This document shows, piece after piece, positions 1 to 64,000 of a DNA stretch of 64,000 nucleotides; the stretch's first letter is position 1, and the number at the start of each line of letters is the position of its first letter. The position numbers and the translations under genes are program-made. Source of the stretch: an uncultured Pseudomonadales bacterium (GTDB lineage: Bacteria > Pseudomonadota > Gammaproteobacteria > Pseudomonadales > Azotimanducaceae); assembly GCA_958296165.1 (NCBI GenBank), contig OY282447.1:124001-188000 (forward strand), written 5' to 3'. Under the pieces are notes generated by a model. That model worked only from the letters and a program-made list of their open reading frames with translations. It ran no database searches and was not told the origin of the DNA.

Positions 1-81
1 AAGGCCGGCGAAGGCTCGCTGGCAGTCGGCGCCGACGCGCTTGCCGTGAAGGACGCCAAGAAACTACCGAAGACGGACTAG
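1..81 (+). CDS. C-terminal end of an unidentified protein (partial)
   Basis: An open frame runs from the window edge for 26 codons to a TAG at 79-81. The visible tail is Ala/Gly-rich and then Lys-rich, ending in KLPKTD. It is too short to identify. It lies 50 bases upstream of the ligase and on the same strand, so the two may be co-transcribed. Confidence 0.4.
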   Translation, partial: KAGEGSLAVGADALAVKDAKKLPKTD

Positions 82-131
82 GTGTTGCGAATCCGGCTCG
101 GCACCGATACCGGCTGCGGAGCAATCTAGCC

Positions 132-2033
132 GTGAACACCATGATGCTGCTGGAGATGGCCGCCGGCGGGTTTGGCCATCGCGTCGCCTTTACGGACCCG
201 GCCGACGGCAGTTCCATCACCTACCAGGAACTCTACGACGCCGCCGGCGCCGCGGCGCACGAGATCCGCGCATCGGGCGCAAGCCGCGTGGCCATGCTGG
301 ACGTAAGCAATCTGGCCGTGCCCGTCGCGCTGTTCGCCAGCGGCTGGGCCGGCGTGCCGTACGTGCCCATCAACTACCGGCTCACGGCCGAGGAGATCGA
401 CGCCCTGCTCGGGCGCGTCCAGCCCGCCTACTTGATCACCGACGACGAGCGCCTGACGAGCCTTGCCGGCCGCGCCGGGCTGGAGGCCCGTTCGCGGAGC
501 AGTTTCCTTGCCATGGCCCGCTCCGGCGGCGATTCCCACGAACAACGCTCCATGGACCCCGACGACGTGGGCGTGCTGCTCTTCACCAGCGGCACTACCG
601 GCGTGCCCAAGGCTGCCGTGTTGCGCCACAAGCATCTGGTGTCGTACATCTTGAGTTCCGTGGAGTTCATGTCGGCCGATGAGCACGAAGCGGCTCTGGT
701 GTGCGTACCGCCCTACCACGTTGCCGGCATCGCATCGACGCTGAGCTCCGTGTATTCCGGGCGCCGCGTGGTGCAGCTGGCGAACTTCAGCGCCGATGCG
801 TGGATCGAAACCGCCCGCCGCGAGCACATCAGCACGGCATTCGTCGTGCCGACCATGCTGTCGCGCATCGTCGCCGCCTTGGAAGGCGAGCGCACCGCAG
901 GGATGGCGCATCTGCAATCCCTCTCCTACGGCGGCGGGAAGATGCCGCTGGCGGTGATCGAGAAGGCGATGGCGTTGTTCCCGGAGACGGACTTCACAAA
1001 CGCCTACGGCCTGACGGAAACCAGCTCCACAATCACCGTGCTCGGCCCAGACGCGCACCGCGCCGCGGCTGCCGCCGAAGACGACGCCGGCCGGCGGCGG
1101 CTGGTTTCCGTCGGCATTCCGCTGCCCGGCATCGAAATCGAAATCCGCGACGACGAAGGTGGCGTTCTGCCGACTGGCGAGCGCGGCGAAATCTACGTGC
1201 GCGGCGAGCAGGTGTCCGGCGAGTATGAAGACCGCGGCAGCACGGTGGATGCGAACGGTTGGTTCCCCACCCGAGACGCCGGCTTCAAAGACGACGACGG
1301 CTACCTGTTTCTGGACGGCCGCGCCGACGACGTGATTGTGCGCGGCGGCGAGAACATGTCGCCGGGCGAGATCGAGGACGTGCTGGTGGCGCACGAAGCA
1401 GTGGCCGATGCAGCCGTCGTCGGCGTGCCCAGCGAGGAGTGGGGTGAAGCCGTTGCCGGCGTGGTGGTGGCGAAGAGCGGAGTCGCCGCCAACGCCGCGT
1501 TGGTAGCGGAATTGCAGGGCTGGGTGAAATCCCACATGCGTTCCTCTCGGGTGCCGGAGCGCCTCGAGTTCTCCGACGAGCTGCCCTACAACGAAACCGG
1601 CAAGCTGCTGCGCCGAGTGGTGAAGGCTAGGCTGCTCGAACCGGAAACCAACGTTCGCGCCAGCTATCCGCTGCTCTATGTTGAGGACATAGAGCGCTCG
1701 CTCGCGTTCTACTGCGACCAGCTTGGCTTCACGCTCACCGAGCGCTGGGACCCGAACGGCAGGCTTGCTTGGTGTTCGCTGACGATGGAAGGCGCCCAGA
1801 TCATGCTGCAATCGGCGGAGCCTGAAGACCTCACCGGCCTCAACAAGGGCAACAGCGACGTGGCGCTCTTCTTCCTCTGCGCAGACGTGGACAGCCTCTA
1901 CGAGAAGTTCCGTAACCGTGGCGCGGACATAGCCGCGCCCACCGAAGCGTTCTACGGCATGCGGCAACTGACGGTAGACGACCCAGACGGCCGGCGCATC
2001 TGCTTCGAGCACCCGATCGCGCGAAAGAAGTGA
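132..2033 (+). CDS. AMP-dependent acyl-CoA synthetase/ligase fused to a C-terminal VOC (glyoxalase-fold) domain
   Basis: Residues 1-500 are an adenylate-forming enzyme that would activate a carboxylic acid to an acyl-AMP and then an acyl-CoA in the cytoplasm. The P-loop-like A3 motif LLFTSGTTGVPKAA is near residue 150. YGLTETSS is near 293, the hinge region with DGYLFLDGRADD near 388, and the catalytic-Lys motif NETGKLLRR near 498. After residue 510 the chain continues without a stop into a complete VOC domain of about 120 residues (YVEDIERSLAFYCDQLGF ... TVDDPDGRRICFEHP). That is unusual because the ligase alone normally ends near residue 510. The GTG at 132 is taken as start, with ATG 141 as alternative. 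The VOC part could be a CoA-ester epimerase or dioxygenase-like module, or a substrate-binding one; the substrate is unknown. Confidence 0.85.
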   Translation: MNTMMLLEMAAGGFGHRVAFTDPADGSSITYQELYDAAGAAAHEIRASGASRVAMLDVSNLAVPVALFASGWAGVPYVPINYRLTAEEIDALLGRVQPAYLITDDERLTSLAGRAGLEARSRSSFLAMARSGGDSHEQRSMDPDDVGVLLFTSGTTGVPKAAVLRHKHLVSYILSSVEFMSADEHEAALVCVPPYHVAGIASTLSSVYSGRRVVQLANFSADAWIETARREHISTAFVVPTMLSRIVAALEGERTAGMAHLQSLSYGGGKMPLAVIEKAMALFPETDFTNAYGLTETSSTITVLGPDAHRAAAAAEDDAGRRRLVSVGIPLPGIEIEIRDDEGGVLPTGERGEIYVRGEQVSGEYEDRGSTVDANGWFPTRDAGFKDDDGYLFLDGRADDVIVRGGENMSPGEIEDVLVAHEAVADAAVVGVPSEEWGEAVAGVVVAKSGVAANAALVAELQGWVKSHMRSSRVPERLEFSDELPYNETGKLLRRVVKARLLEPETNVRASYPLLYVEDIERSLAFYCDQLGFTLTERWDPNGRLAWCSLTMEGAQIMLQSAEPEDLTGLNKGNSDVALFFLCADVDSLYEKFRNRGADIAAPTEAFYGMRQLTVDDPDGRRICFEHPIARKK

Positions 2034-2063
2034 ACGCTTCGGCGGCGCCCGCCGCGCCGAGTT

Positions 2064-2996
2064 CTACGCGCCGGAGAATGCCTTCTCAAGTACCGCGACA
2101 TCGAGCTTCGTCATGTCCAGCATGGCTTGGAACACGCGCTCTCGCGCCGCCGGGTCGGCGCTCTCGCCCAGCCAATCCACCCACTGTTGCGGCGCCACTT
2201 GCCAGCTAACGCCGAAACGATCCTTTAGCCAGCCGCTCTGCCCTGGCTCGCCGCCGCGCGACAGCGCGCGCCAGTAGTGGTCGACGGCCGGCTGACCGTC
2301 GCAGAGCACTTGCAGCGAGACCGCCTCGTTGAAGCCGAAGGCATGATCTATCGGGCTGTCCATCGCCACTAAGTTCTGCCCGGCAAGAACAAAGCTGACC
2401 AGTTGGACGGTGCCCTCTCCTGCGTCGCCCGCTCCGTAGCTCTGCACATCCTCAATCCGCGAGTTCGGAAATGTGCTGGCGTAGCTCCGCATCGCTTGCG
2501 CCGCATTGCCGAACTGCTCGCCGCAGAACATCAAGCTCGGCGCGATGGCGGGCGTTTCGGTCTCGCCAGTAACAGTCATCACCTGCCAGGACACGCCGAA
2601 GCGGTCCGCCGCCCACCCGTAGCACGGGCTCCAAGGGTAGGCGTCCAGCGCCACCAACGTCTCGCCGCCACTCGACAGCGCCGCGAACAAACGCTTGGCC
2701 GCGGCCGGCGATTCCACATAGACGAAGAAGGAAATGCTGGGATTGATGACGAACTGCGCACCGCCGTTCAACGCCGTAAAGCGGCGTCCGAGCACTTCGA
2801 ACTCCACGCTCATCAAGCTGCCGGGCGGTGCGCCGGCAGGATTTTCGAACGAGGTCGAGAACAGCGTGCGGGCGATGACACTGCCAGTGCCAAGCGTCTC
2901 GATATAGAACGCCGCGGCTTCTTCCGCCTGGTTGTTCAGCCAAAGACACGGCGCTATGAGTGGGTTGCTCATGCCTGGAACCGCAGGATCAATCAT
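2064..2996 (-). CDS. Tandem VOC / PhnB-like (3-demethylubiquinone-methyltransferase-like) protein
   Basis: The 310 residues hold two consecutive PhnB-type VOC domains, about residues 10-140 and 150-285. Each has the family signature near its end (AADRFGVSWQVM and LKDRFGVSWQVA), with PCLWLNNQAEEAAAFY at the first domain's start. The family has the glyoxalase fold; many members are of unknown function and the 3-demethylubiquinone methyltransferase label is often misapplied. The ATG at 2996 overlaps the stop of the upstream monooxygenase by 8 bases, suggesting translational coupling. A second Met eight codons in (2972) is an alternative start. Confidence 0.8.
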   Translation of the reverse strand: MIDPAVPGMSNPLIAPCLWLNNQAEEAAAFYIETLGTGSVIARTLFSTSFENPAGAPPGSLMSVEFEVLGRRFTALNGGAQFVINPSISFFVYVESPAAAKRLFAALSSGGETLVALDAYPWSPCYGWAADRFGVSWQVMTVTGETETPAIAPSLMFCGEQFGNAAQAMRSYASTFPNSRIEDVQSYGAGDAGEGTVQLVSFVLAGQNLVAMDSPIDHAFGFNEAVSLQVLCDGQPAVDHYWRALSRGGEPGQSGWLKDRFGVSWQVAPQQWVDWLGESADPAARERVFQAMLDMTKLDVAVLEKAFSGA

Positions 2997-3822
2997 CGCC
3001 TGGCAGTTCCGCCCATGCCCGTCGCGCCCGGTCGAGATGTGCCTCGGCGTTCAAGCCGCCGCCGAGCGTGCGCAGGCACAAGTGCGTGAGGCCCTTGCGG
3101 CGCCACGCCACTACCCGCTCCTTCCACTCGGCCTCGCGCGCGCCGACTACGGCAACGCCGGCTTCCATGCCGAGCGCAGCGGAGTCGCGCCCTGCCGCGC
3201 TTGCGGCAGCGTCGATCTCGGCTTTCACCGCGTCGAATCGATCCGGCGCACAGAGCACGAACCAGCCGTCGGCCTGGCGCCCGATACGGCGGCGAATGCG
3301 TGCCACGGGTTCGCCAGCGGCGCCGATCCAGATGGGAATCTGACGCTCAGGCAGCGGATCGATGCCAGCGCCGGCAACCGTATCCCAGCGGCCGTTGAAT
3401 GCCACTTCCCGCTCGCTCCACAAGCGCCGCAACAGCTCGATCTGTTCCTCGCACCGAGCTCCTCGGCTGTGGAAGTCCTCGCCTAGCGCCTGATACTCCG
3501 CGTTGCTGCCGCCAACGCCCACACCCAGCCGAACGCGGCCGTTGGAGAGTCGATCCAAGGTCGCCAGTTGCTTGGCAAGCAGCACGGTTTGGCGCGCCGG
3601 CGCCACAATCACCGATGGCACCAGCTCGATGCGTTCGGTAACGGCGGCGATGTAGGACAACACCATCAGCGGCTCGTGCAAGTGGCCGCTCCTAGGGCGC
3701 AACACCTGATCCGGCACGCGCAGGTGCGTATAGCCGACATCGTCCGCCATCTGCGCGAAAGCCTTGATGGCGCCGAGGTCGTTCTTCAGTTCCCTAACGG
3801 GCAGCGATATGCCGATGTGCAT
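2989..3822 (-). CDS. LLM-class (luciferase-like) flavin/F420-dependent oxidoreductase
   Basis: The 277 residues fit the bacterial luciferase-like monooxygenase barrel. Visible family features include MHIGISLPV at the N-terminus, a central TLDRLSNGRVRLGVGVGG segment near 88-105, and IPIWIGAAGEP near 165. The length suits the short LLM F420-type subfamily. A good ribosome site (GAGGAG) precedes the ATG at 3822. It forms an overlapping pair with the downstream tandem VOC gene, so both may act on one xenobiotic or natural substrate. Whether the cofactor is F420 or FMN cannot be decided here. Confidence 0.8.
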   Translation of the reverse strand: MHIGISLPVRELKNDLGAIKAFAQMADDVGYTHLRVPDQVLRPRSGHLHEPLMVLSYIAAVTERIELVPSVIVAPARQTVLLAKQLATLDRLSNGRVRLGVGVGGSNAEYQALGEDFHSRGARCEEQIELLRRLWSEREVAFNGRWDTVAGAGIDPLPERQIPIWIGAAGEPVARIRRRIGRQADGWFVLCAPDRFDAVKAEIDAAASAAGRDSAALGMEAGVAVVGAREAEWKERVVAWRRKGLTHLCLRTLGGGLNAEAHLDRARRAWAELPGDD

Positions 3823-4287
3823 GTACTCTCCTCAGCTGGCGCGGCACAGGGCGCTTGGCCATGTATCGATGGCCGCCATCCTAACCGATGCCGCAACCAA
3901 CGCAGGTTGGATAAGCCGCATGTATTCAACGCCTGCCGTCTCGGTGCCACTGTCGCCAGCAAGGTTAAGTCGAGGATGCACCACACTTCTAGGCGCCGCC
4001 ATCTCGTCCCAGGTATCAACTTCCTGAACGTCTCGAACCGCTTCGTCCGATCGCCGGCCGCCATCGCCAGCGCGTCTGCACCACCCAGATCGAGGGTGTT
4101 GCGCGTCTTCGCCCTCGTGCGACGCCCATCCGTTCAATCTCATCCATCGCTCCCCCCCGTTTGGTGGCATCATTCCGTCATCCACGTCATCGGATCAAGC
4201 CCACCTTCGGCCTCATCAACGACACGCTAGGCATCTGTCCGCAGCGTGTGATATGTTTCTCACGACTGTGGATGGAGTTCGATCCTC
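3823..4287. other. Intergenic stretch with no supportable gene
   Basis: This 465-base stretch lies between divergently transcribed genes and must carry both promoters. Open frames on the minus strand here (for example 3832-4185) show no recognisable protein features. The composition shifts from the GC-rich left side toward the lower-GC helicase islet near its right end. Confidence 0.5.
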
Positions 4288-6360
4288 TTGAACACCAAGC
4301 TTGACCGCTCTCAACGCGCCTTCTGCGAAGCTCCGCCTGGCGACATCCGCCTCCTGGCGCCCGCCGGCTGCGGCAAGACACAATGCCTCCTCCTTCGGAG
4401 CAAGCATCTCATCGACCATGCATCCGGGCCCCCACCGCGTATTCTGATCGTCGCCTTCACTCGTGTCGCCACGGAAGAGCTTAATGCGCGACTTGCGGAT
4501 CTCAATCTAGACCAAGCGGTTGAGGTCACTACGCTCAACGCTTGGGGTTTTCGACGCATCAAGAATGTCTTTTTCAGCCCTAAGCTCATCACCACCAAGG
4601 CTGACTACCACTTCGCCATGCTGAACCAGCTCCAATCGGTTTGGCAAAAGAAGAAGCACAAATACATTAAAGCTGCCATAGAGGCGGGAACGCCTTGGCG
4701 TAGGGCCAATGCTCCGAGGATGTTGATGAGCATGATCGACACATTCAAGTCACTGGGCTTTGACCATAAGAGGAACAAGGCAAAGGATATGTTCCTTCAA
4801 CACTGTGACAACATTGACTCGCAGGGCCTACTATGGAAGGTCTTAGAACACGTCGAACAGTTGAAGGCACTAGAAATACTGGACGAGAAACACTTCTTGG
4901 CACCACAAAGCGTCACCGTCTCCGACAAGACGCATCTGTACAATCGCTTCTACACATTCTGGTGTGACGCAACTGAGCATCTCGCTCGGGAAGCTACCTT
5001 TACTCTAGAAGATCAGAAGTACTTTGCTTACCAAGATATTAAGGGGAGTCTCGACAAGAAGAAGACGCTCTCTGGTGTCGCCAAATATGACCACGTTCTC
5101 GTGGACGAGTTTCAAGATATCAATCCTCTCGACCTTGCTCTCATTAGCGCTATTGTCGAACGGAGTCGTGCCAAACTCATCATTGCCGGCGACGACGATC
5201 AAGCGATATTCGAGTGGCGCGGTGCAACGCCAGAGTATATTCTGAATCCAGACATGTTCTTCGGACGCAGATTCAAGACGTACGTTCTGGGTGTGAATTA
5301 TCGTTCACCTGCTAATATCGTCAAACACTCACAGGCGCTGATTCGCAACAACATTAGAAGAGAGGAAAAGGAAATCCGATCATCCAGCTCTAAGAAAGCG
5401 AAGATCGAGTTACTAGAAACAAGAGATATCAACCATGCGCTCGAGTTCGTGACCGAGCTCGTTAACCGTGCCATTGAGCGCGGACAGAGCCCGAGCCAGG
5501 TGGCTCTTATCGGTAGAAAGAGAAGCCAGATAATACCATATCAAGTGCATTTTGCCTCCGAGGACATACACTTTAGTGCCGCTGAGGACCTGCAGATATT
5601 CCTGAGCGCTGCCTTCGAAGGTCTTATCGAGTTGCTCGATATCAAGGCTAGCAATTTAACGAGGGTGACGGAGGTCACAGACGCGATCCTCAGTCTATGT
5701 AATCTGGTCAAGCGCTATCCGCTGAATAGGAAAGAACGTGAAGGATTGAGAAGGTATTTGCGCGGTAAACGGCCGGACTCTATGCAAGCGGGTATCGACG
5801 CGCTCTGTTCCTATGCGGGCAAGCTGAAGGGTAGTAACTCGACGGGTGAGCTGATGTCGAAAGCGTTGAAGTCGTTTATGGACGAGGAGTCGGTTTCAGG
5901 TACCTTGAACGTCCTAGCAACGCACTTTGAGGGCCTCCAGTTCGACTTCGGGAGGTCGGAGGATGACGTCTTCTACGCAGACCCACCTTTCATTCACTTA
6001 GCACGGTATGCCGAGCGATATGGAGACGATTTTGATGGCTTTATCGAGGACGTCTCCAAAGCTAAGGACACACTCGCGCACGTCCCACCGTTTGAGGACG
6101 GAGGGGACACGCCGCCATCTAGTCAACCGCTGCACCTGATGACGGCGTTGCGGTCTAAAGGGAAGGAATTCGACATCGTCATAATGCTCGATGTGATCGA
6201 AGGAATGTGGCCCAATAAGAACGCTGAGACTAGCGAACAGCTTGAGAGTGAACGCCGCGTGTTCTATGTGGCGTTCACTAGGGCAAAAGAGCGGATCATA
6301 CTCTTGACTGATAGCCATCATGCTCCTTCGCCCTATATTGCGGAACTAGAACTGGACTAG
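4288..6360 (+). CDS. UvrD/PcrA-like superfamily 1 DNA helicase
   Basis: A 690-residue SF1A helicase with the expected motif order. Walker A is APAGCGKT (about 25-32), motif II VDEFQDI (about 270), motif III IAGDDDQAIFEWRG (about 297), motif IV NYRSPAN (about 335), motif V ALRSKGKEFDIVI (about 620) and motif VI FYVAFTRAKER (about 660). It would translocate 3'-5' on ssDNA and unwind duplex DNA. The chosen start is a TTG at 4288 with GATGGAG 10 bases upstream; no earlier start fits. Codon use is clearly AT-richer than both flanks, and the two small genes behind it form a toxin-antitoxin pair, so this looks like an acquired islet. A defence role is possible but not shown; generic repair is the alternative. 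Confidence 0.9.
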   Translation: MNTKLDRSQRAFCEAPPGDIRLLAPAGCGKTQCLLLRSKHLIDHASGPPPRILIVAFTRVATEELNARLADLNLDQAVEVTTLNAWGFRRIKNVFFSPKLITTKADYHFAMLNQLQSVWQKKKHKYIKAAIEAGTPWRRANAPRMLMSMIDTFKSLGFDHKRNKAKDMFLQHCDNIDSQGLLWKVLEHVEQLKALEILDEKHFLAPQSVTVSDKTHLYNRFYTFWCDATEHLAREATFTLEDQKYFAYQDIKGSLDKKKTLSGVAKYDHVLVDEFQDINPLDLALISAIVERSRAKLIIAGDDDQAIFEWRGATPEYILNPDMFFGRRFKTYVLGVNYRSPANIVKHSQALIRNNIRREEKEIRSSSSKKAKIELLETRDINHALEFVTELVNRAIERGQSPSQVALIGRKRSQIIPYQVHFASEDIHFSAAEDLQIFLSAAFEGLIELLDIKASNLTRVTEVTDAILSLCNLVKRYPLNRKEREGLRRYLRGKRPDSMQAGIDALCSYAGKLKGSNSTGELMSKALKSFMDEESVSGTLNVLATHFEGLQFDFGRSEDDVFYADPPFIHLARYAERYGDDFDGFIEDVSKAKDTLAHVPPFEDGGDTPPSSQPLHLMTALRSKGKEFDIVIMLDVIEGMWPNKNAETSEQLESERRVFYVAFTRAKERIILLTDSHHAPSPYIAELELD

Positions 6361-6412
6361 TCGGTGCTGTTGCGAGAAATGCGAGTTCAGATTGGATAGG
6401 AGGTCTTGAGCT

Positions 6413-6817
6413 ATGATATGTGTAGATCGTAGAGCGGAGCTTCTCGATAGAATCGTCGTTGTACCGAGTATTTTCGGTGGTAAGCCGGTGATTCGAGGAC
6501 GAAGGTTGGCCGTAGAGCACGTCTTGGCCATGCTTGCTGCGGGGGACGAAGAGGAGACCATCCTGAGCGGGTATCGTTGGCTCGAGCCTGACGATATTCG
6601 GGCTTGCTTGATCTTTGCACAGTTGATGGATCGCGAAGAGGATTGGGAGCGCGATCGCGAGTGGGGACAAGAGGTTGAGCCGGATGAAAACGAGATTGTC
6701 TTCGGGGCCGATGCGAGTGAAGAGCCGTATCAGGAGTGGAGGGAATTTGCAGAGCCGGACTACGACGCGGAAGAAGAAATGCGCACTATGGCGAGTAGCC
6801 TTAGCCCTCTAAGGTAA
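6413..6817 (+). CDS. DUF433-family antitoxin-like protein
   Basis: The first 75 of 134 residues match the DUF433 fold: VVPSIFGGKPVIRGRRLAVEHVLAML, then the helix-turn-helix-like EEETILSGYRWLEPDDIRACL. The family is regularly the antitoxin or DNA-binding partner of DUF5615 PIN-like toxins, and such a gene follows 10 bases later. The acidic C-terminal tail of about 60 residues is longer than in typical 75-80 residue members and may be the toxin-binding part. Confidence 0.8.
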   Translation: MICVDRRAELLDRIVVVPSIFGGKPVIRGRRLAVEHVLAMLAAGDEEETILSGYRWLEPDDIRACLIFAQLMDREEDWERDREWGQEVEPDENEIVFGADASEEPYQEWREFAEPDYDAEEEMRTMASSLSPLR

Positions 6818-6827
6818 CGGGCGATGC

Positions 6828-7178
6828 ATGAAGCTGCTGTTAGATGCGTGCGTTTGGGGTGGGGCTGCCCCTGAACTGCGCACGCAAGGGCATGATGTGG
6901 TCTACGCTGGAGATTGGGCAAAAGATCCTGGTGATAGAGAGATACTCCGCATCGCTCACGCTGAGGAGCGAGTCCTGGTGACTTTAGACAAGGACTTTGG
7001 AGAACTCGCGGTAAAGGAAGGTGCATCGCACTGCGGGATAATTCGTCTCGTAGACATCAGGGCACGGCAACAAGCGACATGCTGCATGGACGTGCTGGAG
7101 AGTTACGGCGCACGTCTGCAGTCGCCAGCGAGCGCTATCGTAGTGGTGGAGCCTGGGCGGATTCGCATACGCCACTAG
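6828..7178 (+). CDS. DUF5615 PIN-like toxin
   Basis: A 116-residue PIN-like protein. It has MKLLLDACV at the start (first acidic residue at Asp6), a central GHDVVYAGD, and the family hallmark LVTLDKDFGELAV near residue 56. These acidic residues are expected to bind metal for RNase activity. The position immediately after DUF433 gives the standard antitoxin-then-toxin order. Composition is like the helicase upstream, so the three genes probably arrived together. Confidence 0.8.
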   Translation: MKLLLDACVWGGAAPELRTQGHDVVYAGDWAKDPGDREILRIAHAEERVLVTLDKDFGELAVKEGASHCGIIRLVDIRARQQATCCMDVLESYGARLQSPASAIVVVEPGRIRIRH

Positions 7179-7224
7179 GAGTCCCCGGGCAGCCGCCGCG
7201 TGGCATCGCCGTCCTGGGCGCTCC

Positions 7225-8193
7225 TCAACTCCAGTCTTCTACCATGTCTACTAGGCCCCACTCCAACGCCGTCGGCGCACTCACGCGCACGCCCGTGAGC
7301 GCCATGTAAGCAAGGCGTTGGCGGCCGATGCGGGGCAGGATGCTGGCCGTGCCGCCGGCGCCGGGAATCAGCCCCATGCCCACTTCGGGCAGTTGAAAGA
7401 ACGCATCGGGCCGTGCCACTACCCTTGCTGCGAACGCCGGCAGCTCGATGCCGGCGCCGATGCAGGCGCCGTGCAGCCGGGCCTCGATGCGGTCGCGCAG
7501 ACGGTGGATCAAAGCTCCGGCGCTGCGCGTCATTCTGGCCGCATGGGCGATGCCGGCATCCGTTGCTTCGCCGAACTCGTCGAGATCGCCGCCAGCGCTG
7601 AAACACGCTCCAGCGCCATCGACTACGGCTCTGCGAATCGAGGCGTCTTCGGCGAGCAGTGCCAGCGCCTCGCACAATGCGTCGCGCAGAGTGCTGGAGT
7701 AGGCATTGCGCTTGTGCGGCCGGTTGAGGGTGATGCGGAGCTCGTCGCCAACACGTCGCAACGTTGCCGCTGGCGCGTCGGGATCCGGGCGCGGCTGGCG
7801 CGCCCGCCGGCCGGCACGCCAGGCGTGGAACTCGGCGCCGTGCTGCAAGCTCGAGTAGGCGAGCGATTCAGCGAACAGGCCGTCGGCGACGCTGGCGCGC
7901 TCGTTGTGACGCAGCAATTCCACCAGCACCATGGCGGCGATTGGATTGCGTTCGATGGCGGCTGTTAATAGCTGCGCCTCAGCCGTGTCCTTTGCCACTA
8001 CATCCGCGCCTGCTGGCGCTTGGTTCGGCACCAGCGCAATCACCGGACAATGCGGCCAGAGCGGAGGCGCTGCGCCGAAGCCGTCCCCTTCCACGACCAC
8101 GCAAGACGTCCCCGCGACCGGCGACAGCTCTTCGGCTAGCGCTGGCGAGCGCAAGCGCGCGACAAGCTCGGACCAGTTCAACGTAACGACCAT
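7225..8193 (-). CDS. Enoyl-CoA hydratase/isomerase family protein with an extra N-terminal region
   Basis: From about residue 145 the protein is a crotonase: LNRPHKRNAYSSTLRDAL, the oxyanion-hole segments ACFSAGGDLDEF and ARLHGACIGAGIELPAFA, then the LPEVGMGLIPGAGGT motif. It would hydrate or isomerise an enoyl-CoA in a degradative pathway. The first 140 residues before the canonical fold are degenerate and may be a second half-crotonase-like or linker domain. The ATG at 8193 is preferred over the in-frame ATG at 8223. The canonical catalytic Glu pair is not obvious, so the exact reaction is open. Confidence 0.75.
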   Translation of the reverse strand: MVVTLNWSELVARLRSPALAEELSPVAGTSCVVVEGDGFGAAPPLWPHCPVIALVPNQAPAGADVVAKDTAEAQLLTAAIERNPIAAMVLVELLRHNERASVADGLFAESLAYSSLQHGAEFHAWRAGRRARQPRPDPDAPAATLRRVGDELRITLNRPHKRNAYSSTLRDALCEALALLAEDASIRRAVVDGAGACFSAGGDLDEFGEATDAGIAHAARMTRSAGALIHRLRDRIEARLHGACIGAGIELPAFAARVVARPDAFFQLPEVGMGLIPGAGGTASILPRIGRQRLAYMALTGVRVSAPTALEWGLVDMVEDWS

Positions 8194-8295
8194 GCGCCGA
8201 TTATGCGCCCATCGCTGCCCCACCTAGCACCGGTGCTGTGGTGGTTCGTCCGCCAATCGGCATAATGCGGTGTAACCAAAAAGGAACCAGCCGCC

Positions 8296-8757
8296 GTGCC
8301 ACATCCCAACACGCCACCCGTTACGCGGCCAAGCCGCACTCGCGCCGGCCCGCTGGCTTTGGCGCTCGGCTTTGCGCTAAGCGGCGGCGTATCGTCCGCC
8401 GCCACCCTCACCGTCGCGGTGAACAACGTCCAGACCAGCGAAGGTCAACTGCGCATCGCCGTGTACACCGATGCGAACTGGCTGAACACGCAAGAGTGGA
8501 CCCGCGCCGCATTGCAGCCAGCTGCGAGCACGAGCGTGACCGCCACGTTCGAGCTGCCGCCCGGGGAGTACGCCGTGGCCGTTCTGCACGACGTCAACGG
8601 CAACGGCAAGATGGACTATCGGCTGCTGCGCCTGCCTAAGGAGCCCTACGGCTTCAGCAATGGCGCCAAGCCCAAACTCGGCCCGCCCAAGTTCGAGGAT
8701 GCCGCTTTCAACCTTGCCGACGAGGGCTTGGCCATCGCCATCGCGCTAAGCGATTAG
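8296..8757 (+). CDS. Secreted DUF2141 domain protein
   Basis: 153 residues. A GTG start at 8296 is followed by an Arg-containing n-region and a hydrophobic segment ending VSSA (about residues 18-36), a signal peptide. The mature part has the DUF2141 pattern: LTVAVNNVQTSEGQLRIAVY, then GEYAVAVLHDVNGNGKMD near residue 100, and PYGFSNGAKP. Members are small beta-sandwich periplasmic or outer-surface proteins of unknown function. Its stop is 3 bases before the next ATG, suggesting co-transcription with the amidohydrolase. Confidence 0.85.
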   Translation: MPHPNTPPVTRPSRTRAGPLALALGFALSGGVSSAATLTVAVNNVQTSEGQLRIAVYTDANWLNTQEWTRAALQPAASTSVTATFELPPGEYAVAVLHDVNGNGKMDYRLLRLPKEPYGFSNGAKPKLGPPKFEDAAFNLADEGLAIAIALSD

Positions 8758-8760
8758 CAG

Positions 8761-10122
8761 ATGGCGGCAGCCGAACGACTGCTGATCGTCAACGCCGAAG
8801 TGGATGGCGCAGCCGGTTTGGATGTGCGCTGTCGACGAGGCTTGATCGCCGAAGTCGGGCCGGCACTCGCGCCCGCCGCCGGCGAAACAACATTGGACGC
8901 CAGCGGCGGCGCATTGCTGCCCGGCTTGCACGACCACCACATCCACTTGGCGGCGCTTGCCGCGGCGGATCGATCCGTGCGCTGCGGCCCGCCGGACGTT
9001 CGCAATCGGGACGAATTGGCGCTGGCTTTGGCGAGTGCTCCAGGCGAAGGCTGGATCCGCGCCATTGGCTACCACGAGTCCGTGGCCGGGATGTTGGAGC
9101 GCGGAACGATCGACGCACTACAACGTCATCGCCCGGTTCGCATCCAACACCGCTCCGGCAAGATGTGGTTCGTCAACTCCAAAGCCGTGGAACTGCTGGG
9201 CTTGGGAGATTCCGACGGTCGGCTGTTCCGGCGCGACCGCTGGCTGCGCGAACGACTGCCGGCGATGGCCGACTGGGATGCCGCATTGCAGGACACCTCG
9301 CGCCAGCTGGCGCGCTACGGCGTCACCGGCGTGACCGAGACCACTCCATCCAATCAAGCGCAGGACGTCGAACGCTATCGGCGCCTCGACCTCTGCCAGC
9401 GAGTGGTTGCCATGGGCGACGAAACTCTTGAAGCCGGCACGTTGAAAGTGATGCTGGACGACGCCGCGCTGCCGACTTTCGAGCAGCTGCTCGGCCGCAT
9501 CCTTGCCGCCCACGAGCGCGCCCGGCCAGTGGCCGTCCATTGCGTTACGCGCACCGAACTCGTGTTCGCACTGAGCGCGTTCCGCGCAGCCGGCACCGTC
9601 CCTGGCGACCGCATTGAGCATGCCTCGATAGCGGACGACGCGACGTTGCGACTGTTTCGGAATACGCACCTCACGGTGGTGACGCAACCGAACTTCATCG
9701 CCGAACGGGGCGATCAATACCTCGCCGATGTAGCGCGAGCCGAGTGCGAGAACCTGTACCGATGCCAAGGCTTTCTCGACGCCGACGTCCCGCTCGGCGG
9801 CGGCACGGACGCGCCGTTCGGCGATGCGGACCCGTGGGCGGCGATGCGAGCGGCGGTCGCTAGACGAAGCGCCAGCGGCATCGTCATCGGCGCCGGCGAA
9901 GCGCTCACGCCGGAGCGCGCGCTGGCGCTCTTCACCACGCCGCCCGGCAACCCCGGCGGCGCACCGCGTCGAATCCAAGCCGGCGCGGAAGCGGACCTTT
10001 GCTTGCTGGACCGGCCGTGGCGACAAGCCCGCTTGGCGCTCACCGCAGCGCATGTACGCGCCACGCTGCTAGGCGGAAGGACTACCTACAACCGCGCGAA
10101 CCGCACGGGTGCCACAACCTAA
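8761..10122 (+). CDS. YtcJ-like amidohydrolase (amidohydrolase_3 type)
   Basis: 453 residues of the metal-dependent amidohydrolase fold: an N-terminal small beta domain, the first metal motif HDHHIHL near residue 59, a lysine-region segment, VAVHCVTRTE near 258, and the late Asp in GGGTDAPFGDADPW near 343. It resembles YtcJ-like enzymes that hydrolyse cyclic or linear amides; the substrate is unknown. It follows the DUF2141 gene by 3 bases. Its stop overlaps the convergent sulfatase stop. Confidence 0.8.
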   Translation: MAAAERLLIVNAEVDGAAGLDVRCRRGLIAEVGPALAPAAGETTLDASGGALLPGLHDHHIHLAALAAADRSVRCGPPDVRNRDELALALASAPGEGWIRAIGYHESVAGMLERGTIDALQRHRPVRIQHRSGKMWFVNSKAVELLGLGDSDGRLFRRDRWLRERLPAMADWDAALQDTSRQLARYGVTGVTETTPSNQAQDVERYRRLDLCQRVVAMGDETLEAGTLKVMLDDAALPTFEQLLGRILAAHERARPVAVHCVTRTELVFALSAFRAAGTVPGDRIEHASIADDATLRLFRNTHLTVVTQPNFIAERGDQYLADVARAECENLYRCQGFLDADVPLGGGTDAPFGDADPWAAMRAAVARRSASGIVIGAGEALTPERALALFTTPPGNPGGAPRRIQAGAEADLCLLDRPWRQARLALTAAHVRATLLGGRTTYNRANRTGATT

Positions 10123-11687
10123 CGCGCCGGTGTGCTCGCCGGCTGCGGTGGCCCGGCGTACGGTTCCAACTCGTAGCGACAGGGCTGTTCCATGAGCCTG
10201 GGATCTGCCTGCTCTCGCAATACGGCTAGAAGCTGCGATTCCATCCGGCCGCGGATGTTGGCGTAGGCGGGATCTGTGGCGACGTTGTGCATGTAGTGCG
10301 GATCTTCCCGCAGGTCGTAGAGTTCTTCGCGGGGGCGCTTGCCAAAGCTCAAATCGAACAGCGGCTCCACGTCCAAATCCTCACGGTGGTGAATCATCCA
10401 GGCCTTGGTGGGGCTCGCATCGATTTCGGCATAGGCGACGAAGGTGTTCGTTGCCAACGTCTCGAAATCCGGGGCCGTGGCACTGTGGTCGTCCAGACCC
10501 TTGGGGTCGCCCATCGGCCAGCGATCCGGCTCGAAGTTGACGATGTAGATGAAGTCCCGCGTGCGCAGGCTGCGTTGCGGATACGGCAGGTAGCCGGCGC
10601 GGGCGAACGCCACATGGCGCTCTCGTCCGGTCACTACGAAATCGCGCTCCTGTTCGATCTGGCCGCTGCCGGCCGCTTCGAGTATCGGCATCAGGCTGCG
10701 GCCAGTCATGCTCTTGGGGATGTCGATGCTGCCGGCTTCGCAGAACGTAGGGCCCAGATCCATGAGGTTCACGAAGTCGTCAACCACGCGCCCAGGCGCG
10801 ACGTGCCCTGGCCAGCGCACGGCCAGAGCCACTTCGCAGCCGATGTCGTAGAGGTTGCACTTGGCACGCGGCATGCCGGGAATGCCGTGGTCGCCGCTGA
10901 CCACGAGCAGAGTGTTGTCGAGCTCGCCGCATGCATCGAGTTCCTCAAGCAGGATGCCGAGGCCCGCGTCCACCGCCAAGCACTCGCCCAAGTAGTCGGC
11001 GGCGTCTTCGCGGATGTCGTGTACATCCGGCAGGAACGCCGGCAGACGGCCGGCAAGATCGTCCGGCTCGATGCCCCACAGCGCCTTGCCGGAACCGCGC
11101 TCCCAAGTGCGGTGCGTGTTGGTTGGCCCCCACCAATAGCAGAACGGCGCATCCACCGGGCGAGCGGCCAGAAAAGCGCGGAAGTTCTCTCGCGTTTCGG
11201 CGTACAGCGCTTGCTTGGCGCCTTCCACGCCCTCCACACCCGCACCTTCGGCGTTGGCGGTGACCCAGTGCGAGAACTGGTTGAAGTTGCCGCCAGCGGG
11301 CTGAAAGCGGGTGCGCGCCCCGCCGATGGGCGCGTTCAACGTGCGCCCCGGGCTCCACACCTTGTATTGATAGCCCACGAAATAGCCGCCCTTGGCTTCT
11401 AGTTCCAGCGGGAACGTGGGAATGTCCTCGTCCCACACCGCACCTTGCAGAATCGCGCCCAGGCCGGTCTGCCAGAAGTACTGCCCGGCGAGGATGGAGC
11501 TGCGGCAGGGCGTACATGAAGGCGCCGGCACCAGGGCGTTCAAGAACAGTGCGCCTTCTGCGGCGATGCGGTCGAAGTTGGGCGTTGCGATGAGCTCGTT
11601 CAGCGAGCCGGGCTGGGCGTGCTGGACATACGCGCTGGCGTAGCGCCCCCAGTCGTCGGCGAAGGCGAACAGGATGTTGGGCTTCAT
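10119..11687 (-). CDS. Sulfatase (alkaline phosphatase superfamily)
   Basis: 522 residues. The N-terminus NILFAFADDWGRY provides the metal-binding Asp pair. The active-site motif is PSCTPCRSSILAG near residue 58, that is C-x-P-x-R with a Cys that must be converted to formylglycine by a maturase. GDHGIPGMPRAK near 265 supplies further metal ligands. No signal peptide is visible, so it may be cytoplasmic or exported after Cys modification in an unusual way. It would desulfate a sulfated organic compound. The stop overlaps the convergent amidohydrolase stop by four bases. Confidence 0.85.
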   Translation of the reverse strand: MKPNILFAFADDWGRYASAYVQHAQPGSLNELIATPNFDRIAAEGALFLNALVPAPSCTPCRSSILAGQYFWQTGLGAILQGAVWDEDIPTFPLELEAKGGYFVGYQYKVWSPGRTLNAPIGGARTRFQPAGGNFNQFSHWVTANAEGAGVEGVEGAKQALYAETRENFRAFLAARPVDAPFCYWWGPTNTHRTWERGSGKALWGIEPDDLAGRLPAFLPDVHDIREDAADYLGECLAVDAGLGILLEELDACGELDNTLLVVSGDHGIPGMPRAKCNLYDIGCEVALAVRWPGHVAPGRVVDDFVNLMDLGPTFCEAGSIDIPKSMTGRSLMPILEAAGSGQIEQERDFVVTGRERHVAFARAGYLPYPQRSLRTRDFIYIVNFEPDRWPMGDPKGLDDHSATAPDFETLATNTFVAYAEIDASPTKAWMIHHREDLDVEPLFDLSFGKRPREELYDLREDPHYMHNVATDPAYANIRGRMESQLLAVLREQADPRLMEQPCRYELEPYAGPPQPASTPAR

Positions 11688-11696
11688 CGTCAGGGG

Positions 11697-12074
11697 CTAC
11701 TCGATCCAGTAGCCCTTGACGATGTCGTCTTCGATCTCTACGTGCAGCGTGCGCAACTCTTCCTCCGATACATCGATAGAGAATAGGAACAACAACGCTA
11801 CTTCCGTTTCCTGTTCACGCAGCGACAAATAGCTCAGCACCTCGTTGCCGTCGGCATTCACATAGCTGCTGTCCGGCACTCCCATGTGCTCTACCACCCA
11901 CGCCCGGCTGGTGGTGCCGGCTCGGATCGTGGCGAGGCTCTCCATCGCCTCGTGGCCGCGTTTGTAGTGCGAATCTGACTGCACGGCCAGAATGCAGCCA
12001 CTCAAGCCGAATGTGCAGACGACGGCCAGTGCAATGGCAATCCAACCGCGCCGAATGGCGGTGATGCTGGTCAT
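11697..12074 (-). CDS. Small lipoprotein, SmpA/BamE-like
   Basis: From the ATG at 12074, with AAGGAG ideally placed upstream, the protein has 125 residues. A signal peptide ends in the lipobox LSGC. The mature part contains a short alpha-beta pattern (TIRAGTTSRAWVVEHMGVPDSSY) like the SmpA/OmlA/BamE fold, which packs in the outer-membrane assembly machinery in some members and is of unknown role in others. A longer upstream reading is possible but lacks a ribosome site. It lies 9 bases before the sulfatase. Confidence 0.75.
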   Translation of the reverse strand: MTSITAIRRGWIAIALAVVCTFGLSGCILAVQSDSHYKRGHEAMESLATIRAGTTSRAWVVEHMGVPDSSYVNADGNEVLSYLSLREQETEVALLFLFSIDVSEEELRTLHVEIEDDIVKGYWIE

Positions 12075-12148
12075 GGTGCGCTCCTTAATGCGAAGTTCTG
12101 AACTCCAGTGGGATTCTCTGCGCACTTGCCTGAACGGTCGCTGAACGC

Positions 12149-13375
12149 CTAAGCCGCCACCGCCGAGCGCCTATACCGCGCGGGGATCGGAAACTTGAAC
12201 ACCCGTGCCGCGTTCAGCCCCAGCACTTTGGCGCGTTCGTCGTCGCTGAGCTGGCCCATCGTGCGCTCGATGGCCTCGGCCGAGTGCGGCCACGTGCCTT
12301 CGTGGTGTGGATAGTCGTTGGCCCACATGAAGTTGTCGATCAAGCCGTGTTCGCGGGCCAAATCCAACCCAGGCTTGTCTTCTTGGAAGGTGGCGAAGCC
12401 GCATTGTCGGAAATAGTCGCTAGGCATCTGCTTAAGCTTCGGGCGCACGAACATGTGGTGTTTGCGGTATGCCTCGTCCAGCGCCCAGATTGCCCACGGC
12501 ACCCAGCCAATGCCCGCCTCCACGCTGCCGAATTGGAGGCCGGGGAAGCGCTCCAGCACGCCCGAAGCGCACAGGTTGGCGATGGGTTCCATGGTCGGCG
12601 CCAGCGAATGCACGGCGTAGTTCACCACTGCGCCGCCGTTGCCGCGCGAGGTGCGCGGGTCGCGGCCGGTGGAAACGTGGAAGGTGATGGGCAGGGCCAC
12701 TTCCTGAATGCACGCCCACAGCCGATCGAACTCCGGCAGGTTGTAGTTGAGGTGCTCGTGATCCGGCGGCCCCCAAATCGGCTTGCAGGGCAGCGACAAA
12801 CCGCGAAAGCCGAGCCCCGCGACGCGCTGGATCTCAGCCACGGCGCCGTCGACGTCGGCAGCGGCCACGCAGCCCATCGGCGAGAGCCTGTCGTTGTAGG
12901 CGCCGAACGTCTCCCAGGCCCAATCGTTCCACACCCGGCACATCGCTTGGCTGAACTCGGCATCGGACGTGGCCCAAATGGTCAAGCCCTTGTTCGGGAA
13001 CAGCACCTCGGCATCCACGCCGTCTGCCGCCAAATCGGCCAAGCGCTGCTCCGGCGTCTCCCCGGCGCCGTTGCGCAAGCCGTCCTCGCCTTCGAACTTG
13101 ATGTTGCGTATCCGCACCGGGCGGAAGCCCTCGGTCTTTTGGTACTTGCGGCCTTGCGCGTCTACCGCGACGCCCGGCAGCCGCTCCCGAAACCGCTTGT
13201 CCATGCGCGTGCGCCACAGATCGGCGGGTTCCTGCACATGGCCGTCCGTAGAGACCATGAAGTACTTGTTGGGATCGTCCGGCCGGGCCGTGCGCGGCCA
13301 GCCCTCGACGCCGGGCGTTTGCAGCCGCCAAGCGTTGTTTGCGTCGGGAGGAGGAATGGCAGGGGCAGCGGTCAC
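12149..13375 (-). CDS. Amidohydrolase family 2 protein (TIM-barrel metal-dependent hydrolase)
   Basis: 408 residues from a GTG at 13375, preceded by AGGAG. The frame is open much further upstream, but that part only shadows the neighbouring amidohydrolase. STDGHVQEPADLW near residue 30 is the amidohydro_2 first-strand motif, with Asp-x-His. LPITFHVSTGRDPR near 230 carries the next His. The C-terminus has the typical ANDYPHHEGTWPHS and GLNAARVFKF. The family includes decarboxylases and hydrolases of aromatic acids; the substrate is unknown. Confidence 0.85.
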   Translation of the reverse strand: MTAAPAIPPPDANNAWRLQTPGVEGWPRTARPDDPNKYFMVSTDGHVQEPADLWRTRMDKRFRERLPGVAVDAQGRKYQKTEGFRPVRIRNIKFEGEDGLRNGAGETPEQRLADLAADGVDAEVLFPNKGLTIWATSDAEFSQAMCRVWNDWAWETFGAYNDRLSPMGCVAAADVDGAVAEIQRVAGLGFRGLSLPCKPIWGPPDHEHLNYNLPEFDRLWACIQEVALPITFHVSTGRDPRTSRGNGGAVVNYAVHSLAPTMEPIANLCASGVLERFPGLQFGSVEAGIGWVPWAIWALDEAYRKHHMFVRPKLKQMPSDYFRQCGFATFQEDKPGLDLAREHGLIDNFMWANDYPHHEGTWPHSAEAIERTMGQLSDDERAKVLGLNAARVFKFPIPARYRRSAVAA

Positions 13376-13446
13376 GAGATGCGTCTCCTGATCAATCGCG
13401 GGGAACGCGGCTACTCTATCACCCCGAACGTCACGGCGCGTCTCGC

Positions 13447-14781
13447 TTACTGGTAGCGTGTACGGATGTCGGCGAGGCCAGCGTCGAGTTCGGCACGGTT
13501 CAAGTAGCGTCCGCGCACCATCACCCCTTCGATACGGCGTGTGTTGGCGATGTCCGCCAGCGGGTCGGCGGCTAGGACGATGAAATCCGCATCCAGCCCT
13601 GGCGCTATCGCACCCCAGATCGCCTCCTGCCCATAGAACCGCGCAGGATCGACGCTGCCCGTGCCTATGGCCTCGAAGGGCGTGAGGCCAGCCGCCACCA
13701 TCGCCGCCAGTTCCCTGTGGATCGAGAAGCCCGGCACGTTGAATATCTGCGGCGAGTCGGAACCGAGCAGGACGGGCACGCCCGCGCGGTACGCAGCGGC
13801 GATGAGGCGCTTGCGCAAGCCGAGGAAAGCGGCTGCGGCGTTCGCATCGAAGCCACCCACCGAGCGAGCGTAGCCGGTGCGCAGGTTGGCGGGCAGATAG
13901 GCGTATTCCGGCCGCGCCTGCAAGTCGGCCAGCTTGCCGGTGACGTTCTCGAGCAAGGTCTCGGTTGGCACCACGGCTGCGCCAGCCGTTTTCAGCGCCG
14001 CCAGCAGAGCCGCTACGCGATCTTCCTCCGCATCCTGCACATCCTGCACATAAGGAACGAGATCCGCGCCGAACCACGACGGCCGACGGTTTGCCAATCG
14101 CTCCGCCGGCACCAGCGTCTCGATGAAGCCATCCATGTGATCGATGGTGTGCTGGCCGGCCCGCAAGCACGCGAACAAACCCACCGACTCGGTCACGTGG
14201 CCAGCGAAGCGGATGCCGACCGCGTTGGCCGCTTCGGCAAGCGCGTGGAATGTCGGCGCGGACATGCCCGGATGGATCTTCAGGAAGTCGTAGCCGGCGG
14301 CGTGCTGTTCGCGCACTCGAGCCGCCGTGCGCTCGGCGTCGCGGGCGCTGCCGCCGCTGAACGAAGGGCCCGACGTGAACAGCGCCGGGCCAAGCACCTC
14401 ATGGCGCGCCAACGCCTCGCGCAACGCAAGGTGGCTCGGATGGCCCAGCATGCCGCGCGCCCGCGTGACGCCGTTCGCCGCCCACAAGAACAACACGTCG
14501 TCCCGATATTGCGCATTGCCTGATCGCGGCGTTGGCACATGGGCGTGCATCTCCGCAAGGCCGGGGATCACGTACCTGCCGCTGAGATCCAACCTCCGCG
14601 CCCCCGCAGCAGGATTGCCCTCGACAAACTTGCCATCTCGCACGAGCAGCGGCATGCGTCGATATTCGGGGCCGTCTCGCATGGTGAGCACGAGTGCATT
14701 TTCGACCGCCAGATCGGCGGCGATGGACACCGCCGCCACGCAAGCGACTACGGCAATAACGAAAAAACGGCGGATCCACAT
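13447..14781 (-). CDS. Secreted amidohydrolase (imidazolonepropionase/prolidase-like)
   Basis: From ATG 14781 the protein has 444 residues. It starts with a clear signal peptide (MWIRRFFVIAVVACVAAVSIAA), so it acts in the periplasm. The metal motif GLAEMHAHVP is near residue 75, the probable carbamylated-Lys region FLKIHPGM near 175, AGHVTESVG near 200, and the final Asp in LLGSDSPQIFNV near 345. It is one of three amidohydrolases within 6 kb. Its stop lies 71 bases from the start of the next one and transcription probably continues through. Confidence 0.8.
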   Translation of the reverse strand: MWIRRFFVIAVVACVAAVSIAADLAVENALVLTMRDGPEYRRMPLLVRDGKFVEGNPAAGARRLDLSGRYVIPGLAEMHAHVPTPRSGNAQYRDDVLFLWAANGVTRARGMLGHPSHLALREALARHEVLGPALFTSGPSFSGGSARDAERTAARVREQHAAGYDFLKIHPGMSAPTFHALAEAANAVGIRFAGHVTESVGLFACLRAGQHTIDHMDGFIETLVPAERLANRRPSWFGADLVPYVQDVQDAEEDRVAALLAALKTAGAAVVPTETLLENVTGKLADLQARPEYAYLPANLRTGYARSVGGFDANAAAAFLGLRKRLIAAAYRAGVPVLLGSDSPQIFNVPGFSIHRELAAMVAAGLTPFEAIGTGSVDPARFYGQEAIWGAIAPGLDADFIVLAADPLADIANTRRIEGVMVRGRYLNRAELDAGLADIRTRYQ

Positions 14782-15143
14782 CGTCCAAACCCCGCTGACC
14801 CGGCTACGATATGCCGAAGCAGGCAGAGTACACAAGCGCGAGCCCGCCGGTTGGCCAAGCAGGCGTTGACTTGCACGCTGCGCTTCTGCTGCCGCCAACG
14901 CGGATTGCAGCACAACGGTTCGACAATCCAGGCAGCGGTCCGGCGGATCTCGACCTTCGCCGGCCTCAGAACCATACTCCGCCACCGTCCCTACGGGCCG
15001 CAAGGGAGATGAACGCGACTTTATTCAAGGAGCACATCTCGCGCAGACGGCCATTGGCGGTCGCGCGATCGCGCCACGCTACGCCGTTCTTGACGCAGCC
15101 CATGCGCTTGGCGGCGGTCGTCTCCGACGGTATCGCGTGCGCG
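14782..15143. other. Intergenic stretch with no supportable gene
   Basis: About 360 bases between two minus-strand genes, likely carrying the promoter for the secreted amidohydrolase; a TATCGT hexamer lies roughly 30-40 bases before its ATG. Open frames crossing the region have no protein-like features. Confidence 0.45.
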
Positions 15144-15680
15144 TCATCCGCCTCGGGCGGCCGACCGGCTGTTGGCGGCGCGCCTGGACAGTCCTGCCTC
15201 CGTCGGCCCCAAGATGTGATCCGTCAGAATCGACAAGTCGTTGCCGCTCTCCCGCGACTGTGCCGCGAACTGCTCCAAGTCGCCGCAGGGCAACGTAGAA
15301 AGAACACGGACAACCTTCGGCAGCGCATCGCCCCGCGACCGGATCTTGCTCGCCTCAATCCCATGCGATTCGAGGAATTGCCTCACCCGCCAAAGATCGG
15401 GAAGAAACCCTTTTCCTTCATACGCGAATGCAAGCTCCTCGACGACGGAACGGACGTCGTCGCTCGCTGCCGCGTCTCGCACCAACTCGCCAACCGATTT
15501 CCGCTGCCGCACTCTTCTCTTCGACGCGGTTCTGGTCTTGATGCTGTTGCGGATTTGCTCAAGCTCGCGCTCAACTACAGCGATGTCCACGTCTTCTATG
15601 CGCGCAAGTTCCTGTAGCACCCGCTGCCGGCCGTTGAAGGCAACAAGGAGCAGCACTTGCATGTGGAGCTCCTGGTTCAT
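15144..15680 (-). CDS. Unknown protein translationally coupled to a mini-ParA
   Basis: 178 residues, unrecognised. It is mostly alpha-helical and charged, with a basic patch KTRTASKRRVRQRK near residue 50 and no membrane segment. Its ATG overlaps the stop of the ParA-like gene as ATGA, so the two are one operon. That setting and the basic stretch would suit a ParB-like or DNA-associated partner, but no such domain is visible. Confidence 0.55.
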   Translation of the reverse strand: MNQELHMQVLLLVAFNGRQRVLQELARIEDVDIAVVERELEQIRNSIKTRTASKRRVRQRKSVGELVRDAAASDDVRSVVEELAFAYEGKGFLPDLWRVRQFLESHGIEASKIRSRGDALPKVVRVLSTLPCGDLEQFAAQSRESGNDLSILTDHILGPTEAGLSRRAANSRSAARGG

Positions 15681-16021
15681 CCTTCGGCACTTGCGCCAAT
15701 GGCCTGCAGGATGTCGTTCTTTAGCCTGCGGAGCCCTTCAATACGATCCCACCGAGCATGTGGAGTTTGCGAAAGCGGCGTCCCCAGTCGTGCCGCGCTG
15801 GCGTAAGTGCGCGAATAGGGAATCTGGTAGTCGAACACTCGCCATCCCCGCTCGTTCGACACCTCCCGCACTTGCTTGATTGCCTGCTGCTTTTCCGAGT
15901 TGTCGGCATACTCCGACTGTTCATTCAGGACGAGGCCGGTCGCCGCATGGGCGAGTTGCGACGCGACTATCGTCTTGCCGACTCCGCCTTCCATGTTGAT
16001 CTTGCTCACCGCCACGGCCAC
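15677..16021 (-). pseudogene. ParA/MinD-type ATPase lacking its central part
   Basis: 114 residues from a GTG at 16021. The first 27 are the ParA start with the deviant Walker A GGVGKTIVAS. The chain then jumps directly to what is normally the C-terminal third (TGLVLNE ... VFDYQIPYSRTYASAARLGTPLSQ). About 130-170 residues, including switch I, Walker A-prime and Walker B, are missing without breaking the frame. It is either a decayed ParA or a functional mini-protein; the intact frame and the coupled neighbour keep the second option open. Confidence 0.65.
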
Positions 16022-16080
16022 GTTCGTCCCAACGCCGCGCCACGGGCAAGACCCTACGCTTGGCTGCCGTCACGCGTCAA

Positions 16081-16196
16081 GCCGCGTGTACGGGGTTCCC
16101 GGTTCTACTTGCTCACTCCCGACACTTCCCGCTGACCTACAATCCGCCGTACAGCCGCCCCGCGCAGAACAAGAACCCAAGGAGGCGAGCCGACCC
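16081..16196 (+). promoter_or_regulatory. Class A leader of array copy 1
   Basis: This 5' region is nearly identical to that at 27151-27268 before copy 3. A TACAAT hexamer at 16138-16143 is a candidate -10 box 54 bases before the ATG, and AAGGAGG at 16179-16185 is the ribosome site. The last 70 bases are shared with all other copies. Confidence 0.5.
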
Positions 16197-18773
16197 ATGC
16201 GCACACGAACAGCAGGCATCCTGCCCGTCTTCCTGCTGGCCGCGGCATTCGCGGGCGGCGAAACACAGACGGTACCGCTGTTCGCTCCGGCGGACGACGG
16301 CGTCCGGCAGGGATTCACGCGGGTCGTGAATCTCTCAAACCGCAGCGGCAGGGTCTCCGTCCGCGCCTACGACGACGCCGGCGTCCTGCGCCGTACTTCA
16401 TTCCGCATCGCCGCATCCGCGGTGCATCACTTCAACTCAGACGACCTGGAGAACGGCAGCGCCGCCAAAGGCATCGCCGGCATCGGCAACGGCGCAGGCA
16501 ACTGGCGTCTCCTGTTGGACAGCGATCTGGCAATCACGGCGACCGCGTACCTGCGCACCGACGACGGCTTTCTCACCGCGATGAACAACACGGTGGAACG
16601 GGGGCCTGACTCGATTTACCGGGTCATGACCTTCAATCCCGCCTCGAACGTGAACCAGAGGAGCATGCTCCGGCTGATCAATCAGTCAGGAGAAGCGACC
16701 ACGGTGACCGTACGGGGCATTGACGATCGCGGCGTACAGGGAGACCGTCCCGTGACCGTCACGCTGCGCCCGAACGGCGCACGCACCCTGACCTCGAATG
16801 AACTGGAGGCCATGGGACTCGGCAACGGCAGCGGTAAGTGGCGATTACTTGTCACGGCACCGGAGATGCTCACCGTCATGTCCCTCATGAGCACCAGGGT
16901 CGGCTACCTGACCAACCTCTCCTCGGCACCGGAAGGTACCGGCGTCTCGCTGTTCACCGCCGCCACGGCGGGCAGACAGAGTTTCGTGCGGATTATCAAC
17001 CGGTCAGCGGAAGCGGGCACCGTGACGGTACACGCCACGGACGACTCGGGGACGGTGCGGGGCTACTTCACCATCCCTATCGGCGCCAATCAGGTGCAGT
17101 ACTTCAACTCGGACGACCTGGAGAACGGCAATGCCGGCAAAGGCATCGCCGGGGTCGGCGACGGCACCGGTCACTGGCGGCTGACGGTCTCCAGCGATCT
17201 GGACATACAGGCACTCACCTACATGCGTACCACGGACGGCTTTCTCACCGCGCTCCACGATATCGTGGACGCTCCGGGACGAAAGCACCAGGTACCCATA
17301 TTCAACCCGGGCAGCAACGCCGACCGGGAGAGCAGCCTGCGAATCGTCAACGCCACGGATGCCGTGACCACGGTCACCATCCGCGGCTACGACGACCGCA
17401 ATGCCGAAGGCGACCGTACGGTACGCGTCACCCTGCGGGGCAACGAGGCGAAGACCTTCACCGCCAGACAGCTGGAGGACATGGGACTCGGGGACGGCAG
17501 CGGCAAGTGGCGCCTGCTCGTTACGGCGAGCAATCCCGTCATGCTGATGTCTCTGATGAGCACCGCGACCGGTCACCTGACCAACCTCTCCTACACGCCG
17601 GACGGCGCCCGGGTCATCATTGAACCCGTAACGGCATCGTTCACCTACGAGGAGGACGACGGCATTCCGTTCGGCATTCGCTTTGACGCCACCGCGTCCA
17701 ACGGCGACATCGTCGACTACGCCTGGGACTTCGGGGAGGACAGTCAGTTTGTATCGAACACTTCAGGCACCGGTCCGACCCCCCTGTTCGTCTACGACGG
17801 CAGAGGATTCTTCAGAGACACCCGCGGCGGCGAACACGGCTACGAAGGCTACTACCCCGCCACGGCAACCTACACGGTCACCCTGACCGTCACGGATCGC
17901 CATGGCGTGGAAGACACACTCACCGAAGAGATTGAAGTGACCAACACGCTTGCCTTCACCGGTGCCCGCGCGCTCATTGACCGTATCACCGACGATGATG
18001 AACACCGCGGCACGCTGATTATCTCAGAGTTAGGTGTCGGTAAGGCATTCGAAGGCAGTCACGCGCAGACAGTGGTATATGTGAGCATGAAGGAAGAGGG
18101 CATACCGACGGAGCGTATCCATGTGGAGGGTCCGGGGATAACGGATCCGTTAGCACTCGGTCCGTTCGCCCTTCTGACCCACCCTGACAACGCCGCCCTG
18201 CGCGCCGAGACACTGGTGATGAATCGGTCGGGGTTTCCCGCTTTCGGCGGCGGATACGGCGAGGACATCGCCGCGAATAACATTGTGTTCGTGGGGAGTA
18301 CTTCCAATGTTGCTTCTGACTTTGAAAATGCTTGCGATCCGCCGGGTATGCCTGACCGGGATCTCTGGCACCCCGATCACTCACTGTGGAGCAATGCCTG
18401 TGACGGCGGACAGTGGCGAGATTGGTATGACGGCATGCGGGAAGTGATCGCGACCGGCAAAGTGCTGTACGCGACCGCTGCAATCCGCAAGCAGGACGGT
18501 TCCATTGAACCGAATCTTGATGTCTTCAAATGCGGTGACACCATGGAATACTGCTTTGCGGTTACCCACGCATTTGCCACTTCCACCGCAACGGCAAAAC
18601 TCAGTGCGGCGGTGTTCCACCTCTTCCAACTCTATGACGACGCGGAGGATGTGGTGCGCGCCCTGAAGAGCTGCACGGAAGATATCGGGGAGCCCGGTGT
18701 TGACCGTGAATTCGGTCAGGGGCTCGTTGACTTTCGCTGTACGGAAGCGATGCTGCCGGTTGTTGATCGGTAG
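16197..18773 (+). CDS. Array copy 1: secreted A-B-A-B module / PKD / subtilase-like protein (intact)
   Basis: 858 residues, not a family I recognise. Residues 1-21 are a signal peptide. Four modules follow: A types (about 26-142 and 250-367) carry FNSDDLENG and a C-terminal YLRTDDGFLTAM-like block. B types (about 143-249 and 368-474) begin FNPxSN and end WRLLVTA ... TGHLTNLS. A PKD-like domain (DATASNGDIVDYAWDFGED) spans about 475-586. The C-terminal 270 residues resemble the last half of a subtilase: VFVGS around the oxyanion strand, a CGDTMEYC pair, ATSTATAKLSAAV in place of GTSxAxP, and the terminal EPGVDREFGQGLVDF. The catalytic Asp is not evident, so it is probably inactive or divergent. 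AAGGAGG is 11 bases from the ATG. Copy 1 is the most diverged in its C-terminal part. Confidence 0.8.
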   Translation: MRTRTAGILPVFLLAAAFAGGETQTVPLFAPADDGVRQGFTRVVNLSNRSGRVSVRAYDDAGVLRRTSFRIAASAVHHFNSDDLENGSAAKGIAGIGNGAGNWRLLLDSDLAITATAYLRTDDGFLTAMNNTVERGPDSIYRVMTFNPASNVNQRSMLRLINQSGEATTVTVRGIDDRGVQGDRPVTVTLRPNGARTLTSNELEAMGLGNGSGKWRLLVTAPEMLTVMSLMSTRVGYLTNLSSAPEGTGVSLFTAATAGRQSFVRIINRSAEAGTVTVHATDDSGTVRGYFTIPIGANQVQYFNSDDLENGNAGKGIAGVGDGTGHWRLTVSSDLDIQALTYMRTTDGFLTALHDIVDAPGRKHQVPIFNPGSNADRESSLRIVNATDAVTTVTIRGYDDRNAEGDRTVRVTLRGNEAKTFTARQLEDMGLGDGSGKWRLLVTASNPVMLMSLMSTATGHLTNLSYTPDGARVIIEPVTASFTYEEDDGIPFGIRFDATASNGDIVDYAWDFGEDSQFVSNTSGTGPTPLFVYDGRGFFRDTRGGEHGYEGYYPATATYTVTLTVTDRHGVEDTLTEEIEVTNTLAFTGARALIDRITDDDEHRGTLIISELGVGKAFEGSHAQTVVYVSMKEEGIPTERIHVEGPGITDPLALGPFALLTHPDNAALRAETLVMNRSGFPAFGGGYGEDIAANNIVFVGSTSNVASDFENACDPPGMPDRDLWHPDHSLWSNACDGGQWRDWYDGMREVIATGKVLYATAAIRKQDGSIEPNLDVFKCGDTMEYCFAVTHAFATSTATAKLSAAVFHLFQLYDDAEDVVRALKSCTEDIGEPGVDREFGQGLVDFRCTEAMLPVVDR

Positions 18774-18915
18774 TGCTTTCCGCCCAGAGCCCCCGTCGCG
18801 CTCTCCCTTGCGTACGACTTCTCTCCCGTCCCGCTTCCGTTGGAGAGGCCGCCCTCGGCTCGCCTAGGCCCGTTGCCGCGCTGCCCGCTCGATCATCCGC
18901 ACGCGACGGCCGCCC
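18774..18915. repeat. 3' flank of copy 1, similar to the 3' flank of copy 5
   Basis: Roughly the first 80 bases after the stop (CGCGCTCTC, TTGCGTACGA, GCTTCCGTTGGAGAGG blocks) recur after copy 5 at about 39213-39295 but not after copies 2-4. The outermost copies therefore share a downstream flank, as expected if the inner material was inserted or amplified between them. Confidence 0.55.
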
Positions 18916-19482
18916 TTAGTCCGGCAACGGGCGCGAAGGCAACATCGTGCCGAGCTCGCGCGCCGGCACGATGCGGACGTCCTGAACTACCGCTGGCGTA
19001 AGAACGCTGCGGAGATCGTCCATCAACTCGGCGCGGACGTGGTCGAACCCTCTGGCATCGTCATGGTCCATGTCGCCGCTGAACGCCAACCAGAAATCCG
19101 CCGTTCCAGACACCGCGGCGGCTTCGTCTTGGTCCGCCAACTCCCGACCGAGCCGACACAGCACGAGCAGCGACCCATACGCCTTGAGGCGGTTCTCGCG
19201 CTTCAAGCTCCTCAGAAGATGTCGGTTCCGCTCGCCGTCCTGCAGATGCGCGAGCGTCCTTAGGATGTCCTCGATCTGGGCGGCCAGTCTGGTCTCTTCG
19301 ATCAGCACAACCGTTCCGCCGCTGAAAGTGAAGTAGTCGCAGCAATTGCATGTCCCCAGGCCCGCTCTGGCGCGCATGTTGGATTGCGGCGATGTTCCGT
19401 CCATGCGATACGCAAGCAGCGCGGGGTTCACCGGCTCGCCGCCAGCGCGAACCTCCTCCAGGAACTCCGCCAGCCTGGTCAT
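18916..19482 (-). CDS. Unknown partner protein of the OLD-like ATPase
   Basis: 188 residues, unrecognised. A short Cys cluster, GTCNCCDYF near residue 43, is followed by FSGGTVVLIEETRLAAQIEDIL and then a charged helical region. No HNH, TOPRIM or PLD motif is visible. It starts one base after the stop of the upstream ATPase, so they form a two-gene transcription unit. The layout resembles ATPase-effector defence pairs, but the effector activity cannot be named from the sequence. Confidence 0.65.
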   Translation of the reverse strand: MTRLAEFLEEVRAGGEPVNPALLAYRMDGTSPQSNMRARAGLGTCNCCDYFTFSGGTVVLIEETRLAAQIEDILRTLAHLQDGERNRHLLRSLKRENRLKAYGSLLVLCRLGRELADQDEAAAVSGTADFWLAFSGDMDHDDARGFDHVRAELMDDLRSVLTPAVVQDVRIVPARELGTMLPSRPLPD

Positions 19483-19483
19483 C

Positions 19484-20893
19484 TCACATGCCGCGCAGAT
19501 AGAGATCGAAAAAGGGCTTCGTCAAGTCCCGCTTCATCCGCGCAAGTTGAACCATCAAGTCATCTTCGTCGCAGCGGGGATCGGGGAAACGGTTGAGGGC
19601 GACGAGCCGCGCGTCGTTCGGATGCTCCTTCAGATGCACCTCCAGCCACTTGAGGATATCGGCGCTGTGAGTCGCAACCACCACCTTGACGCCCTCTCCG
19701 GCCAGTCGGAACAGCGCGTCTGCCATGACGGTCTGCCACGCAGTGTGGAGATGCGCCTCCGGCTCGTCGATGAACAGCATCGTGCCGCGGTCGATGACCT
19801 TGCGCTCGACGAGCATGGCGAGCATGCCGATGTTCGCGACTCCGGTCGCCGCCGTGGACAAGGGATGGCTGCGCCCCGCCTCTTCGAAAGACATCTCGCC
19901 GAACTCCGACACGGAGACCTTGCCGCCGATGACGTCGTCGACAAGCCAGCGGTGAATCTCCGGGTAGGCCATCTCGCCGGTGTACTCGTAGGTCAGGCTC
20001 TCGACGAGGTCGTAGAAGTAGTCGGGCACGCCCGTCAACGCGGTTCCGCGAGCGCGGCCAAGAGAAGCGCCGAAGCGCCTGACATCTCGGAGCGGCGTGA
20101 AGATCTTCCAGTAGATCGGAGACTCCAAGTACACGACATTGGGCGTGTCCGACAGCTTGCCGAACGCGGACGAATAGAGCCCCAGCCGGAGCTTGTTTTC
20201 CGAGCCGTCGATGTCGAGGAGGTCGTCGATGTGTACTTGCAGGTTCCGGTTCGGATCGCTGCGGAGGTCCTGGACCTTGGGCACCTGGAAGTTCCCCAAC
20301 AGGTTCCGCCTCAGGCGATGCTTGAGCTCGTCCTCGATGAACGCCCGGGAATCTTCAACCTGCTTCAACTCGTGCGACAAGCGATCTATAGATTGCAGGA
20401 GACGCGAGAGTTCCCTCTCGTGCAGTCTCCTTCGCGAGCCGTGTGCGGTGGCGGCAAGGGCGTCGTCTTCGGCGCTCTCGCTCGCCTGCGTGGTTTCGGG
20501 CAACGCGCGCTTCAGCTCGGTGGCTTGTTCAAGCAGGATCGAAGCGACTTGATCGAGGGCCGCAATGTCGCCTTTCCTGTACGCCAAGGCAACATCCTCC
20601 ATGTCGGAGACGATTCGCCGCAGTCGTGCAACCAGAGCGCCGTCTACCGAGACGAGGCGCCTCGAGTCGAATCGGAGCGACGACACCAGCCGGAAGACCC
20701 GCTCCTGTTCAAGATCGGCGTTCAGCGCGTTGAAGATGGAGTACAGCAACTTGGAAACGAAACTCTTGCCCGTGTTGTTGGGGCCCGCCAGAACGGTGAA
20801 GTTGCCAACGCGGATGTCGGCCCGCGACAGCTTGCCGAAGTTGCGGATGCGGAGCCGGTGATGGACTTGGCTTGTTGTCCGCTTCGAGCTCAT
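19484..20893 (-). CDS. OLD/AAA-type ATPase (AAA_21/AAA_15-like)
   Basis: 469 residues from ATG 20893. The N-terminus LRIRNFGKLSRADIRVGNFTVL leads into Walker A GPNNTGKS (about 35-42). A long helical and coiled-coil insert (about 120-240) follows. Near the end are a signature-like LSTAATGVANIGML (about 340), Walker B MLFIDEPEAHLH (about 368) and the H-loop VVVATHSADIL (about 400). The order is that of SMC/ABC-like DNA-associated ATPases such as OLD nucleases and PtuA. The TOPRIM domain of OLD is absent, so the effector is presumably the next gene. Longer in-frame extensions upstream have no support. Confidence 0.8.
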   Translation of the reverse strand: MSSKRTTSQVHHRLRIRNFGKLSRADIRVGNFTVLAGPNNTGKSFVSKLLYSIFNALNADLEQERVFRLVSSLRFDSRRLVSVDGALVARLRRIVSDMEDVALAYRKGDIAALDQVASILLEQATELKRALPETTQASESAEDDALAATAHGSRRRLHERELSRLLQSIDRLSHELKQVEDSRAFIEDELKHRLRRNLLGNFQVPKVQDLRSDPNRNLQVHIDDLLDIDGSENKLRLGLYSSAFGKLSDTPNVVYLESPIYWKIFTPLRDVRRFGASLGRARGTALTGVPDYFYDLVESLTYEYTGEMAYPEIHRWLVDDVIGGKVSVSEFGEMSFEEAGRSHPLSTAATGVANIGMLAMLVERKVIDRGTMLFIDEPEAHLHTAWQTVMADALFRLAGEGVKVVVATHSADILKWLEVHLKEHPNDARLVALNRFPDPRCDEDDLMVQLARMKRDLTKPFFDLYLRGM

Positions 20894-21169
20894 CAGCTGC
20901 CACCTGCTTGTGTGCATTGGCCGGAAAATACGCTGCGGACTCGGGGCGCTCCACGTGCGTCGCGTTGGCGCAGCGGCAGCCCAAGCGGCGCTTGAACGGC
21001 GTCTTGACGGCCCTGCCCGCATCTCCGGGCGTGTTCGCAGGCTCCTGGCCTGTGCGGTTCGCAACGGAGTGTACACCGCGGTAACGCTGGAACGGCGCTT
21101 CGGTATCATGAGCGGCTCTCGAAGAAGCCGGCGGCGGAGCCCCGGCCGGGAGGATTGGGAGGACTTTCC
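20894..21169. other. Intergenic region before the ATPase and the copy remnant
   Basis: About 275 bases between the minus-strand ATPase and the plus-strand signal-peptide remnant. It must hold the ATPase promoter. No class A or B leader sequence is recognisable upstream of the remnant, unlike the full copies. Confidence 0.4.
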
Positions 21170-21253
21170 ATGCGTACACGAACGGCAGGCATCCTGCCCG
21201 TCCTCCTGCTGGCCGCGGCACTCGCGGGCGGCGAAACGCAGACGGTACCGTGA
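21170..21253 (+). pseudogene. Remnant of a sixth array copy: signal peptide only
   Basis: 28 codons encode the same signal peptide as the large copies (MRTRTAGILPV ... AALAGGETQTVP) and then stop at TGA 21251-21253. A GGGAGG-type ribosome site precedes it. Sequence homology ends at the position corresponding to residue 27, so the rest of the copy was deleted or replaced by the unrelated gene that follows. Confidence 0.75.
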
Positions 21254-21289
21254 ACTAACGCAAGCCCAAAAGGCGAGGATTGACGAACT

Positions 21290-21862
21290 ATGACGCGATC
21301 GACCGCTGCTGACGCCAATGCGACCGAGCACTGCATCGGTGTTGCCGATCTTCAGCGTTACCTTGCCGGACTAGCAGACCTCCAGCGCGACAGCAGAACG
21401 GGCAACGCTGCCCTGGCCGCGGCCATTCGTTCCTTGGTGGATGCTCTGAAACCGTATCGATCTCGACCAGCGCTGGAACTGCCCGAGCTGCTTGCTGGCT
21501 TGGTCGCTCCTAGACAGCCGAAGCCGACGCAAAGGAAACCACCTGTCGAGTTGCCTTCCGATCTGACGACCCTGACCGAGGCGGCCGTCGAGCGCATGCT
21601 TGCTGACAACCGCTACTTAAAGAGTCAACTCGCCGATCTAGGCTTCCAGCGGTTCGGAATATCCCGCAGCAGGCTATGTCGATTGCCAAAGGCAGAAGCG
21701 GTGGAAGCTATTCGAGCCGCTCTTGAGCATCAGCGCTCGCTCGACGCAATTAGTCAACAAGCGCAAGCAGCTGGCAGGAGACGATCCGAGGGGTACGCTG
21801 AAGACACGCCGCCTAGCACGCGCAGCCCATTCAGACATACTCCTCCAGCGACAGTACCGTAA
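21290..21862 (+). CDS. Unknown helical cargo protein
   Basis: 190 residues, unrecognised. Predicted mostly helical, with a Pro-rich linker near residue 75 and a compact helical block (RMLADNRYLKSQLADLGFQR) near 105. No signal peptide or membrane segment is seen. It begins 36 bases after the truncated signal peptide and could be transcribed from whatever remains of that copy's promoter. Coding status is moderately supported by length and composition only. Confidence 0.5.
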   Translation: MTRSTAADANATEHCIGVADLQRYLAGLADLQRDSRTGNAALAAAIRSLVDALKPYRSRPALELPELLAGLVAPRQPKPTQRKPPVELPSDLTTLTEAAVERMLADNRYLKSQLADLGFQRFGISRSRLCRLPKAEAVEAIRAALEHQRSLDAISQQAQAAGRRRSEGYAEDTPPSTRSPFRHTPPATVP

Positions 21863-21889
21863 GCGAATCATATGCTGCGTTGCCAAGCA

Positions 21890-22045
21890 CGCGGCGGCTG
21901 AGTGGCCCCAATCGCTCTAAGCTGCCGAGACACTGCGCAGGCGGCCTCCACCTTGCTCCCCACGCCGTGCGCCAGCGCGCTTCGAGCACCTCGCGCGGTA
22001 AGTCCGTCTGCTCCGCGCGCCAGTCGCGGAAGCCGTTCGATGTCC
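21890..22045 (-). pseudogene. C-terminal remnant of a tyrosine recombinase (phage-type integrase)
   Basis: On the minus strand, one frame reads FRDWRAEQTDLPREVLEA and a shifted frame continues ALAHGVGSKVEAA. Together these are the familiar integrase C-terminal segment FRxWAxExTxYPREVxExALAHxVGxxVExAY. Only about 50 residues survive, with a frameshift between them. It abuts the class B leader of copy 2, marking a site of past integrative-element activity. Confidence 0.6.
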
Positions 22046-22182
22046 CACGTCCTTTGCGGACCCCGCCGAGCGGCAGGTGTTGCGCGGACCCGGGCGCCCT
22101 GCGCGACACGCTTTCCGCTGGCCTACAATCGTCGTAACAGCCGCCCGGCGCAGAACAAGAACCCAAGGAGGCGAGCCGACCC
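22038..22182 (+). promoter_or_regulatory. Class B leader of array copy 2
   Basis: The block from about 22047 (GTCCTTTGCGGA ... GCGCGACACGCTTTCCGCT) recurs before copies 4 and 5. TACAAT at 22124-22129 is a candidate -10 box and AAGGAGG precedes the ATG. The distal part differs from the class A leader of copies 1 and 3. Confidence 0.5.
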
Positions 22183-24756
22183 ATGCACACACGAACGGCA
22201 GGCATCCTGCCTGTTTTCCTGCTGGCCGCGGCATTCGCGGGCGGCGAAACGCAGACGCTGCCGCTGTTCGCTCCGGCGGACGACGGCGTCCGGCAGGGAT
22301 TCGCGCGGGTCGTGAACCTCTCGAACCGCAGCGGCACGGTCTCCGTCCGCGCCTACGACGATGCCGGCGTCCTGCGCCGGACTTCGTTCCGCATCGCCGC
22401 ATCCGCGGTGCATCACTTCAACTCGGACGACCTGGAGAACGGCAGCACCGCCAAAGGCATCGCCGGCATCGGCAACGGCGCCGGCAACTGGCGTCTCCTG
22501 CTGGACAGCGATCTGGCAATCACGGCTGCCGCGTACCTGCGCACCGATGACGGCTTTCTCACCGCGATGAACGCAACGGTGGACAGGGGGCCGGACGGGG
22601 TCCACCGGGTCATGACCTTCAATCCCGCCTCGAACGCGGACCGGGAGAGCATGCTCCGGCTTGCCAACCTGTCGGATCGGGCGGCGACGGCGACCGTGCG
22701 GGGCGTCGACGACGGCGGCGCGCCGGGGGACCGTCCCGTGACGGTCGCGCTCCGCCCGAACGGCGCCGCCACCCTGACCGCGAAGGAACTGGAGGACGGC
22801 GGGCTCGGCGACGGCAGCGGCAAGTGGCGCCTGCTCGTCACGGCGCCGGAGGCGATCGCCGTCATGTCCCTCATGAGCACCGGAACCGGCCACCTGACCA
22901 ACCTCTCCTCGGCGCCGGAAGGCACCGCCGTCCCGCTGTTCACCGCCGCCACGGCGGGCAGACAGAGTTTCGTGCGGATCGTCAACCGGTCGGCGGAAGC
23001 GGGAACCGTGGTGGCATACGCCACGGACGACTCGGGCGCCCGATACCATGGCTACGAGCCGGCGTTCACCCTCCCCGTCGGCGCCAATCAGGCGCTGCAC
23101 TTCAACTCCGACGACCTGGAGAACGGCAACGCGGCAAAAGGCATCGCCGGGGTCGGCGACGGCGACGGCCACTGGCGGCTGCGCTTCTCCAGCAACAGGG
23201 ACATACAGGTGCTCGCCTACATGCGCACGGAGGACGGCTTTCTCACCGCGCTGCACGACGTGGTGGGCTATCCGGGACGGGAGCACCAGGTGCCCATGCT
23301 CAACCCGGGCAGCAACGCCGACCGGGAGAGCAGCCTGCGGATCGTCAACGCCACGGGTGCGACCTCGGTGACCATCCGCGGCTACGACGACCGCAATGCC
23401 GAAGGCGACCGCGCGGTGCGCATCGCCCTGCGGAGCAACGAGGCGAAGACCTTCACCGCCAGACAGCTGGAGGACATGGGACTCGGCGACGGCAGCGGCA
23501 AATGGCGGCTGCTCGTCACGGCGAGCAATCCCGTCACGCTGATGTCGCTCATGAGCACGAGGACCGGCCACCTGACCAACCTCTCCTACACGCCGGACGG
23601 CGCCCGCGTCATCGCCAAACCCGTGACGGCGTCGTTCAGCTACGAGGAGGACGACGGCATTCCGTTCGGCATCCGCTTCGACGCCACCGCGTCCAACGGC
23701 GACATCGTCGACTACGCCTGGGACTTCGGGGAGGACAGCCGGTGGGTTGACGCCACGACCGGCACCGGTCCGACCCCCCTGTTCGTCTACGACAGTGTCT
23801 GGTTCTTCGGGGGTACCCGGGGCGCTCACCTCGGCTACGAGGGCCGCTACCCCGCCACGACGACCTACCCGGTCACCCTGACCGTTACCGACCGCTCCGG
23901 CGCGACCGCCACGCATGCCAAGCAGATCGTCGTGACCAACACCCTGTCCTTCGCCGGCATGCGCGACCTCATCGGCCGCATCGCCGACGGCGGCGGGCAC
24001 CGCGGGAAACTCATCATCTCGGAGTTGGATGCCGGCGAGGCGTTCGAGGGCAGCCACGCCCAGCAGACGGTGTACGTGAGCATGAAAGAGGAGGGGGTGC
24101 CCGCGGCAAACATCCATGTGCATGGTCCGGGGATCACGAACCAGCGCGTGCTCGGTCCGCACGGCATCCTGACCCACCCGGACAACGCCGCCCTGCGCGC
24201 CGAGACCCTGGTGGTGAACCGGTCGGTACGACCCGCCTTCAATGCGCTTGCTGTGCAGCCCATCGCCGCGCACAACATCATATTTGTGGCGAGTGCCGGC
24301 AACCTTGATCCCGACATCGTGGCGTGCGGTCCGACTGACCCGCGCATCCGTGATTTCTGGCGGTCTGACCATCCGTACTTCTCCTGTGGTGGCGGTCGCG
24401 GTAGCACCTATGCCAACACCATGGCCGCGGTCAGAACCGGCAAGGTGCTGATGGCGACCGCGGCGGTGCGCGAACAGGACGGCACGGTCGTGCCGAATAC
24501 CGGTGTCCTGATGTGCGGCGACACCAGGGAGCAGTGCTTCGCGGTGGAGCAGTCGGGGATTACCTCGGCATCGGCGGCAGCACTCAGTGCGGCGGTGTTC
24601 CACCTCTTCCAGACCTATGAGGATGCGGATGATGTGGTGCACGCGCTGACGTCGTGCGCAACGGATATCGGGGAGCCCGGTGTTGACCGTGAGTTCGGTC
24701 AGGGACTCGTTGACTTCCGCTGTACGGAAGCGATGATGCCGGTTGTTGATCGGTGA
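22183..24756 (+). CDS. Array copy 2: secreted A-B-A-B module / PKD / subtilase-like protein (intact)
   Basis: 857 residues with the layout of copy 1: signal peptide 1-21, modules A1 26-142, B1 143-249, A2 250-367, B2 368-474, PKD-like 475-586, C-terminal domain 588-857. In the C-terminal domain FEGSHAQQTV (a possible His), IIFVASAGN near 700 (subtilase oxyanion-type Asn), CGDTREQC, and ITSASAAALSAAV near 793 (Ser region) are followed by EPGVDREFGQGLVDF. No transmembrane anchor or autotransporter barrel is present, so the product should be secreted or periplasmic. The C-terminal half is nearly identical to copies 3 and 4, and the N-terminal half to copies 4 and 5. Confidence 0.8.
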   Translation: MHTRTAGILPVFLLAAAFAGGETQTLPLFAPADDGVRQGFARVVNLSNRSGTVSVRAYDDAGVLRRTSFRIAASAVHHFNSDDLENGSTAKGIAGIGNGAGNWRLLLDSDLAITAAAYLRTDDGFLTAMNATVDRGPDGVHRVMTFNPASNADRESMLRLANLSDRAATATVRGVDDGGAPGDRPVTVALRPNGAATLTAKELEDGGLGDGSGKWRLLVTAPEAIAVMSLMSTGTGHLTNLSSAPEGTAVPLFTAATAGRQSFVRIVNRSAEAGTVVAYATDDSGARYHGYEPAFTLPVGANQALHFNSDDLENGNAAKGIAGVGDGDGHWRLRFSSNRDIQVLAYMRTEDGFLTALHDVVGYPGREHQVPMLNPGSNADRESSLRIVNATGATSVTIRGYDDRNAEGDRAVRIALRSNEAKTFTARQLEDMGLGDGSGKWRLLVTASNPVTLMSLMSTRTGHLTNLSYTPDGARVIAKPVTASFSYEEDDGIPFGIRFDATASNGDIVDYAWDFGEDSRWVDATTGTGPTPLFVYDSVWFFGGTRGAHLGYEGRYPATTTYPVTLTVTDRSGATATHAKQIVVTNTLSFAGMRDLIGRIADGGGHRGKLIISELDAGEAFEGSHAQQTVYVSMKEEGVPAANIHVHGPGITNQRVLGPHGILTHPDNAALRAETLVVNRSVRPAFNALAVQPIAAHNIIFVASAGNLDPDIVACGPTDPRIRDFWRSDHPYFSCGGGRGSTYANTMAAVRTGKVLMATAAVREQDGTVVPNTGVLMCGDTREQCFAVEQSGITSASAAALSAAVFHLFQTYEDADDVVHALTSCATDIGEPGVDREFGQGLVDFRCTEAMMPVVDR

Positions 24757-24872
24757 TCGTTCTTCTCCGCCCGCGGCGCCGGCACCAACCACCTGGGCGC
24801 TCGCTTCCGCCCTGCCAGCAACACCTGCCTAGTTGGTGCGACAGCCGAAAGAGACCGGCAACCATCAACAAA

Positions 24873-26105
24873 TCAGTCTATCCTTATGCCAAATCGAAAC
24901 CAAGCGTTGTAGTAGCGAATTACCTCCCAACAGGTGTCGCTCAAAGCGTTTGTATCGTCATCCTGACACCAGATGTTCACCCGCCTCTGCAAGTCCCGAA
25001 AGTCGATATTGATAGACCCGATCTGACGCAACAGACGATCAAGAAACCCATCCCATATGGTGTGCAATGCAACTGATCCATATAGGACGAATCCACTAAA
25101 AACGATTGTCGTGTGGGCGTTGCGAAGGACTATTTCCCTGATGAGGGCTTCCAGCTCATCCTTATGTCCGTCAAAATACTCGTGCTCTCGGACAACGACC
25201 AAGACGGTCTTTCTGCGGATGCCATTCAGCAAATCTCTCTTGAAATCCTTGCCGCTCTCTAGCACAGCGTTCAATTGCGCAAGTATTGCCGAATTTACGT
25301 TTCGATCAAAGCACGCCTCGAACAAAGTGTCGTGATAATCAACGATAAATTGCATGGGCGTTACAACCTTAGTGGAGAGTTGTAGTCGTCCATTTGAGAC
25401 TGCTTTCTCTATCTTAGTTCTCAATTTGTAGTCGCATGTGATGAACCAGCCGCACTTATTTAGCTCTGCGAGATAGACGCCCCAAGCGTCCTTCAAGTCG
25501 TTAAAACGTCGCGGGCTGTAACTCTCCGGACTGGAGCTTGTCGTGACTCTGGCCAATTCTACAAATCGTTGGCTAGAATTTTCGTCCTTGAACATACGCA
25601 ACAGGAAGTCGCCCCTGGCTTCCCGCAGAATATCCATCGACACCGGAGTAATGGGAACTTCAATTGGATTGTTAAACAACGGGCTATCCGTCGCTCTCAT
25701 GCGCATCCATCCTACCGGATCAGCGAAGAACGTAAATCCATCTAGCACCTCCTTGTGAACGCTAAGAAGTGCTATGCCAACAATATCAAGAGCGAGCGCC
25801 CATGCCGTCCCTTTGAGTGCCAAACGCACATCCTTATGATTGGGACCTTCATCACCTTTGGACGCGACCATTTGTATTAGACGATTGACCATATCCTTTT
25901 CCGAATCTCGTGGCATAGAATCAACAACTGCCATCAATGAGTTCGATGGCAGCAACCACTCATCCGGCGTGTGAATCTGCGGATCGTATTCATATGCTTT
26001 AAGGAATCGGTCGGGTTTTACGCAATACCCGTATGCAACCATTTGATCTAGAAACACCCTCCTATCATCGATAGGCGGGGCTTGTAGTTCTCCTTCTTGG
26101 ATCAT
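24873..26105 (-). CDS. Low-GC cargo protein of unknown function with a PIN-like stretch
   Basis: 410 residues, unrecognised. The base composition is markedly lower in GC than all neighbours, indicating separate transfer. The segment LNKCGWFITCDYKLRTKIEKA ... VVTPMQFI near residues 230-265 resembles the last strands of a PIN nuclease domain, where an Asp is followed by a helix and a TPxxF motif. The rest has no visible motif or membrane segment. It stands alone between copy 2 and transposase debris. A defence or toxin role is only a guess. Confidence 0.65.
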   Translation of the reverse strand: MIQEGELQAPPIDDRRVFLDQMVAYGYCVKPDRFLKAYEYDPQIHTPDEWLLPSNSLMAVVDSMPRDSEKDMVNRLIQMVASKGDEGPNHKDVRLALKGTAWALALDIVGIALLSVHKEVLDGFTFFADPVGWMRMRATDSPLFNNPIEVPITPVSMDILREARGDFLLRMFKDENSSQRFVELARVTTSSSPESYSPRRFNDLKDAWGVYLAELNKCGWFITCDYKLRTKIEKAVSNGRLQLSTKVVTPMQFIVDYHDTLFEACFDRNVNSAILAQLNAVLESGKDFKRDLLNGIRRKTVLVVVREHEYFDGHKDELEALIREIVLRNAHTTIVFSGFVLYGSVALHTIWDGFLDRLLRQIGSINIDFRDLQRRVNIWCQDDDTNALSDTCWEVIRYYNAWFRFGIRID

Positions 26106-26231
26106 GTCCCTTCACCAGCTCTGCGTGTCGCTTCCCGGTTGAACTGCTCTCATTGCTGTCGCATTAGCAGGGACGGAAAGGGGGCTTGGATCGTCCTGCA
26201 CTGCTAAGATCGTGTTCTGAGAAAACCAACC

Positions 26232-26835
26232 GGAACACAGGGGATCCAAGCCCAGGGCGCACAATAGCACGGTATTCGCACAGCTGCTCAAGCTGGTGCC
26301 GAGACATGATTTCGAGGGGCTGGCGAGGGAGCACGGATCGGGCCGCAAGGCGCGCAAGCTGACGCGGCGGAGCCAGTTCGTGGCGATGGGATGGCGCAGC
26401 TGGCGGGCCGGAGCAGCCTGCGGGACATCGTGTCGAACCTGTCGGCGCAGTCGCGCAAGCTGTGCCACCGGGCATCGGGGAGGTGTCGATGTCGTCGCTG
26501 TCGCGGGTGAACGCGGACAAGCCGTGGGAACTGTACGAGGCGCTGTTCGGGCGGCTGCTGTCGCGCTGCCAGGCGTCGTCGCCGGGCCACGGGTTCAGGT
26601 TCAAGAACAAGCTGCATTCGCTGGACGCGACAGTGATCGACCTGTGCCTGCCGATGTTTTCGTGGGCGAAGTTCCGGCGCGCGAAGGGGGCGCTGAAGGT
26701 TCACGTGGGGATGGATCACGAGGGCCGTCTGCCGACGTTCGTGACCGTGACGGAGGGCCGGACGTCGGACATCGAAGTAGCGCGGACGCTGCGCCTGCTG
26801 GGCTTCGCCCGGACGCGGCGCGGCCTGGCGCCGGC
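26232..26835 (+). pseudogene. IS4-family (DUF4372 type) transposase remnant
   Basis: One frame (from about 26256) reads STVFAQLLKLVPRHDFEGLAREH, the typical DUF4372 N-terminus. A frameshift then leads to SLSRVNADKPWELYEALFGRLL ... HSLDATVIDLCLPMFSW, the first catalytic-Asp region, and HVGMDHEGRLPTFVTVTEG. The gene stops matching at about 26830, where it joins another element. It is frameshifted and truncated, hence non-functional. Confidence 0.75.
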
Positions 26836-26837
26836 AC

Positions 26838-27028
26838 ATGGTGCGACGGCTGACGCCGGTCTCCCTCAAGGCGGCCGGCGCGGCGCAGCCGGCCCCGCGC
26901 AGTTCGTCGTACCAGCGGATCGCCGACAGGCGCTCGCGGGCCTCGGCCGGCAGGTCGGCGTCGTCGACCTTGAAACTGCGGTACGATCGCGTCCGCATCG
27001 ATTCGATCTTCATGGTTCGGGTGTCCAT
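26838..27028 (-). pseudogene. N-terminal remnant of a second transposase/integrase
   Basis: On the minus strand a Met-rich start (MDTRTMKIESMRTRSYRSFK) is followed by a helix-turn-helix segment with LRETGVSRRTM. This looks like the N-terminal DNA-binding domain of an rve-type transposase (IS481/IS3-like). It loses similarity after about 60 residues, where it meets the IS4 remnant. The exact IS family is uncertain. Confidence 0.5.
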
Positions 27029-27066
27029 TCAGTTGGGTTTTGCGTTCACTGAAGGCTACCCGATCC

Positions 27067-27099
27067 GGCGCCGGCGGCGGGTCTTCCGTCGCCGGCGCC
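27067..27099. terminator. Perfect 10-bp GC inverted repeat
   Basis: GGCGCCGGCG at 27067-27076 pairs with CGCCGGCGCC at 27090-27099 around a 13-base loop. No T-run follows. It could be an IS end or a factor-independent-like hairpin separating debris from copy 3. Confidence 0.35.
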
Positions 27100-27150
27100 G
27101 CCTCGGCCAATCATGGCCGGGACTGTGCCAAATCTATCTGAGCCGGCACA

Positions 27151-27268
27151 GCCGCGTGTACGGGGTTTACCGGGTTCTACTTGCTCACTCCCGACACTTC
27201 CCGCTGACCTACAATCCGCCGTACAGCCGCCCCGCGCAGAACAAGAGCCCAAGGAGGCGAGCCGACCC
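27151..27268 (+). promoter_or_regulatory. Class A leader of array copy 3
   Basis: Matches the leader of copy 1 almost base for base from GCCGCGTGTACGGGG onward. The candidate -10 TACAAT is at 27210-27215. Confidence 0.5.
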
Positions 27269-29834
27269 ATGCGCACACGAACAGCAGGCATCCTGCCCGT
27301 CTTCCTGCTGGCCGCGGCATTCGCGGGCGGCGAAACACAGACGGTACCGCTGTTCGCTCCGGCGGACGACGGCGTCCGGCAGGGATTCACGCGGGTCGTG
27401 AATCTCTCAAACCGCAGCGGCAGGGTCTCCGTCCGCGCCTATGACGACGCCGGCGTCCTGCGCCGTACTTCATTCCGCATCGCCGCATCCGCGGTGCATC
27501 ACTTCAACTCAGACGACCTGGAGAACGGCAGCGCCGCCAAAGGCATCGCCGGCATCGGCAACGGCGCAGGCAACTGGCGTCTCCTGTTGGACAGCGATCT
27601 GGCAATCACGGCGACCGCGTACCTGCGCACCGACGACGGCTTTCTCACCGCGATGAACAACACGGTGGAACGGGGGCCTGACTCGATTTACCGGGTCATG
27701 ACCTTCAATCCCGCCTCGAACGTGAACCAGAGGAGCATGCTCCGGCTGATCAATCAGTCAGGAGAAGCGACCACGGTGACCGTACGGGGCATTGACGATC
27801 GCGGCGTACAGGGAGACCGTCCCGTGACCGTCACGCTGCGCCCGAACGGCGCACGCACCCTGACCTCGAATGAACTGGAGGCCATGGGACTCGGCAACGG
27901 CAGCGGTAAGTGGCGATTACTTGTCACGGCACCGGAGATGCTCACCGTCATGTCCCTCATGAGTACCAGGGTCGGCTACCTGACCAACCTCTCCTCGGCA
28001 CCGGAAGGTACCGGCGTCTCACTGTTCACCGCCGCCACGGCGGGCAGACAGAGTTTCGTGCGGATTATCAACCGGTCAGCGGAAGCGGGCACCGTGACGG
28101 TACACGCCACGGATGACTCGGGGACGGTGCGGGGCTACTTCACCATCCCCATCGGCGCCAATCAGGTGCAGTACTTCAACTCGGACGACCTGGAGAACGG
28201 CAATGCCGGCAAAGGCATCGCCGGGGTCGGCGACGGCACCGGTCACTGGCGGCTGACGGTCTCCAGCGATCTGGACATACAGGCACTCGCCTACATGCGC
28301 ACCACGGACGGCTTTCTCACCGCGCTCCACGATATCGTGGACGCTCCGGGACGAACGCACCAGGTACCCATACTCAACCCGGGCAGTAACACCGACCGGG
28401 AGAGCAGCCTGCGAATCGTCAACGCCACGGATGCCGTGACCACGGTCACCATCCGCGGCTATGACGACCGCAATGCCGAAGGCGACAACACAATCCGCGT
28501 CACCCTGTGGGGCAACGAGGTGAAAACCTTCACCGCCAAACAGCTGGAGGACATGGGACTCGGAGACGGCAGCGGTAAGTGGCGATTACTCGTCACGGCG
28601 AGCAATCCCGTCATGCTGATGTCTCTGATGAGTACCACGACCGGTCACCTGACCAACCTCCTCCTACACGCAAGACGGCACCCGGGTCATCATTGAACCC
28701 GTAACGGCATCGTTCACCTACGAGGAGGACGACGGCATTCCGTTCGGCATTCGCTTTGACGCCACCGCGTCCAACGGCGATATCGTTGACTACGCCTGGG
28801 ACTTCGGGGAGGACAGCCGGTGGGTTGACGCCACGACCGGCACCGGTCCGACCCCCCTGTTTGTCTACGACAGTGTCTGGTTCTTCGGGGGTACCCGGGG
28901 CGCTCACCTCGGCTACGAGGGTCGCTACCCCGCCACGACGACCTACCCGGTCACCCTGACCGTTACCGACCGCTCCGGCGCGACCGCCACGCATGCCAAG
29001 CAGATCGTCGTGACCAACACCCTGTCCTTCGCCGGCATGCGCGACCTCATCGGCCGCATCGCCGACGGCGGCGGGCACCGCGGGAAACTCATCATCTCGG
29101 AGTTGGATGCCGGCGAGGCGTTCGAGGGCAGCCACGCCCAGCAGACGGTGTACGTGAGCATGAAAGAGGAGGGGGTGCCCGCGGCAAACATCCATGTGCA
29201 TGGTCCGGGGATCACGAACCAGCGCGTGCTCGGTCCGCACGGCATCCTGACCCACCCGGACAACGCCGCCCTGCGCGCCGAGACCCTGGTGGTGAACCGG
29301 TCGGTACGACCCGCCTTCAATGCGCTTGCTGTGCAGCCCATCGCCGCGCACAACATCATATTTGTGGCGAGTGCCGGCAACCTTGATCCCGACATCGTGG
29401 CGTGCGGTCCGACTGACCCGCGCATCCGTGATTTCTGGCGGTCTGACCATCCGTACTTCTCCTGTGGTGGCGGTCGCGGTAGCACCTATGCCAACACCAT
29501 GGCCGCGGTCAGAACCGGCAAGGTGCTGATGGCGACCGCGGCGGTGCGCGAACAGGACGGCACGGTCGTGCCGAATACCGGTGTCCTGATGTGCGGCGAC
29601 ACCAGGGAGCAGTGCTTCGCGGTGGAGCAGTCGGGGATTACCTCGGCATCGGCGGCAGCACTCAGTGCGGCGGTGTTCCACCTCTTCCAGACCTATGAGG
29701 ATGCGGATGATGTGGTGCACGCGCTGACGTCGTGCGCAACGGATATCGGGGAGCCCGGTGTTGACCGTGAGTTCGGTCAGGGACTCGTTGACTTCCGCTG
29801 CACCGAAGCGATGATGCCGGTTGTTGATCGGTGA
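27269..29834 (+). pseudogene. Array copy 3: frameshifted chimera of the copy 1 and copy 2 types
   Basis: Residues 1 to about 464 are almost identical to copy 1. At about 28659-28663 one extra C (CTCCTCC versus CTCTCC in other copies) shifts the frame, and the original frame ends at 28694-28696. The downstream frame continues the PKD and C-terminal domains to 29834. From about 28812 the sequence switches from copy 1 type to copy 2 type (GEDSRWVD rather than GEDSQFVS). Total length fits an 854-residue protein plus one base. An internal ATG at 29010 could yield a 274-residue C-terminal fragment, but that is unproven. Confidence 0.8.
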
Positions 29835-29943
29835 TCGTTCTTCTTTCGCCTGACAGGACGACTTGCGCTAGGGTCGGCTCGCCTTCGACGCGGGGCCACA
29901 ATGCCGAAAGGAGTTGCCGAAGTGAAGCAGAGGGGTTGACGAA

Positions 29944-30513
29944 ATGAATTTGGTTCTTGTGGCGAGCGCAATCGTGCTCTCGTCTATGGTCGTTGTGACC
30001 GCGGTTTCCGTTTGGCTGGCCTGGGAATACAGCTTCCTTCGTGTTACGAACGTGGGAAACGACAACAAGGATGCGATCAGGCATTTCCTAGCTGTGCTTG
30101 GCCAAGCGGAGCATGAGTTGCTGGTACACGACGATGGCGACGATACTGAGGGCACGCTATATGAGGACGAAGACACGGTGCAGGCCGTGCGCGAGCGCTT
30201 GCGGACATGTCCCGACTTGAAGATACGCTGTCTGTTGAATTTCAAAACTAATGTCCGCATGGCGGGCCTAAGCGAGGAATACGGCAGTAGGTTCCAAGTG
30301 CGGTACCTCCATCAACGGCCCGCCGAGGATATCCACTTCAAGATCGCCGATGGCGGGAAGATGGCGTATTTGTCCATCCACGCGAAAGGCGTCACCGAAC
30401 GGCAGGGCCAAGTCATTGAAGACATGGGTGCCCGCGCGTATGTGCGGAAACACCGTCTAGGCGGCTTGATCGAAGACTTCAACGATGGTTTCAGCAGGGC
30501 CCAATCAGCGTGA
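29944..30513 (+). CDS. Membrane-anchored PLD-like protein (paralogue 1)
   Basis: 189 residues. A single N-terminal transmembrane helix (about 3-26) is followed by a cytoplasmic-size domain. VHDDGDDTEGTLYEDE near 60 is followed by LKIRCLLN near 97 and HFKIADGGKMAYLSIH near 137, which has the H-x-K-x2-D shape of a phospholipase D HKD motif. PLD-like enzymes need two HKD halves, so a dimer would be expected. Its stop overlaps the next gene (ATGA). The same two-gene unit occurs, diverged and inverted, at 35251-36176. Confidence 0.7.
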   Translation: MNLVLVASAIVLSSMVVVTAVSVWLAWEYSFLRVTNVGNDNKDAIRHFLAVLGQAEHELLVHDDGDDTEGTLYEDEDTVQAVRERLRTCPDLKIRCLLNFKTNVRMAGLSEEYGSRFQVRYLHQRPAEDIHFKIADGGKMAYLSIHAKGVTERQGQVIEDMGARAYVRKHRLGGLIEDFNDGFSRAQSA

Positions 30514-30842
30514 CGCTATTGCCCGATTTGCTCCCCCCGATGCAGCACTACGCACTGTTTGCTGCCGCACTGGCCTTGTTTTCGTTGTCGATCACGCAGA
30601 ACAAGAGGCGACTTAGCGTTTGGGTGTGGCTCGTGATGTTGGTGCTGCCAGTCGCCCAAATAGCATGGTCGTTGTGGGAAACAGTACGAGAGGCCGACTC
30701 CAATTGGCTGATTGCCCAAGCACTAGTTCATGGCGGGGCGATTGTGTTTGTCTCGGCAATAGTGCTGATTGTAGCGAGTCAGTCCGGCAGCACGCTGCAA
30801 AAGCGAGTGAGGCTCGAGCCGACTGTTGGGCCGACTTCGTAA
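30510..30842 (+). CDS. Small three-helix membrane protein paired with PLD-like protein 1
   Basis: 110 residues with about three hydrophobic segments (13-29, 37-52, 72-91) and short charged loops. Its ATG overlaps the PLD-like stop by four bases, so the products are made together. Near its start it shares PPMQxY with its counterpart at 35251-35586. No known family was recognised; an inner-membrane partner of the PLD-like protein is the likely role. Confidence 0.65.
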   Translation: MTLLPDLLPPMQHYALFAAALALFSLSITQNKRRLSVWVWLVMLVLPVAQIAWSLWETVREADSNWLIAQALVHGGAIVFVSAIVLIVASQSGSTLQKRVRLEPTVGPTS

Positions 30843-31002
30843 GTAAGTGCTCAGGCGCGAGGTGCCGTCCCGAAGGGCGACGTCCTGCCTTCCCCTAGAG
30901 GAATCCCGTCAGGGGTTCTTGACCGATGTCCGGTCGCGCATGCGTCGTGGCATACGGGTCAAGCCCCCTCCTCTCCATCCGCCCGTCGGCACCCGCGCCC
31001 CA

Positions 31003-31137
31003 GTCCTTTGCGGACGCCGCCGAGCGGCAGGTGTTGCGCGGACCCGGGCGTCCTGCGCGACACGCTTTCCGCTGACCTACAATCCGCCCGTAAAGCCGCC
31101 CGGCGCAGAACAAGAACCCAAGGAAGCGAGCCGAACC
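31003..31137 (+). promoter_or_regulatory. Class B leader of array copy 4
   Basis: Shares the class B block with copies 2 and 5. TACAAT is at 31078-31083. The ribosome site is AAGGAAG rather than AAGGAGG and may be weaker. Confidence 0.5.
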
Positions 31138-33116
31138 ATGCACACACGAACGGCAGGCATCCTGCCTGTTTTCCTGCTGGCCGCGGCACTCGCGGGCGGC
31201 GAAACGCAACCGGTGCCGCTGTTCGCTCCGGCGGACGACGGCGTCCGGCAGGGATTCGCGCGGGTCGTGAACCTCTCGAACCGCAGCGGCACGGTCTCCG
31301 TCCGCGCCTACGACGATGCCGGCGTCCTGCGCCGGACTTCGTTCCGCATCGCCGCATCCGCGGTGCATCACTTCAACTCGGACGACCTGGAGAACGGCAG
31401 CACCGCCAAAGGCATCGCCGGCATCGGCAACGGCGCCGGCAACTGGCGTCTCCTGCTGGACAGCGATCTGGCAATCACGGCTGCCGCGTACCTGCGCACC
31501 GATGACGGCTTTCTCACCGCGATGAACGCAACGGTGGACAGGGGGCCGGACGTCCACCGGGTCATGACCTTCAATCCCGCCTCGAACGCGGACCGGGAGA
31601 GCATGCTCCGGCTTGCCAACCTGTCGGATCGGGCGGCGACGGCGACCGTGCGGGGCGTCGACGACGGCGGCGCGCCGGGGGACCGTCCCGTGACGGTCGC
31701 GCTCCGCCCGAACGGCGCCGCCACCCTGACCGCGAAGGAACTGGAGGACGGCGGGCTCGGCGACGGCAGCGGCAAGTGGCGCCTGCTCGTCACGGCGCCG
31801 GAGGCGATCGCCGTCATGTCCCTCATGAGCACCGGAACCGGCCACCTGACCAACCTCTCCTCGGCGCCGGAAGGCACCGCCGTCCCGCTGTTCACCGCCG
31901 CCACGGCGGGCAGACAGAGTTTCGTGCGGATCGTCAACCGGTCGGCGGAAGCGGGAACCGTGGTGGCATACGCCACGGACGACTCGGGCGCCCGATACCA
32001 TGGCTACGAGCCGGCGTTCACCCTCCCCGTCGGCGCCAATCAGGCGCTGCACTTCAACTCCGACGACCTGGAGAACGGCAACGCCGACAAGGGCATCGAG
32101 GGCGTCGGCAGCGGCGCCGGCCACTGGCGGCTGCGCTTCTCCAGCAACAGGGACATCCAGGTTCTCGCCTACATGCGCACCGAGGACGGCTTTCTCACCG
32201 CGCTGCACGACGTGGTGGGCTATCCGGGACGGGAGCACCAGGTGCCCATGCTCAACCCGGGCAGCAACGCCGACCGGGAGAGCAGCCTGCGGATCGTCAA
32301 CGCCACGGATGCCGCGACCTCAATCACCATCCGCGGCTACGACGACCGCAATGCCGAAGGCGACCGTACGGTACGCGTCACCCTGCGGGGCAACGAGGCG
32401 AAGACCTTCACCGCCAGACAGCTGGAGGACATGGGACTCGGCGACGGCAGCGGCAAATGGCGGCTGCTCGTCACGGCGAGCAATCCCGTCACGCTGATGT
32501 CGCTCATGAGCACGAAGACCGGTCACCTGACCAACCTCTCCTACACGCCGGACGGCACCCGGGTCATCATCAAACCCGTGACGGCATCGTTCAGCTACGA
32601 GGAGGACGACGGCATCCCGTTCGGCATTCGCTTTGACGCCACCGCGTCCAACGGCGACATCGTCGACTACGCCTGGGACTTCGGGGAGGACAGCCGGTGG
32701 GTTGACGCCACGACCGGCACCGGTCCGACCCCCCTGTTCGTCTACGACAGTGTCTGGTTCTTCGGGCGCACCCGGGGCGACCGCCTCGGCTACGAGGGCC
32801 GCTACCCCGCCACGGCGACCTACCCGGTCACCCTGACCGTCACCGACCGCTCCGGCGCGACGGCCACGCATGCCAAGCAGATCGTCGTGACCAACACCCT
32901 GTCCTTCGCCGGCATGCGCGACCTCATCGGCCGCATCGCCGACGGCGGCGGGCACCGCGGGAAACTCATCATCTCGGAGTTGGATGCCGGCGAGGCGTTC
33001 GAGGGCAGCCACGCCCAGCAGACGGTGTACGTGAGTATCCGTGTTGCAAGTGTCGATTTTGGAGCTGTATGTAGACACACCTCTCGAGGTTGGCCGTCGC
33101 TGCGGTCTTCGGAGTG

Positions 33117-34238
33117 TCAGGCAGGGGCTGGAAGCAGGTCGGAGGTGCCGTGCGGCGGTTGGGCGCCCGCGGAGTCGGGGCGGGCTGGCGGCTGGCCCTT
33201 CGGGCCTTGGCTGCAGTCGCCGAGGCTCCCTTCGCCAAGACCCGAAGGGCCGCCGGCTTCCTCGGCCGCCTCCGCGGGCGGAGCGGCGGCCGGCTCGTCG
33301 CCCGCTCGCGGCGTCCAGAGCCGGTTCTGGCGGAGCAGCGCGTTGGCCAGCAGCAGGAGCTTGCGCATGACGGCGACCAGCGCCACCTTCGGCGGCTTGC
33401 CGCGGCCGATCAGGTCGCGGTACTTGCGGCCGAGATCGGGGTTGTGCCGGACGGCGGCGACGGCCGCCATGTAGAGCAGGCGGCGCACGCGCGCGCGACC
33501 GCCCTGGATGAAGCGCTTGCCCTGCCACTGGCCGGATTCGCGCGCCACCGGCGCAAGGCCGGCCAGACTGGCCGCCGCCTTGGCGTCGAGGCCGCCCAGT
33601 TCCGGCATCGCCGCCAGCAGCCCGGCCGCCGTGGCCTTCCCGATGCCCGGAATGGAGGCCAGCGTCTCGGCGCGGCGCGACAGCCCTTCGTCGCCAGCCA
33701 GCGTCCGCGCGATCGCCGCTTCGACGGCCCGGAGCTGCCGGTCGATCTGCTCCAGCCGCCGCCGGCACTGCTGCCCGAGCAGCGCCACGCGCAGGCCCTT
33801 GCGGCGGTTCAGCGCCGCCACCCGGTCCCGCGCCAGCGCCTCGCGCGCAACCGTCAGGTCGCCCAGGTCGCGCAGCGCCCTGCCCGGCGGCTCCGTCGGC
33901 CGCAGATCCAGCGCCGCGCCCATCCGCGCCAGAACCGCGGCGTCCGCCGCGTCCGTCTTCGCGTTGCGCCCCATCGACTGCGCGAAGCGCCGCGCCCGCA
34001 GCGGGTTCGCCCGCGCCAGCGGCAGACCCGCCTCGGCGAGCGCCTCCTCGAAGTCCCTGTGGTAGCGCCCGGTGGCCTCGTAGACCACGCAGTCCGCCGC
34101 GCCGATCCAGACCGCCAGCTCCTTGAACCCGGCCGCGTCGTTGCCGAACTGCGCCGCCTCGCCGGTGCGCAGCCGGTGCGCGTCCAGGCGCGACTTCGAG
34201 ATGTCCACGCCGACCGTGTTGGCTGTATCCTGCTTCAT
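33117..34238 (-). CDS. IS110-family transposase (DEDD recombinase)
   Basis: 373 residues from ATG 34238 with GGAGGAAGGAAG upstream. The N-terminal RuvC-like DEDD domain shows GVDISK (Asp), VVYEATGRYH (Glu) and KTDAADAAVLA (Asp-Asp). The C-terminal transposase_20 domain has SIPGIGKATAAGLLA near 215 and AGLAPVARESGQWQGKR near 250 with the expected Ser. The C-terminal Pro/Gly/Ala-rich tail after about 325 is longer than typical. The frame is open well upstream of the ATG, but that part lies in the interrupted gene. Confidence 0.88.
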   Translation of the reverse strand: MKQDTANTVGVDISKSRLDAHRLRTGEAAQFGNDAAGFKELAVWIGAADCVVYEATGRYHRDFEEALAEAGLPLARANPLRARRFAQSMGRNAKTDAADAAVLARMGAALDLRPTEPPGRALRDLGDLTVAREALARDRVAALNRRKGLRVALLGQQCRRRLEQIDRQLRAVEAAIARTLAGDEGLSRRAETLASIPGIGKATAAGLLAAMPELGGLDAKAAASLAGLAPVARESGQWQGKRFIQGGRARVRRLLYMAAVAAVRHNPDLGRKYRDLIGRGKPPKVALVAVMRKLLLLANALLRQNRLWTPRAGDEPAAAPPAEAAEEAGGPSGLGEGSLGDCSQGPKGQPPARPDSAGAQPPHGTSDLLPAPA

Positions 34239-34249
34239 CTTCCTTCCTC

Positions 34250-34425
34250 CCGTGCTTGTCTTGCGAGCCACGATGCTCATGTATCCGTTCGGGACGCAGA
34301 GGGAAGACGGCGGCCGACCAAACTCACTTGCGGCCGAGCATGGAACGGTCCGACCACCGCCTGCCCTGCGGCGCTTCAAAAGGGCGCCGCAGGGTGGGAC
34401 CCTCCCGAAGGCCCACGGGGAATCT
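34250..34425 (-). ncRNA. Predicted IS110 bridge RNA (left-end non-coding segment)
   Basis: Read on the minus strand, the segment starts with an 11-bp perfect stem (34384-34394 with 34364-34374). It then has CATGCTC (34336-34342) matching the left target plus core, and GTGAG (34323-34327) complementary to the right target. A later loop has ACGGATA (34282-34288), equal to the element's right-end donor TATCCGT on +, and AAGACAAG (34255-34262), the complement of its left-end donor. The order LTG, RTG, LDG, RDG and the CT core are those described for IS621. Exact ends are uncertain. Confidence 0.6.
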
Positions 34426-35250
34426 AAACAGACAAGCATGAAAGAGGAGGGGGTGCCCGCGGCAAACATCCATGTGCATGGTCCGGGGATCACGAACCAG
34501 CGCGTGCTCGGTCCGCACGGCATCCTGACCCACCCGGACAACGCCGCCCTGCGCGCCGAGACCCTGGTGGTGAACCGGTCGGTACGACCCGCCTTCAATG
34601 CGCTTGCTGTGCAGCCCATCGCCGCGCACAACATCATATTTGTGGCGAGTGCCGGCAACCTTGATCCCGACATCGTGGCGTGCGGTCCGACTGACCCGCG
34701 CATCCGTGATTTCTGGCGGTCTGACCATCCGTACTTCTCCTGTGGTGGCGGTCGCGGTAGCACCTATGCCAACACCATGGCCGCGGTCAGAACCGGCAGG
34801 GTGCTGATGGCGACCGCGGCGGTGCGCGAACAGGACGGCACGGTCGTGCCGAATACCGGTGTCCTGATGTGCGGCGACACCAGGGAGCAGTGCTTCGCGG
34901 TGGAGCAGTCGGAGGTCACCTCGGCATCGGCAGCAGCACTCAGCGCGGCGGTGTTCCACCTCTTCCAGACCTATGAGGATGCGGATGATGTGGTACACGC
35001 CCTGAAGAGCTGCACGGAAGATATCGGGGAGCCCGGTGTTGACCGTGAATTCGGTCAGGGACTCGTTGACTTTCGTTGCACTGAAGCGATGCTGCCGGTT
35101 GTTGATCGGTGATCGTTCTTCTTTCGCCTGACAGGACGACTTGCGCCAAGGCAGCTTCGCCTTCGAAGCGCACACCTGGCGACCGTTCCGAGGCGTTCTC
35201 GAACGACCGCCGCAGCGCCCTTTCCGTCCACCGCAGCCGATATTGCCGTC

Positions 35251-35586
35251 CTATGGTGGGCTTGGCGGTTTGGGTATTCTCGTATGCTTCATCCGCAACG
35301 CGACCGTGATGACATACAGCGCAAGCACGGTGATTGCGTTAAGAGCCAAATAGACCACACGTGCCATGTCATCGGCATGCAAGTAGGCGGTGACAAGCGA
35401 ACACCCCACGACTGACACGACGGGCAACGCAGTCACAATCGAGAGCGCTACGCCCCAAGAGCCGCTTGCCGGCCCCCTTCCGACGATGGCTCCGAAAATC
35501 GCCACTGCAAGAGCACACGTTATATACATCTGCATTGGCGGGAAAATGACAGATAGATGCGTCGCCGACCAATCGCCAATGTTCAC
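35251..35586 (-). CDS. Small membrane protein paired with PLD-like protein 2
   Basis: From a GTG at 35586 that overlaps the upstream stop as GTGA, the product has 111 residues, matching its 110-residue counterpart at 30510-30842. About three hydrophobic segments are visible (20-36, 45-65, 76-97), and PPMQMY near residue 17 is the shared element. The frame extends further upstream, but the coupled start is preferred. Its family is unrecognised. Confidence 0.6.
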   Translation of the reverse strand: MNIGDWSATHLSVIFPPMQMYITCALAVAIFGAIVGRGPASGSWGVALSIVTALPVVSVVGCSLVTAYLHADDMARVVYLALNAITVLALYVITVALRMKHTRIPKPPSPP

Positions 35587-36176
35587 GCGATCTGCGCCTC
35601 CGCGAATTCGCTGTCGAAGCGTCGAATATGGTCCCCGAACGCTCTTTCGCAAGCCTTCTTGGGCGCACTCTGGAACTCATATATCCAAATGTCCCTGTCC
35701 GTGCTTCCTTCATCATGTTCTGAGAAGTATCCCATGCGCTTGTCTGCGATCTTGTAGTGGACGTCGCCTACTGGTCTGCCGCGCCTTCGGTACCGAATTT
35801 GCAGCTGGTCGCGGCGTGTCTTCGCCAGATTTAGGATTTTCAACTGGACGCCAGGGTTGTTGAACAAGATACGCACTTTCAGTTCCGGCTTGTCTTTGAG
35901 CCTGCGCTCCAATGCTTCCAGCACGTGTTCGTTGTTGTAGATGGAACCTGGAACATCGTCGCCATCGTCGTGAACTACCATTCGTTCGTCGGCTTCTCCC
36001 AGCACGCGCATGAAGTATACGACGGCCTTTTCACCGCTGTTCCGATCTTCAATGATGTTCCCGCCACGGCTTAGACATTGCCAACAAGCATAGCCGGTCG
36101 TCACCAAGACGACTACGACGCTGACGATCCCCAACGCGATGACGACTATCGCACCGATGTGTTCTGCCATTTCCAA
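35583..36176 (-). CDS. Membrane-anchored PLD-like protein (paralogue 2)
   Basis: 197 residues with one N-terminal transmembrane helix (about 7-30). The soluble part parallels paralogue 1: VVHDDGDDVPGSIYNNEHVLEALERR near 67, LKVRILFN near 100, VHYKIADKRMGYFSEH near 139 (H-x-K-x2-D plus a following acidic/His stretch). Overall identity to paralogue 1 is low and concentrated in these blocks, so the duplication is old or the units arrived independently. It is transcribed opposite to the array copies. Confidence 0.7.
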   Translation of the reverse strand: MEMAEHIGAIVVIALGIVSVVVVLVTTGYACWQCLSRGGNIIEDRNSGEKAVVYFMRVLGEADERMVVHDDGDDVPGSIYNNEHVLEALERRLKDKPELKVRILFNNPGVQLKILNLAKTRRDQLQIRYRRRGRPVGDVHYKIADKRMGYFSEHDEGSTDRDIWIYEFQSAPKKACERAFGDHIRRFDSEFAEAQIA

Positions 36177-36488
36177 TACCTCCTTCCATCTGTGATCGGC
36201 CGCATTGCCACTTGACGCGCGTCGGTGGTCGGTTTGCCGACTCGACTGTCGTTCGGACTGGTGTTGACAGACACGCTCGTGACGGCATTTGGAAGGCCGT
36301 GCCGCTGATTGTGTTGGGCGGGCGCCTCCGCTAGCATCGTCCTTTCCAATCGCGGTGCGACATGCAGCTTACATAAACTAGCGTTTGAATAATACAAGCC
36401 CTATCGGCTCCGGGCGGCTTGCAGCGGGACGGGTGGGCACTGGAAAGGGTGCGACCGCACGCCGTGCTTCCACCTGCGCGACGATGGC
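36177..36488. other. Divergent intergenic region between PLD-like unit 2 and copy 5
   Basis: About 310 bases carrying the promoter of the minus-strand PLD-like unit. No open frame here looks coding. GGAGGTATTGGAAATGGCAG on the minus strand at 36170-36185 includes the ribosome site for the PLD-like gene. Confidence 0.45.
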
Positions 36489-36635
36489 TCGATGTCCCAC
36501 GTCCTTTGCGGAGGCCGCCGAGCGGCAAGTGTTGCGCGGAGCCGGGCACCCTGCGCGACACGCTTTCCGCTGACCTACAATCGTCGTAAAGCCGCCCCGC
36601 GCAGAACAAGAGCCCGAAGGAGGCGAGCCGACCCA
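36489..36635 (+). promoter_or_regulatory. Class B leader of array copy 5
   Basis: Begins TCGATGTCCCACGTCC like copy 2 and continues with the shared class B block. TACAAT is at 36576-36581, and GAAGGAGG lies upstream of the ATG. Confidence 0.5.
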
Positions 36636-39212
36636 ATGCACACACGAACAGCAGGCATCCTGCCTGTTTTCCTGCTGACCGCGGCACTCGCGGGCGGCGA
36701 AACGCAGACGGTGCCGCTGTTCGCTCCGGCGGACGACGGCGTCCGGCAGGGATTCGCGCGGGTCGTGAACCTCTCGAACCGCAGCGGCACGGTCTCCGTC
36801 CGCGCCTACGACGATGCCGGCGTCCTGCGCCGGACTTCGTTCCGCATCGCCGCATCCGCGGTGCATCACTTCAACTCGGACGACCTGGAGAACGGCAGCA
36901 CCGCCAAAGGCATCGCCGGCATCGGCAACGGCACCGGCAACTGGCGTCTCCTGCTGGACAGCGATCTGGCAATCACGGCTGCCGCGTACCTGCGCACCGA
37001 CGACGGCTTTCTCACCGCGATGAACGCAACGGTGGACAGGGGGCCGGACGGGGTCCACCGGGTCATGACCTTCAATCCCGCCTCGAACGCGGACCGGGAG
37101 AGCATGCTCCGGCTGGCCAACCTGTCGGATCGGGCGGCGACGGCGACCGTGCGGGGCGTCGACGACGGCGGCGCGCCGGGGGACCGTCCCGTGACGGTCG
37201 CGCTCCGCCCGAACGGCGCCGCCACCCTGACCGCGAAGGAACTGGAGGACGGCGGGCTCGGCGACGGCAGCGGCAAGTGGCGCCTGCTCGTCACGGCGCC
37301 GGAGACGATCGCCGTCATGTCCCTCATGAGCACCGGAACCGGCCACCTGACCAACCTCTCCTCGGCGCCGGAAGGCACCGCCGTCCCGCTGTTCACCGCC
37401 GCCACGGCGGGCAGACAGAGTTTCGTGCGGATCGTCAACCGGTCGGCGGAAGCGGGAACCGTGGTGGCATACGCCACGGACGACTCGGGCGCCCGATACC
37501 ATGGCTACGAGCCGGCGTTCACCCTCCCCGTCGGCGCCAATCAGGCGCTGCACTTCAACTCCGACGACCTGGAGAACGGCAACGCCGACAAGGGCATCGA
37601 GGGCGTCGGCAGCGGCGCCGGCCACTGGCGGCTGCGCTTCTCCAGCAACAGGGACATCCAGGTTCTCGCCTACATGCGCACCGAGGACGGCTTTCTCACC
37701 GCGCTGCACGACGTGGTGGGCTATCCGGGACGGGAGCACCAGGTGCCCATGCTCAACCCGGGCAGCAACGCCGACCGGGAGAGCAGCCTGCGGATCGTCA
37801 ACGCCACGGATGCCGCGACCTCAATCACCATCCGCGGCTACGACGACCGCAATGCCGAAGGCGACCGTACGGTACGCGTCACCCTGCGGGGCAACGAGGC
37901 GAAGACCTTCACCGCCAGACAGCTGGAGGACATGGGACTCGGCGACGGCAGCGGCAAATGGCGGCTGCTCGTCACGGCGAGCAATCCCGTCACGCTGATG
38001 TCGCTCATGAGCACGAAGACCGGTCACCTGACCAACCTCTCCTACACGCCGGACGGCACCCGGGTCATCATCAAACCCGTGACGGCATCGTTCAGCTACG
38101 AGGAGGACGACGGCATCCCGTTCGGCATTCGCTTTGACGCCACCGCGTCCAACGGCGACATCGTCGACTACGCCTGGGACTTCGGGGAGGACAGCCGGTG
38201 GGTTGACGCCACGACCGGCACCGGTCCGACCCCCCTGTTTGTCTACGACAGTACCTGGTTCTTCGCGAACACCCGGGGCGCTCACCTCGGCTACGAGGGC
38301 CGCTACCCCGCCACGGCGACCTACCCGGTCACCCTGACCGTTACCGACCGCTCCGGCGCCACAGACACCCACGCCAAGCAGATCGTCGTGACCAACACCC
38401 TGTCCTTCGCCGGCATGCGCGACCTCATCGGCCGCATCGCCGCCGGCGGCGGGCACCGTGGGAAACTCATCATCTCGGAATTGGGTATCGGCGAGGCGTT
38501 TGAGGGCAGCCATGCCCAGCGGACGGTGTATGTGAGCATGAAAGAGGAGGGCGTGCCGGCGGCGAGTATCGTAGTGCACGGTCCGGGGATCACGAACCGG
38601 CGCGCGTTCGGTTCGCTCGGCATCCTGACCCACCCGGACAACGCCGCCCTGCGCGCCGAGACCCTGGTGGTGAACCGGTCGGTACTGCCCGCCTTCAGTA
38701 GGCTTGAGGTGGAGCCCATCTCCGCGCACAACATCATATTTGTGGCGAGTGCGGGCAACCTTAATCCCGACATCGCGGCGTGCGGTCCGACCGACCCGCG
38801 CATCCGTGATTTCTGGCGGTCCGACCATCCGTACTTCTCCTGTGAGGGGGATCGCAGTCCGATCTATACCGACACCATGGGCGCAGTCAGGACCGGCAAG
38901 GCGCTGATGGCGACCGCGGCGGTCCGCAGGCAGGACGGCACGGTCGTGCCGAATACCGGTGTCCTGATGTGCGGCGACACCAGGGAGCAGTGCTTCGCGG
39001 TGGAGCAGTCGGAGGTCACCTCGGCATCGGCGCCGGCACTCAGCGCGGCGGTGTTCCACCTCTTCCAGACCTACGAGGATGCGGATGATGTGGTGCGCGC
39101 GCTGAAGTCGTGCGCGACGGATATCGGGGAGCCCGGAGTTGACCGTGAATTCGGCCAGGGACTCGTCGACTTCCGCTGCACGGAAGCGATGATGCCGGTT
39201 GTTGAGCGCTAG
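36636..39212 (+). CDS. Array copy 5: secreted A-B-A-B module / PKD / subtilase-like protein (intact)
   Basis: 858 residues with the same layout as copy 2. The modules and PKD-like domain are nearly identical to copy 4 (shared NADKGIEGVGSGAGHW). The C-terminal domain is a distinct variant: ELGIGEAFEGSHAQRTV, FVASAGNLNPDI, CGDTREQC, VTSASAPALSAAV, EPGVDREFGQGLVDF. Because the C-terminal domain varies while the repeats are homogenised, it may be the specificity part. The downstream flank resembles that of copy 1. Coding from the ATG at 36636 is supported by GAAGGAGG. Confidence 0.8.
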   Translation: MHTRTAGILPVFLLTAALAGGETQTVPLFAPADDGVRQGFARVVNLSNRSGTVSVRAYDDAGVLRRTSFRIAASAVHHFNSDDLENGSTAKGIAGIGNGTGNWRLLLDSDLAITAAAYLRTDDGFLTAMNATVDRGPDGVHRVMTFNPASNADRESMLRLANLSDRAATATVRGVDDGGAPGDRPVTVALRPNGAATLTAKELEDGGLGDGSGKWRLLVTAPETIAVMSLMSTGTGHLTNLSSAPEGTAVPLFTAATAGRQSFVRIVNRSAEAGTVVAYATDDSGARYHGYEPAFTLPVGANQALHFNSDDLENGNADKGIEGVGSGAGHWRLRFSSNRDIQVLAYMRTEDGFLTALHDVVGYPGREHQVPMLNPGSNADRESSLRIVNATDAATSITIRGYDDRNAEGDRTVRVTLRGNEAKTFTARQLEDMGLGDGSGKWRLLVTASNPVTLMSLMSTKTGHLTNLSYTPDGTRVIIKPVTASFSYEEDDGIPFGIRFDATASNGDIVDYAWDFGEDSRWVDATTGTGPTPLFVYDSTWFFANTRGAHLGYEGRYPATATYPVTLTVTDRSGATDTHAKQIVVTNTLSFAGMRDLIGRIAAGGGHRGKLIISELGIGEAFEGSHAQRTVYVSMKEEGVPAASIVVHGPGITNRRAFGSLGILTHPDNAALRAETLVVNRSVLPAFSRLEVEPISAHNIIFVASAGNLNPDIAACGPTDPRIRDFWRSDHPYFSCEGDRSPIYTDTMGAVRTGKALMATAAVRRQDGTVVPNTGVLMCGDTREQCFAVEQSEVTSASAPALSAAVFHLFQTYEDADDVVRALKSCATDIGEPGVDREFGQGLVDFRCTEAMMPVVER

Positions 39213-39374
39213 TGCTTCAGCCGAAAGCCCCGCCGCGCTCTCCTTGCGTACGATTGCTTTCTCCCGCCCCGCTTCCGTTGGAGAGGCGGCCGCAGCCATC
39301 GCCGTTTGACCTCGAGGCCACATTCGCTTTCAATGCGCCGCTCGCAGGCACGGGGCAGAAGGGGAAGGAAGGGC

Positions 39375-39803
39375 ATGGCGAAACAGGGCGTGGTGCCGGA
39401 CGACCTAACGCGACCGTTTTGGGAAGCCGCCAACGACGAGCGGCTGGTGATTCAGAACTGCGCCGTCTGCAACCGCCTCCAACATCCTCCCGCGCGGCGC
39501 TGCCATCAATGCGGTTCAAACGCGCATCTCGAATGGAAGCAGATGTGCGGGCGCGCCACCGTCTACAACTACGGCGTGGTTCACGACTGCCCGATCCGGC
39601 TGCTGCAAGAGGATCAGCCGTTCAACGTTGCCGTGGTGATGCTGGAGGAAGACCCGGGCATCCAAATGTACTCCCATCTGCCCGGCACGCCCGTTGACGC
39701 AGTGCCGGTAGGCGCCCGCGTTGAAGTGATCTTCGAGGCCACCGCGAACGGCCAGAAGGTGCCGGAATGGCGCGTCGTCCACAGCGCCGGCAGCAATCGA
39801 TGA
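39375..39803 (+). CDS. DUF35 OB-fold protein with zinc ribbon (ChsH2-like)
   Basis: 142 residues. The rubredoxin-like zinc ribbon is seen as CAVCNRLQHPPARRCHQCG (two CxxC pairs, about 29-47), followed by the OB-fold (GRATVYNYGVVHD, FNVAVVMLEEDPGIQMY). Such proteins bind acyl-CoA and pair with thiolase-like enzymes. GGAAGGAA precedes the ATG. Its TGA overlaps the thiolase ATG, so the two form a complex-encoding operon. Confidence 0.85.
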   Translation: MAKQGVVPDDLTRPFWEAANDERLVIQNCAVCNRLQHPPARRCHQCGSNAHLEWKQMCGRATVYNYGVVHDCPIRLLQEDQPFNVAVVMLEEDPGIQMYSHLPGTPVDAVPVGARVEVIFEATANGQKVPEWRVVHSAGSNR

Positions 39804-41122
39804 GTACGCCGACCGCTCCCTATTCAATGTATCGGCCCAAAGAAGGTTTGGGGCCTTGGGAACATAGAGGCAAAGTTGCCGCGGTGGGAATCGGCCACTC
39901 GCCCACCGCCAGGCGTTGGGACGGCCGCCCGGAACACAGCGTTGGCGGCATCAGCTTGATGGCTCTGCGCCGCGCCATCGAAGACGCCGGCGTGGCCGCC
40001 GACCAGATCGACGGCTTGGTGATGGACCCAGTCACCACCACCGGCGCGTATTGGCCGCAAGGCAAGCCCATCCCCAACGACATGCTGGCCGTCTTCAAGG
40101 CCACCGACGATCCGCTCGACGGCATCGCCAAGCTGAGTGCCGATTGGATTCTGAACAACATGCCGGAACTCACCAACGTGCGGTTCACGATGTACGGCCC
40201 AGGCTGCATGTCGAACGCCATCTGCGTGGCCGCGCAAGCGGTCGGCGACGGCCTAACGCACACTTGCCTGGTGCTGAAGAGCTGGCACAACTTCGCCGGC
40301 CGCTACTATCAAGGCGGCGCCAACGCCGGCAACGCGATCCCTGGTTCCGCCGCATTGCGGGCGCTGTGGGGCACGCCAGCCTGCTACGGCACCGCGCTGC
40401 AATTCGCCGAATACTGCCGCAAGTACGGCAAGCATCACGACATGATGGCGCCGTTCATCGAGAACTCGCGCAACAACGGCCTGAAGTTTCCGGAAGGCTA
40501 TTGGGCGCAGCACCGCCCGGAGCAGATCACTGCCGAGGACTACAAGGCGGCGCGCTGGATTGCCAAACCCGCCAACCTATTCGACAACGATCTGCCGATC
40601 ATGGTCTCGGCCGCCTACCTCTACACCACCGCCGAGCGGGCGCGGGACATGACGCAGAAGCCGGTCTACATCCTCAACCACGCATTGAGCGATGGCCGCC
40701 CGCGCAGCCTCACGCCCACGCTGGACGAGGTAGAGGCGGAGACCGCCCGCACCGCGCGCAAGATTTACGAAGGCGCCGGCATTTGCGCGGCCGACCTCTC
40801 GTTCGAGAACATGTACGACGGCTTTCCGCAGTTCCACCAATTCCACATCGAAGGCCTAGGCTATCGCGGCCTGCAGTTCGGCGACGCGCTCGATTTCTAC
40901 CAAGGCGACATCGGCATCCACGGCCCCAACCCCATCCTGCCGAGCGGCGGCAACATCGGCTGCGGCCGCAGCCGCTTCTGGATGCACACCGACTGCATCC
41001 AGCAATTGCAGGGCCGCGCTGGCGCAAGGCAGGTGACGGGCGTGAAGCCGGAAGTGGCCGTATCCGGCGGGCCGATGCCGCTCGGCGGCCATTTCACGGT
41101 GTGGAGCGCGACGCCAGACTGA
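39800..41122 (+). CDS. Thiolase-fold protein (SCP2/lipid-transfer type), DUF35 partner
   Basis: 440 residues of the thiolase superfamily: KVAAVGIGHSPTARR at the start, GVAADQIDGLVMD near 75, YGPGCMSNAICVAAQAV near 135 with the nucleophile-position Cys, and a Gly-rich end (LPSGGNIGCGRSRFWMHT, SGGPMPLGGHF). With a DUF35 subunit this is the arrangement of Ltp2-ChsH2 type retro-aldol enzymes in steroid side-chain degradation. A steroid substrate is inference. It starts within the DUF35 stop (ATGA). Confidence 0.8.
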   Translation: MSTPTAPYSMYRPKEGLGPWEHRGKVAAVGIGHSPTARRWDGRPEHSVGGISLMALRRAIEDAGVAADQIDGLVMDPVTTTGAYWPQGKPIPNDMLAVFKATDDPLDGIAKLSADWILNNMPELTNVRFTMYGPGCMSNAICVAAQAVGDGLTHTCLVLKSWHNFAGRYYQGGANAGNAIPGSAALRALWGTPACYGTALQFAEYCRKYGKHHDMMAPFIENSRNNGLKFPEGYWAQHRPEQITAEDYKAARWIAKPANLFDNDLPIMVSAAYLYTTAERARDMTQKPVYILNHALSDGRPRSLTPTLDEVEAETARTARKIYEGAGICAADLSFENMYDGFPQFHQFHIEGLGYRGLQFGDALDFYQGDIGIHGPNPILPSGGNIGCGRSRFWMHTDCIQQLQGRAGARQVTGVKPEVAVSGGPMPLGGHFTVWSATPD

Positions 41123-41143
41123 CAGCAAGGCCAAGGCAGGCAC

Positions 41144-41518
41144 ATGATTCTGATCAGCTTCGACATCGACGGCACGCTGGTGGTCGGCGACCCGCCGGGC
41201 ATCCTCGAGGTGGATCTAGTACGCGCAGCGAAGAACCAAGGCCTGCTGGTAGGCAGCTGTTCCGATCGACCCATCAGCGCTCAGCGAGCCCTGTGGAAAC
41301 AGCATGGCATCGAGGTGGATTTCACCGTCTCGAAGCACATGCTGGCGGACGTCAAGGCGCAGTTCGAGGCGGCCGTGTACTACCATGTTGGCGACCGCGA
41401 AGATTTGGACAAGCGGCCGGCCGAACGAGCCGGTTTCGAGTTCCTATGGCCGCACGAAGCGCTCGAGATGCCTTGGCTAAGTCGCGGATCTTGCGGTGCC
41501 GCGACGAAACAGCGGTAG
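41144..41518 (+). CDS. Small HAD-like hydrolase
   Basis: 124 residues. HAD motif I is FDIDGTLV at 6-13, motif II-like GSCSDRPIS near 39, a Lys in SKHMLADVK, and motif IV HVGDREDLDKR near 80. It has the core only, with no cap domain, and so is shorter than most HAD phosphatases; it may act on a large substrate. The last residues after PHEALEMPW look poorly constrained. Confidence 0.7.
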   Translation: MILISFDIDGTLVVGDPPGILEVDLVRAAKNQGLLVGSCSDRPISAQRALWKQHGIEVDFTVSKHMLADVKAQFEAAVYYHVGDREDLDKRPAERAGFEFLWPHEALEMPWLSRGSCGAATKQR

Positions 41519-41524
41519 GCCAAC

Positions 41525-41590
41525 AATAGGCAAGCGTGGGAAGTAAGCGTTGGAGGCAAGTGTGGGAAGTAAGCGTGGGAAGCAAGCGTG
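41525..41590 (+). repeat. Short imperfect tandem repeats next to tRNA-Asn
   Basis: Units close to GTGGGAAGTAAGC / GTGGGAAGCAAGC are repeated about four times just downstream of the tRNA 3' end. They may be slippage products or remnants of recombination at the tRNA. Confidence 0.5.
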
Positions 41591-41594
41591 AAAG

Positions 41595-41671
41595 AGGTGG
41601 CTCCGCCTGCTGGGCTCGAACCAGCGACCCGCTGATTAACAGTCAGCTGCTCTACCAAACTGAGCTAAGGC
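41595..41671 (-). tRNA. tRNA-Asn (GTT)
   Basis: On the minus strand a full cloverleaf is visible. The acceptor stem is TCCGCCT/AGGCGGA, followed by the D-arm TAGCTCAGTTTGGTAGAGC. The anticodon stem GCTGA/TCAGC encloses CTGTTAA (anticodon GTT), and the T-arm GCTGG-TTCGAGC-CCAGC completes it. The discriminator is G and CCA is encoded (41595-41597). Confidence 0.95.
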
Positions 41672-41751
41672 GGAATGTATTGAGCCGTTAATTGTACTCG
41701 CGCCAAGCGCTAGCGCAATGGTGATTTGTTGTTGGTCGACGGGAGGAGCGG

Positions 41752-42717
41752 ATGGATCGGGCGTTGCGTGAGGCAATCGGGGCTCGCGAACTAGAGACGA
41801 GCCGAACGCTCCTTCTGCGTCAGGCGGCGAAGAGCCGAGCGGCAATCGGATTGGGCGATCACTCCAGCTTGACCGCCTTGCAGCTGGCAGCGCTGCACGA
41901 CGACGAGGCGGCAGAAGCGCTGCTCGCGCAAGGGGTCGATTGCGACCTGCACAGCGCTTGCGCGTTGGGGCGCACGGCCGAAATCGAGCGCTTGGCCGCA
42001 CCGTCCAATTGCGCCATCCTCGCCGAACACCTTACGCCCATGGGCTTCGCGTTGGTGCGAGCGCGGCTGGATTCTGTACAGGCGCTCTTGCGCGCGGACG
42101 ACGACGCCAATCGAACCTTGCCGCGGGTGGGCTTCTTCGTTTGGGAGTTGGAGGCACTGGCCGCCGGGCACGGCCATTGGCAGCCGTTGCATGCGGCCTG
42201 CGTCCACGGCTATGCGGCGGATGCGCCCCGCATGGTTAGCGCGTTACTCGCCGCCGGCGCGGACATCAACGCGCCATGCCCTTTGGGAGATCGCCCCATC
42301 CACCTTGCCGCCACCTACAACTGGCTGCCCGTGCTGGAAACCCTACTCGCCCAAGGCGCTGCGGTGGATTCGCCTACCGCGCCATCGCCGGATGTCATAT
42401 GGCGCATGTCGTCGCCGGCAGGATCGGTCCCCGCGCATGGACAAACTCCCTTGGCGGTGGCAGCGCGAGAAGGAATGGCAGACGCCTGCCGGCTGCTGCT
42501 TCGTCACGGCGCCGATCCGAACGCGCGAGACAGCAACCAGTCGAGCGTCCTGCACGCAGCGGCACGGCCTTGGTGGCGGCAAAACGCGGCGGTAGCGCAG
42601 CTGCTTCTGGAAGCCGGCGCCGACCGCTTGGCTCGCGACAAGGACGGCCACACGCCGGAGGATCTAGCCGCGGCCGCCGACTACCGCGAGACGGCGGCGC
42701 TGTTGGCGCGGTTCTAG
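41752..42717 (+). CDS. Ankyrin-repeat protein
   Basis: 321 residues with degenerate repeats at the start and clear ankyrin units later: HWQPLHAACVHGYAADAPRMVSALLAAGADINAP (about 140-173), then RPIHLAATYNWLPVLETLLAQGAAV, TPLAVAAREGMADACRLLLRHGADPNAR, and SVLHAAARPWWRQNAAVAQLLLEAGAD. No signal peptide is seen. It is presumably a cytoplasmic protein-interaction scaffold with unknown partner. Confidence 0.85.
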   Translation: MDRALREAIGARELETSRTLLLRQAAKSRAAIGLGDHSSLTALQLAALHDDEAAEALLAQGVDCDLHSACALGRTAEIERLAAPSNCAILAEHLTPMGFALVRARLDSVQALLRADDDANRTLPRVGFFVWELEALAAGHGHWQPLHAACVHGYAADAPRMVSALLAAGADINAPCPLGDRPIHLAATYNWLPVLETLLAQGAAVDSPTAPSPDVIWRMSSPAGSVPAHGQTPLAVAAREGMADACRLLLRHGADPNARDSNQSSVLHAAARPWWRQNAAVAQLLLEAGADRLARDKDGHTPEDLAAAADYRETAALLARF

Positions 42718-42745
42718 CTGCTGCGCTCGCAGCAGGCGCGCCGAA

Positions 42746-44455
42746 CTATGCAGTGTGCGCCAGCGGCCCGCGCAGCAGCTTGCCTGGCGCGGCACCGGTG
42801 TGTTCGTTGTTGCGCAGCAGCACTTCGCCGTTCACCACCGTGGCAAGAATGCCGGTTGCGGTCTGTTTGAAGCGTTTGGCGCCCGCTGGCAGATCGCGGA
42901 CGATCTCCGGCATGTCTGCCGCTATCGCCTTCGGGTCGAACACAGCCACATCCGCGGCCATGCCCAAACGCAGCAGACCGCGATCGTGCAGGCCCCAGCG
43001 GCTGGCCGGCACGAAGGTAACCATGTGTACCGCCTCTTCCAGTGACAGCGCTTGGCGCTCGCGCACCCACTGGCTGAAGATGTTGGTTTGCAAGGAACTG
43101 TCCATGATCTGCGAAACATGCGCGCCCGAATCCGAGAACGTCACCACCGAACGGGGATGCTTCATCATCTCCAGCACATCGGCGTCGTTCTCGTTGTTGA
43201 TGGGCATGCGAAACAGGGTCTTGAGATCTTCCTCGAATGCCAGATCGATGAGCAATTGTGCCGGCGCCACGCCGCGCTCGGCGGCCAATGCCGCGACGCT
43301 GCGATCGTGGCCGTCGGTGCCGCGCATCACGAACAGCCAGTTCCAGTCCGGCGGATTGACGGTGCTGCCGAAGCGCTTGTGGCGCTGGCTGGGATTGCTG
43401 GCGATTTGCGCCAACTTCGCCCGCAAAGCCGGATCCGCGAGTTTCGCCTTCTGTTCGGCGAGCGGCAGTTTGCGCATGTCGCGCCAGACTTCCCAGCTGT
43501 CGAACGGCAGGTGCGCCTCAAAGGTGAAGATGACGTTGAGCGAACGCGAGTGGACTTGCGCGAACATGCGCCCGCCAGCATCCGCCACATCGTCCAGCAG
43601 CGCCAGATAGCTGCGCCACACTTCCGGCGCGCGACGGCTGGCGAACAGGCCCCAAGTGATCGGCACGCCGGTCTGCACGGCCAGCGCCTTGAGACGCTGG
43701 TGGTATTCGCGGATGCGTTCCGCATCGCGCCCCACCGCTTCTCCGGCGATCTCGAACATGCCGGCGCCGGTGCGGCCAATCGCGCTGACGATGGCGGACA
43801 CTTCCTGCCAAGACGCAGCGCGGCTGGCCACCGGCTTGCGGTCGGAGGTTTGGTGATTGGGCGAGCGCGAGGTGGTGAATCCCATCGCGCCGGCGTACAC
43901 GGCCTCTTCCGCCAGTGCCGCCATGCGCTTGATCTCGTCCGCCGTGGCCTCTTCCTCGAACGCCCGTTGGCCCATCACATAGGTGCGCAGCGCGGAGTGA
44001 CCCATGTAGCCGGCGTAGTTGATGCCTTTCGGCAGCTCGTCCAGTACGTCGAGGTATTCGGGATAGGTTTCCCAGCGCCAGCGGATGCCAGCCAGCATGG
44101 CGTCGCGGGCGATGTCTTCGGCGCGCTCGAGGTTGCGGAATACGAGGTCTGCTTCGTCTTCGCGGCAAGGCGCCAAAGTAAAGCCGCAGTTGCCCATCAC
44201 CACGCTGGTGACGCCGTGATAGCAGGAGCAGGAGCCGATGGGATCCCAGAACACCTGCGCGTCCATGTGCGTGTGGCCGTCCACGAAGCCGGGCGCAACC
44301 ACATGGCCTTCGGCATCCAGCGTTTGCCGTGCCTTGTCGCGCACGTCGCCGATGGCGACGATCCTGCCGTCGCGGATGCCAACATCGGCAGCAAAGCCCG
44401 GCGCACCGCTGCCGTCCACGACCGTGCCGCCCTTGATGACCAAGTCGTAAGCCAT
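42746..44455 (-). CDS. N-acyl-D-amino-acid deacylase (D-aminoacylase) family amidohydrolase
   Basis: 569 residues. MAYDLVIKGGTVVDGSG opens the small beta domain. PGFVDGHTHMDAQVFWDP near 60 gives the HxHxDxQ metal motif, GVTSVVMGNCGFTLAPC near 85 carries the family Cys, and SDSGAHVSQIMDSS near 450 the late Asp. It would hydrolyse N-acyl-D-amino acids or related amides. A paralogue of the same family is at 50155-51828. AGAGGGG precedes the ATG. Confidence 0.88.
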   Translation of the reverse strand: MAYDLVIKGGTVVDGSGAPGFAADVGIRDGRIVAIGDVRDKARQTLDAEGHVVAPGFVDGHTHMDAQVFWDPIGSCSCYHGVTSVVMGNCGFTLAPCREDEADLVFRNLERAEDIARDAMLAGIRWRWETYPEYLDVLDELPKGINYAGYMGHSALRTYVMGQRAFEEEATADEIKRMAALAEEAVYAGAMGFTTSRSPNHQTSDRKPVASRAASWQEVSAIVSAIGRTGAGMFEIAGEAVGRDAERIREYHQRLKALAVQTGVPITWGLFASRRAPEVWRSYLALLDDVADAGGRMFAQVHSRSLNVIFTFEAHLPFDSWEVWRDMRKLPLAEQKAKLADPALRAKLAQIASNPSQRHKRFGSTVNPPDWNWLFVMRGTDGHDRSVAALAAERGVAPAQLLIDLAFEEDLKTLFRMPINNENDADVLEMMKHPRSVVTFSDSGAHVSQIMDSSLQTNIFSQWVRERQALSLEEAVHMVTFVPASRWGLHDRGLLRLGMAADVAVFDPKAIAADMPEIVRDLPAGAKRFKQTATGILATVVNGEVLLRNNEHTGAAPGKLLRGPLAHTA

Positions 44456-44536
44456 GTGTCCCCTCTCGCTCGCCTTGCCGGAAAGCCCTACCATACCACC
44501 CACGCTTGAGCGCCCGCGCGCGACCTGCTCCCAGCA

Positions 44537-45835
44537 TTGAAACGACATTATCCCGACATCGCTCTGCACGTGCCTGCGCTGCTGCTGCCGCGCCCGGACG
44601 TCGCGCTGCAATCGTGGGCGGTGATTGCCTGCGATCAGCACACCTCGGAGCCCGCCTATTGGCAGGAAACGCGCCGACTGGTCGCCGACAACCCATCCAC
44701 ATTGCACATGGTGCTGCCGGAAGCCCACTTGGGAACCAGCGACATTGCCGGCATCCACGGCCACATGGCCGACTATCTGCGCCGAGGCGTACTCGTGGAA
44801 CAGGCGCCGGGACTGATGCTGGTGGAACGCGATGTCGGCCGCGCCTCGCCGCGGCGCGGCCTGGTCGTGGCGCTGGACCTAGAGCACTACGACTACCGGG
44901 CCGGCAGCCAGGCGCTGATCCGCTGCACGGAAGGAACGGACCGGAACCGGCTGCCGACGCGCATCGCGGTGCGCCAGCAAGCGCCGCTGGAAACTCCGCA
45001 CATCATGGTGCTGATCGACGACCCGCAGCGCACCGTCATCGAACCGCTCTTTGCGTTAACCGAGCGGACCGAGCGGACCTTGCCTACGGCCTACGACTTC
45101 GAGCTGATGCAAGGCGGCGGGCGGGTGCGCGGCTGGCATGTGGCCGATGAATCTACCATCGAGGCCGCCGCGGCGGCATTGCTAGCGCTCCGCCGCGGCG
45201 AGCCGCCCATGCTCTATGCGATGGGCGACGGCAACCACTCCTTCGCCGCGGCGCGCGCCGTTTGGGAGGACATGAAGGCCGCCGGCGCAGCGATGGATCA
45301 CCCAGCGCGTTTCGGGCTGGTGGAACTCGTAAACCTGCACGACGACGCCATGTGTTTCGAGCCGATCCACCGGCTGGTGACCGGCGTAGATCCCGCAGCC
45401 CTGCTGCGCACACTGACGGAACACTTCACGGCCCAAGGGTTTTCCACACGCGCCTTCTCCACTCCGCAACAGTGGCAACGTGCCTTGGCCGAACCTGCGC
45501 CAAGCGCCGCCCAACGCATCGGCTACTTCGCCGGCGCGGATTTCGGCCTGGTGCAAATCGAGCGGCCGGCCTCCCCTTTGACCACCGCCACCCTGCATGG
45601 CTTTCTCGATGCCTTTCTACAGCGCGAGAGCGCCGAACTGGACTACATCCACGGCGACGATACGTTGGCCAAGCTCGCCGCCGATCGCGACCGCATCGGT
45701 TTCTTGCTGCCGCCCATGGACAAGCACGACCTGTTCAAGATCGTGCGCGGCGGCGCCGCGCCGCGCAAGACGTTCTCGCTGGGCGAAGCCCACGAAAAGC
45801 GCTATTACCTGGAGTGTCGGCGCATCGCGCGCTAG
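44537..45835 (+). CDS. DUF1015 family protein
   Basis: 432 residues from a TTG at 44537. The DUF1015 hallmarks are QHTSEPAYWQE near 35, PLFALTERTE near 175, and especially AMGDGNHSFAAARAVWE near 235 and LPPMDKHDLFKIVRGG near 400. The family is often annotated HTH/SpoOJ-like or kinase-associated, but its biochemical role is unknown. It is divergent from the deacylase, sharing about 80 bases of promoter region. Confidence 0.85.
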   Translation: MKRHYPDIALHVPALLLPRPDVALQSWAVIACDQHTSEPAYWQETRRLVADNPSTLHMVLPEAHLGTSDIAGIHGHMADYLRRGVLVEQAPGLMLVERDVGRASPRRGLVVALDLEHYDYRAGSQALIRCTEGTDRNRLPTRIAVRQQAPLETPHIMVLIDDPQRTVIEPLFALTERTERTLPTAYDFELMQGGGRVRGWHVADESTIEAAAAALLALRRGEPPMLYAMGDGNHSFAAARAVWEDMKAAGAAMDHPARFGLVELVNLHDDAMCFEPIHRLVTGVDPAALLRTLTEHFTAQGFSTRAFSTPQQWQRALAEPAPSAAQRIGYFAGADFGLVQIERPASPLTTATLHGFLDAFLQRESAELDYIHGDDTLAKLAADRDRIGFLLPPMDKHDLFKIVRGGAAPRKTFSLGEAHEKRYYLECRRIAR

Positions 45836-45863
45836 CGCTCGTTTCCTAAAGACGCCGCGGCAG

Positions 45864-46499
45864 CTAGCGTTGCCTTCGATACACGCGCTCGGCGTGTACG
45901 TCTTCCCCTTCGGTGGTCACGCGCACGGCGATGCGCAGCCTCCTGCCGCCATCCTCGAGCGCCATCACCTCTTCGCCACGCACATCGCCGCGCGCGGTGC
46001 GGATCACCAAGGCGCCGTCCGCCCAGCCCGCGTTCACGGTCCAGAAATCGCGTTTGCGCACGCCCCAGGAAATGTCGCGGTATGCGCTCCAGTGCTGGTC
46101 TGCTGCCGATCGCTGCTGCGGCTGTTCCAACGCAGCGTTCTGGCCGTAGCGTATGCCCATGGATTGCGCGTCCTGCTCGATGTGCAGGCGCCCGGCATTC
46201 AGCACTGGATAGTCCTGCACCACGAACGCCGCCGAGGCGCTGGGATTGGATTGGCGATTGCGCACGACGTCGCGATCTTCGCGGCGGCGGATGGCGTTGA
46301 GGTCGGGCGGCGCGTCGCTCTGCCGCTCGTCGAGCAGCCACTCGCCGGTGAGGTCGAAGCCACGCGGCGCGGTGGTGTCCAAAGACGCGACACAGCCGGC
46401 CAGCAGCGCGGCCATCGCCGCCGCCATCAACAAGGCCATCAACGAGGCCATCAACGAGGCCATCAACGAGAGTGGCGGGCGGGGGCGGACAACCGGCAT
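45864..46499 (-). CDS. Lipoprotein of unknown function with a tandem-repeat signal peptide
   Basis: 211 residues. The signal peptide contains repeated LMAS units and ends in the lipobox LLAGC near residue 36. The mature part (about 175 residues) begins SLDTTAPRGFDLTGEWLLDERQSDAP and has a beta-rich pattern (RDFWTVNAGWADGALVIRTA) with no named family recognised. The LMAS units come from the 12-base tandem repeat at 46426-46470. Confidence 0.75.
   Translation of the reverse strand: MPVVRPRPPLSLMASLMASLMALLMAAAMAALLAGCVASLDTTAPRGFDLTGEWLLDERQSDAPPDLNAIRRREDRDVVRNRQSNPSASAAFVVQDYPVLNAGRLHIEQDAQSMGIRYGQNAALEQPQQRSAADQHWSAYRDISWGVRKRDFWTVNAGWADGALVIRTARGDVRGEEVMALEDGGRRLRIAVRVTTEGEDVHAERVYRRQR
46426..46470. 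repeat. 12-bp tandem repeat inside a signal-peptide coding region
   Basis: ATCAACGAGGCC-type units occur 3.75 times at 46426-46470. Each unit adds four residues (LMAS) to the hydrophobic core of the lipoprotein signal peptide without changing frame. Confidence 0.85.
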
Positions 46500-46553
46500 C
46501 GAGTGACCTCGGCGTGGAATTGGCGCACAATCCTACGCTCACAGGAGAACTTT

Positions 46554-47699
46554 ATGCACTACGACATCATTTCCGCGGATTGCCACATCGATCTGCCGTG
46601 GCTGCCCGAAGATCTTTTCACGAGCGAAGCCCGCGCGGAACTCAAGGAGCGCATGCCGTATGTGGCCGAAACCGAGCAGGGCCGTCACTGGGTGAGCCGC
46701 AACGGCGCTCAATTCGGCTTGCAGAATGGCATGGGTTCCGCTGGCCGCCGCTATGTGCCTGGTCAGATTCACCGCTCCGACCGCATGGCCGAACAGGGCC
46801 TCTACCGCGATGGCGAGGCTGGCATCCGCCGCTTGACGGAACCGGAGCTGCGCATCAAGGATCAGGACTTGGACGGCGTGCAGGCGGAAGTGCTGTACGG
46901 CATCCTGGGCGCGTCCATGCGGCTCGGCGACGACGAAGCCGCGGCGGACATGATGCGCATCTACAACGCATGGCTGGCGGACTTCTGCGCGACGCACCCG
47001 GAACGATTCGCCGGGCTCGCCAACATCCCCAGCCACGACGTCGATGCCGCCGTGCAGGAGGTGGAGCGGGTCGCCAAGCGCGGCGTGCTGCGCGGCATCG
47101 AAGTGGCCAACACGCACACCATGGCGCCGCTCTTCGACCCTTCCTGGGAACCGCTGTGGGCCGCCGCGGAAGGCGCCAGCCTGCCGCTGCACTACCACAC
47201 CATCGGGCCGCGCATGGATTACGACTTCGCAAAGATGGCGCCGTTGCAGCGCCGCCAGGCGTTCGCAGTACACATCACCTCGTTCCAGCTCGCCATGTCC
47301 AACATCATCATGGAGACCATCTACGGCGGCGTGCTGGAAGCCCACCCGGGCTTGAAGATGGTGATTGGCGAGAGCGGCATCGGCTGGATTCCGTACATCC
47401 TGGAGCACATGGATCTGGAGTGGGAGGATCAATTCAAGGATCTAACGCTCACCATGAAGCCTTCGGAGTATTGGCGGCGACAGTGCTACGCGACCTATCA
47501 GAGCGACCCGATCGGCATCAGGCTGCTGGACATCCTGGGCGAAGACAACGTGATGTGGGGAAGCGATTTCCCCCACCCGGATGGAGTGTGGCCGGATTCC
47601 AAGGATTTCATCGAGCGCGAGCTCGGCGACATGCCAGCGGCTACGCGGCGCAAGATCGTGTGCGAGAACGCCGCGGCCTTGTATGGCTTCGCCGCATGA
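46554..47699 (+). CDS. Amidohydrolase family 2 protein
   Basis: 381 residues from ATG 46554, with AGGAG upstream. ISADCHIDLPW near residue 6 gives the Asp/Cys-x-His first motif. LPLHYHTIGPRMD near 205 supplies His, VIGESGIGWIPYILEHMD near 265 is the family signature, and WGSDFPHPDGVWPDS near 328 the final Asp. It resembles the protein at 12149-13375, and both belong to the decarboxylase/hydrolase branch. The stop overlaps the following HAD gene (ATGA). Confidence 0.85.
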   Translation: MHYDIISADCHIDLPWLPEDLFTSEARAELKERMPYVAETEQGRHWVSRNGAQFGLQNGMGSAGRRYVPGQIHRSDRMAEQGLYRDGEAGIRRLTEPELRIKDQDLDGVQAEVLYGILGASMRLGDDEAAADMMRIYNAWLADFCATHPERFAGLANIPSHDVDAAVQEVERVAKRGVLRGIEVANTHTMAPLFDPSWEPLWAAAEGASLPLHYHTIGPRMDYDFAKMAPLQRRQAFAVHITSFQLAMSNIIMETIYGGVLEAHPGLKMVIGESGIGWIPYILEHMDLEWEDQFKDLTLTMKPSEYWRRQCYATYQSDPIGIRLLDILGEDNVMWGSDFPHPDGVWPDSKDFIERELGDMPAATRRKIVCENAAALYGFAA

Positions 47700-48448
47700 C
47701 GCGTGCGCCCGTTGTCCGCCGGGCCTTGAGGATGATCCGGCTGGTTACGTTCGACCTCGACAACACTTTGTGGAGCGTCGATACGGTGATTCGACGGGCG
47801 GAAGCCAACATGAACGCTTGGCTGCTGCAGCGGGCACCCGAATACGGGCAGCTGGACAGCGTGGAACTAGCCGCCATTCACAGTGCCGTGGTGGACGCCA
47901 ACCCCGATGTCGTCCACGACATTTCACGCCGGCGCGAGCTGGTTCTCCAGGCTGCCGTGGAGCGGTGCGGCTACCCGGCGTCGGTTGCCGCTGAACTCGC
48001 GGCCGGCGCCTTCGCGGAGTTTCTGGATTGGCGACACCGCATCGAGTTCTTCCCGGCCGCTCTAGACGTACTGGAGCAACTCGCTGGCCGCTACGTGCTG
48101 GCCGCGCTCACCAACGGCAATGCGAACTTCGAGCGCCTTGGGCTGGGCCGCTTCTTCTCGTTCGGCTATTGCGCTGCCGATGTGGGCGCGAGCAAGCCCC
48201 ATCCGGCGATGTTCGAGCGAGCAATCGCCCACGCGGAAGTGGCGCCCGAGCAAGCGGTGCATGTTGGCGATCATCCGGTGGACGACGTACAGGGCGCTGC
48301 GGGGGCCGGCATGGCGTCCGTGTGGGTGAACTTGGAACGCATCGACGACGACCCGGGCGCGACCGCGACGGTCGACAGCCTAGCCAAAGTTCCGCTTGCG
48401 ATCGCTAGCTTGGCGGCAGCACGGGACTCAAGCCCGCCAAGCCCGTAG
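47696..48448 (+). CDS. HAD superfamily hydrolase (subfamily IA, YjjG-like)
   Basis: 250 residues from the ATG at 47696 that overlaps the amidohydrolase stop; ATG 47732 is an alternative that trims 12 residues. Motif I is FDLDNTLW, a four-helix cap follows, motif II is LAALTNGNAN near 140, motif III Lys is in GASKPHPAMFE near 165, and motif IV is HVGDHPVDDVQGA near 195. It is probably a phosphatase of small phosphorylated metabolites. Confidence 0.85.
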   Translation: MTRAPVVRRALRMIRLVTFDLDNTLWSVDTVIRRAEANMNAWLLQRAPEYGQLDSVELAAIHSAVVDANPDVVHDISRRRELVLQAAVERCGYPASVAAELAAGAFAEFLDWRHRIEFFPAALDVLEQLAGRYVLAALTNGNANFERLGLGRFFSFGYCAADVGASKPHPAMFERAIAHAEVAPEQAVHVGDHPVDDVQGAAGAGMASVWVNLERIDDDPGATATVDSLAKVPLAIASLAAARDSSPPSP

Positions 48449-48541
48449 CGGCGCCAAGTGCTAAGGATGCGTGCATCCAACCAAAGACATCGCGGCAACG
48501 AGAGACACAACGCTCTCGATCTCGCTCATCATGTAAACATA

Positions 48542-48631
48542 TTTGGTCCAAGTACGTTTGGTCCAAGTATGTTTGGTCCAATCGTGTTTGGTCCAAGCAC
48601 ATTTAGTCTAAGTACGTTTGGTCCAAATACG
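48542..48631. repeat. Six 15-bp tandem repeats
   Basis: Exactly six units of consensus TTTGGTCCAAGTACG run without gaps from 48542 to 48631. They sit 38 bases before the ATP-binding protein gene. On the minus strand they would encode a period-five LDQTY pattern, but the frame is broken by stops. Confidence 0.9.
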
Positions 48632-48668
48632 ACTTGACGAACTCTAACGGCATGTCCAAACTAGCGGC

Positions 48669-50087
48669 ATGGCAGGTTTCATAGGACGCACGGCAGAACT
48701 CGCTCTGCTCGATCAGGCCCACAAATCGTCCCGCTCGGATCTCATTCCGATATTCGGCAGGCGCCGCGTCGGCAAGAGCGAGCTCATTGTGCGGTTCATG
48801 GCCGACAAACCCGGCGTCTACTATTTGGGGCAACAGTCTTCTACCGTGCTGCAAGTGCGCGCGTTTCTCAGCGAAGCAGCCAGCGCCCTAGACATGCCGC
48901 TGCTCGCCGAATTGCGCATGGAAGACTGGCGCATGGCGTTGCTCACCGTCGTCGAGCAGTGGGCCGCAGCGCATCCCGGCTCGAAACTGGTGCTGGCCTT
49001 GGACGAGTTCCAGTGGATCGCGGAGGCGAACCCGGACGTGATCTCGGCATTGCAGCAATGCTGGGATCAGCATTGGCGAGATGCCGGGTCGGTTACGTTG
49101 CTGCTGTGCGGCTCGTACATCGGCTTCATGGAGCGCGAAGTGCTTGGCAGCAAGAGCCCGCTGTACGGACGGCGTACCGCACAGATTTTCTTGCAGCCGT
49201 TCGGCTACCTGGAGGCCGCGAAGTTCCACCCGCGCTGGTCGCTTGCCGACCAGGCGCAGGCATACTTCCTCGTCGGCGGCCTGCCGCAGTACCTCCTCTA
49301 TCTGGACGACGGCCTATCCATCCAGCAGAACATCGAGCGAAGTCTACTCGACGACTTCGCGCCGCTGTGCCAGGAACCGCTGTTTCTGCTCCGCGAGGAA
49401 CTTCGGCAAGTGGCACCCTATCAAGTCCTCCTCGCCGCCGCCGCCGACGGGCCGCACTCGGTGCCCGAAATCGCCGCCGCCACCGGATTGCGCGAGCGCA
49501 ACCTGCACTACTACATTCAGCAGCTCGTCGGTTTGCGCTTCATCGAGCGCCGCTATCCGTTGAACGGCCAGCCCCTAGAGGGCCATCGGCGCAATCCGAA
49601 GCGGATGCGCATCGGCGTCGACGACCCACTGCTGCGCTTTTGGTTCCGTTTCGTGTTCCCCAACACGAGCCTCATCCGCAGCGCCGGCCCCAAGCGCGCT
49701 TTCGTCGAGCGCATCAAGCCACACTTGCCAGCATGGTTCGGCGGCGGTTTCGAGCGCCTGTGCCGGCAGGCGCTGCCGCTCATCTATGCCAGCGAAGGAA
49801 TCAGCGCCGGGTTCGAGATCGGCGAGTTCTGGAGCCCGCAAACGCAGGTCGACGTGGTGGGGCTGCGCGACGACGGCTGGACAGACCTTGGCGAGTGCAA
49901 ATGGGGCGCTGTGCGTTCACCGCGAGCGTTGCGGGCCGAGTTGGAGCGCAAGATGCAGGCATATCCGAATAGCCGCGGCGCAACGCTGGGCCGCCGCTAT
50001 TTCGTGCGGCGAAAACCAGCGCCAATCGTGCGCGAAAAGGCGCGCGATTGGCACTCGCTGGAAGACCTCTACCGACTTAAAGCCTAA
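48669..50087 (+). CDS. Archaeal-type ATPase with C-terminal DUF234-like domain
   Basis: 472 residues. FIGRTAELALLDQ opens an STAND-like P-loop domain with Walker A GRRRVGKSELI near 30 and Walker B LVLALDEFQWI near 100. LLLCGSYIGFME and YGRRTAQIFLQPFGYLEA follow. A winged-helix region (SVPEIAAATGLRERNLHYYIQQL) is near 265. The C-terminus has the DUF234 features LRFWFRFVFPN and FERLCRQALP, then a nuclease-like ExD-type stretch (QVDVVGLRDDGWTDLGECKWG). Such proteins are widespread, of unknown role, and often accessory. Confidence 0.85.
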   Translation: MAGFIGRTAELALLDQAHKSSRSDLIPIFGRRRVGKSELIVRFMADKPGVYYLGQQSSTVLQVRAFLSEAASALDMPLLAELRMEDWRMALLTVVEQWAAAHPGSKLVLALDEFQWIAEANPDVISALQQCWDQHWRDAGSVTLLLCGSYIGFMEREVLGSKSPLYGRRTAQIFLQPFGYLEAAKFHPRWSLADQAQAYFLVGGLPQYLLYLDDGLSIQQNIERSLLDDFAPLCQEPLFLLREELRQVAPYQVLLAAAADGPHSVPEIAAATGLRERNLHYYIQQLVGLRFIERRYPLNGQPLEGHRRNPKRMRIGVDDPLLRFWFRFVFPNTSLIRSAGPKRAFVERIKPHLPAWFGGGFERLCRQALPLIYASEGISAGFEIGEFWSPQTQVDVVGLRDDGWTDLGECKWGAVRSPRALRAELERKMQAYPNSRGATLGRRYFVRRKPAPIVREKARDWHSLEDLYRLKA

Positions 50088-50117
50088 CGCAGCGCCGCGC
50101 TCTTAGACGCCAAGACT

Positions 50118-50142
50118 CGCCGGAGTCGGTGCGACTCCGGCG
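50118..50142. terminator. Perfect 11-bp hairpin between convergent genes
   Basis: CGCCGGAGTCG (50118-50128) and CGACTCCGGCG (50132-50142) form a stem with a 3-base loop, between the ATPase stop and the deacylase stop. No T-run follows; it could stop transcripts from both sides. Confidence 0.5.
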
Positions 50143-50154
50143 GAGTCGGCAGGA

Positions 50155-51828
50155 CTACGCGGTGGCCGGATTGCGCAGCACTCGTCCCGCCCGCTCGCCA
50201 GTGTGTTCGTCGTCGATGAGGATCGGCGTGCCGTTGCACACCGTAGCCTTGTAGCCAACCGCCTTCTGGATGAGTCGCGGCGCGCCGCCGGGGAAGTCGT
50301 GTACCAGCTGCGGCTGGCGCTCCGCCACGGCCTCCAATTCAACGACGTTCACATCTGCCTTCATGCCTGCGGCCAGCGTCCCTCTGTCCGCGAAGCCGAG
50401 TACGCGCGCGGAAGCGCTGGTCATGCGTCGCACCGCCTCTTCGACGCTGAACAGGCCCTGTTCGCGCACCCAGTGGGCGAGCAGGAAGGACGTCCAGCCA
50501 GAGTCCATGATCTGGCTGACGTGAGCGCCGGCGTCGCCGATGCCGGGCAGCACCCAATCCGTGGTGAGGAACGACTTCAACGACTCCAGGTCTTGGTTGA
50601 AGAAGCGCAAATGGAACAGCGCTTCGCCGTTCGTCTCGAGCATCTTGTCCAGCCACAGCTCCACCGGATGAACGCCGGCGGCCTTGGCCATGCTGTACAA
50701 GCTCTCCTCGGAGCCCCGCGTGTAGTGCGGCCGATCGCCATCGCCAAGCCAGAAGCACGCCCGCGCACGTTCCTCGATAGCGGCTTGGGCGCTGGCCTCT
50801 TCGATTAGCTTGCGGCGCGTCTCGGCATCGCGGATGGCCGCAAGGCGGGCGGCGAAATCGAGCTTGCGCAGCTCCGCCCAGGCCGGGGTGGGGAACAGCG
50901 CATCGGTGCGCAAACCGGACAGGAAGCCGCCGCTGCGCGGCAGGGTGAGGGCGTTTACGTCCAGCCCTTCATCCTGCATGGCGGCGACGGCCTGATCGTA
51001 GCCGGTTCCCTTGCCTCCCGGCCCGGGGGTGTAGGGAGCACTGAACAGGATGCGCGTGCCGGCGGCACGGCACTGCTTGGTGAGCAGAGCCATCTCGTCG
51101 TCCAGCTTGGAGTAGTTCAGCACGCTTTGCAGGATGCCGCCGTGCTTGCCGACCGCTTCCGAAATGGCCACCAGCTCTTCTGCCTTGGCGAAGGTGCCGG
51201 GAATGGAGCGGCCGTCCGGCAGCACGTGGGCGGGCAGCCGGTTGGTGGAGAAGCCGATCGCGCCCTCCTGCACGGACTTGCCCACCAGCGCCGCGATCTG
51301 GCGAATCTCGTCTTCGCTGGCATCCTCCTCGATGGCGCGCTCGCCCATCACGAAGAAGCGCGACGCGCAGTGGCCGACCAACCCGGTAATGTTGATGGCG
51401 GGGTCCAGCTTCTCGATTGAGTCGAGATACTGGCCATAGGACTCCCAATCCCACGGCAGGCCGGTGAGGATGGCGTTCTTCGGGATGTCCTCCACCGTTT
51501 CCATCATGCCAGCCAGAAACTCCCGATCAGCCGCCTTGCACGGTGCGAAGGTAACGCCGCAGTTGCCGAACAGCGCAGTAGTGACTCCGTGCCAAGACAC
51601 CGGCGTGAGCAGCGGATCCCAGCCCGCCTGCGCGTCGAAGTGCGTGTGCAGATCGACGAAGCCGGGCGTTACCACAAGCCCCGCCGCGTCGATTTCGCGG
51701 CGGCCGGGCGCCGCCACCTTGCCTACTTCCGCGATCGTCTCGCCATCGATGGCGACATCGCCGGCGAATGGTGCAGCGCCGGTGCCGTCCACGACGTTGC
51801 CGCCGCGAATAACAAGATCGTATGCCAT
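50155..51828 (-). CDS. N-acyl-D-amino-acid deacylase (D-aminoacylase) family amidohydrolase
   Basis: 557 residues from ATG 51828 (AGGGG upstream). MAYDLVIRGGNVVDGTG, PGFVDLHTHFDAQAGWDP near 57 and GVTTALFGNCGVTFAPC near 80 match the paralogue at 42746. GDAGAHVSQIMDSG near 440 gives the late Asp. The family hydrolyses N-acyl-D-amino acids. Having two in 10 kb points to use of D-amino-acid derivatives or related amides. Confidence 0.88.
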   Translation of the reverse strand: MAYDLVIRGGNVVDGTGAAPFAGDVAIDGETIAEVGKVAAPGRREIDAAGLVVTPGFVDLHTHFDAQAGWDPLLTPVSWHGVTTALFGNCGVTFAPCKAADREFLAGMMETVEDIPKNAILTGLPWDWESYGQYLDSIEKLDPAINITGLVGHCASRFFVMGERAIEEDASEDEIRQIAALVGKSVQEGAIGFSTNRLPAHVLPDGRSIPGTFAKAEELVAISEAVGKHGGILQSVLNYSKLDDEMALLTKQCRAAGTRILFSAPYTPGPGGKGTGYDQAVAAMQDEGLDVNALTLPRSGGFLSGLRTDALFPTPAWAELRKLDFAARLAAIRDAETRRKLIEEASAQAAIEERARACFWLGDGDRPHYTRGSEESLYSMAKAAGVHPVELWLDKMLETNGEALFHLRFFNQDLESLKSFLTTDWVLPGIGDAGAHVSQIMDSGWTSFLLAHWVREQGLFSVEEAVRRMTSASARVLGFADRGTLAAGMKADVNVVELEAVAERQPQLVHDFPGGAPRLIQKAVGYKATVCNGTPILIDDEHTGERAGRVLRNPATA

Positions 51829-52004
51829 GTTTTCTGCCCCTCTAGTAGGTGTGGGTGGTTGCATTGACCGTGGCTAGTGTAACAACTGATGCGAGAGTGG
51901 CGCGTCCTAGTGGCGTGCATGTGCCACCTCATATGTCGGCCCCGGGCATAACGGCAGCATGGCCGCAGCAGGCCGCGGATGGAATGCATTGGTGTCGAAC
52001 GCGA

Positions 52005-52265
52005 TCACTGCGAACTGTATTTCCTTCGCGCCCGCCGCCGAATCGCATCATCGATCTGTTCACAGTCCAGCGGCTGCTCGGCGGCGGCCTCCTGGGCCAG
52101 AAGGCCGCGTAGCGGAGGCAGGGGAGTGCGCACAGGCGTTACACGCACAAAGCCGCGCTCGTCGAACTCGAACGCTAGCTGATCGCCCGGTCCTACCGCT
52201 AGCTTCATACGCACTTGCTTCGGAACCGTAATCTGCCCTTTGCTGGTGATCTTGGCTATTTCCAT
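52005..52265 (-). CDS. AbrB/MazE-like transition-state regulator or antitoxin
   Basis: 86 residues. The N-terminal swapped-hairpin domain is typical: AKITSKGQITVPKQVRMKL, then VGPGDQLAFEFDERGFVRV. The acidic or charged C-terminal tail would bind a partner. No PIN toxin gene lies next to it, so it is an orphan antitoxin or a stand-alone DNA-binding regulator. Confidence 0.85.
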   Translation of the reverse strand: MEIAKITSKGQITVPKQVRMKLAVGPGDQLAFEFDERGFVRVTPVRTPLPPLRGLLAQEAAAEQPLDCEQIDDAIRRRARRKYSSQ

Positions 52266-52446
52266 GCCGGAGTCCCTACCGAATCCTTAACCAGAAACAT
52301 CTATTGACCCGAATCGTAAGACCCCGCCGGCTTGTCCGCAACGAGGCACCTCAACCGTCGCCGGCGGCTGCGCGTCAGAGTGCTCACGGTACCACCCGCC
52401 CAACCCGCATTGCCGCTCGCCGAACGCTGCCGTACAGTTGTGCGCC

Positions 52447-53301
52447 ATGTTCAGGCGACGACAGCTGGCAGAGGCGATCGCAGCCGATGTGGTCTTCGCC
52501 CCGTTGGCGCTCGATGCCCTGACGGCGCGGATCGCAGAACGGGCCGGTTTCAAGGCCGTGTACGTTAGCGGCGGCGCACTCGGCTACGCCCACGCCGTCA
52601 GCGAAGCGCTGCTCACTCTCACCGAGCTCGCCACCGCGACGCGCCACATCGTCAGCCGCTCGGATGTGGCGGTGATTGCGGACGCCGGCGTGGGCTTCGG
52701 CGATGCCGTCCATGTGGCCCGCACCGTGCAGGAATTGGAGAACGCCGGGGCAGCGGCCATCGAGCTCGAGGATCAAGTGGCGCCCAAGCGCGTTAGCCAC
52801 CATCGCGGCATCGAGCACTTGGTAGCCGCCGAGGAGATGGCGGCCAAGGTCGAGAACGCGGCTCGCGCCCGGCGCGACGACGCCCTGCTCATCATCGCCC
52901 GCACTGGCGCGGTGAAGAACGAATCCTTCGACGCCGCGGTCGCACGCGCCAACCTGTACCGCGAGGCCGGCGCAGACCTGCTCATGCTGATGCCTGCCAG
53001 CGACGAGCAGTGCGCCGAAGCGCCACGGCGCATCAACGGGCCGCTGGCCGTCATCACCTCGCTCGACACGCGCCGAGCGGAGCAGTGGCGCGAACTCGGT
53101 TGGCGTTTGGTGATCGATCCGTTCACCGCCCAAGCGCTCACCGTCGCCGCCGTGAGCGACGCCTATCGCCGTTTCATGCAGGAGGGCGCGACGGGCACGG
53201 ATCGGCAGCGCATTGCGCAGACCTATCGGTCTCTGGCGGATCTGGCCGGCTTGGGGCCGCTTTACGCCATCGAAGACGCAACCACCGAACGCCGCGAATA
53301 G
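52447..53301 (+). CDS. Isocitrate lyase / PEP phosphonomutase family enzyme
   Basis: 284 residues from ATG 52447 (a TTG at 52438 is possible). The family signatures are VYVSGGALGYAH near 40, VIADAGVGFGDAVHVARTV near 80 and AIELEDQVAPKRVSHH near 105. ICL-type lyases carry a KKCG motif; here the loop is EDQVAPKRVS, closer to oxaloacetate decarboxylase or 2-methylisocitrate lyase-like members. The exact reaction is open. Confidence 0.8.
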   Translation: MFRRRQLAEAIAADVVFAPLALDALTARIAERAGFKAVYVSGGALGYAHAVSEALLTLTELATATRHIVSRSDVAVIADAGVGFGDAVHVARTVQELENAGAAAIELEDQVAPKRVSHHRGIEHLVAAEEMAAKVENAARARRDDALLIIARTGAVKNESFDAAVARANLYREAGADLLMLMPASDEQCAEAPRRINGPLAVITSLDTRRAEQWRELGWRLVIDPFTAQALTVAAVSDAYRRFMQEGATGTDRQRIAQTYRSLADLAGLGPLYAIEDATTERRE

Positions 53302-53400
53302 CGCACCGCGAATTGGGCAACGGGCAACACTAACGATGCTGGCAATGCGCGGCGATGCGTGTAAAGTCTGTTTATCTCCACTGTCCGGCGCGAGCGAGCC

Positions 53401-54561
53401 ATGACCGAAGCCAGCCGACCTCCCACCGCGGCCGAACACGCCGCCGCCATGGTCGACTACATCCAAGAGGGCCGGCGCCGCGCGGATGAGATCGGCAACC
53501 GCGGCCCGGTGCGCTTTCAATCCGGCACGCGGCTTGCCGACGACATCCTGGACGCCTACTGGCGGCACGGCTTCTACGTTTTCGAAGGCGTGATCGGCCA
53601 GAGGGAACTGGACGAGTTGCGCACGGAAATGGCGCACAAATTGGAACGCGCCCCGATTGGCCGCGGCGCGGAAGTGGACGCGCAGGGCCGCCCTGCCCTC
53701 GGCCTTGAGTTCCGGCGGCCAACCTTCAGCTTCATCAAGCCCTTGAGCGATCCAGTCGGCGGCACCAACCTGGTTGGCGGCAGGCATCCCGCCAAGATGG
53801 CGGAGCCACAGCCCGGCGAGAGCGCACCCGAAGAAGTGATCCACATGGCGTACGGCATGTGCCAAACCATGCAATCCGGGCTGCGCTTGTACGGCCACCC
53901 GCAACTGCTGGCGATAGCCGAGAACATCAACGGCGCAGACTTCACGCCTTTCAACGATGCCATCTTCATCAAACAGCCCGGCTTGGGCGGATCGGTGGCA
54001 TGGCATCAGGACGGCCTCACGCATTGGCAGTCGCCGCACTGGAACGAAGGCATCCACGGCTTCAATTTCCAAGTGCAGCTCTATCCCACCACGCCAGGCA
54101 ACTGCCTGTGGGTGATGCCTGGCACGCACAAACTTGGCAAGCTGGACATCAAGGCGATGGTGGCGGAGAACGGCGGCTGCGAGCGCCTGCCCGGCGCGGT
54201 GCCATTGATCTGCGAGCCGGGCGACGTGACGATGGTGAACCGGCAGATGCTGCACTGTTCGTTCGCCAACACGTCGCCGGATTTGCGCATCTCGCTCACG
54301 TTCGGCTTCCACCGTCGCGCGTCCGTACTCGGCGCTAACGGCAAGCTCGGCGCGAACGAGGAGGACGTCTACGACGAGCAGCGCATATTCGACCGCTCGG
54401 CGGTGATCGCCGTGGCAGTCGACGCCCGCCGCCAACACCGGCCAGACGAACAACCCTACGTCTACCAGCCTTTCGTGGGTTTGGAGGACGACTATCGTTG
54501 GTGTGCGGAAACCTACGAGAACGTGATTCGGGACTACAACCTGAAAGATCTCGGCATCTAG
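53401..54561 (+). CDS. Phytanoyl-CoA dioxygenase (PhyH) family protein
   Basis: 386 residues. The Fe(II)/2-oxoglutarate motif is visible as AWHQDGL (His-x-Asp, about 200-206), with the distal His in NRQMLHCSFANTSPDLRISLTFGF near 285. YGHPQLLAIAENINGADFTPFNDAIFIKQ is the preceding core. It would hydroxylate an acyl-CoA or small lipid-like substrate. Its stop overlaps the convergent ABC transporter stop. Confidence 0.85.
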   Translation: MTEASRPPTAAEHAAAMVDYIQEGRRRADEIGNRGPVRFQSGTRLADDILDAYWRHGFYVFEGVIGQRELDELRTEMAHKLERAPIGRGAEVDAQGRPALGLEFRRPTFSFIKPLSDPVGGTNLVGGRHPAKMAEPQPGESAPEEVIHMAYGMCQTMQSGLRLYGHPQLLAIAENINGADFTPFNDAIFIKQPGLGGSVAWHQDGLTHWQSPHWNEGIHGFNFQVQLYPTTPGNCLWVMPGTHKLGKLDIKAMVAENGGCERLPGAVPLICEPGDVTMVNRQMLHCSFANTSPDLRISLTFGFHRRASVLGANGKLGANEEDVYDEQRIFDRSAVIAVAVDARRQHRPDEQPYVYQPFVGLEDDYRWCAETYENVIRDYNLKDLGI

Positions 54562-56435
54562 GCGCTCCAACTGCGGGTGGCTTCGCTCAAGCTCTGCTGG
54601 CGATACAACTGCGCGTAGCGCTCGCCGTGCGCCATCAGCTCGGCGTGGCTGCCAGCTTCGACGATGCGCCCGCCATCGATCACGACGATGCGGGTGGCAT
54701 TGCGAATGGTGGACAGTCGGTGCGCGATGACGAAGCTGATGCGTCCCTGCAAGACGAACTTCAAGCCTTGCTGGATTCTCTGCTCGGTTTCCGTATCGAC
54801 CGAAGACGTGGCTTCGTCCATCACCAGAATCTGAGGCTCGGCCAAGATGGCGCGCGCGAACGACACCAGCTGTTTCTGGCCGGCGGAAAGCCGGGCGCCA
54901 GCTTCGCCCACTTCGGTGTCGTAGCCTTTCTCCATCTCGACGATGAAGTCGTGCGCTCCGGCCAGCTTGGCGCACCAGACGACCTCTTCGTCGCTCGCCG
55001 CCAGCCGCCCGTAGCGGATGTTCTCGCGGATGCTGCCGCTGAACAGATGCGCGTTTTGCAGCACCATGCCGAGATTGGATTGCAGCCAGTGCAAGCTGCG
55101 GTTGCGATAGTCGATGCCGTCGATCAGCACCTGCCCGCTGGTAGGTTCGTAGAAACGGCAGATCACGTTCACCAGCGTGCTCTTGCCGCCGCCGGTGGCG
55201 CCGACGATGGCGATCGTCTCGCCCACCTTGGCCGTTAAGTCGATGTTTTCCAGCACCGGCTTCTCGCCACCATAGGAGAAGCAAACGCGGCGCAGTTCGA
55301 TCTGCTCGATGCGCACCGGGCCGCCGTCCGCCGCAACCTTGTCGCGCGCCGGCGCGTCGCGCTGCGCAGCCATCGCCCGCCGCACGCCTTCGGAATCCTC
55401 GATCGCAGGCTTGGCGTCTATCAGCGACAGCACGCGCTCCGCCGCGGCCTGCGCCATCTGCATTTCGGCGAACCAACTGCCGAGCTCCGCAACCGGATCG
55501 AAGAATACGCGGGCGTACATCATGAACGTGATCAGCGCGCCAGTGCCGATGGCGCCGGCGAACAACAGTGCGCCGCCCACGCCCAGCACCAGGTTGACCG
55601 CCACTGCGGCAAGAATCAGCAGCAGCGGCAGATAGACCGCAGCCAGAACCATGTTGCGCACGGAGGCGCGGTACATCGTGTTGGTAAGCCTGCCGAAGTC
55701 TTCGGAGTTGGCTTCTTCGCGCACGAAAACCTTGGACGTAAGCACGCCCATGATGGATTCGTTGTAGGCGCCGGTGATGCGCGAGTTCGTGCTGCGCACC
55801 AGGCGAGCGCTGGCCAGGATGCGCTTGCGGAACTTGGCAGATACCCAAACGACGGCCGGCAGAACGGCCATGGCCAAGAGCGCCAACTGCCAGTGCATCA
55901 CCAGCATCGCCGCGGCCACGCCAACCATCATCGTGATTCCCCACACGACGTCCAAGAACGCCCAAGCAAGGATGTCTGTGAGCCGGTTGCAGTCTGCGGT
56001 GAGGCGCGCCAGCAGCCAACCCGTGGGGCGGTAGTCGTAGTACGAGAACGACAGCCGCTGCAAGTTGACGAAGGCTTCGCGGCGGATGTCGTGGCTGGCG
56101 AACGCCTGCACCTTGCCGGCACCCCACACGAAGGTACACACCGAGGCGGCGACCACGGCCGAACAGACCAGATACGCGGCGATCCACCAACCGAACGCCG
56201 CGTCGGCGCCGTTGCGCTGCACGTCGTCCACCACCCAGCCGGTGAGCAGCGGAAAGGCCATCTCCATGAGCGCCGTGCCAATGCCGGCGCAGGCCACGAT
56301 GACGAGCACCTTGCGATGCACGAGCGTGTACCGAAACAGGCGCTTCCACAGCGCGAACCGCATCCCGGCCGCGGCGGCTTGATCGTTGAAGCCGTCGTCG
56401 AACAGATTGTCGTCGTAGCTTTCGACATCAGCCAT
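54558..56435 (-). CDS. ABC exporter half-transporter (membrane + ATPase), partner 2
   Basis: 625 residues from ATG 56435. The six-helix ABC membrane domain spans about 40-330. The ATPase has Walker A GATGGGKST near 410, the Q-loop GMVLQNAHLFSGS, signature RLSAGQKQLVSF near 515, Walker B ILVMDEATSSVD near 540 and the H-loop IAHRLST. The signature is SAGQ rather than SGGQ. It begins 8 bases inside the end of the preceding ABC gene, so the two form a heterodimer for multidrug or lipid export. Confidence 0.88.
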   Translation of the reverse strand: MADVESYDDNLFDDGFNDQAAAAGMRFALWKRLFRYTLVHRKVLVIVACAGIGTALMEMAFPLLTGWVVDDVQRNGADAAFGWWIAAYLVCSAVVAASVCTFVWGAGKVQAFASHDIRREAFVNLQRLSFSYYDYRPTGWLLARLTADCNRLTDILAWAFLDVVWGITMMVGVAAAMLVMHWQLALLAMAVLPAVVWVSAKFRKRILASARLVRSTNSRITGAYNESIMGVLTSKVFVREEANSEDFGRLTNTMYRASVRNMVLAAVYLPLLLILAAVAVNLVLGVGGALLFAGAIGTGALITFMMYARVFFDPVAELGSWFAEMQMAQAAAERVLSLIDAKPAIEDSEGVRRAMAAQRDAPARDKVAADGGPVRIEQIELRRVCFSYGGEKPVLENIDLTAKVGETIAIVGATGGGKSTLVNVICRFYEPTSGQVLIDGIDYRNRSLHWLQSNLGMVLQNAHLFSGSIRENIRYGRLAASDEEVVWCAKLAGAHDFIVEMEKGYDTEVGEAGARLSAGQKQLVSFARAILAEPQILVMDEATSSVDTETEQRIQQGLKFVLQGRISFVIAHRLSTIRNATRIVVIDGGRIVEAGSHAELMAHGERYAQLYRQQSLSEATRSWSA

Positions 56436-58320
56436 TGGCGTTGCCTCCCTTGCCTGGTTCGCCTCGCTCGCCGGCCGCGTCGGCGGCGCTCGCGGCTCGG
56501 ACGTCTTCATCGATGGACTCTTCCAACATGCCCTGCACGTCGCACAAGCGCCGGTACGGCCCAGGCATCGCAGCCAGTTCTTCGTGCGTGCCGTCCTGTA
56601 CGAGACCGCCACGCTCCAGCACGAGGATGCGATCGGCGTTCTTCACGGACGACAGACGGTGCGCGATGACGATGGTGGTGTGCCGCCCGCGGCGCTGCTC
56701 CAGGGCGTCCAGAATGCGCTGCTCGGTGCCCGTATCCACCGCCGAAAGGGAATCGTCCAGCACCAAAATCGGCGGCTCCTTGAGCAACGCCCGCGCCAAC
56801 GCCAGGCGCTGCCGCTGGCCGCCGGAAAGGGTGACGCCGCGTTCGCCCACCTGGGTGCCGTAGCCGTCTGGGAAATCCGCAATGGCTTCGTGTATGGCGG
56901 CTTCTTTGGCGGCATCGCGCAGTTGGTCGTCCGCCGCGTCCGGCCGAGCCACGCGCAGGTTGGCGGCGACGCTGCGGGAATACAGGAACGGATCCTGCAT
57001 GACCACGCCGATCTGATGACGCAGCCAGTGCCGGTCTACCCGGCGCACATCCAATCCGTCCACCAGAATGCGGCCGGAGTGCAACGGATACAGATGCAGC
57101 AGGAGCCGAATCAAGGTCGTCTTGCCGGAGCCGGGCGGACCGACGATGCCCACGGTCTGACCGGCCGGGATACGGGTTGAGAAATCCACCACTGCGGCAC
57201 GGTCTGCTTTGTAGCCGGCGCGTACAGCCTCGAATACGATCTCGCCGCCAGCTCGCCCTTGGCTCGGCGCCGGCTCGCTGCTCTCTTCCTCGGCCGCGAG
57301 GATGTGGTTGATCCGCCCCAAGGCGACGATCGCCTTGCCGGAATCGGTAAGCACTTCGCCCAACCTGCGGACCGGCCAGACGACCATGTTCACCAGCGTG
57401 ACGAACACGAACAGCTCGCCCACGCTGATGGCGCCTGCGGCCAGCATCAAAGCGCCCGCGATGAGCACAATGCCGATCTGCACCATCGACAGGAACTCGT
57501 TGATGCCCCAGTAGATGGCTTCCAGCGTGTTAACGCGGTACAGGTTGTCGCGGTACGCCTGATTCTTGGTGCCGAAGCGTTCGATCTCGTACTCCTGGCG
57601 AGCGAACGCGCGTACCACACGAATGCCGGCGAGGTTCTCCTGCAGCACCGCAGTCATCGCGCCTTCGGCTTCATCGGCGATCTGGAACCTGCGCCGCACT
57701 CTCGAAAAGAAGACGAACGCGCCGATGGCGAGCGCGGGCATTAGGCACATCGCCAACCAGGCCAGCTGGGCATCACGCAAGAACAGGATGGGCGCCGTTG
57801 CCGCCAGCATCAGCAAGGAGCGGCCGATTTCGATGACTTGGTTGGAAAGGAACAGGCGCATCGTCTCGACATCCGAACTACAGCGCTGCACCAGATCGCC
57901 GGTATCGGCGTTATCGAAAAAGCTGGCCGGCAGATAGTGCAGCCGCCGGTACAGCTCTTCGCGGATGCGGCGCGCGATGCCCTCCGACGCCAGCGCCGCC
58001 CAGCGCCCGCGCAGATACATGAAGACGCCGCCAACGCCCACCAGCGCCAAGCCGAACGCCGCGGACAAGACGAGATAGACGATGAACGGATCGCCGCCGA
58101 TCCGGTTGCCTACGTGGACGAGCGCTTCGGCGCCGGCCCCAAGATCGCGCTCCGTGACGACATCGAGCGCGTAGCCGCCTATGAGCGGCGCGAGCAGCAA
58201 GCAGCCGTTGGAGAGGCCGATGGCCAAGATGGCGCACACGTAGCGCAGCCGCTGACCGCGCATGACGCGCCACAACGTGCGCCGCTCGGAAGTTCGACTG
58301 CTTGATCGGTTGTGTTCCAT
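56428..58320 (-). CDS. ABC exporter half-transporter (membrane + ATPase), partner 1
   Basis: 630 residues. The membrane domain covers about 20-330. Walker A GPPGSGKTT is near 400, Q-loop GVVMQDPFLYSRS, canonical signature TLSGGQRQRLALA near 505, Walker B ILVLDDSLSAVD near 528 and H-loop IAHRLSS. Walker B ends in Asp-Asp instead of Asp-Glu, a common degenerate site in heterodimeric exporters, so the other catalytic site should do most of the hydrolysis. Confidence 0.88.
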   Translation of the reverse strand: MEHNRSSSRTSERRTLWRVMRGQRLRYVCAILAIGLSNGCLLLAPLIGGYALDVVTERDLGAGAEALVHVGNRIGGDPFIVYLVLSAAFGLALVGVGGVFMYLRGRWAALASEGIARRIREELYRRLHYLPASFFDNADTGDLVQRCSSDVETMRLFLSNQVIEIGRSLLMLAATAPILFLRDAQLAWLAMCLMPALAIGAFVFFSRVRRRFQIADEAEGAMTAVLQENLAGIRVVRAFARQEYEIERFGTKNQAYRDNLYRVNTLEAIYWGINEFLSMVQIGIVLIAGALMLAAGAISVGELFVFVTLVNMVVWPVRRLGEVLTDSGKAIVALGRINHILAAEEESSEPAPSQGRAGGEIVFEAVRAGYKADRAAVVDFSTRIPAGQTVGIVGPPGSGKTTLIRLLLHLYPLHSGRILVDGLDVRRVDRHWLRHQIGVVMQDPFLYSRSVAANLRVARPDAADDQLRDAAKEAAIHEAIADFPDGYGTQVGERGVTLSGGQRQRLALARALLKEPPILVLDDSLSAVDTGTEQRILDALEQRRGRHTTIVIAHRLSSVKNADRILVLERGGLVQDGTHEELAAMPGPYRRLCDVQGMLEESIDEDVRAASAADAAGERGEPGKGGNANG

Positions 58321-58508
58321 GTGGACAGTTCAAGTTGCATTGCAAACAACGGCCGCTCGCCACGCCACGCAGGCGCGGCGGACATGCCATTCAACGGCGC
58401 TTCGACAACGGAATGCGGCCTGTTGGGCCGCGCTTGGTCAGCGACAGGAGGGCCTCGTTGAAGCCCTCGGTGTGCAGGCGCTGCCGGTGGCAGCGCTTGG
58501 TTTTGGTG
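58321..58508. other. Untranslated region before the ABC operon
   Basis: About 190 bases between the possible leader peptide and the first ABC start. There is no gene I can support; it would be a long 5' leader if the promoter at 58611-58638 is used. Confidence 0.4.
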
Positions 58509-58580
58509 TTAGCCGCCGGCCATGTGCGCGTGCGCCGAAGCGCGAGACATCGGGCAGGACATCGGTGTAGAGAGCTTCAT
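58509..58580 (-). CDS. Possible 23-residue leader peptide before the ABC operon
   Basis: ATG 58580 with AGGGG upstream opens a 23-codon frame ending TAA. The product is rich in Met, His, Ser and one Cys (MSCPMSRASAHAHMAGG at the end). It lies between a good promoter and the ABC genes. It may be a regulatory leader or chance; metal binding would be speculation. Confidence 0.35.
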   Translation of the reverse strand: MKLSTPMSCPMSRASAHAHMAGG

Positions 58581-58610
58581 CGGAATCCCCTCGGCGGTGG
58601 AGCGCCGCGC

Positions 58611-58638
58611 ACTATACGCCGACGGGGGCGGTATGCAA
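58611..58638 (-). promoter_or_regulatory. Sigma-70-like promoter for the ABC operon
   Basis: On the minus strand TTGCAT (58638-58633), a 16-base spacer and TATAGT (58616-58611) match the -35/-10 consensus at 4/6 and 5/6. It fires toward the leader peptide and ABC genes. Confidence 0.55.
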
Positions 58639-58733
58639 GCTGTTTTGCGGATCGGGCGGTAGCCGATCCGGACAGCATCTCGACCTCGCGTTGCGTCTAG
58701 GCCCACCACCGCCAATGCAGCTCTTCTATCCGC

Positions 58734-61700
58734 TCAATCCTCCGTGCCTGTGGAGACATTGGCGAGGTGGCCGGTCGGGCTCTCCAGCAAACTCATCACC
58801 GCCAGCGGGGCGTTGGAGTCCACACGCAGCCGCCACTTGCCGGCACCGTCGCCCAAGCCGCCGGCGAGGCGTCCGCCACCAGCCTCGAGCTCCGCGGACG
58901 TGAACGTGAGCGCCTGCGCCGACGGCACGGTGATCGCCACAGTGCCCGAATCGGCGCCGCCGTCGTCAATGCCAGCGATCGTCACCGAAGCCGAACGATC
59001 GCCGTTGTTGATCAGCCGCAGCTTGCTCACTTGCCGGGCGTTGCTGCCGGAGTTGAAGAATACGACGCGATGGCTGCCGTCCGCGGCGCGGGGCGCCAAG
59101 TCGTGCATGCTGGTGATGAAACCGTCCGCCGTGCGGATGTAGGAAAGCACCTGCAGGTCCAGAGTGGACGTGAGCGCGAGGCGCCAGGCGCCTTCGCCTA
59201 TGCCCACCCCGCCGGAAAGCCCTTTCACCGCGTTGCCGGCTTCCAGATCGTTGGAATTGAAATGCACCGTCTGCAGAGGACGCATCTCCAAGCGCGCCGG
59301 GCCGGAACGGTTTCCCTCGTCGTCCACCGCCTCGATCGCCACCTCGCCCGAGAGGTTCGACCTGTTGATCACGCGCACGAATCCTTGCCGCGTGCCGCGC
59401 GCGGCAGGGAACAACGGCACGCGGTGCCTAGTGATGCCATCCGCCAGCGGCTCCGCATTGTCCGGCACCGTGGAAAGGTTGGTGAGGTGCCCCGTGGGGC
59501 TGTCCAGAAGGCTCATTGCCAGCCAAGGAAAGCCTCGCACGCGCAGCCGCCACTTGCCGTTGCCGTCGCCAAGGCCGTGGACATTCTCCAGCTCTTGAGC
59601 CGTGAGGGTTAGCGCACGCCCCGGCTGCACCTCGACCGCGCCGACCATCGGGTACCACGCGCCACGATCGTCGTAGCCGCCCGTCGCCCACCTCGCCCGC
59701 TCGGCCTCCGTGTTCACCACCCGCAGGATGCTCCGCTGCCGCGTGTTGCTCGCGGGATTGAAGGTGGGCAGCACCGCATCGGGCGCCACGTCGTGCATGG
59801 CGGTGACGAAACCGTCCTCCGTGCGCACGTAGGAGAGCACCTCGACGTCCAAGGGGGACATCACGGCCAAGCGCCAGTCGCCTGCGGTTGGGCGGCCGAT
59901 GCCGGTGTCCAGGCCCTTGGCCGCGTTGCCATTCTCCAAATCCGCCGAGTTGAAGTGGACCGCCCGCCGGGCGCCCACGCCGATGCGCACGGGCCCGACG
60001 CGCACCCCGGCGTCGTCCACCGCCTCGACGAACACCTCGCCGTCCCTGTTGCTTCGATTGACTATGCGCACGAAGCCCTCGCGATCGCCACCAGCCGCCG
60101 GGAAGTACGGCACCGCCTCGCCCGCCAGCACCGTCACTCCGGATTCGCGCAGGCTGCCTAGGACGCTCAGCGCCTCGCCGGACAGCGGGTTGCCCCGCAC
60201 GTCCACCATGGCCAGCCGATCCGCCCTCAGCAACGGTGAGATGTCTTGCACGGCGTTGTTTCGCAAATGGAGCTCCTCCAAGGCCCCAAAGCGCAACGGG
60301 GTGATGTCTGTGACTTGGTTGTCGCTCAGTTGAAGTTCAACCAGCCCAAGATTCGCCAAGGGGGATAGGTCCGAAATCGAATTGTCGGTGAGATAGAGAA
60401 AGCGCAGACTGCCCGGGAGCGCCGGCAGGTCGCGTATCGAGTTGCCGTCGAGAGCTAGCGATGTAAGAGGCGTCATGTCGGCGAGCGGCGCGAAGTCTTC
60501 TATCGCGTTGTCGTCGAGCGACAGAAGAAAAAGATCCAAGCCGGCCAGCGGGCCAATGTCCGAAATGTCGTTGCCGCCCAAGTGCAGGAGCCTCAAGGAT
60601 GTTAGACCCGCCAGCGGCGAGAGTTCCGCAATGAAGTTGCCACGAAGATCCAGAACCCTTAATTGCTGGAAGCCAGTTGCCAACTCGTCCAGACCGTCTA
60701 GAACCTCAATGCGGCGATTGGATGCGTCCAAGATTCTAAGATCCACCAGATCGTCCTCGTCCACCGTGTGTGGCTCGTAGGGGGAGTGGCCGTGATAATT
60801 GAGATCATTGGTCAACGCTTCCACGATGGCGGCGGCAAGGGCGGGGTCCGCTATCGCCGCAAACAACTCCGCACCGTCGCGCGCGGGATCGTCGAACAAC
60901 ACCTCCACGCCTCTTTGAAGCAACGTTGGGATGTCCGTCTCGAGCGACTTGGCGCTCAGGGGATTCCCCTTCAGGTTGAGGCGGTCGCCATCGCCAAGTC
61001 CGGTGTTTCGCGCCAGCGGTTCCGCGTCGACTATGTAGTTGTTATTGAGCAACAGCCTCTGCAGCGAGGTGAGGCCGGCCAGCGGCGCCACGTCTCGCAC
61101 ATGGTTTCTGACGAGGTTCAGCTGCCCCAGGTTGGTGAGGCTCGAGAGCGGCCCCAGGTCTTCTATCCGATTGAAGTCAAGGGCTAGCCCCCAGAGGGAC
61201 GTGAGGCCCGACAGGCCGGACAGCTCCGTCAGGTCCGATATGGAGTTGTTGTCGAGGTTCAGCCACCTAAGGGATGCGAGGCGCGCCAACGGCGTCAGAT
61301 CCGATATCCCGGTGCTCGCAAGTTCCAATTCGGACAGCGACTGCAGGTTCGACAGCGGCGTCAGATCCGATATCTCGGTGCCGCTAAGGGTCAAGTTGGA
61401 CAGCGACCGCAGGTTCGACAGCGGTGTCAGATCCGATACGGGGCACTCGAAAAGCCCCAACTCTCTAAGCGACGTCAAGCCCGACAGCGGCGCCAGATCC
61501 GTTACCGGGTTTTCGCCGACGTACAGCCTTGTTAGGGACCGCAGCCCCGACAGCGGTGCGAGGTCCGTTATGCCGTTTTTTTGGAGCAATAGGGTTTCGA
61601 GCGAGTTGAGGCCCGCTAGCGGCCCCACATCCGATATGCGGTGGTTGTCGTGGAGCCACAACTCTCTAAGCGACGTGAGACCGGACAGCGGCGCAAGGTC

Positions 61701-62045
61701 GGAGACGGTGCCGTCTGTCGCCCCCAGTAGGTCTAGGTTGACCGCGTACTCGATGCCCGTCAGTTGCCGAACTCCTTGTGCTTCCAATCTGCGCAGAGTC
61801 GCCATGTCACCCCGCGTGATCGGCTCGTCGGCCTCTTTCCCAAGCGCCTCTTCCACCGCTTTACGAAGGACCGCGTCGGGGACATGGACCGCCGTTTCCG
61901 AATCCGCCGCCTCGACCGCGCCAAGCGCCGGCTGGCGCTCAGCGGGAGATGGCCCGACGTCGCCACCGGTCGCGCCCGCCGCCAACGTCGTCGTAAGGAA
62001 AGCGCACAGGAACGCAAGTACGCCTACTGGTGTTTTGGCTGACAT
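58734..62045 (-). CDS. Secreted leucine-rich-repeat protein with C-terminal A-B-A-B modules
   Basis: 1103 residues. Residues 1-23 are a signal peptide. A helical cap (VPDAVLRKAVEEALGK) leads into about 22-residue internalin-type leucine repeats (LSGLTSLRELWLHDNHRISDVGPLAGL and many more) from about 85 to 370. A short insertion (about 370-440) and further repeats run to about 630. From 644 come four modules: A (VNRSN ... HFNSADLENGN ... YVRTEDGFVTAMHD), B from 758 (FNPASNTRQ ... GHLTNLS), A from 874 and B from 993. These are the same modules as in the array proteins at 16197-39212. It is presumably extracellular and adhesive. Confidence 0.88.
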   Translation of the reverse strand: MSAKTPVGVLAFLCAFLTTTLAAGATGGDVGPSPAERQPALGAVEAADSETAVHVPDAVLRKAVEEALGKEADEPITRGDMATLRRLEAQGVRQLTGIEYAVNLDLLGATDGTVSDLAPLSGLTSLRELWLHDNHRISDVGPLAGLNSLETLLLQKNGITDLAPLSGLRSLTRLYVGENPVTDLAPLSGLTSLRELGLFECPVSDLTPLSNLRSLSNLTLSGTEISDLTPLSNLQSLSELELASTGISDLTPLARLASLRWLNLDNNSISDLTELSGLSGLTSLWGLALDFNRIEDLGPLSSLTNLGQLNLVRNHVRDVAPLAGLTSLQRLLLNNNYIVDAEPLARNTGLGDGDRLNLKGNPLSAKSLETDIPTLLQRGVEVLFDDPARDGAELFAAIADPALAAAIVEALTNDLNYHGHSPYEPHTVDEDDLVDLRILDASNRRIEVLDGLDELATGFQQLRVLDLRGNFIAELSPLAGLTSLRLLHLGGNDISDIGPLAGLDLFLLSLDDNAIEDFAPLADMTPLTSLALDGNSIRDLPALPGSLRFLYLTDNSISDLSPLANLGLVELQLSDNQVTDITPLRFGALEELHLRNNAVQDISPLLRADRLAMVDVRGNPLSGEALSVLGSLRESGVTVLAGEAVPYFPAAGGDREGFVRIVNRSNRDGEVFVEAVDDAGVRVGPVRIGVGARRAVHFNSADLENGNAAKGLDTGIGRPTAGDWRLAVMSPLDVEVLSYVRTEDGFVTAMHDVAPDAVLPTFNPASNTRQRSILRVVNTEAERARWATGGYDDRGAWYPMVGAVEVQPGRALTLTAQELENVHGLGDGNGKWRLRVRGFPWLAMSLLDSPTGHLTNLSTVPDNAEPLADGITRHRVPLFPAARGTRQGFVRVINRSNLSGEVAIEAVDDEGNRSGPARLEMRPLQTVHFNSNDLEAGNAVKGLSGGVGIGEGAWRLALTSTLDLQVLSYIRTADGFITSMHDLAPRAADGSHRVVFFNSGSNARQVSKLRLINNGDRSASVTIAGIDDGGADSGTVAITVPSAQALTFTSAELEAGGGRLAGGLGDGAGKWRLRVDSNAPLAVMSLLESPTGHLANVSTGTED

Positions 62046-62060
62046 TCCCGTTCCGCCTTC

Positions 62061-63314
62061 CTAGCGGCTCGGCCGGAAGTTGGCGACTTGGTGGCGCATT
62101 CGATTTATGCCCTCCACGGCGTCCGCCGGCCCATCCGGCCCGCGCTCTTTTCTGAACCTCGACACCCCAAGCGATGCACCGTCAGGCGCGTACCGCCACG
62201 GTGAAGAATAGAGCGGAATATCTCGGGGAGATTTGTTGCGACTTATGCAGTGGTCGATATATGCCATGATCGTGGTCCAGCAATTTGGCCCGCTCGGCTC
62301 GACGAAGCCGCCCCTGTACCAAATACCGGGCACCGATGCGAAGCGGTCGTGCGAGAGCCCCAAGTTGTGACCGATCTCATGCGCAAAAACATCAGAGGAA
62401 CCATCCACAACGCTGAAGGCACCTGGTGTATTTGCAATTCCTCCAGCTGGACCTGAAACCAAGCTGACAAGATCCGCACCAATGGTGTCCCGCAGGGCGT
62501 GTACGCGGTCCATGTGGCCATCAGCAGGATCGGAAAGCCGGGCAATGTCCCTGCCCACTCGAACCCCAAATTGAGTATCGCCCGTTGCCTCCTCGTAGTC
62601 CACTTTTTCAGCACCGACGAGGTTCAAGGAGACAAAGGCGCCGCTGCGTTCGAAGGCGTCGTTCGTGAAGGCGACCGCCATGTCGATTTTGGATCTCATT
62701 TGCGTCTCGCCACCAGCCGCCTCTTCACGCGCCGGCGTCCAGACGACCAGAACGTCCACAACTGAATCGTCGTCCACGCCGCTCTGAGCCGTCTCGCGGG
62801 ACGTCGCCAAATCCGGATGCACCGCGCCGGCGCACTCGGGGCGCGGTCTGTTCGTCACGTCGCGCAAGGCATGAACGCCGCCGCCCAAATGGACGACCTC
62901 GTACGCGGCGTGCGGCGTCCAGACCGTGCCCGCCACGGCCTGCTCGTGCACCACCAGCGTCACGAATCCCGCGGCGCCGCCTTCGATGCGGCCCGAGAGG
63001 GAATAGCCCCATCTGGTGGGCGCGGTTCGCTCGACGACCATGTCGAGCTCGACGTCGGTTCGCACGTTGAGCAGCAGCCTCCCGGCGCCCGAGTGTTCGA
63101 CGTCGTCCCGCGCCCTGGCCAGCTCGTCGCGGGCGATCCGCACGCGTCGCTCCGACATCTCGCCGACAGGACTAGAAGCCGTGGTTCCTTGGCCGGCGAC
63201 CGCCGCCCACCCCGGCGCGCCTTGCGGCGTCACCGGCAGGAAGAGGCCCGCCGCCTGCGTCCAATTCGCCAGCGCCAGCGCGACAGCGGCGAAAACTGGC
63301 TGCTTACATGTCAT
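62061..63314 (-). CDS. Secreted reprolysin-like (M12B-type) zinc metalloprotease
   Basis: 417 residues. A signal peptide (about 1-21) precedes a propeptide-like beta region. The catalytic domain begins VDVLVVWTPAREEA near 185. The zinc site is FAHEIGHNLGLSHDR near 310 (HExxHxxGxxHD), with the Met-turn TTIMAY about 30 residues later. Zn is bound by three His and the Glu is catalytic. It is 15 bases downstream of the LRR gene start, on the same strand and upstream in transcription, so the protease and LRR protein are probably co-expressed. Confidence 0.85.
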   Translation of the reverse strand: MTCKQPVFAAVALALANWTQAAGLFLPVTPQGAPGWAAVAGQGTTASSPVGEMSERRVRIARDELARARDDVEHSGAGRLLLNVRTDVELDMVVERTAPTRWGYSLSGRIEGGAAGFVTLVVHEQAVAGTVWTPHAAYEVVHLGGGVHALRDVTNRPRPECAGAVHPDLATSRETAQSGVDDDSVVDVLVVWTPAREEAAGGETQMRSKIDMAVAFTNDAFERSGAFVSLNLVGAEKVDYEEATGDTQFGVRVGRDIARLSDPADGHMDRVHALRDTIGADLVSLVSGPAGGIANTPGAFSVVDGSSDVFAHEIGHNLGLSHDRFASVPGIWYRGGFVEPSGPNCWTTIMAYIDHCISRNKSPRDIPLYSSPWRYAPDGASLGVSRFRKERGPDGPADAVEGINRMRHQVANFRPSR

Positions 63315-63586
63315 ATTTCTCGTTTCCTCCGAATCTGCTCAGCTCTCTTCCCGATTCTCTGCACCTGCTGCGGGCCCTGGGCACGGGTACCCTGTTGCTG
63401 CGCCTGAGAGCGCGGACCGTAATCTATTGGCATCGTGCGATGCAAAATAGATGATCCGCCCGCAAGTCAAGCGGCGCACGCCGAGGAAGCAGTCACCTCG
63501 CAGTCCGCGGAACACGGTCGTATTCGAGCATCGGGCGACCTTGCCCAGAAGTCGAAGACATCCACGGCCGCCTCGCCATCCGCCCA

Positions 63587-64000
63587 TCACTGCGCCAGCC
63601 GCTTGCGCTTGCCCTGCACGTAATCCACGAGGATGTATTCACCGAGCTTTTCCGGCGACGTGTAGAACACTCGGCCGCCGTTGATGCGGGCTATGGCGTC
63701 CATGAACGCCTTGAGTTCGTAGTCCGCATCCAGCATGAAGGTGTTGATGGCGATGGATTTCTGCGTGCATTTCTTCACCGCCCGCAAGGTAGCTCGGTAG
63801 GTGGCGGCAGTCGGCGGGTAGGCGAAGCGGGCGCGGCCGTTCTCCAAATGCGCTGTGGGTTCGCCGTCGGAGATCATGATGATCTGCTTGGAGCCCGCGT
63901 TGTGCTTCGCCAGCAGCCGTTCGGCCAGCAGCAGGGCGTGTTGCATGTTGGTGCCCAGCACATATTCGTCCCATTGCAGAAACGGCAAATCGTGGGCCTT
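63587..64000 (-). CDS. VWA-domain protein (5' end beyond window)
   Basis: 138 codons are visible and the frame is open at the window edge. MQHALLLAERLLAKHN is followed by IIMISDGEPTAHLENG (the VWA Asp strand), INTFMLDADYELKAFMDAIARING and FYTSPEKLGEYILVDY. This is the C-terminal half of a VWA fold like that at the end of many chelatase-associated or CoxE-like proteins. The MIDAS DxSxS would lie outside the window. Confidence 0.75.
   Translation of the reverse strand, partial: KAHDLPFLQWDEYVLGTNMQHALLLAERLLAKHNAGSKQIIMISDGEPTAHLENGRARFAYPPTAATYRATLRAVKKCTQKSIAINTFMLDADYELKAFMDAIARINGGRVFYTSPEKLGEYILVDYVQGKRKRLAQ

What the first reader, a model, noticed from the sequence alone, without database searches (positions are those of the whole stretch)
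16197..39212. Array of five long direct copies of an undescribed secreted protein, with variable cargo between copies
Seen: five about 2.57-kb genes on the same strand, one remnant, and different small gene units in each gap (ATPase plus partner; helical protein; low-GC PIN-like protein; PLD-like plus membrane protein, twice). Known: long direct repeats promote unequal crossover and gene conversion. Inference: an expandable locus in which secreted repeat proteins serve as homology arms for cargo exchange, and/or encode a polymorphic surface or secreted system whose neighbours are immunity or defence functions.
Basis: partly seen in the sequence, partly recalled or inferred. Interest (0 to 1): 0.85.

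Follow-up and report, generated by a model that had tools for sequence, protein, structure and literature searches.

The report
Recombining secreted-protease array with mobile cargo
A bacterium carries a row of repeated genes for a secreted, protease-like protein; related genomes show that such rows recombine, gain and lose the small defence and other genes lying between the copies, and sit at different places, and near-identical copies of the gene also occur in a tiny, very distantly related bacterium from a sponge.

Summary
The array is real: five direct copies in a single-contig genome. The protein is a signal peptide, ASRT-like beta-sandwiches (probably four), a PKD domain and a divergent subtilase-fold domain. 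Copies recombine: gene halves are mosaic (0 of 500 permutations), and subtilase alleles are exchanged independently of N-parts, between species too. Two related genomes show cargo turnover: their arrays are collinear at ~94% nucleotide identity, but one lacks exactly two cargo+copy units; one array has an empty orthologous site in the other genome; one cargo+copy unit stands alone elsewhere. Gaps hold Septu, RES-Xre, AbiEii, Panacea-like, HicA or OLD-like genes, or PLD-like/membrane pairs. In a congener two loci lie between a tyrosine integrase and a Mob relaxase, so the gene is probably cargo of integrative mobilizable elements. A Patescibacterium from a sponge metagenome carries three copies 96.9-98.4% nucleotide-identical to that congener's. 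Best reading: a mobile-element-derived array whose long repeats drive cargo turnover and domain shuffling. Protein function and any selected purpose remain inferred.

The parts
16197..18773 (+). Copy 1, intact 858 aa; N-part allele alpha, subtilase allele A
18916..19482 (-). Cargo gap 1: 188-aa partner, no family hit
19484..21331 (-). Cargo gap 1: OLD/AAA_15-AAA_21 ATPase; the longest ORF is 615 aa, the coding-score start gives 469 aa at 20893
   Evidence: PADLOC HEC-02A 2.3e-28
21168..21250 (+). 83-bp remnant of the 5' end of another copy (overlaps the longest form of the ATPase ORF)
21978..22049 (-). Remnant of a tyrosine-integrase C-terminus, overlapping the 5' edge of the copy 2 unit
   Evidence: 24 aa, 67% identity, E 3e-5 to 6e-4
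22037..24766 (+). Copy 2 unit: ~146-bp 5' flank + intact CDS 22183-24756 (857 aa) + ~10 bp; N allele beta, subtilase allele B
24873..26105 (-). Cargo gap 2: low-GC ORF, 410 aa, no family hit
26507..27052 (+). Cargo gap 2: DDE transposase remnant (sub-threshold)
27269..29834 (+). Copy 3, frameshifted; N allele alpha (as copy 1), subtilase part as copy 2
29944..30513 (+). Cargo gap 3: PLD-like (DUF7931, sub-threshold), 189 aa; an 86% identical gene follows two copies in G037
30510..30842 (+). Cargo gap 3: 110-aa membrane protein
   Evidence: membrane nature from my reading
31138..33036 (+). Copy 4, first part; N allele beta (as copy 5)
33036..34434 (-). IS110 insert in copy 4 (transposase ORF ends at 33117)
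34414..35112 (+).
35251..35586 (-). Cargo gap 4: small membrane protein
   Evidence: membrane nature from my reading
35583..36176 (-). Cargo gap 4: PLD-like protein, 35% identical to gap 3's, inverted
36489..39291 (+). Copy 5 unit: 5' flank + intact CDS 36636-39212 (858 aa) + ~80 bp shared with copy 1

Best explanation
The gene is, most likely, originally a cargo gene of integrative mobilizable elements (IMEs). It encodes a secreted protein with probably four ASRT-like domains of a sugar-binding type, a PKD domain and a subtilase-fold domain. Repeated insertion and duplication built a tandem array. The 2.6-kb direct copies then act as homology for unequal crossover and conversion. This (a) deletes, duplicates and reassorts the accessory modules between copies (defence, toxin-antitoxin, PLD-like/membrane genes), and (b) shuffles N-part and subtilase-domain alleles. 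Arrays and single copy+cargo units move to new sites, and the coding sequence has reached a Patescibacterium. SHOWN: mosaic copies; a copy/cargo difference of exactly two units between two relatives; an empty orthologous site; non-syntenic locations; integrase + Mob relaxase + primase-type genes beside two loci in a congener; near-identical copies in a Patescibacterium record. INFERRED: which of the two relatives is ancestral, IME ancestry of the window's own array (only an integrase remnant is left), direction of the transfer to the Patescibacterium, a surface glycan-directed function, and any selection for cargo exchange itself.
For: Five copies with shared ends. Mosaicism: the dominant split changes from c1,c3|c2,c4,c5 to c1,c5|c2,c3,c4 around alignment position 1600-1800; PHI-type statistic 0.14 against a permuted mean of 0.40, 0 of 500 permutations as low. 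G037 copy b1 has an N-part 99% identical to its sister a1 but a subtilase domain 90% identical to window copy 5 and 81% to a1. G101 v G076: three collinear blocks at 93.6-94.5% nt; G101 lacks exactly gap 2, copy 3, gap 3 and copy 4 of G076. G101's boundary copy is nearer copy 2 at its 5' end and nearer copy 4 in parts of its 3' half. The missing Panacea+copy 4 unit is found alone at another G101 locus, 96% nt over 3.7 kb. Both flanks of the G076 array are adjacent in G101, ~75 bp apart. G037a: tRNA-Asp/Val, integrase, restriction genes, three copies, Mob_Pre, VapE; G037c: integrase, one copy, Mob_Pre, PriCT_2 primase. Patescibacterium OY282360: three copies, GC3 0.73-0.79 against 0.48 for nearby genes, 16S rRNA gene on one of its two loci.
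Against: The window itself shows no intact integrase or relaxase like those of G037, and no att site was identified; the integrase remnant is 24 aa and on the opposite strand to the copies. The hairpin-like repeat that brackets G037 modules has 0 matches in G000, and 3 of its 7 matches in G037 are away from the copies. The G037b, G076, G101 and G062 loci showed no integrase/relaxase by tblastn with the G037 proteins, apart from weak hits. No relative was found in viral contigs, plasmids or phages. One G076/G101 flank stretch is as similar (95-96%) as the arrays, though others are 77-87%. The chimera signal in G101 is uneven from window to window. Defence enrichment rests on few gaps, and one of ten window flank proteins outside the array also has a strong PADLOC match (PDC-S27, 172 bits).
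Confidence: 0.6

Rival explanations
1. Ordinary local duplication of a secreted-protein gene inside an accessory-gene hotspot; recombination between copies is a by-product and the defence genes are bystanders common to any such hotspot.
For: Most features (mosaics, deletions, decay of copies 3 and 4, IS insertions) follow from long repeats alone. 17 of 21 matches to the PLD-like cargo gene lie away from copies. Defence genes cluster in hotspots generally (abstracts in the listing).
Against: Arrays recur at sites that are not syntenic where I could compare them (G076 v G101; no shared flank proteins between the window and the G037 loci), and a cargo+copy unit is found as such at a separate locus, which plain duplication in place does not give.
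Confidence: 0.3
2. A recognition- or surface-variation system: recombination among copies exists to diversify the subtilase domain, with the array as an archive of alleles; cargo is incidental.
For: Differences concentrate in the subtilase domain, above all residues 641-740: dN/dS there is 0.52 (G076) and 0.43 (G037-low + Patescibacterium) against 0.13 and 0.10 in the N-terminal part. Subtilase alleles are swapped against N-parts and shared between species. One Patescibacterium copy lacks its 5' end and signal peptide, like a silent copy.
Against: Window copies keep their own 5' flank and start, so there is no single expression site; dN/dS of the subtilase segments stays below 1; in the window and G037-high sets the N-part is not clearly more constrained (0.42 and 0.61 against 0.56 and 0.58).
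Confidence: 0.2
3. A polymorphic antagonism system in which each copy is an effector and its neighbour the immunity gene.
For: Secreted, variable C-terminal half; small genes next to copies; a relative of epibiotic bacteria (recalled) carries it.
Against: Neighbours are known defence/TA/restriction families or occur away from copies; copies with nearly identical subtilase parts (2, 3 and 4) have different neighbours.
Confidence: 0.05
4. Assembly artefact of repeats.
For: Long repeats; frameshifts in some copies; raw reads not available.
Against: Single 5.07-Mb contig; each copy has distinct sequence and its gap DNA differs (gap 1 cargo found once in the genome); equivalent arrays in two other assemblies that differ by 6%.
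Confidence: 0.03

Closest known systems
Integrative mobilizable elements with defence cargo (tyrosine integrase + Mob relaxase + primase)
   Same: In congener G037, two loci have integrase, Mob_Pre and VapE/PriCT_2-type genes around the copies, one next to tRNA-Asp with restriction genes as cargo.
   Different: In the window the copies themselves are the repeated units and no intact integrase or relaxase of this kind was seen; att repeats were not identified.
Defence islands and core-gene hotspots (literature seen in the listing only)
   Same: Septu, RES-Xre, AbiEii, HicA, McrC and methylase genes accumulate in or beside variable gaps.
   Different: Gaps are separated by repeated copies of one secreted-protein gene, which supply the recombination homology.
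Recombining cassette arrays of surface antigens (vls, Vmp; listing)
   Same: Tandem homologous copies; segmental exchange creating mosaics.
   Different: Copies keep their own 5' flanks and lie between unrelated cargo genes; no single expression site found.
Subtilases (peptidase S8); top structural rows are a subtilase cytotoxin A subunit, PvSub1/PfSUB1 and subtilisin BPN'
   Different: Only 14.1 bits to Pfam S8 (cut-off 21.8); the triad Asp position reads Glu in the array proteins, by alignment only.
ASRT/ASRAH sugar-binding beta-sandwich superfamily (De Souza et al. 2009, PMC2739507; abstract and outline seen)
   Different: No Pfam ASRT hit in the array protein; several tandem repeats in one secreted protein.

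Membership tests
Peptidase S8 (subtilase) | Subtilisin-like alpha/beta fold | tested here: met
Peptidase S8 (subtilase) | Catalytic Ser and His, oxyanion Asn | tested here: met
   H41, N123 and T210-S211 of the model sequence invariant in 13 of 13 rows; assignment to the catalytic roles is by alignment and recall
Peptidase S8 (subtilase) | Catalytic Asp of the triad | tested here: inconclusive
   Array proteins read SEL/WEL where distant relatives L052/L053 read GDF/VDP, alignment uncertain by one residue; no atomic geometry examined
Peptidase S8 (subtilase) | Pfam gathering score | tested here: not met
   14.1 and 13.8 bits against 21.8
ASRT/ASRAH superfamily | ASRT-type beta-sandwich fold | tested here: met
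ASRT/ASRAH superfamily | Recognisable by sequence profile | tested here: inconclusive
   No hit for array copies at E 0.1; PF07100 at E 0.09 for the related LRR protein
Integrative mobilizable element | Tyrosine integrase next to the cargo | tested here: inconclusive
   G037a by Pfam, G037c by 58% identity; only a 24-aa remnant in the window
Integrative mobilizable element | Relaxase | tested here: inconclusive
   Mob_Pre 42.6 bits (cut-off 25.5) in G037a and a 44% identical gene in G037c; none in the window by tblastn
Integrative mobilizable element | att direct repeats at the ends | tested here: inconclusive
   No convincing second copy of the tRNA-Asp end in the 29 kb examined; direct repeats bracket modules in G037 but are not proven att sites
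Defence island | Clustered known defence/TA/RM genes | tested here: met
   8 of 14 gaps (2 shared by descent); 6 of 12 G076 gap proteins against 0 of 9 G076 flank proteins in Pfam. Against: 1 of 10 window flank proteins hits PADLOC PDC-S27 strongly
Silent-cassette antigenic variation | One expression site, promoterless archive copies | tested here: not met
   Window copies share 77-146 bp of 5' flank with start codons
Integron | IntI and attC sites | not tested
   No dedicated search was made

The most novel reading that the evidence does not exclude
A class of mobile locus in which one long secreted-protein gene is both the passenger and the recombination arm: each copy+cargo unit can be excised, duplicated or re-inserted by homology, so defence modules and surface-protein alleles are traded together within a community, across genera and into Patescibacteria.
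Probability: 0.25. Interest if true: 0.85.

Novelty: new variant of a known kind. Interest (0 to 1): 0.62.

Why it matters
It gives a concrete, comparable example of how long repeats turn defence and toxin-antitoxin genes over, visible as clean unit-sized differences between related genomes. The near-identical gene in a Patescibacterium from a sponge metagenome would be a very recent transfer between distant phyla and may point to a physical partner. In the sample, strong matches came from 4 of 6 single-contig genomes (the window's own included) and 0 of 94 others, so fragmented assemblies may hide such loci, unless the single-contig genomes simply share a habitat.

Tried and rejected
Five complete genes plus a remnant: rejected, copy 4 and the remnant are one IS110-split gene.

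Effector/immunity reading: neighbours are general defence or widely scattered genes. A phage or plasmid carrier: no match in viral contigs (362 pattern hits, 0 relatives), plasmids or phages; these searches used the C-domain only.

Simple empty site for the window array: its flank genes are conserved in the genus (the right-hand one not in G037), but were not seen next to each other in the ten stretches examined; several of those genomes are fragmented. RNA element: only the tRNA in the window at gathering score. att site at tRNA-Asp: not found. Hairpin-like repeat as attC: one of two stretches folds better than its shuffles (z -4.9; the other z -1.1), absent from G000; left open. A dispersed repeat at the G076 array edge turned out to be the remnant of a multi-copy ~1-kb insertion element.

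Full-length model: mean pLDDT 64.6, PKD region unmodelled; Foldseek hits for the whole chain were not meaningful. Literature: searches listed no description of this locus; seen as search listings, except passages of PMC12239599 and abstract/outline of PMC2739507.

Control for cargo: PADLOC at E 0.001 hit 1 of 10 window flank proteins (PDC-S27, E 4.8e-51) and 1 of 10 proteins around the G076 array (mad3, E 1e-27, which Pfam shows to be an ABC transporter); the latter ten include the AAA_16 protein inside the G076 insert. Pfam was run on 9 G076 flank proteins and 1 window flank protein only, later on one more window flank protein, an enoyl-CoA hydratase.
Full report
WHAT IS THERE. The window is G000:C1:124001-188000 of a 5.07-Mb single contig. 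Five direct copies lie at 16197-18773, 22183-24756, 27269-29834, 31138-35112 and 36636-39212. An 83-bp 5' remnant of a further copy lies at 21168-21250. Elsewhere in the genome there is one full-length relative (C1:1511344), a short C-terminal remnant (C1:3878255), and many loci that match only the N-terminal part.

RECOMBINATION. Pairwise identity along the window copies switches partners: copies 1 and 3 are 96-100% identical up to about alignment position 1400, 88-99% to 1700, then 56-78% (87% at the very end), while copies 2 and 3 go from 76-96% to 98-100%. Copy 4 is like copy 5 in its N-part and like copy 2 over most of its subtilase part. Over 259 informative sites the compatibility statistic was 0.14 against 0.40 permuted, with 0 of 500 permutations as low. 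In G037 the same holds: copy b1 matches its sister a1 at 99% in the N-part but window copy 5 at 90% in the subtilase part, against 81% to a1. Differences concentrate in the subtilase domain, most in residues 641-740. In the window and G037-high sets the N-part is not clearly more constrained by dN/dS, and the PKD segment of the three G037-high copies has a ratio of 4.2 on few changes (8 against 0.7), which I do not interpret.

RELATIVES. Of 100 genomes of the family, 6 matched the C-domain at E 0.001; strong matches were in 4 (G000 itself, G037, G062, G076), all among the 6 single-contig genomes. A scan of GTDB species genomes gave 12 loci, which add OY282455 (G101), OY282360 (a Patescibacterium) and two distant relatives. 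Sponge origin is documented only for OY282360; for the others it is a guess from neighbouring accession numbers.

CARGO TURNOVER. With both arrays turned the same way, G101 10551-14305, 14306-18260 and 18260-25622 align to G076 14143-17903, 17979-21944 and 30374-37746 at 93.6-94.5%. What is missing in G101 is gap 2 (AbiEii), copy 3, gap 3 (Panacea-like) and copy 4; whether G101 lost or G076 gained them is not settled. The G101 boundary copy is nearer G076 copy 2 at its start (98 against 95%) and nearer copy 4 in some later windows (94 against 82% at position 1680), with other windows undecided or contrary. The Panacea-like + copy 4 unit is found alone at another G101 place, 96.0% over 3685 bp. 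The two flanks of the G076 array lie ~75 bp apart in G101, an empty site; G076 has about 26 kb there, including an insertion-element remnant and an AAA_16 gene. Flank identities are 77-87%, but one flank stretch of the other locus reaches 95-96%, so the array's higher identity alone is not proof of transfer.

WHAT THE GAPS HOLD. Window: OLD-like ATPase + partner; low-GC ORF + transposase remnant; PLD-like + membrane pair; a second, inverted pair (PLD-like members 35% identical). G037a: the same PLD-like gene twice (100% to each other, 86% to the window's). G037b: HicA (39.9 bits, cut-off 27) and an esterase. G076: RES (60 bits) with Xre_MbcA_ParS (34.3), AbiEii (46.3), SocA_Panacea (21.4, below its cut-off 25.7), and PtuA/PtuB of Septu (484 and 256 bits) with a radical SAM/2OG cluster. 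G101 shares two gaps with G076 by alignment. The Patescibacterium gap (about 0.5 kb) held no called cargo gene on the copies' strand. Counting gaps between successive copies (window 4, G037a 2, G037b 1, G076 4, G101 2, Patescibacterium 1): 8 of 14 hold a defence, TA or restriction-type match, two of these by descent. Among G076 proteins scanned, 6 of 12 gap proteins against 0 of 9 flank proteins matched such families, leaving aside an ABC transporter that cross-hits PADLOC; in the window one of ten flank proteins hits a candidate PADLOC family strongly. The PLD-like gene occurs in 8 of 120 family genomes; 17 of 21 matches are away from copies.

MOBILITY GENES. In G037a a tyrosine integrase (56.5-88.6 bits) lies about 150 bp from tRNA-Asp, then an IS1595-like transposase (my reading), a methylase/HSDR_N protein, McrC (PF10117), the three copies, Mob_Pre (42.6 bits) and VapE (157 bits). 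G037c repeats the plan with one copy, an integrase 58% and a Mob protein 44-45% identical to those of G037a, and a PriCT_2 primase. The window retains only an integrase remnant at 21978-22049. A short repeat brackets the G037 modules in direct orientation; 4 of its 7 matches in G037 are at these module ends and none is in G000.

PATESCIBACTERIUM. OY282360 (724 kb) carries three copies. Its two full-length ones match G037 copies at 98.4% and 96.9% nt over the coding sequence, and the 5'-truncated one at 96.9%. Homology stops near the start and stop codons, and two copies share their own 5' and 3' flanks. Of its two loci, one has a 16S rRNA gene, the other topoisomerase I and threonyl-tRNA synthetase genes. 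PMC12239599 lists this record among 16S neighbours (84.02%) in its Patescibacteria tables, environment 'sponge metagenome' (passages). GC3 of the copies is 0.73-0.79 against 0.48 for nearby genes, and 0 of the 7 other family members searched have the C-domain. I therefore infer transfer into the Patescibacterium, but a mis-joined record is not fully excluded without reads.

VERDICT. Long-repeat recombination with cargo turnover is shown in relatives and, for gene mosaics, in the window. An IME origin is well supported in G037 and inferred for the window. Protein function is inferred.

Noticed in passing
window 58734-62045 (-): 1103-aa protein with leucine-rich repeats followed by the same kind of repeats as the N-part of the array proteins.
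   Followed up: partly
L126-L133 (other places in the window's genome): The N-part repeats occur in large proteins, some with LRR, M12B-type peptidase, GSDH or CBM60 domains; apparently a general secreted-protein module.
   Followed up: partly
window 33036-34434 and L039 ~8400-9260: IS110-type sequence inside copy 4 and again just upstream of the solo copy at C1:1511344, with a similar flank at one end; could test target choice by the bridge RNA.
   Followed up: no
L048, L050, L051 (G101): Copies in G101 carry different small lesions at the same spot between the N-part and the subtilase part; hotspot or coincidence.
   Followed up: no
L039:13276-14484, L041:14102-15331, L036:10071-11441: AAA_16-type ATPase genes lie within about 6 kb of three places with copies or a copy remnant.
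   Followed up: no
L046:11244-16616 and L042:14277-18347: Giant repeat-rich proteins of the Patescibacterium stand convergent to its copies and share 97.8% nt over 3.4 kb; no Pfam hit for the one scanned.
   Followed up: no
L126:10144-11313: Integrase 95% identical to that of G037c in the window's genome, ~15 kb from a C-terminal remnant of the array gene at C1:3878255.
   Followed up: no
window 4288-6360 (+): 690-aa low-GC UvrD-type helicase (115 bits), outside the array.
   Followed up: no
L036:14654-17253: Radical SAM, 2OG-Fe(II) oxygenase and an unassigned protein with an HExxH-like motif (my reading) in a G076 gap, possibly a peptide-modifying cluster.
   Followed up: no
window 48669-50087 (+): Strong PADLOC match to candidate defence family PDC-S27 (172 bits) outside the array.
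   Followed up: no
G037 copies a2, a3, c: PKD segment with 8 nonsynonymous against 0.7 synonymous differences on average; small sample.
   Followed up: no
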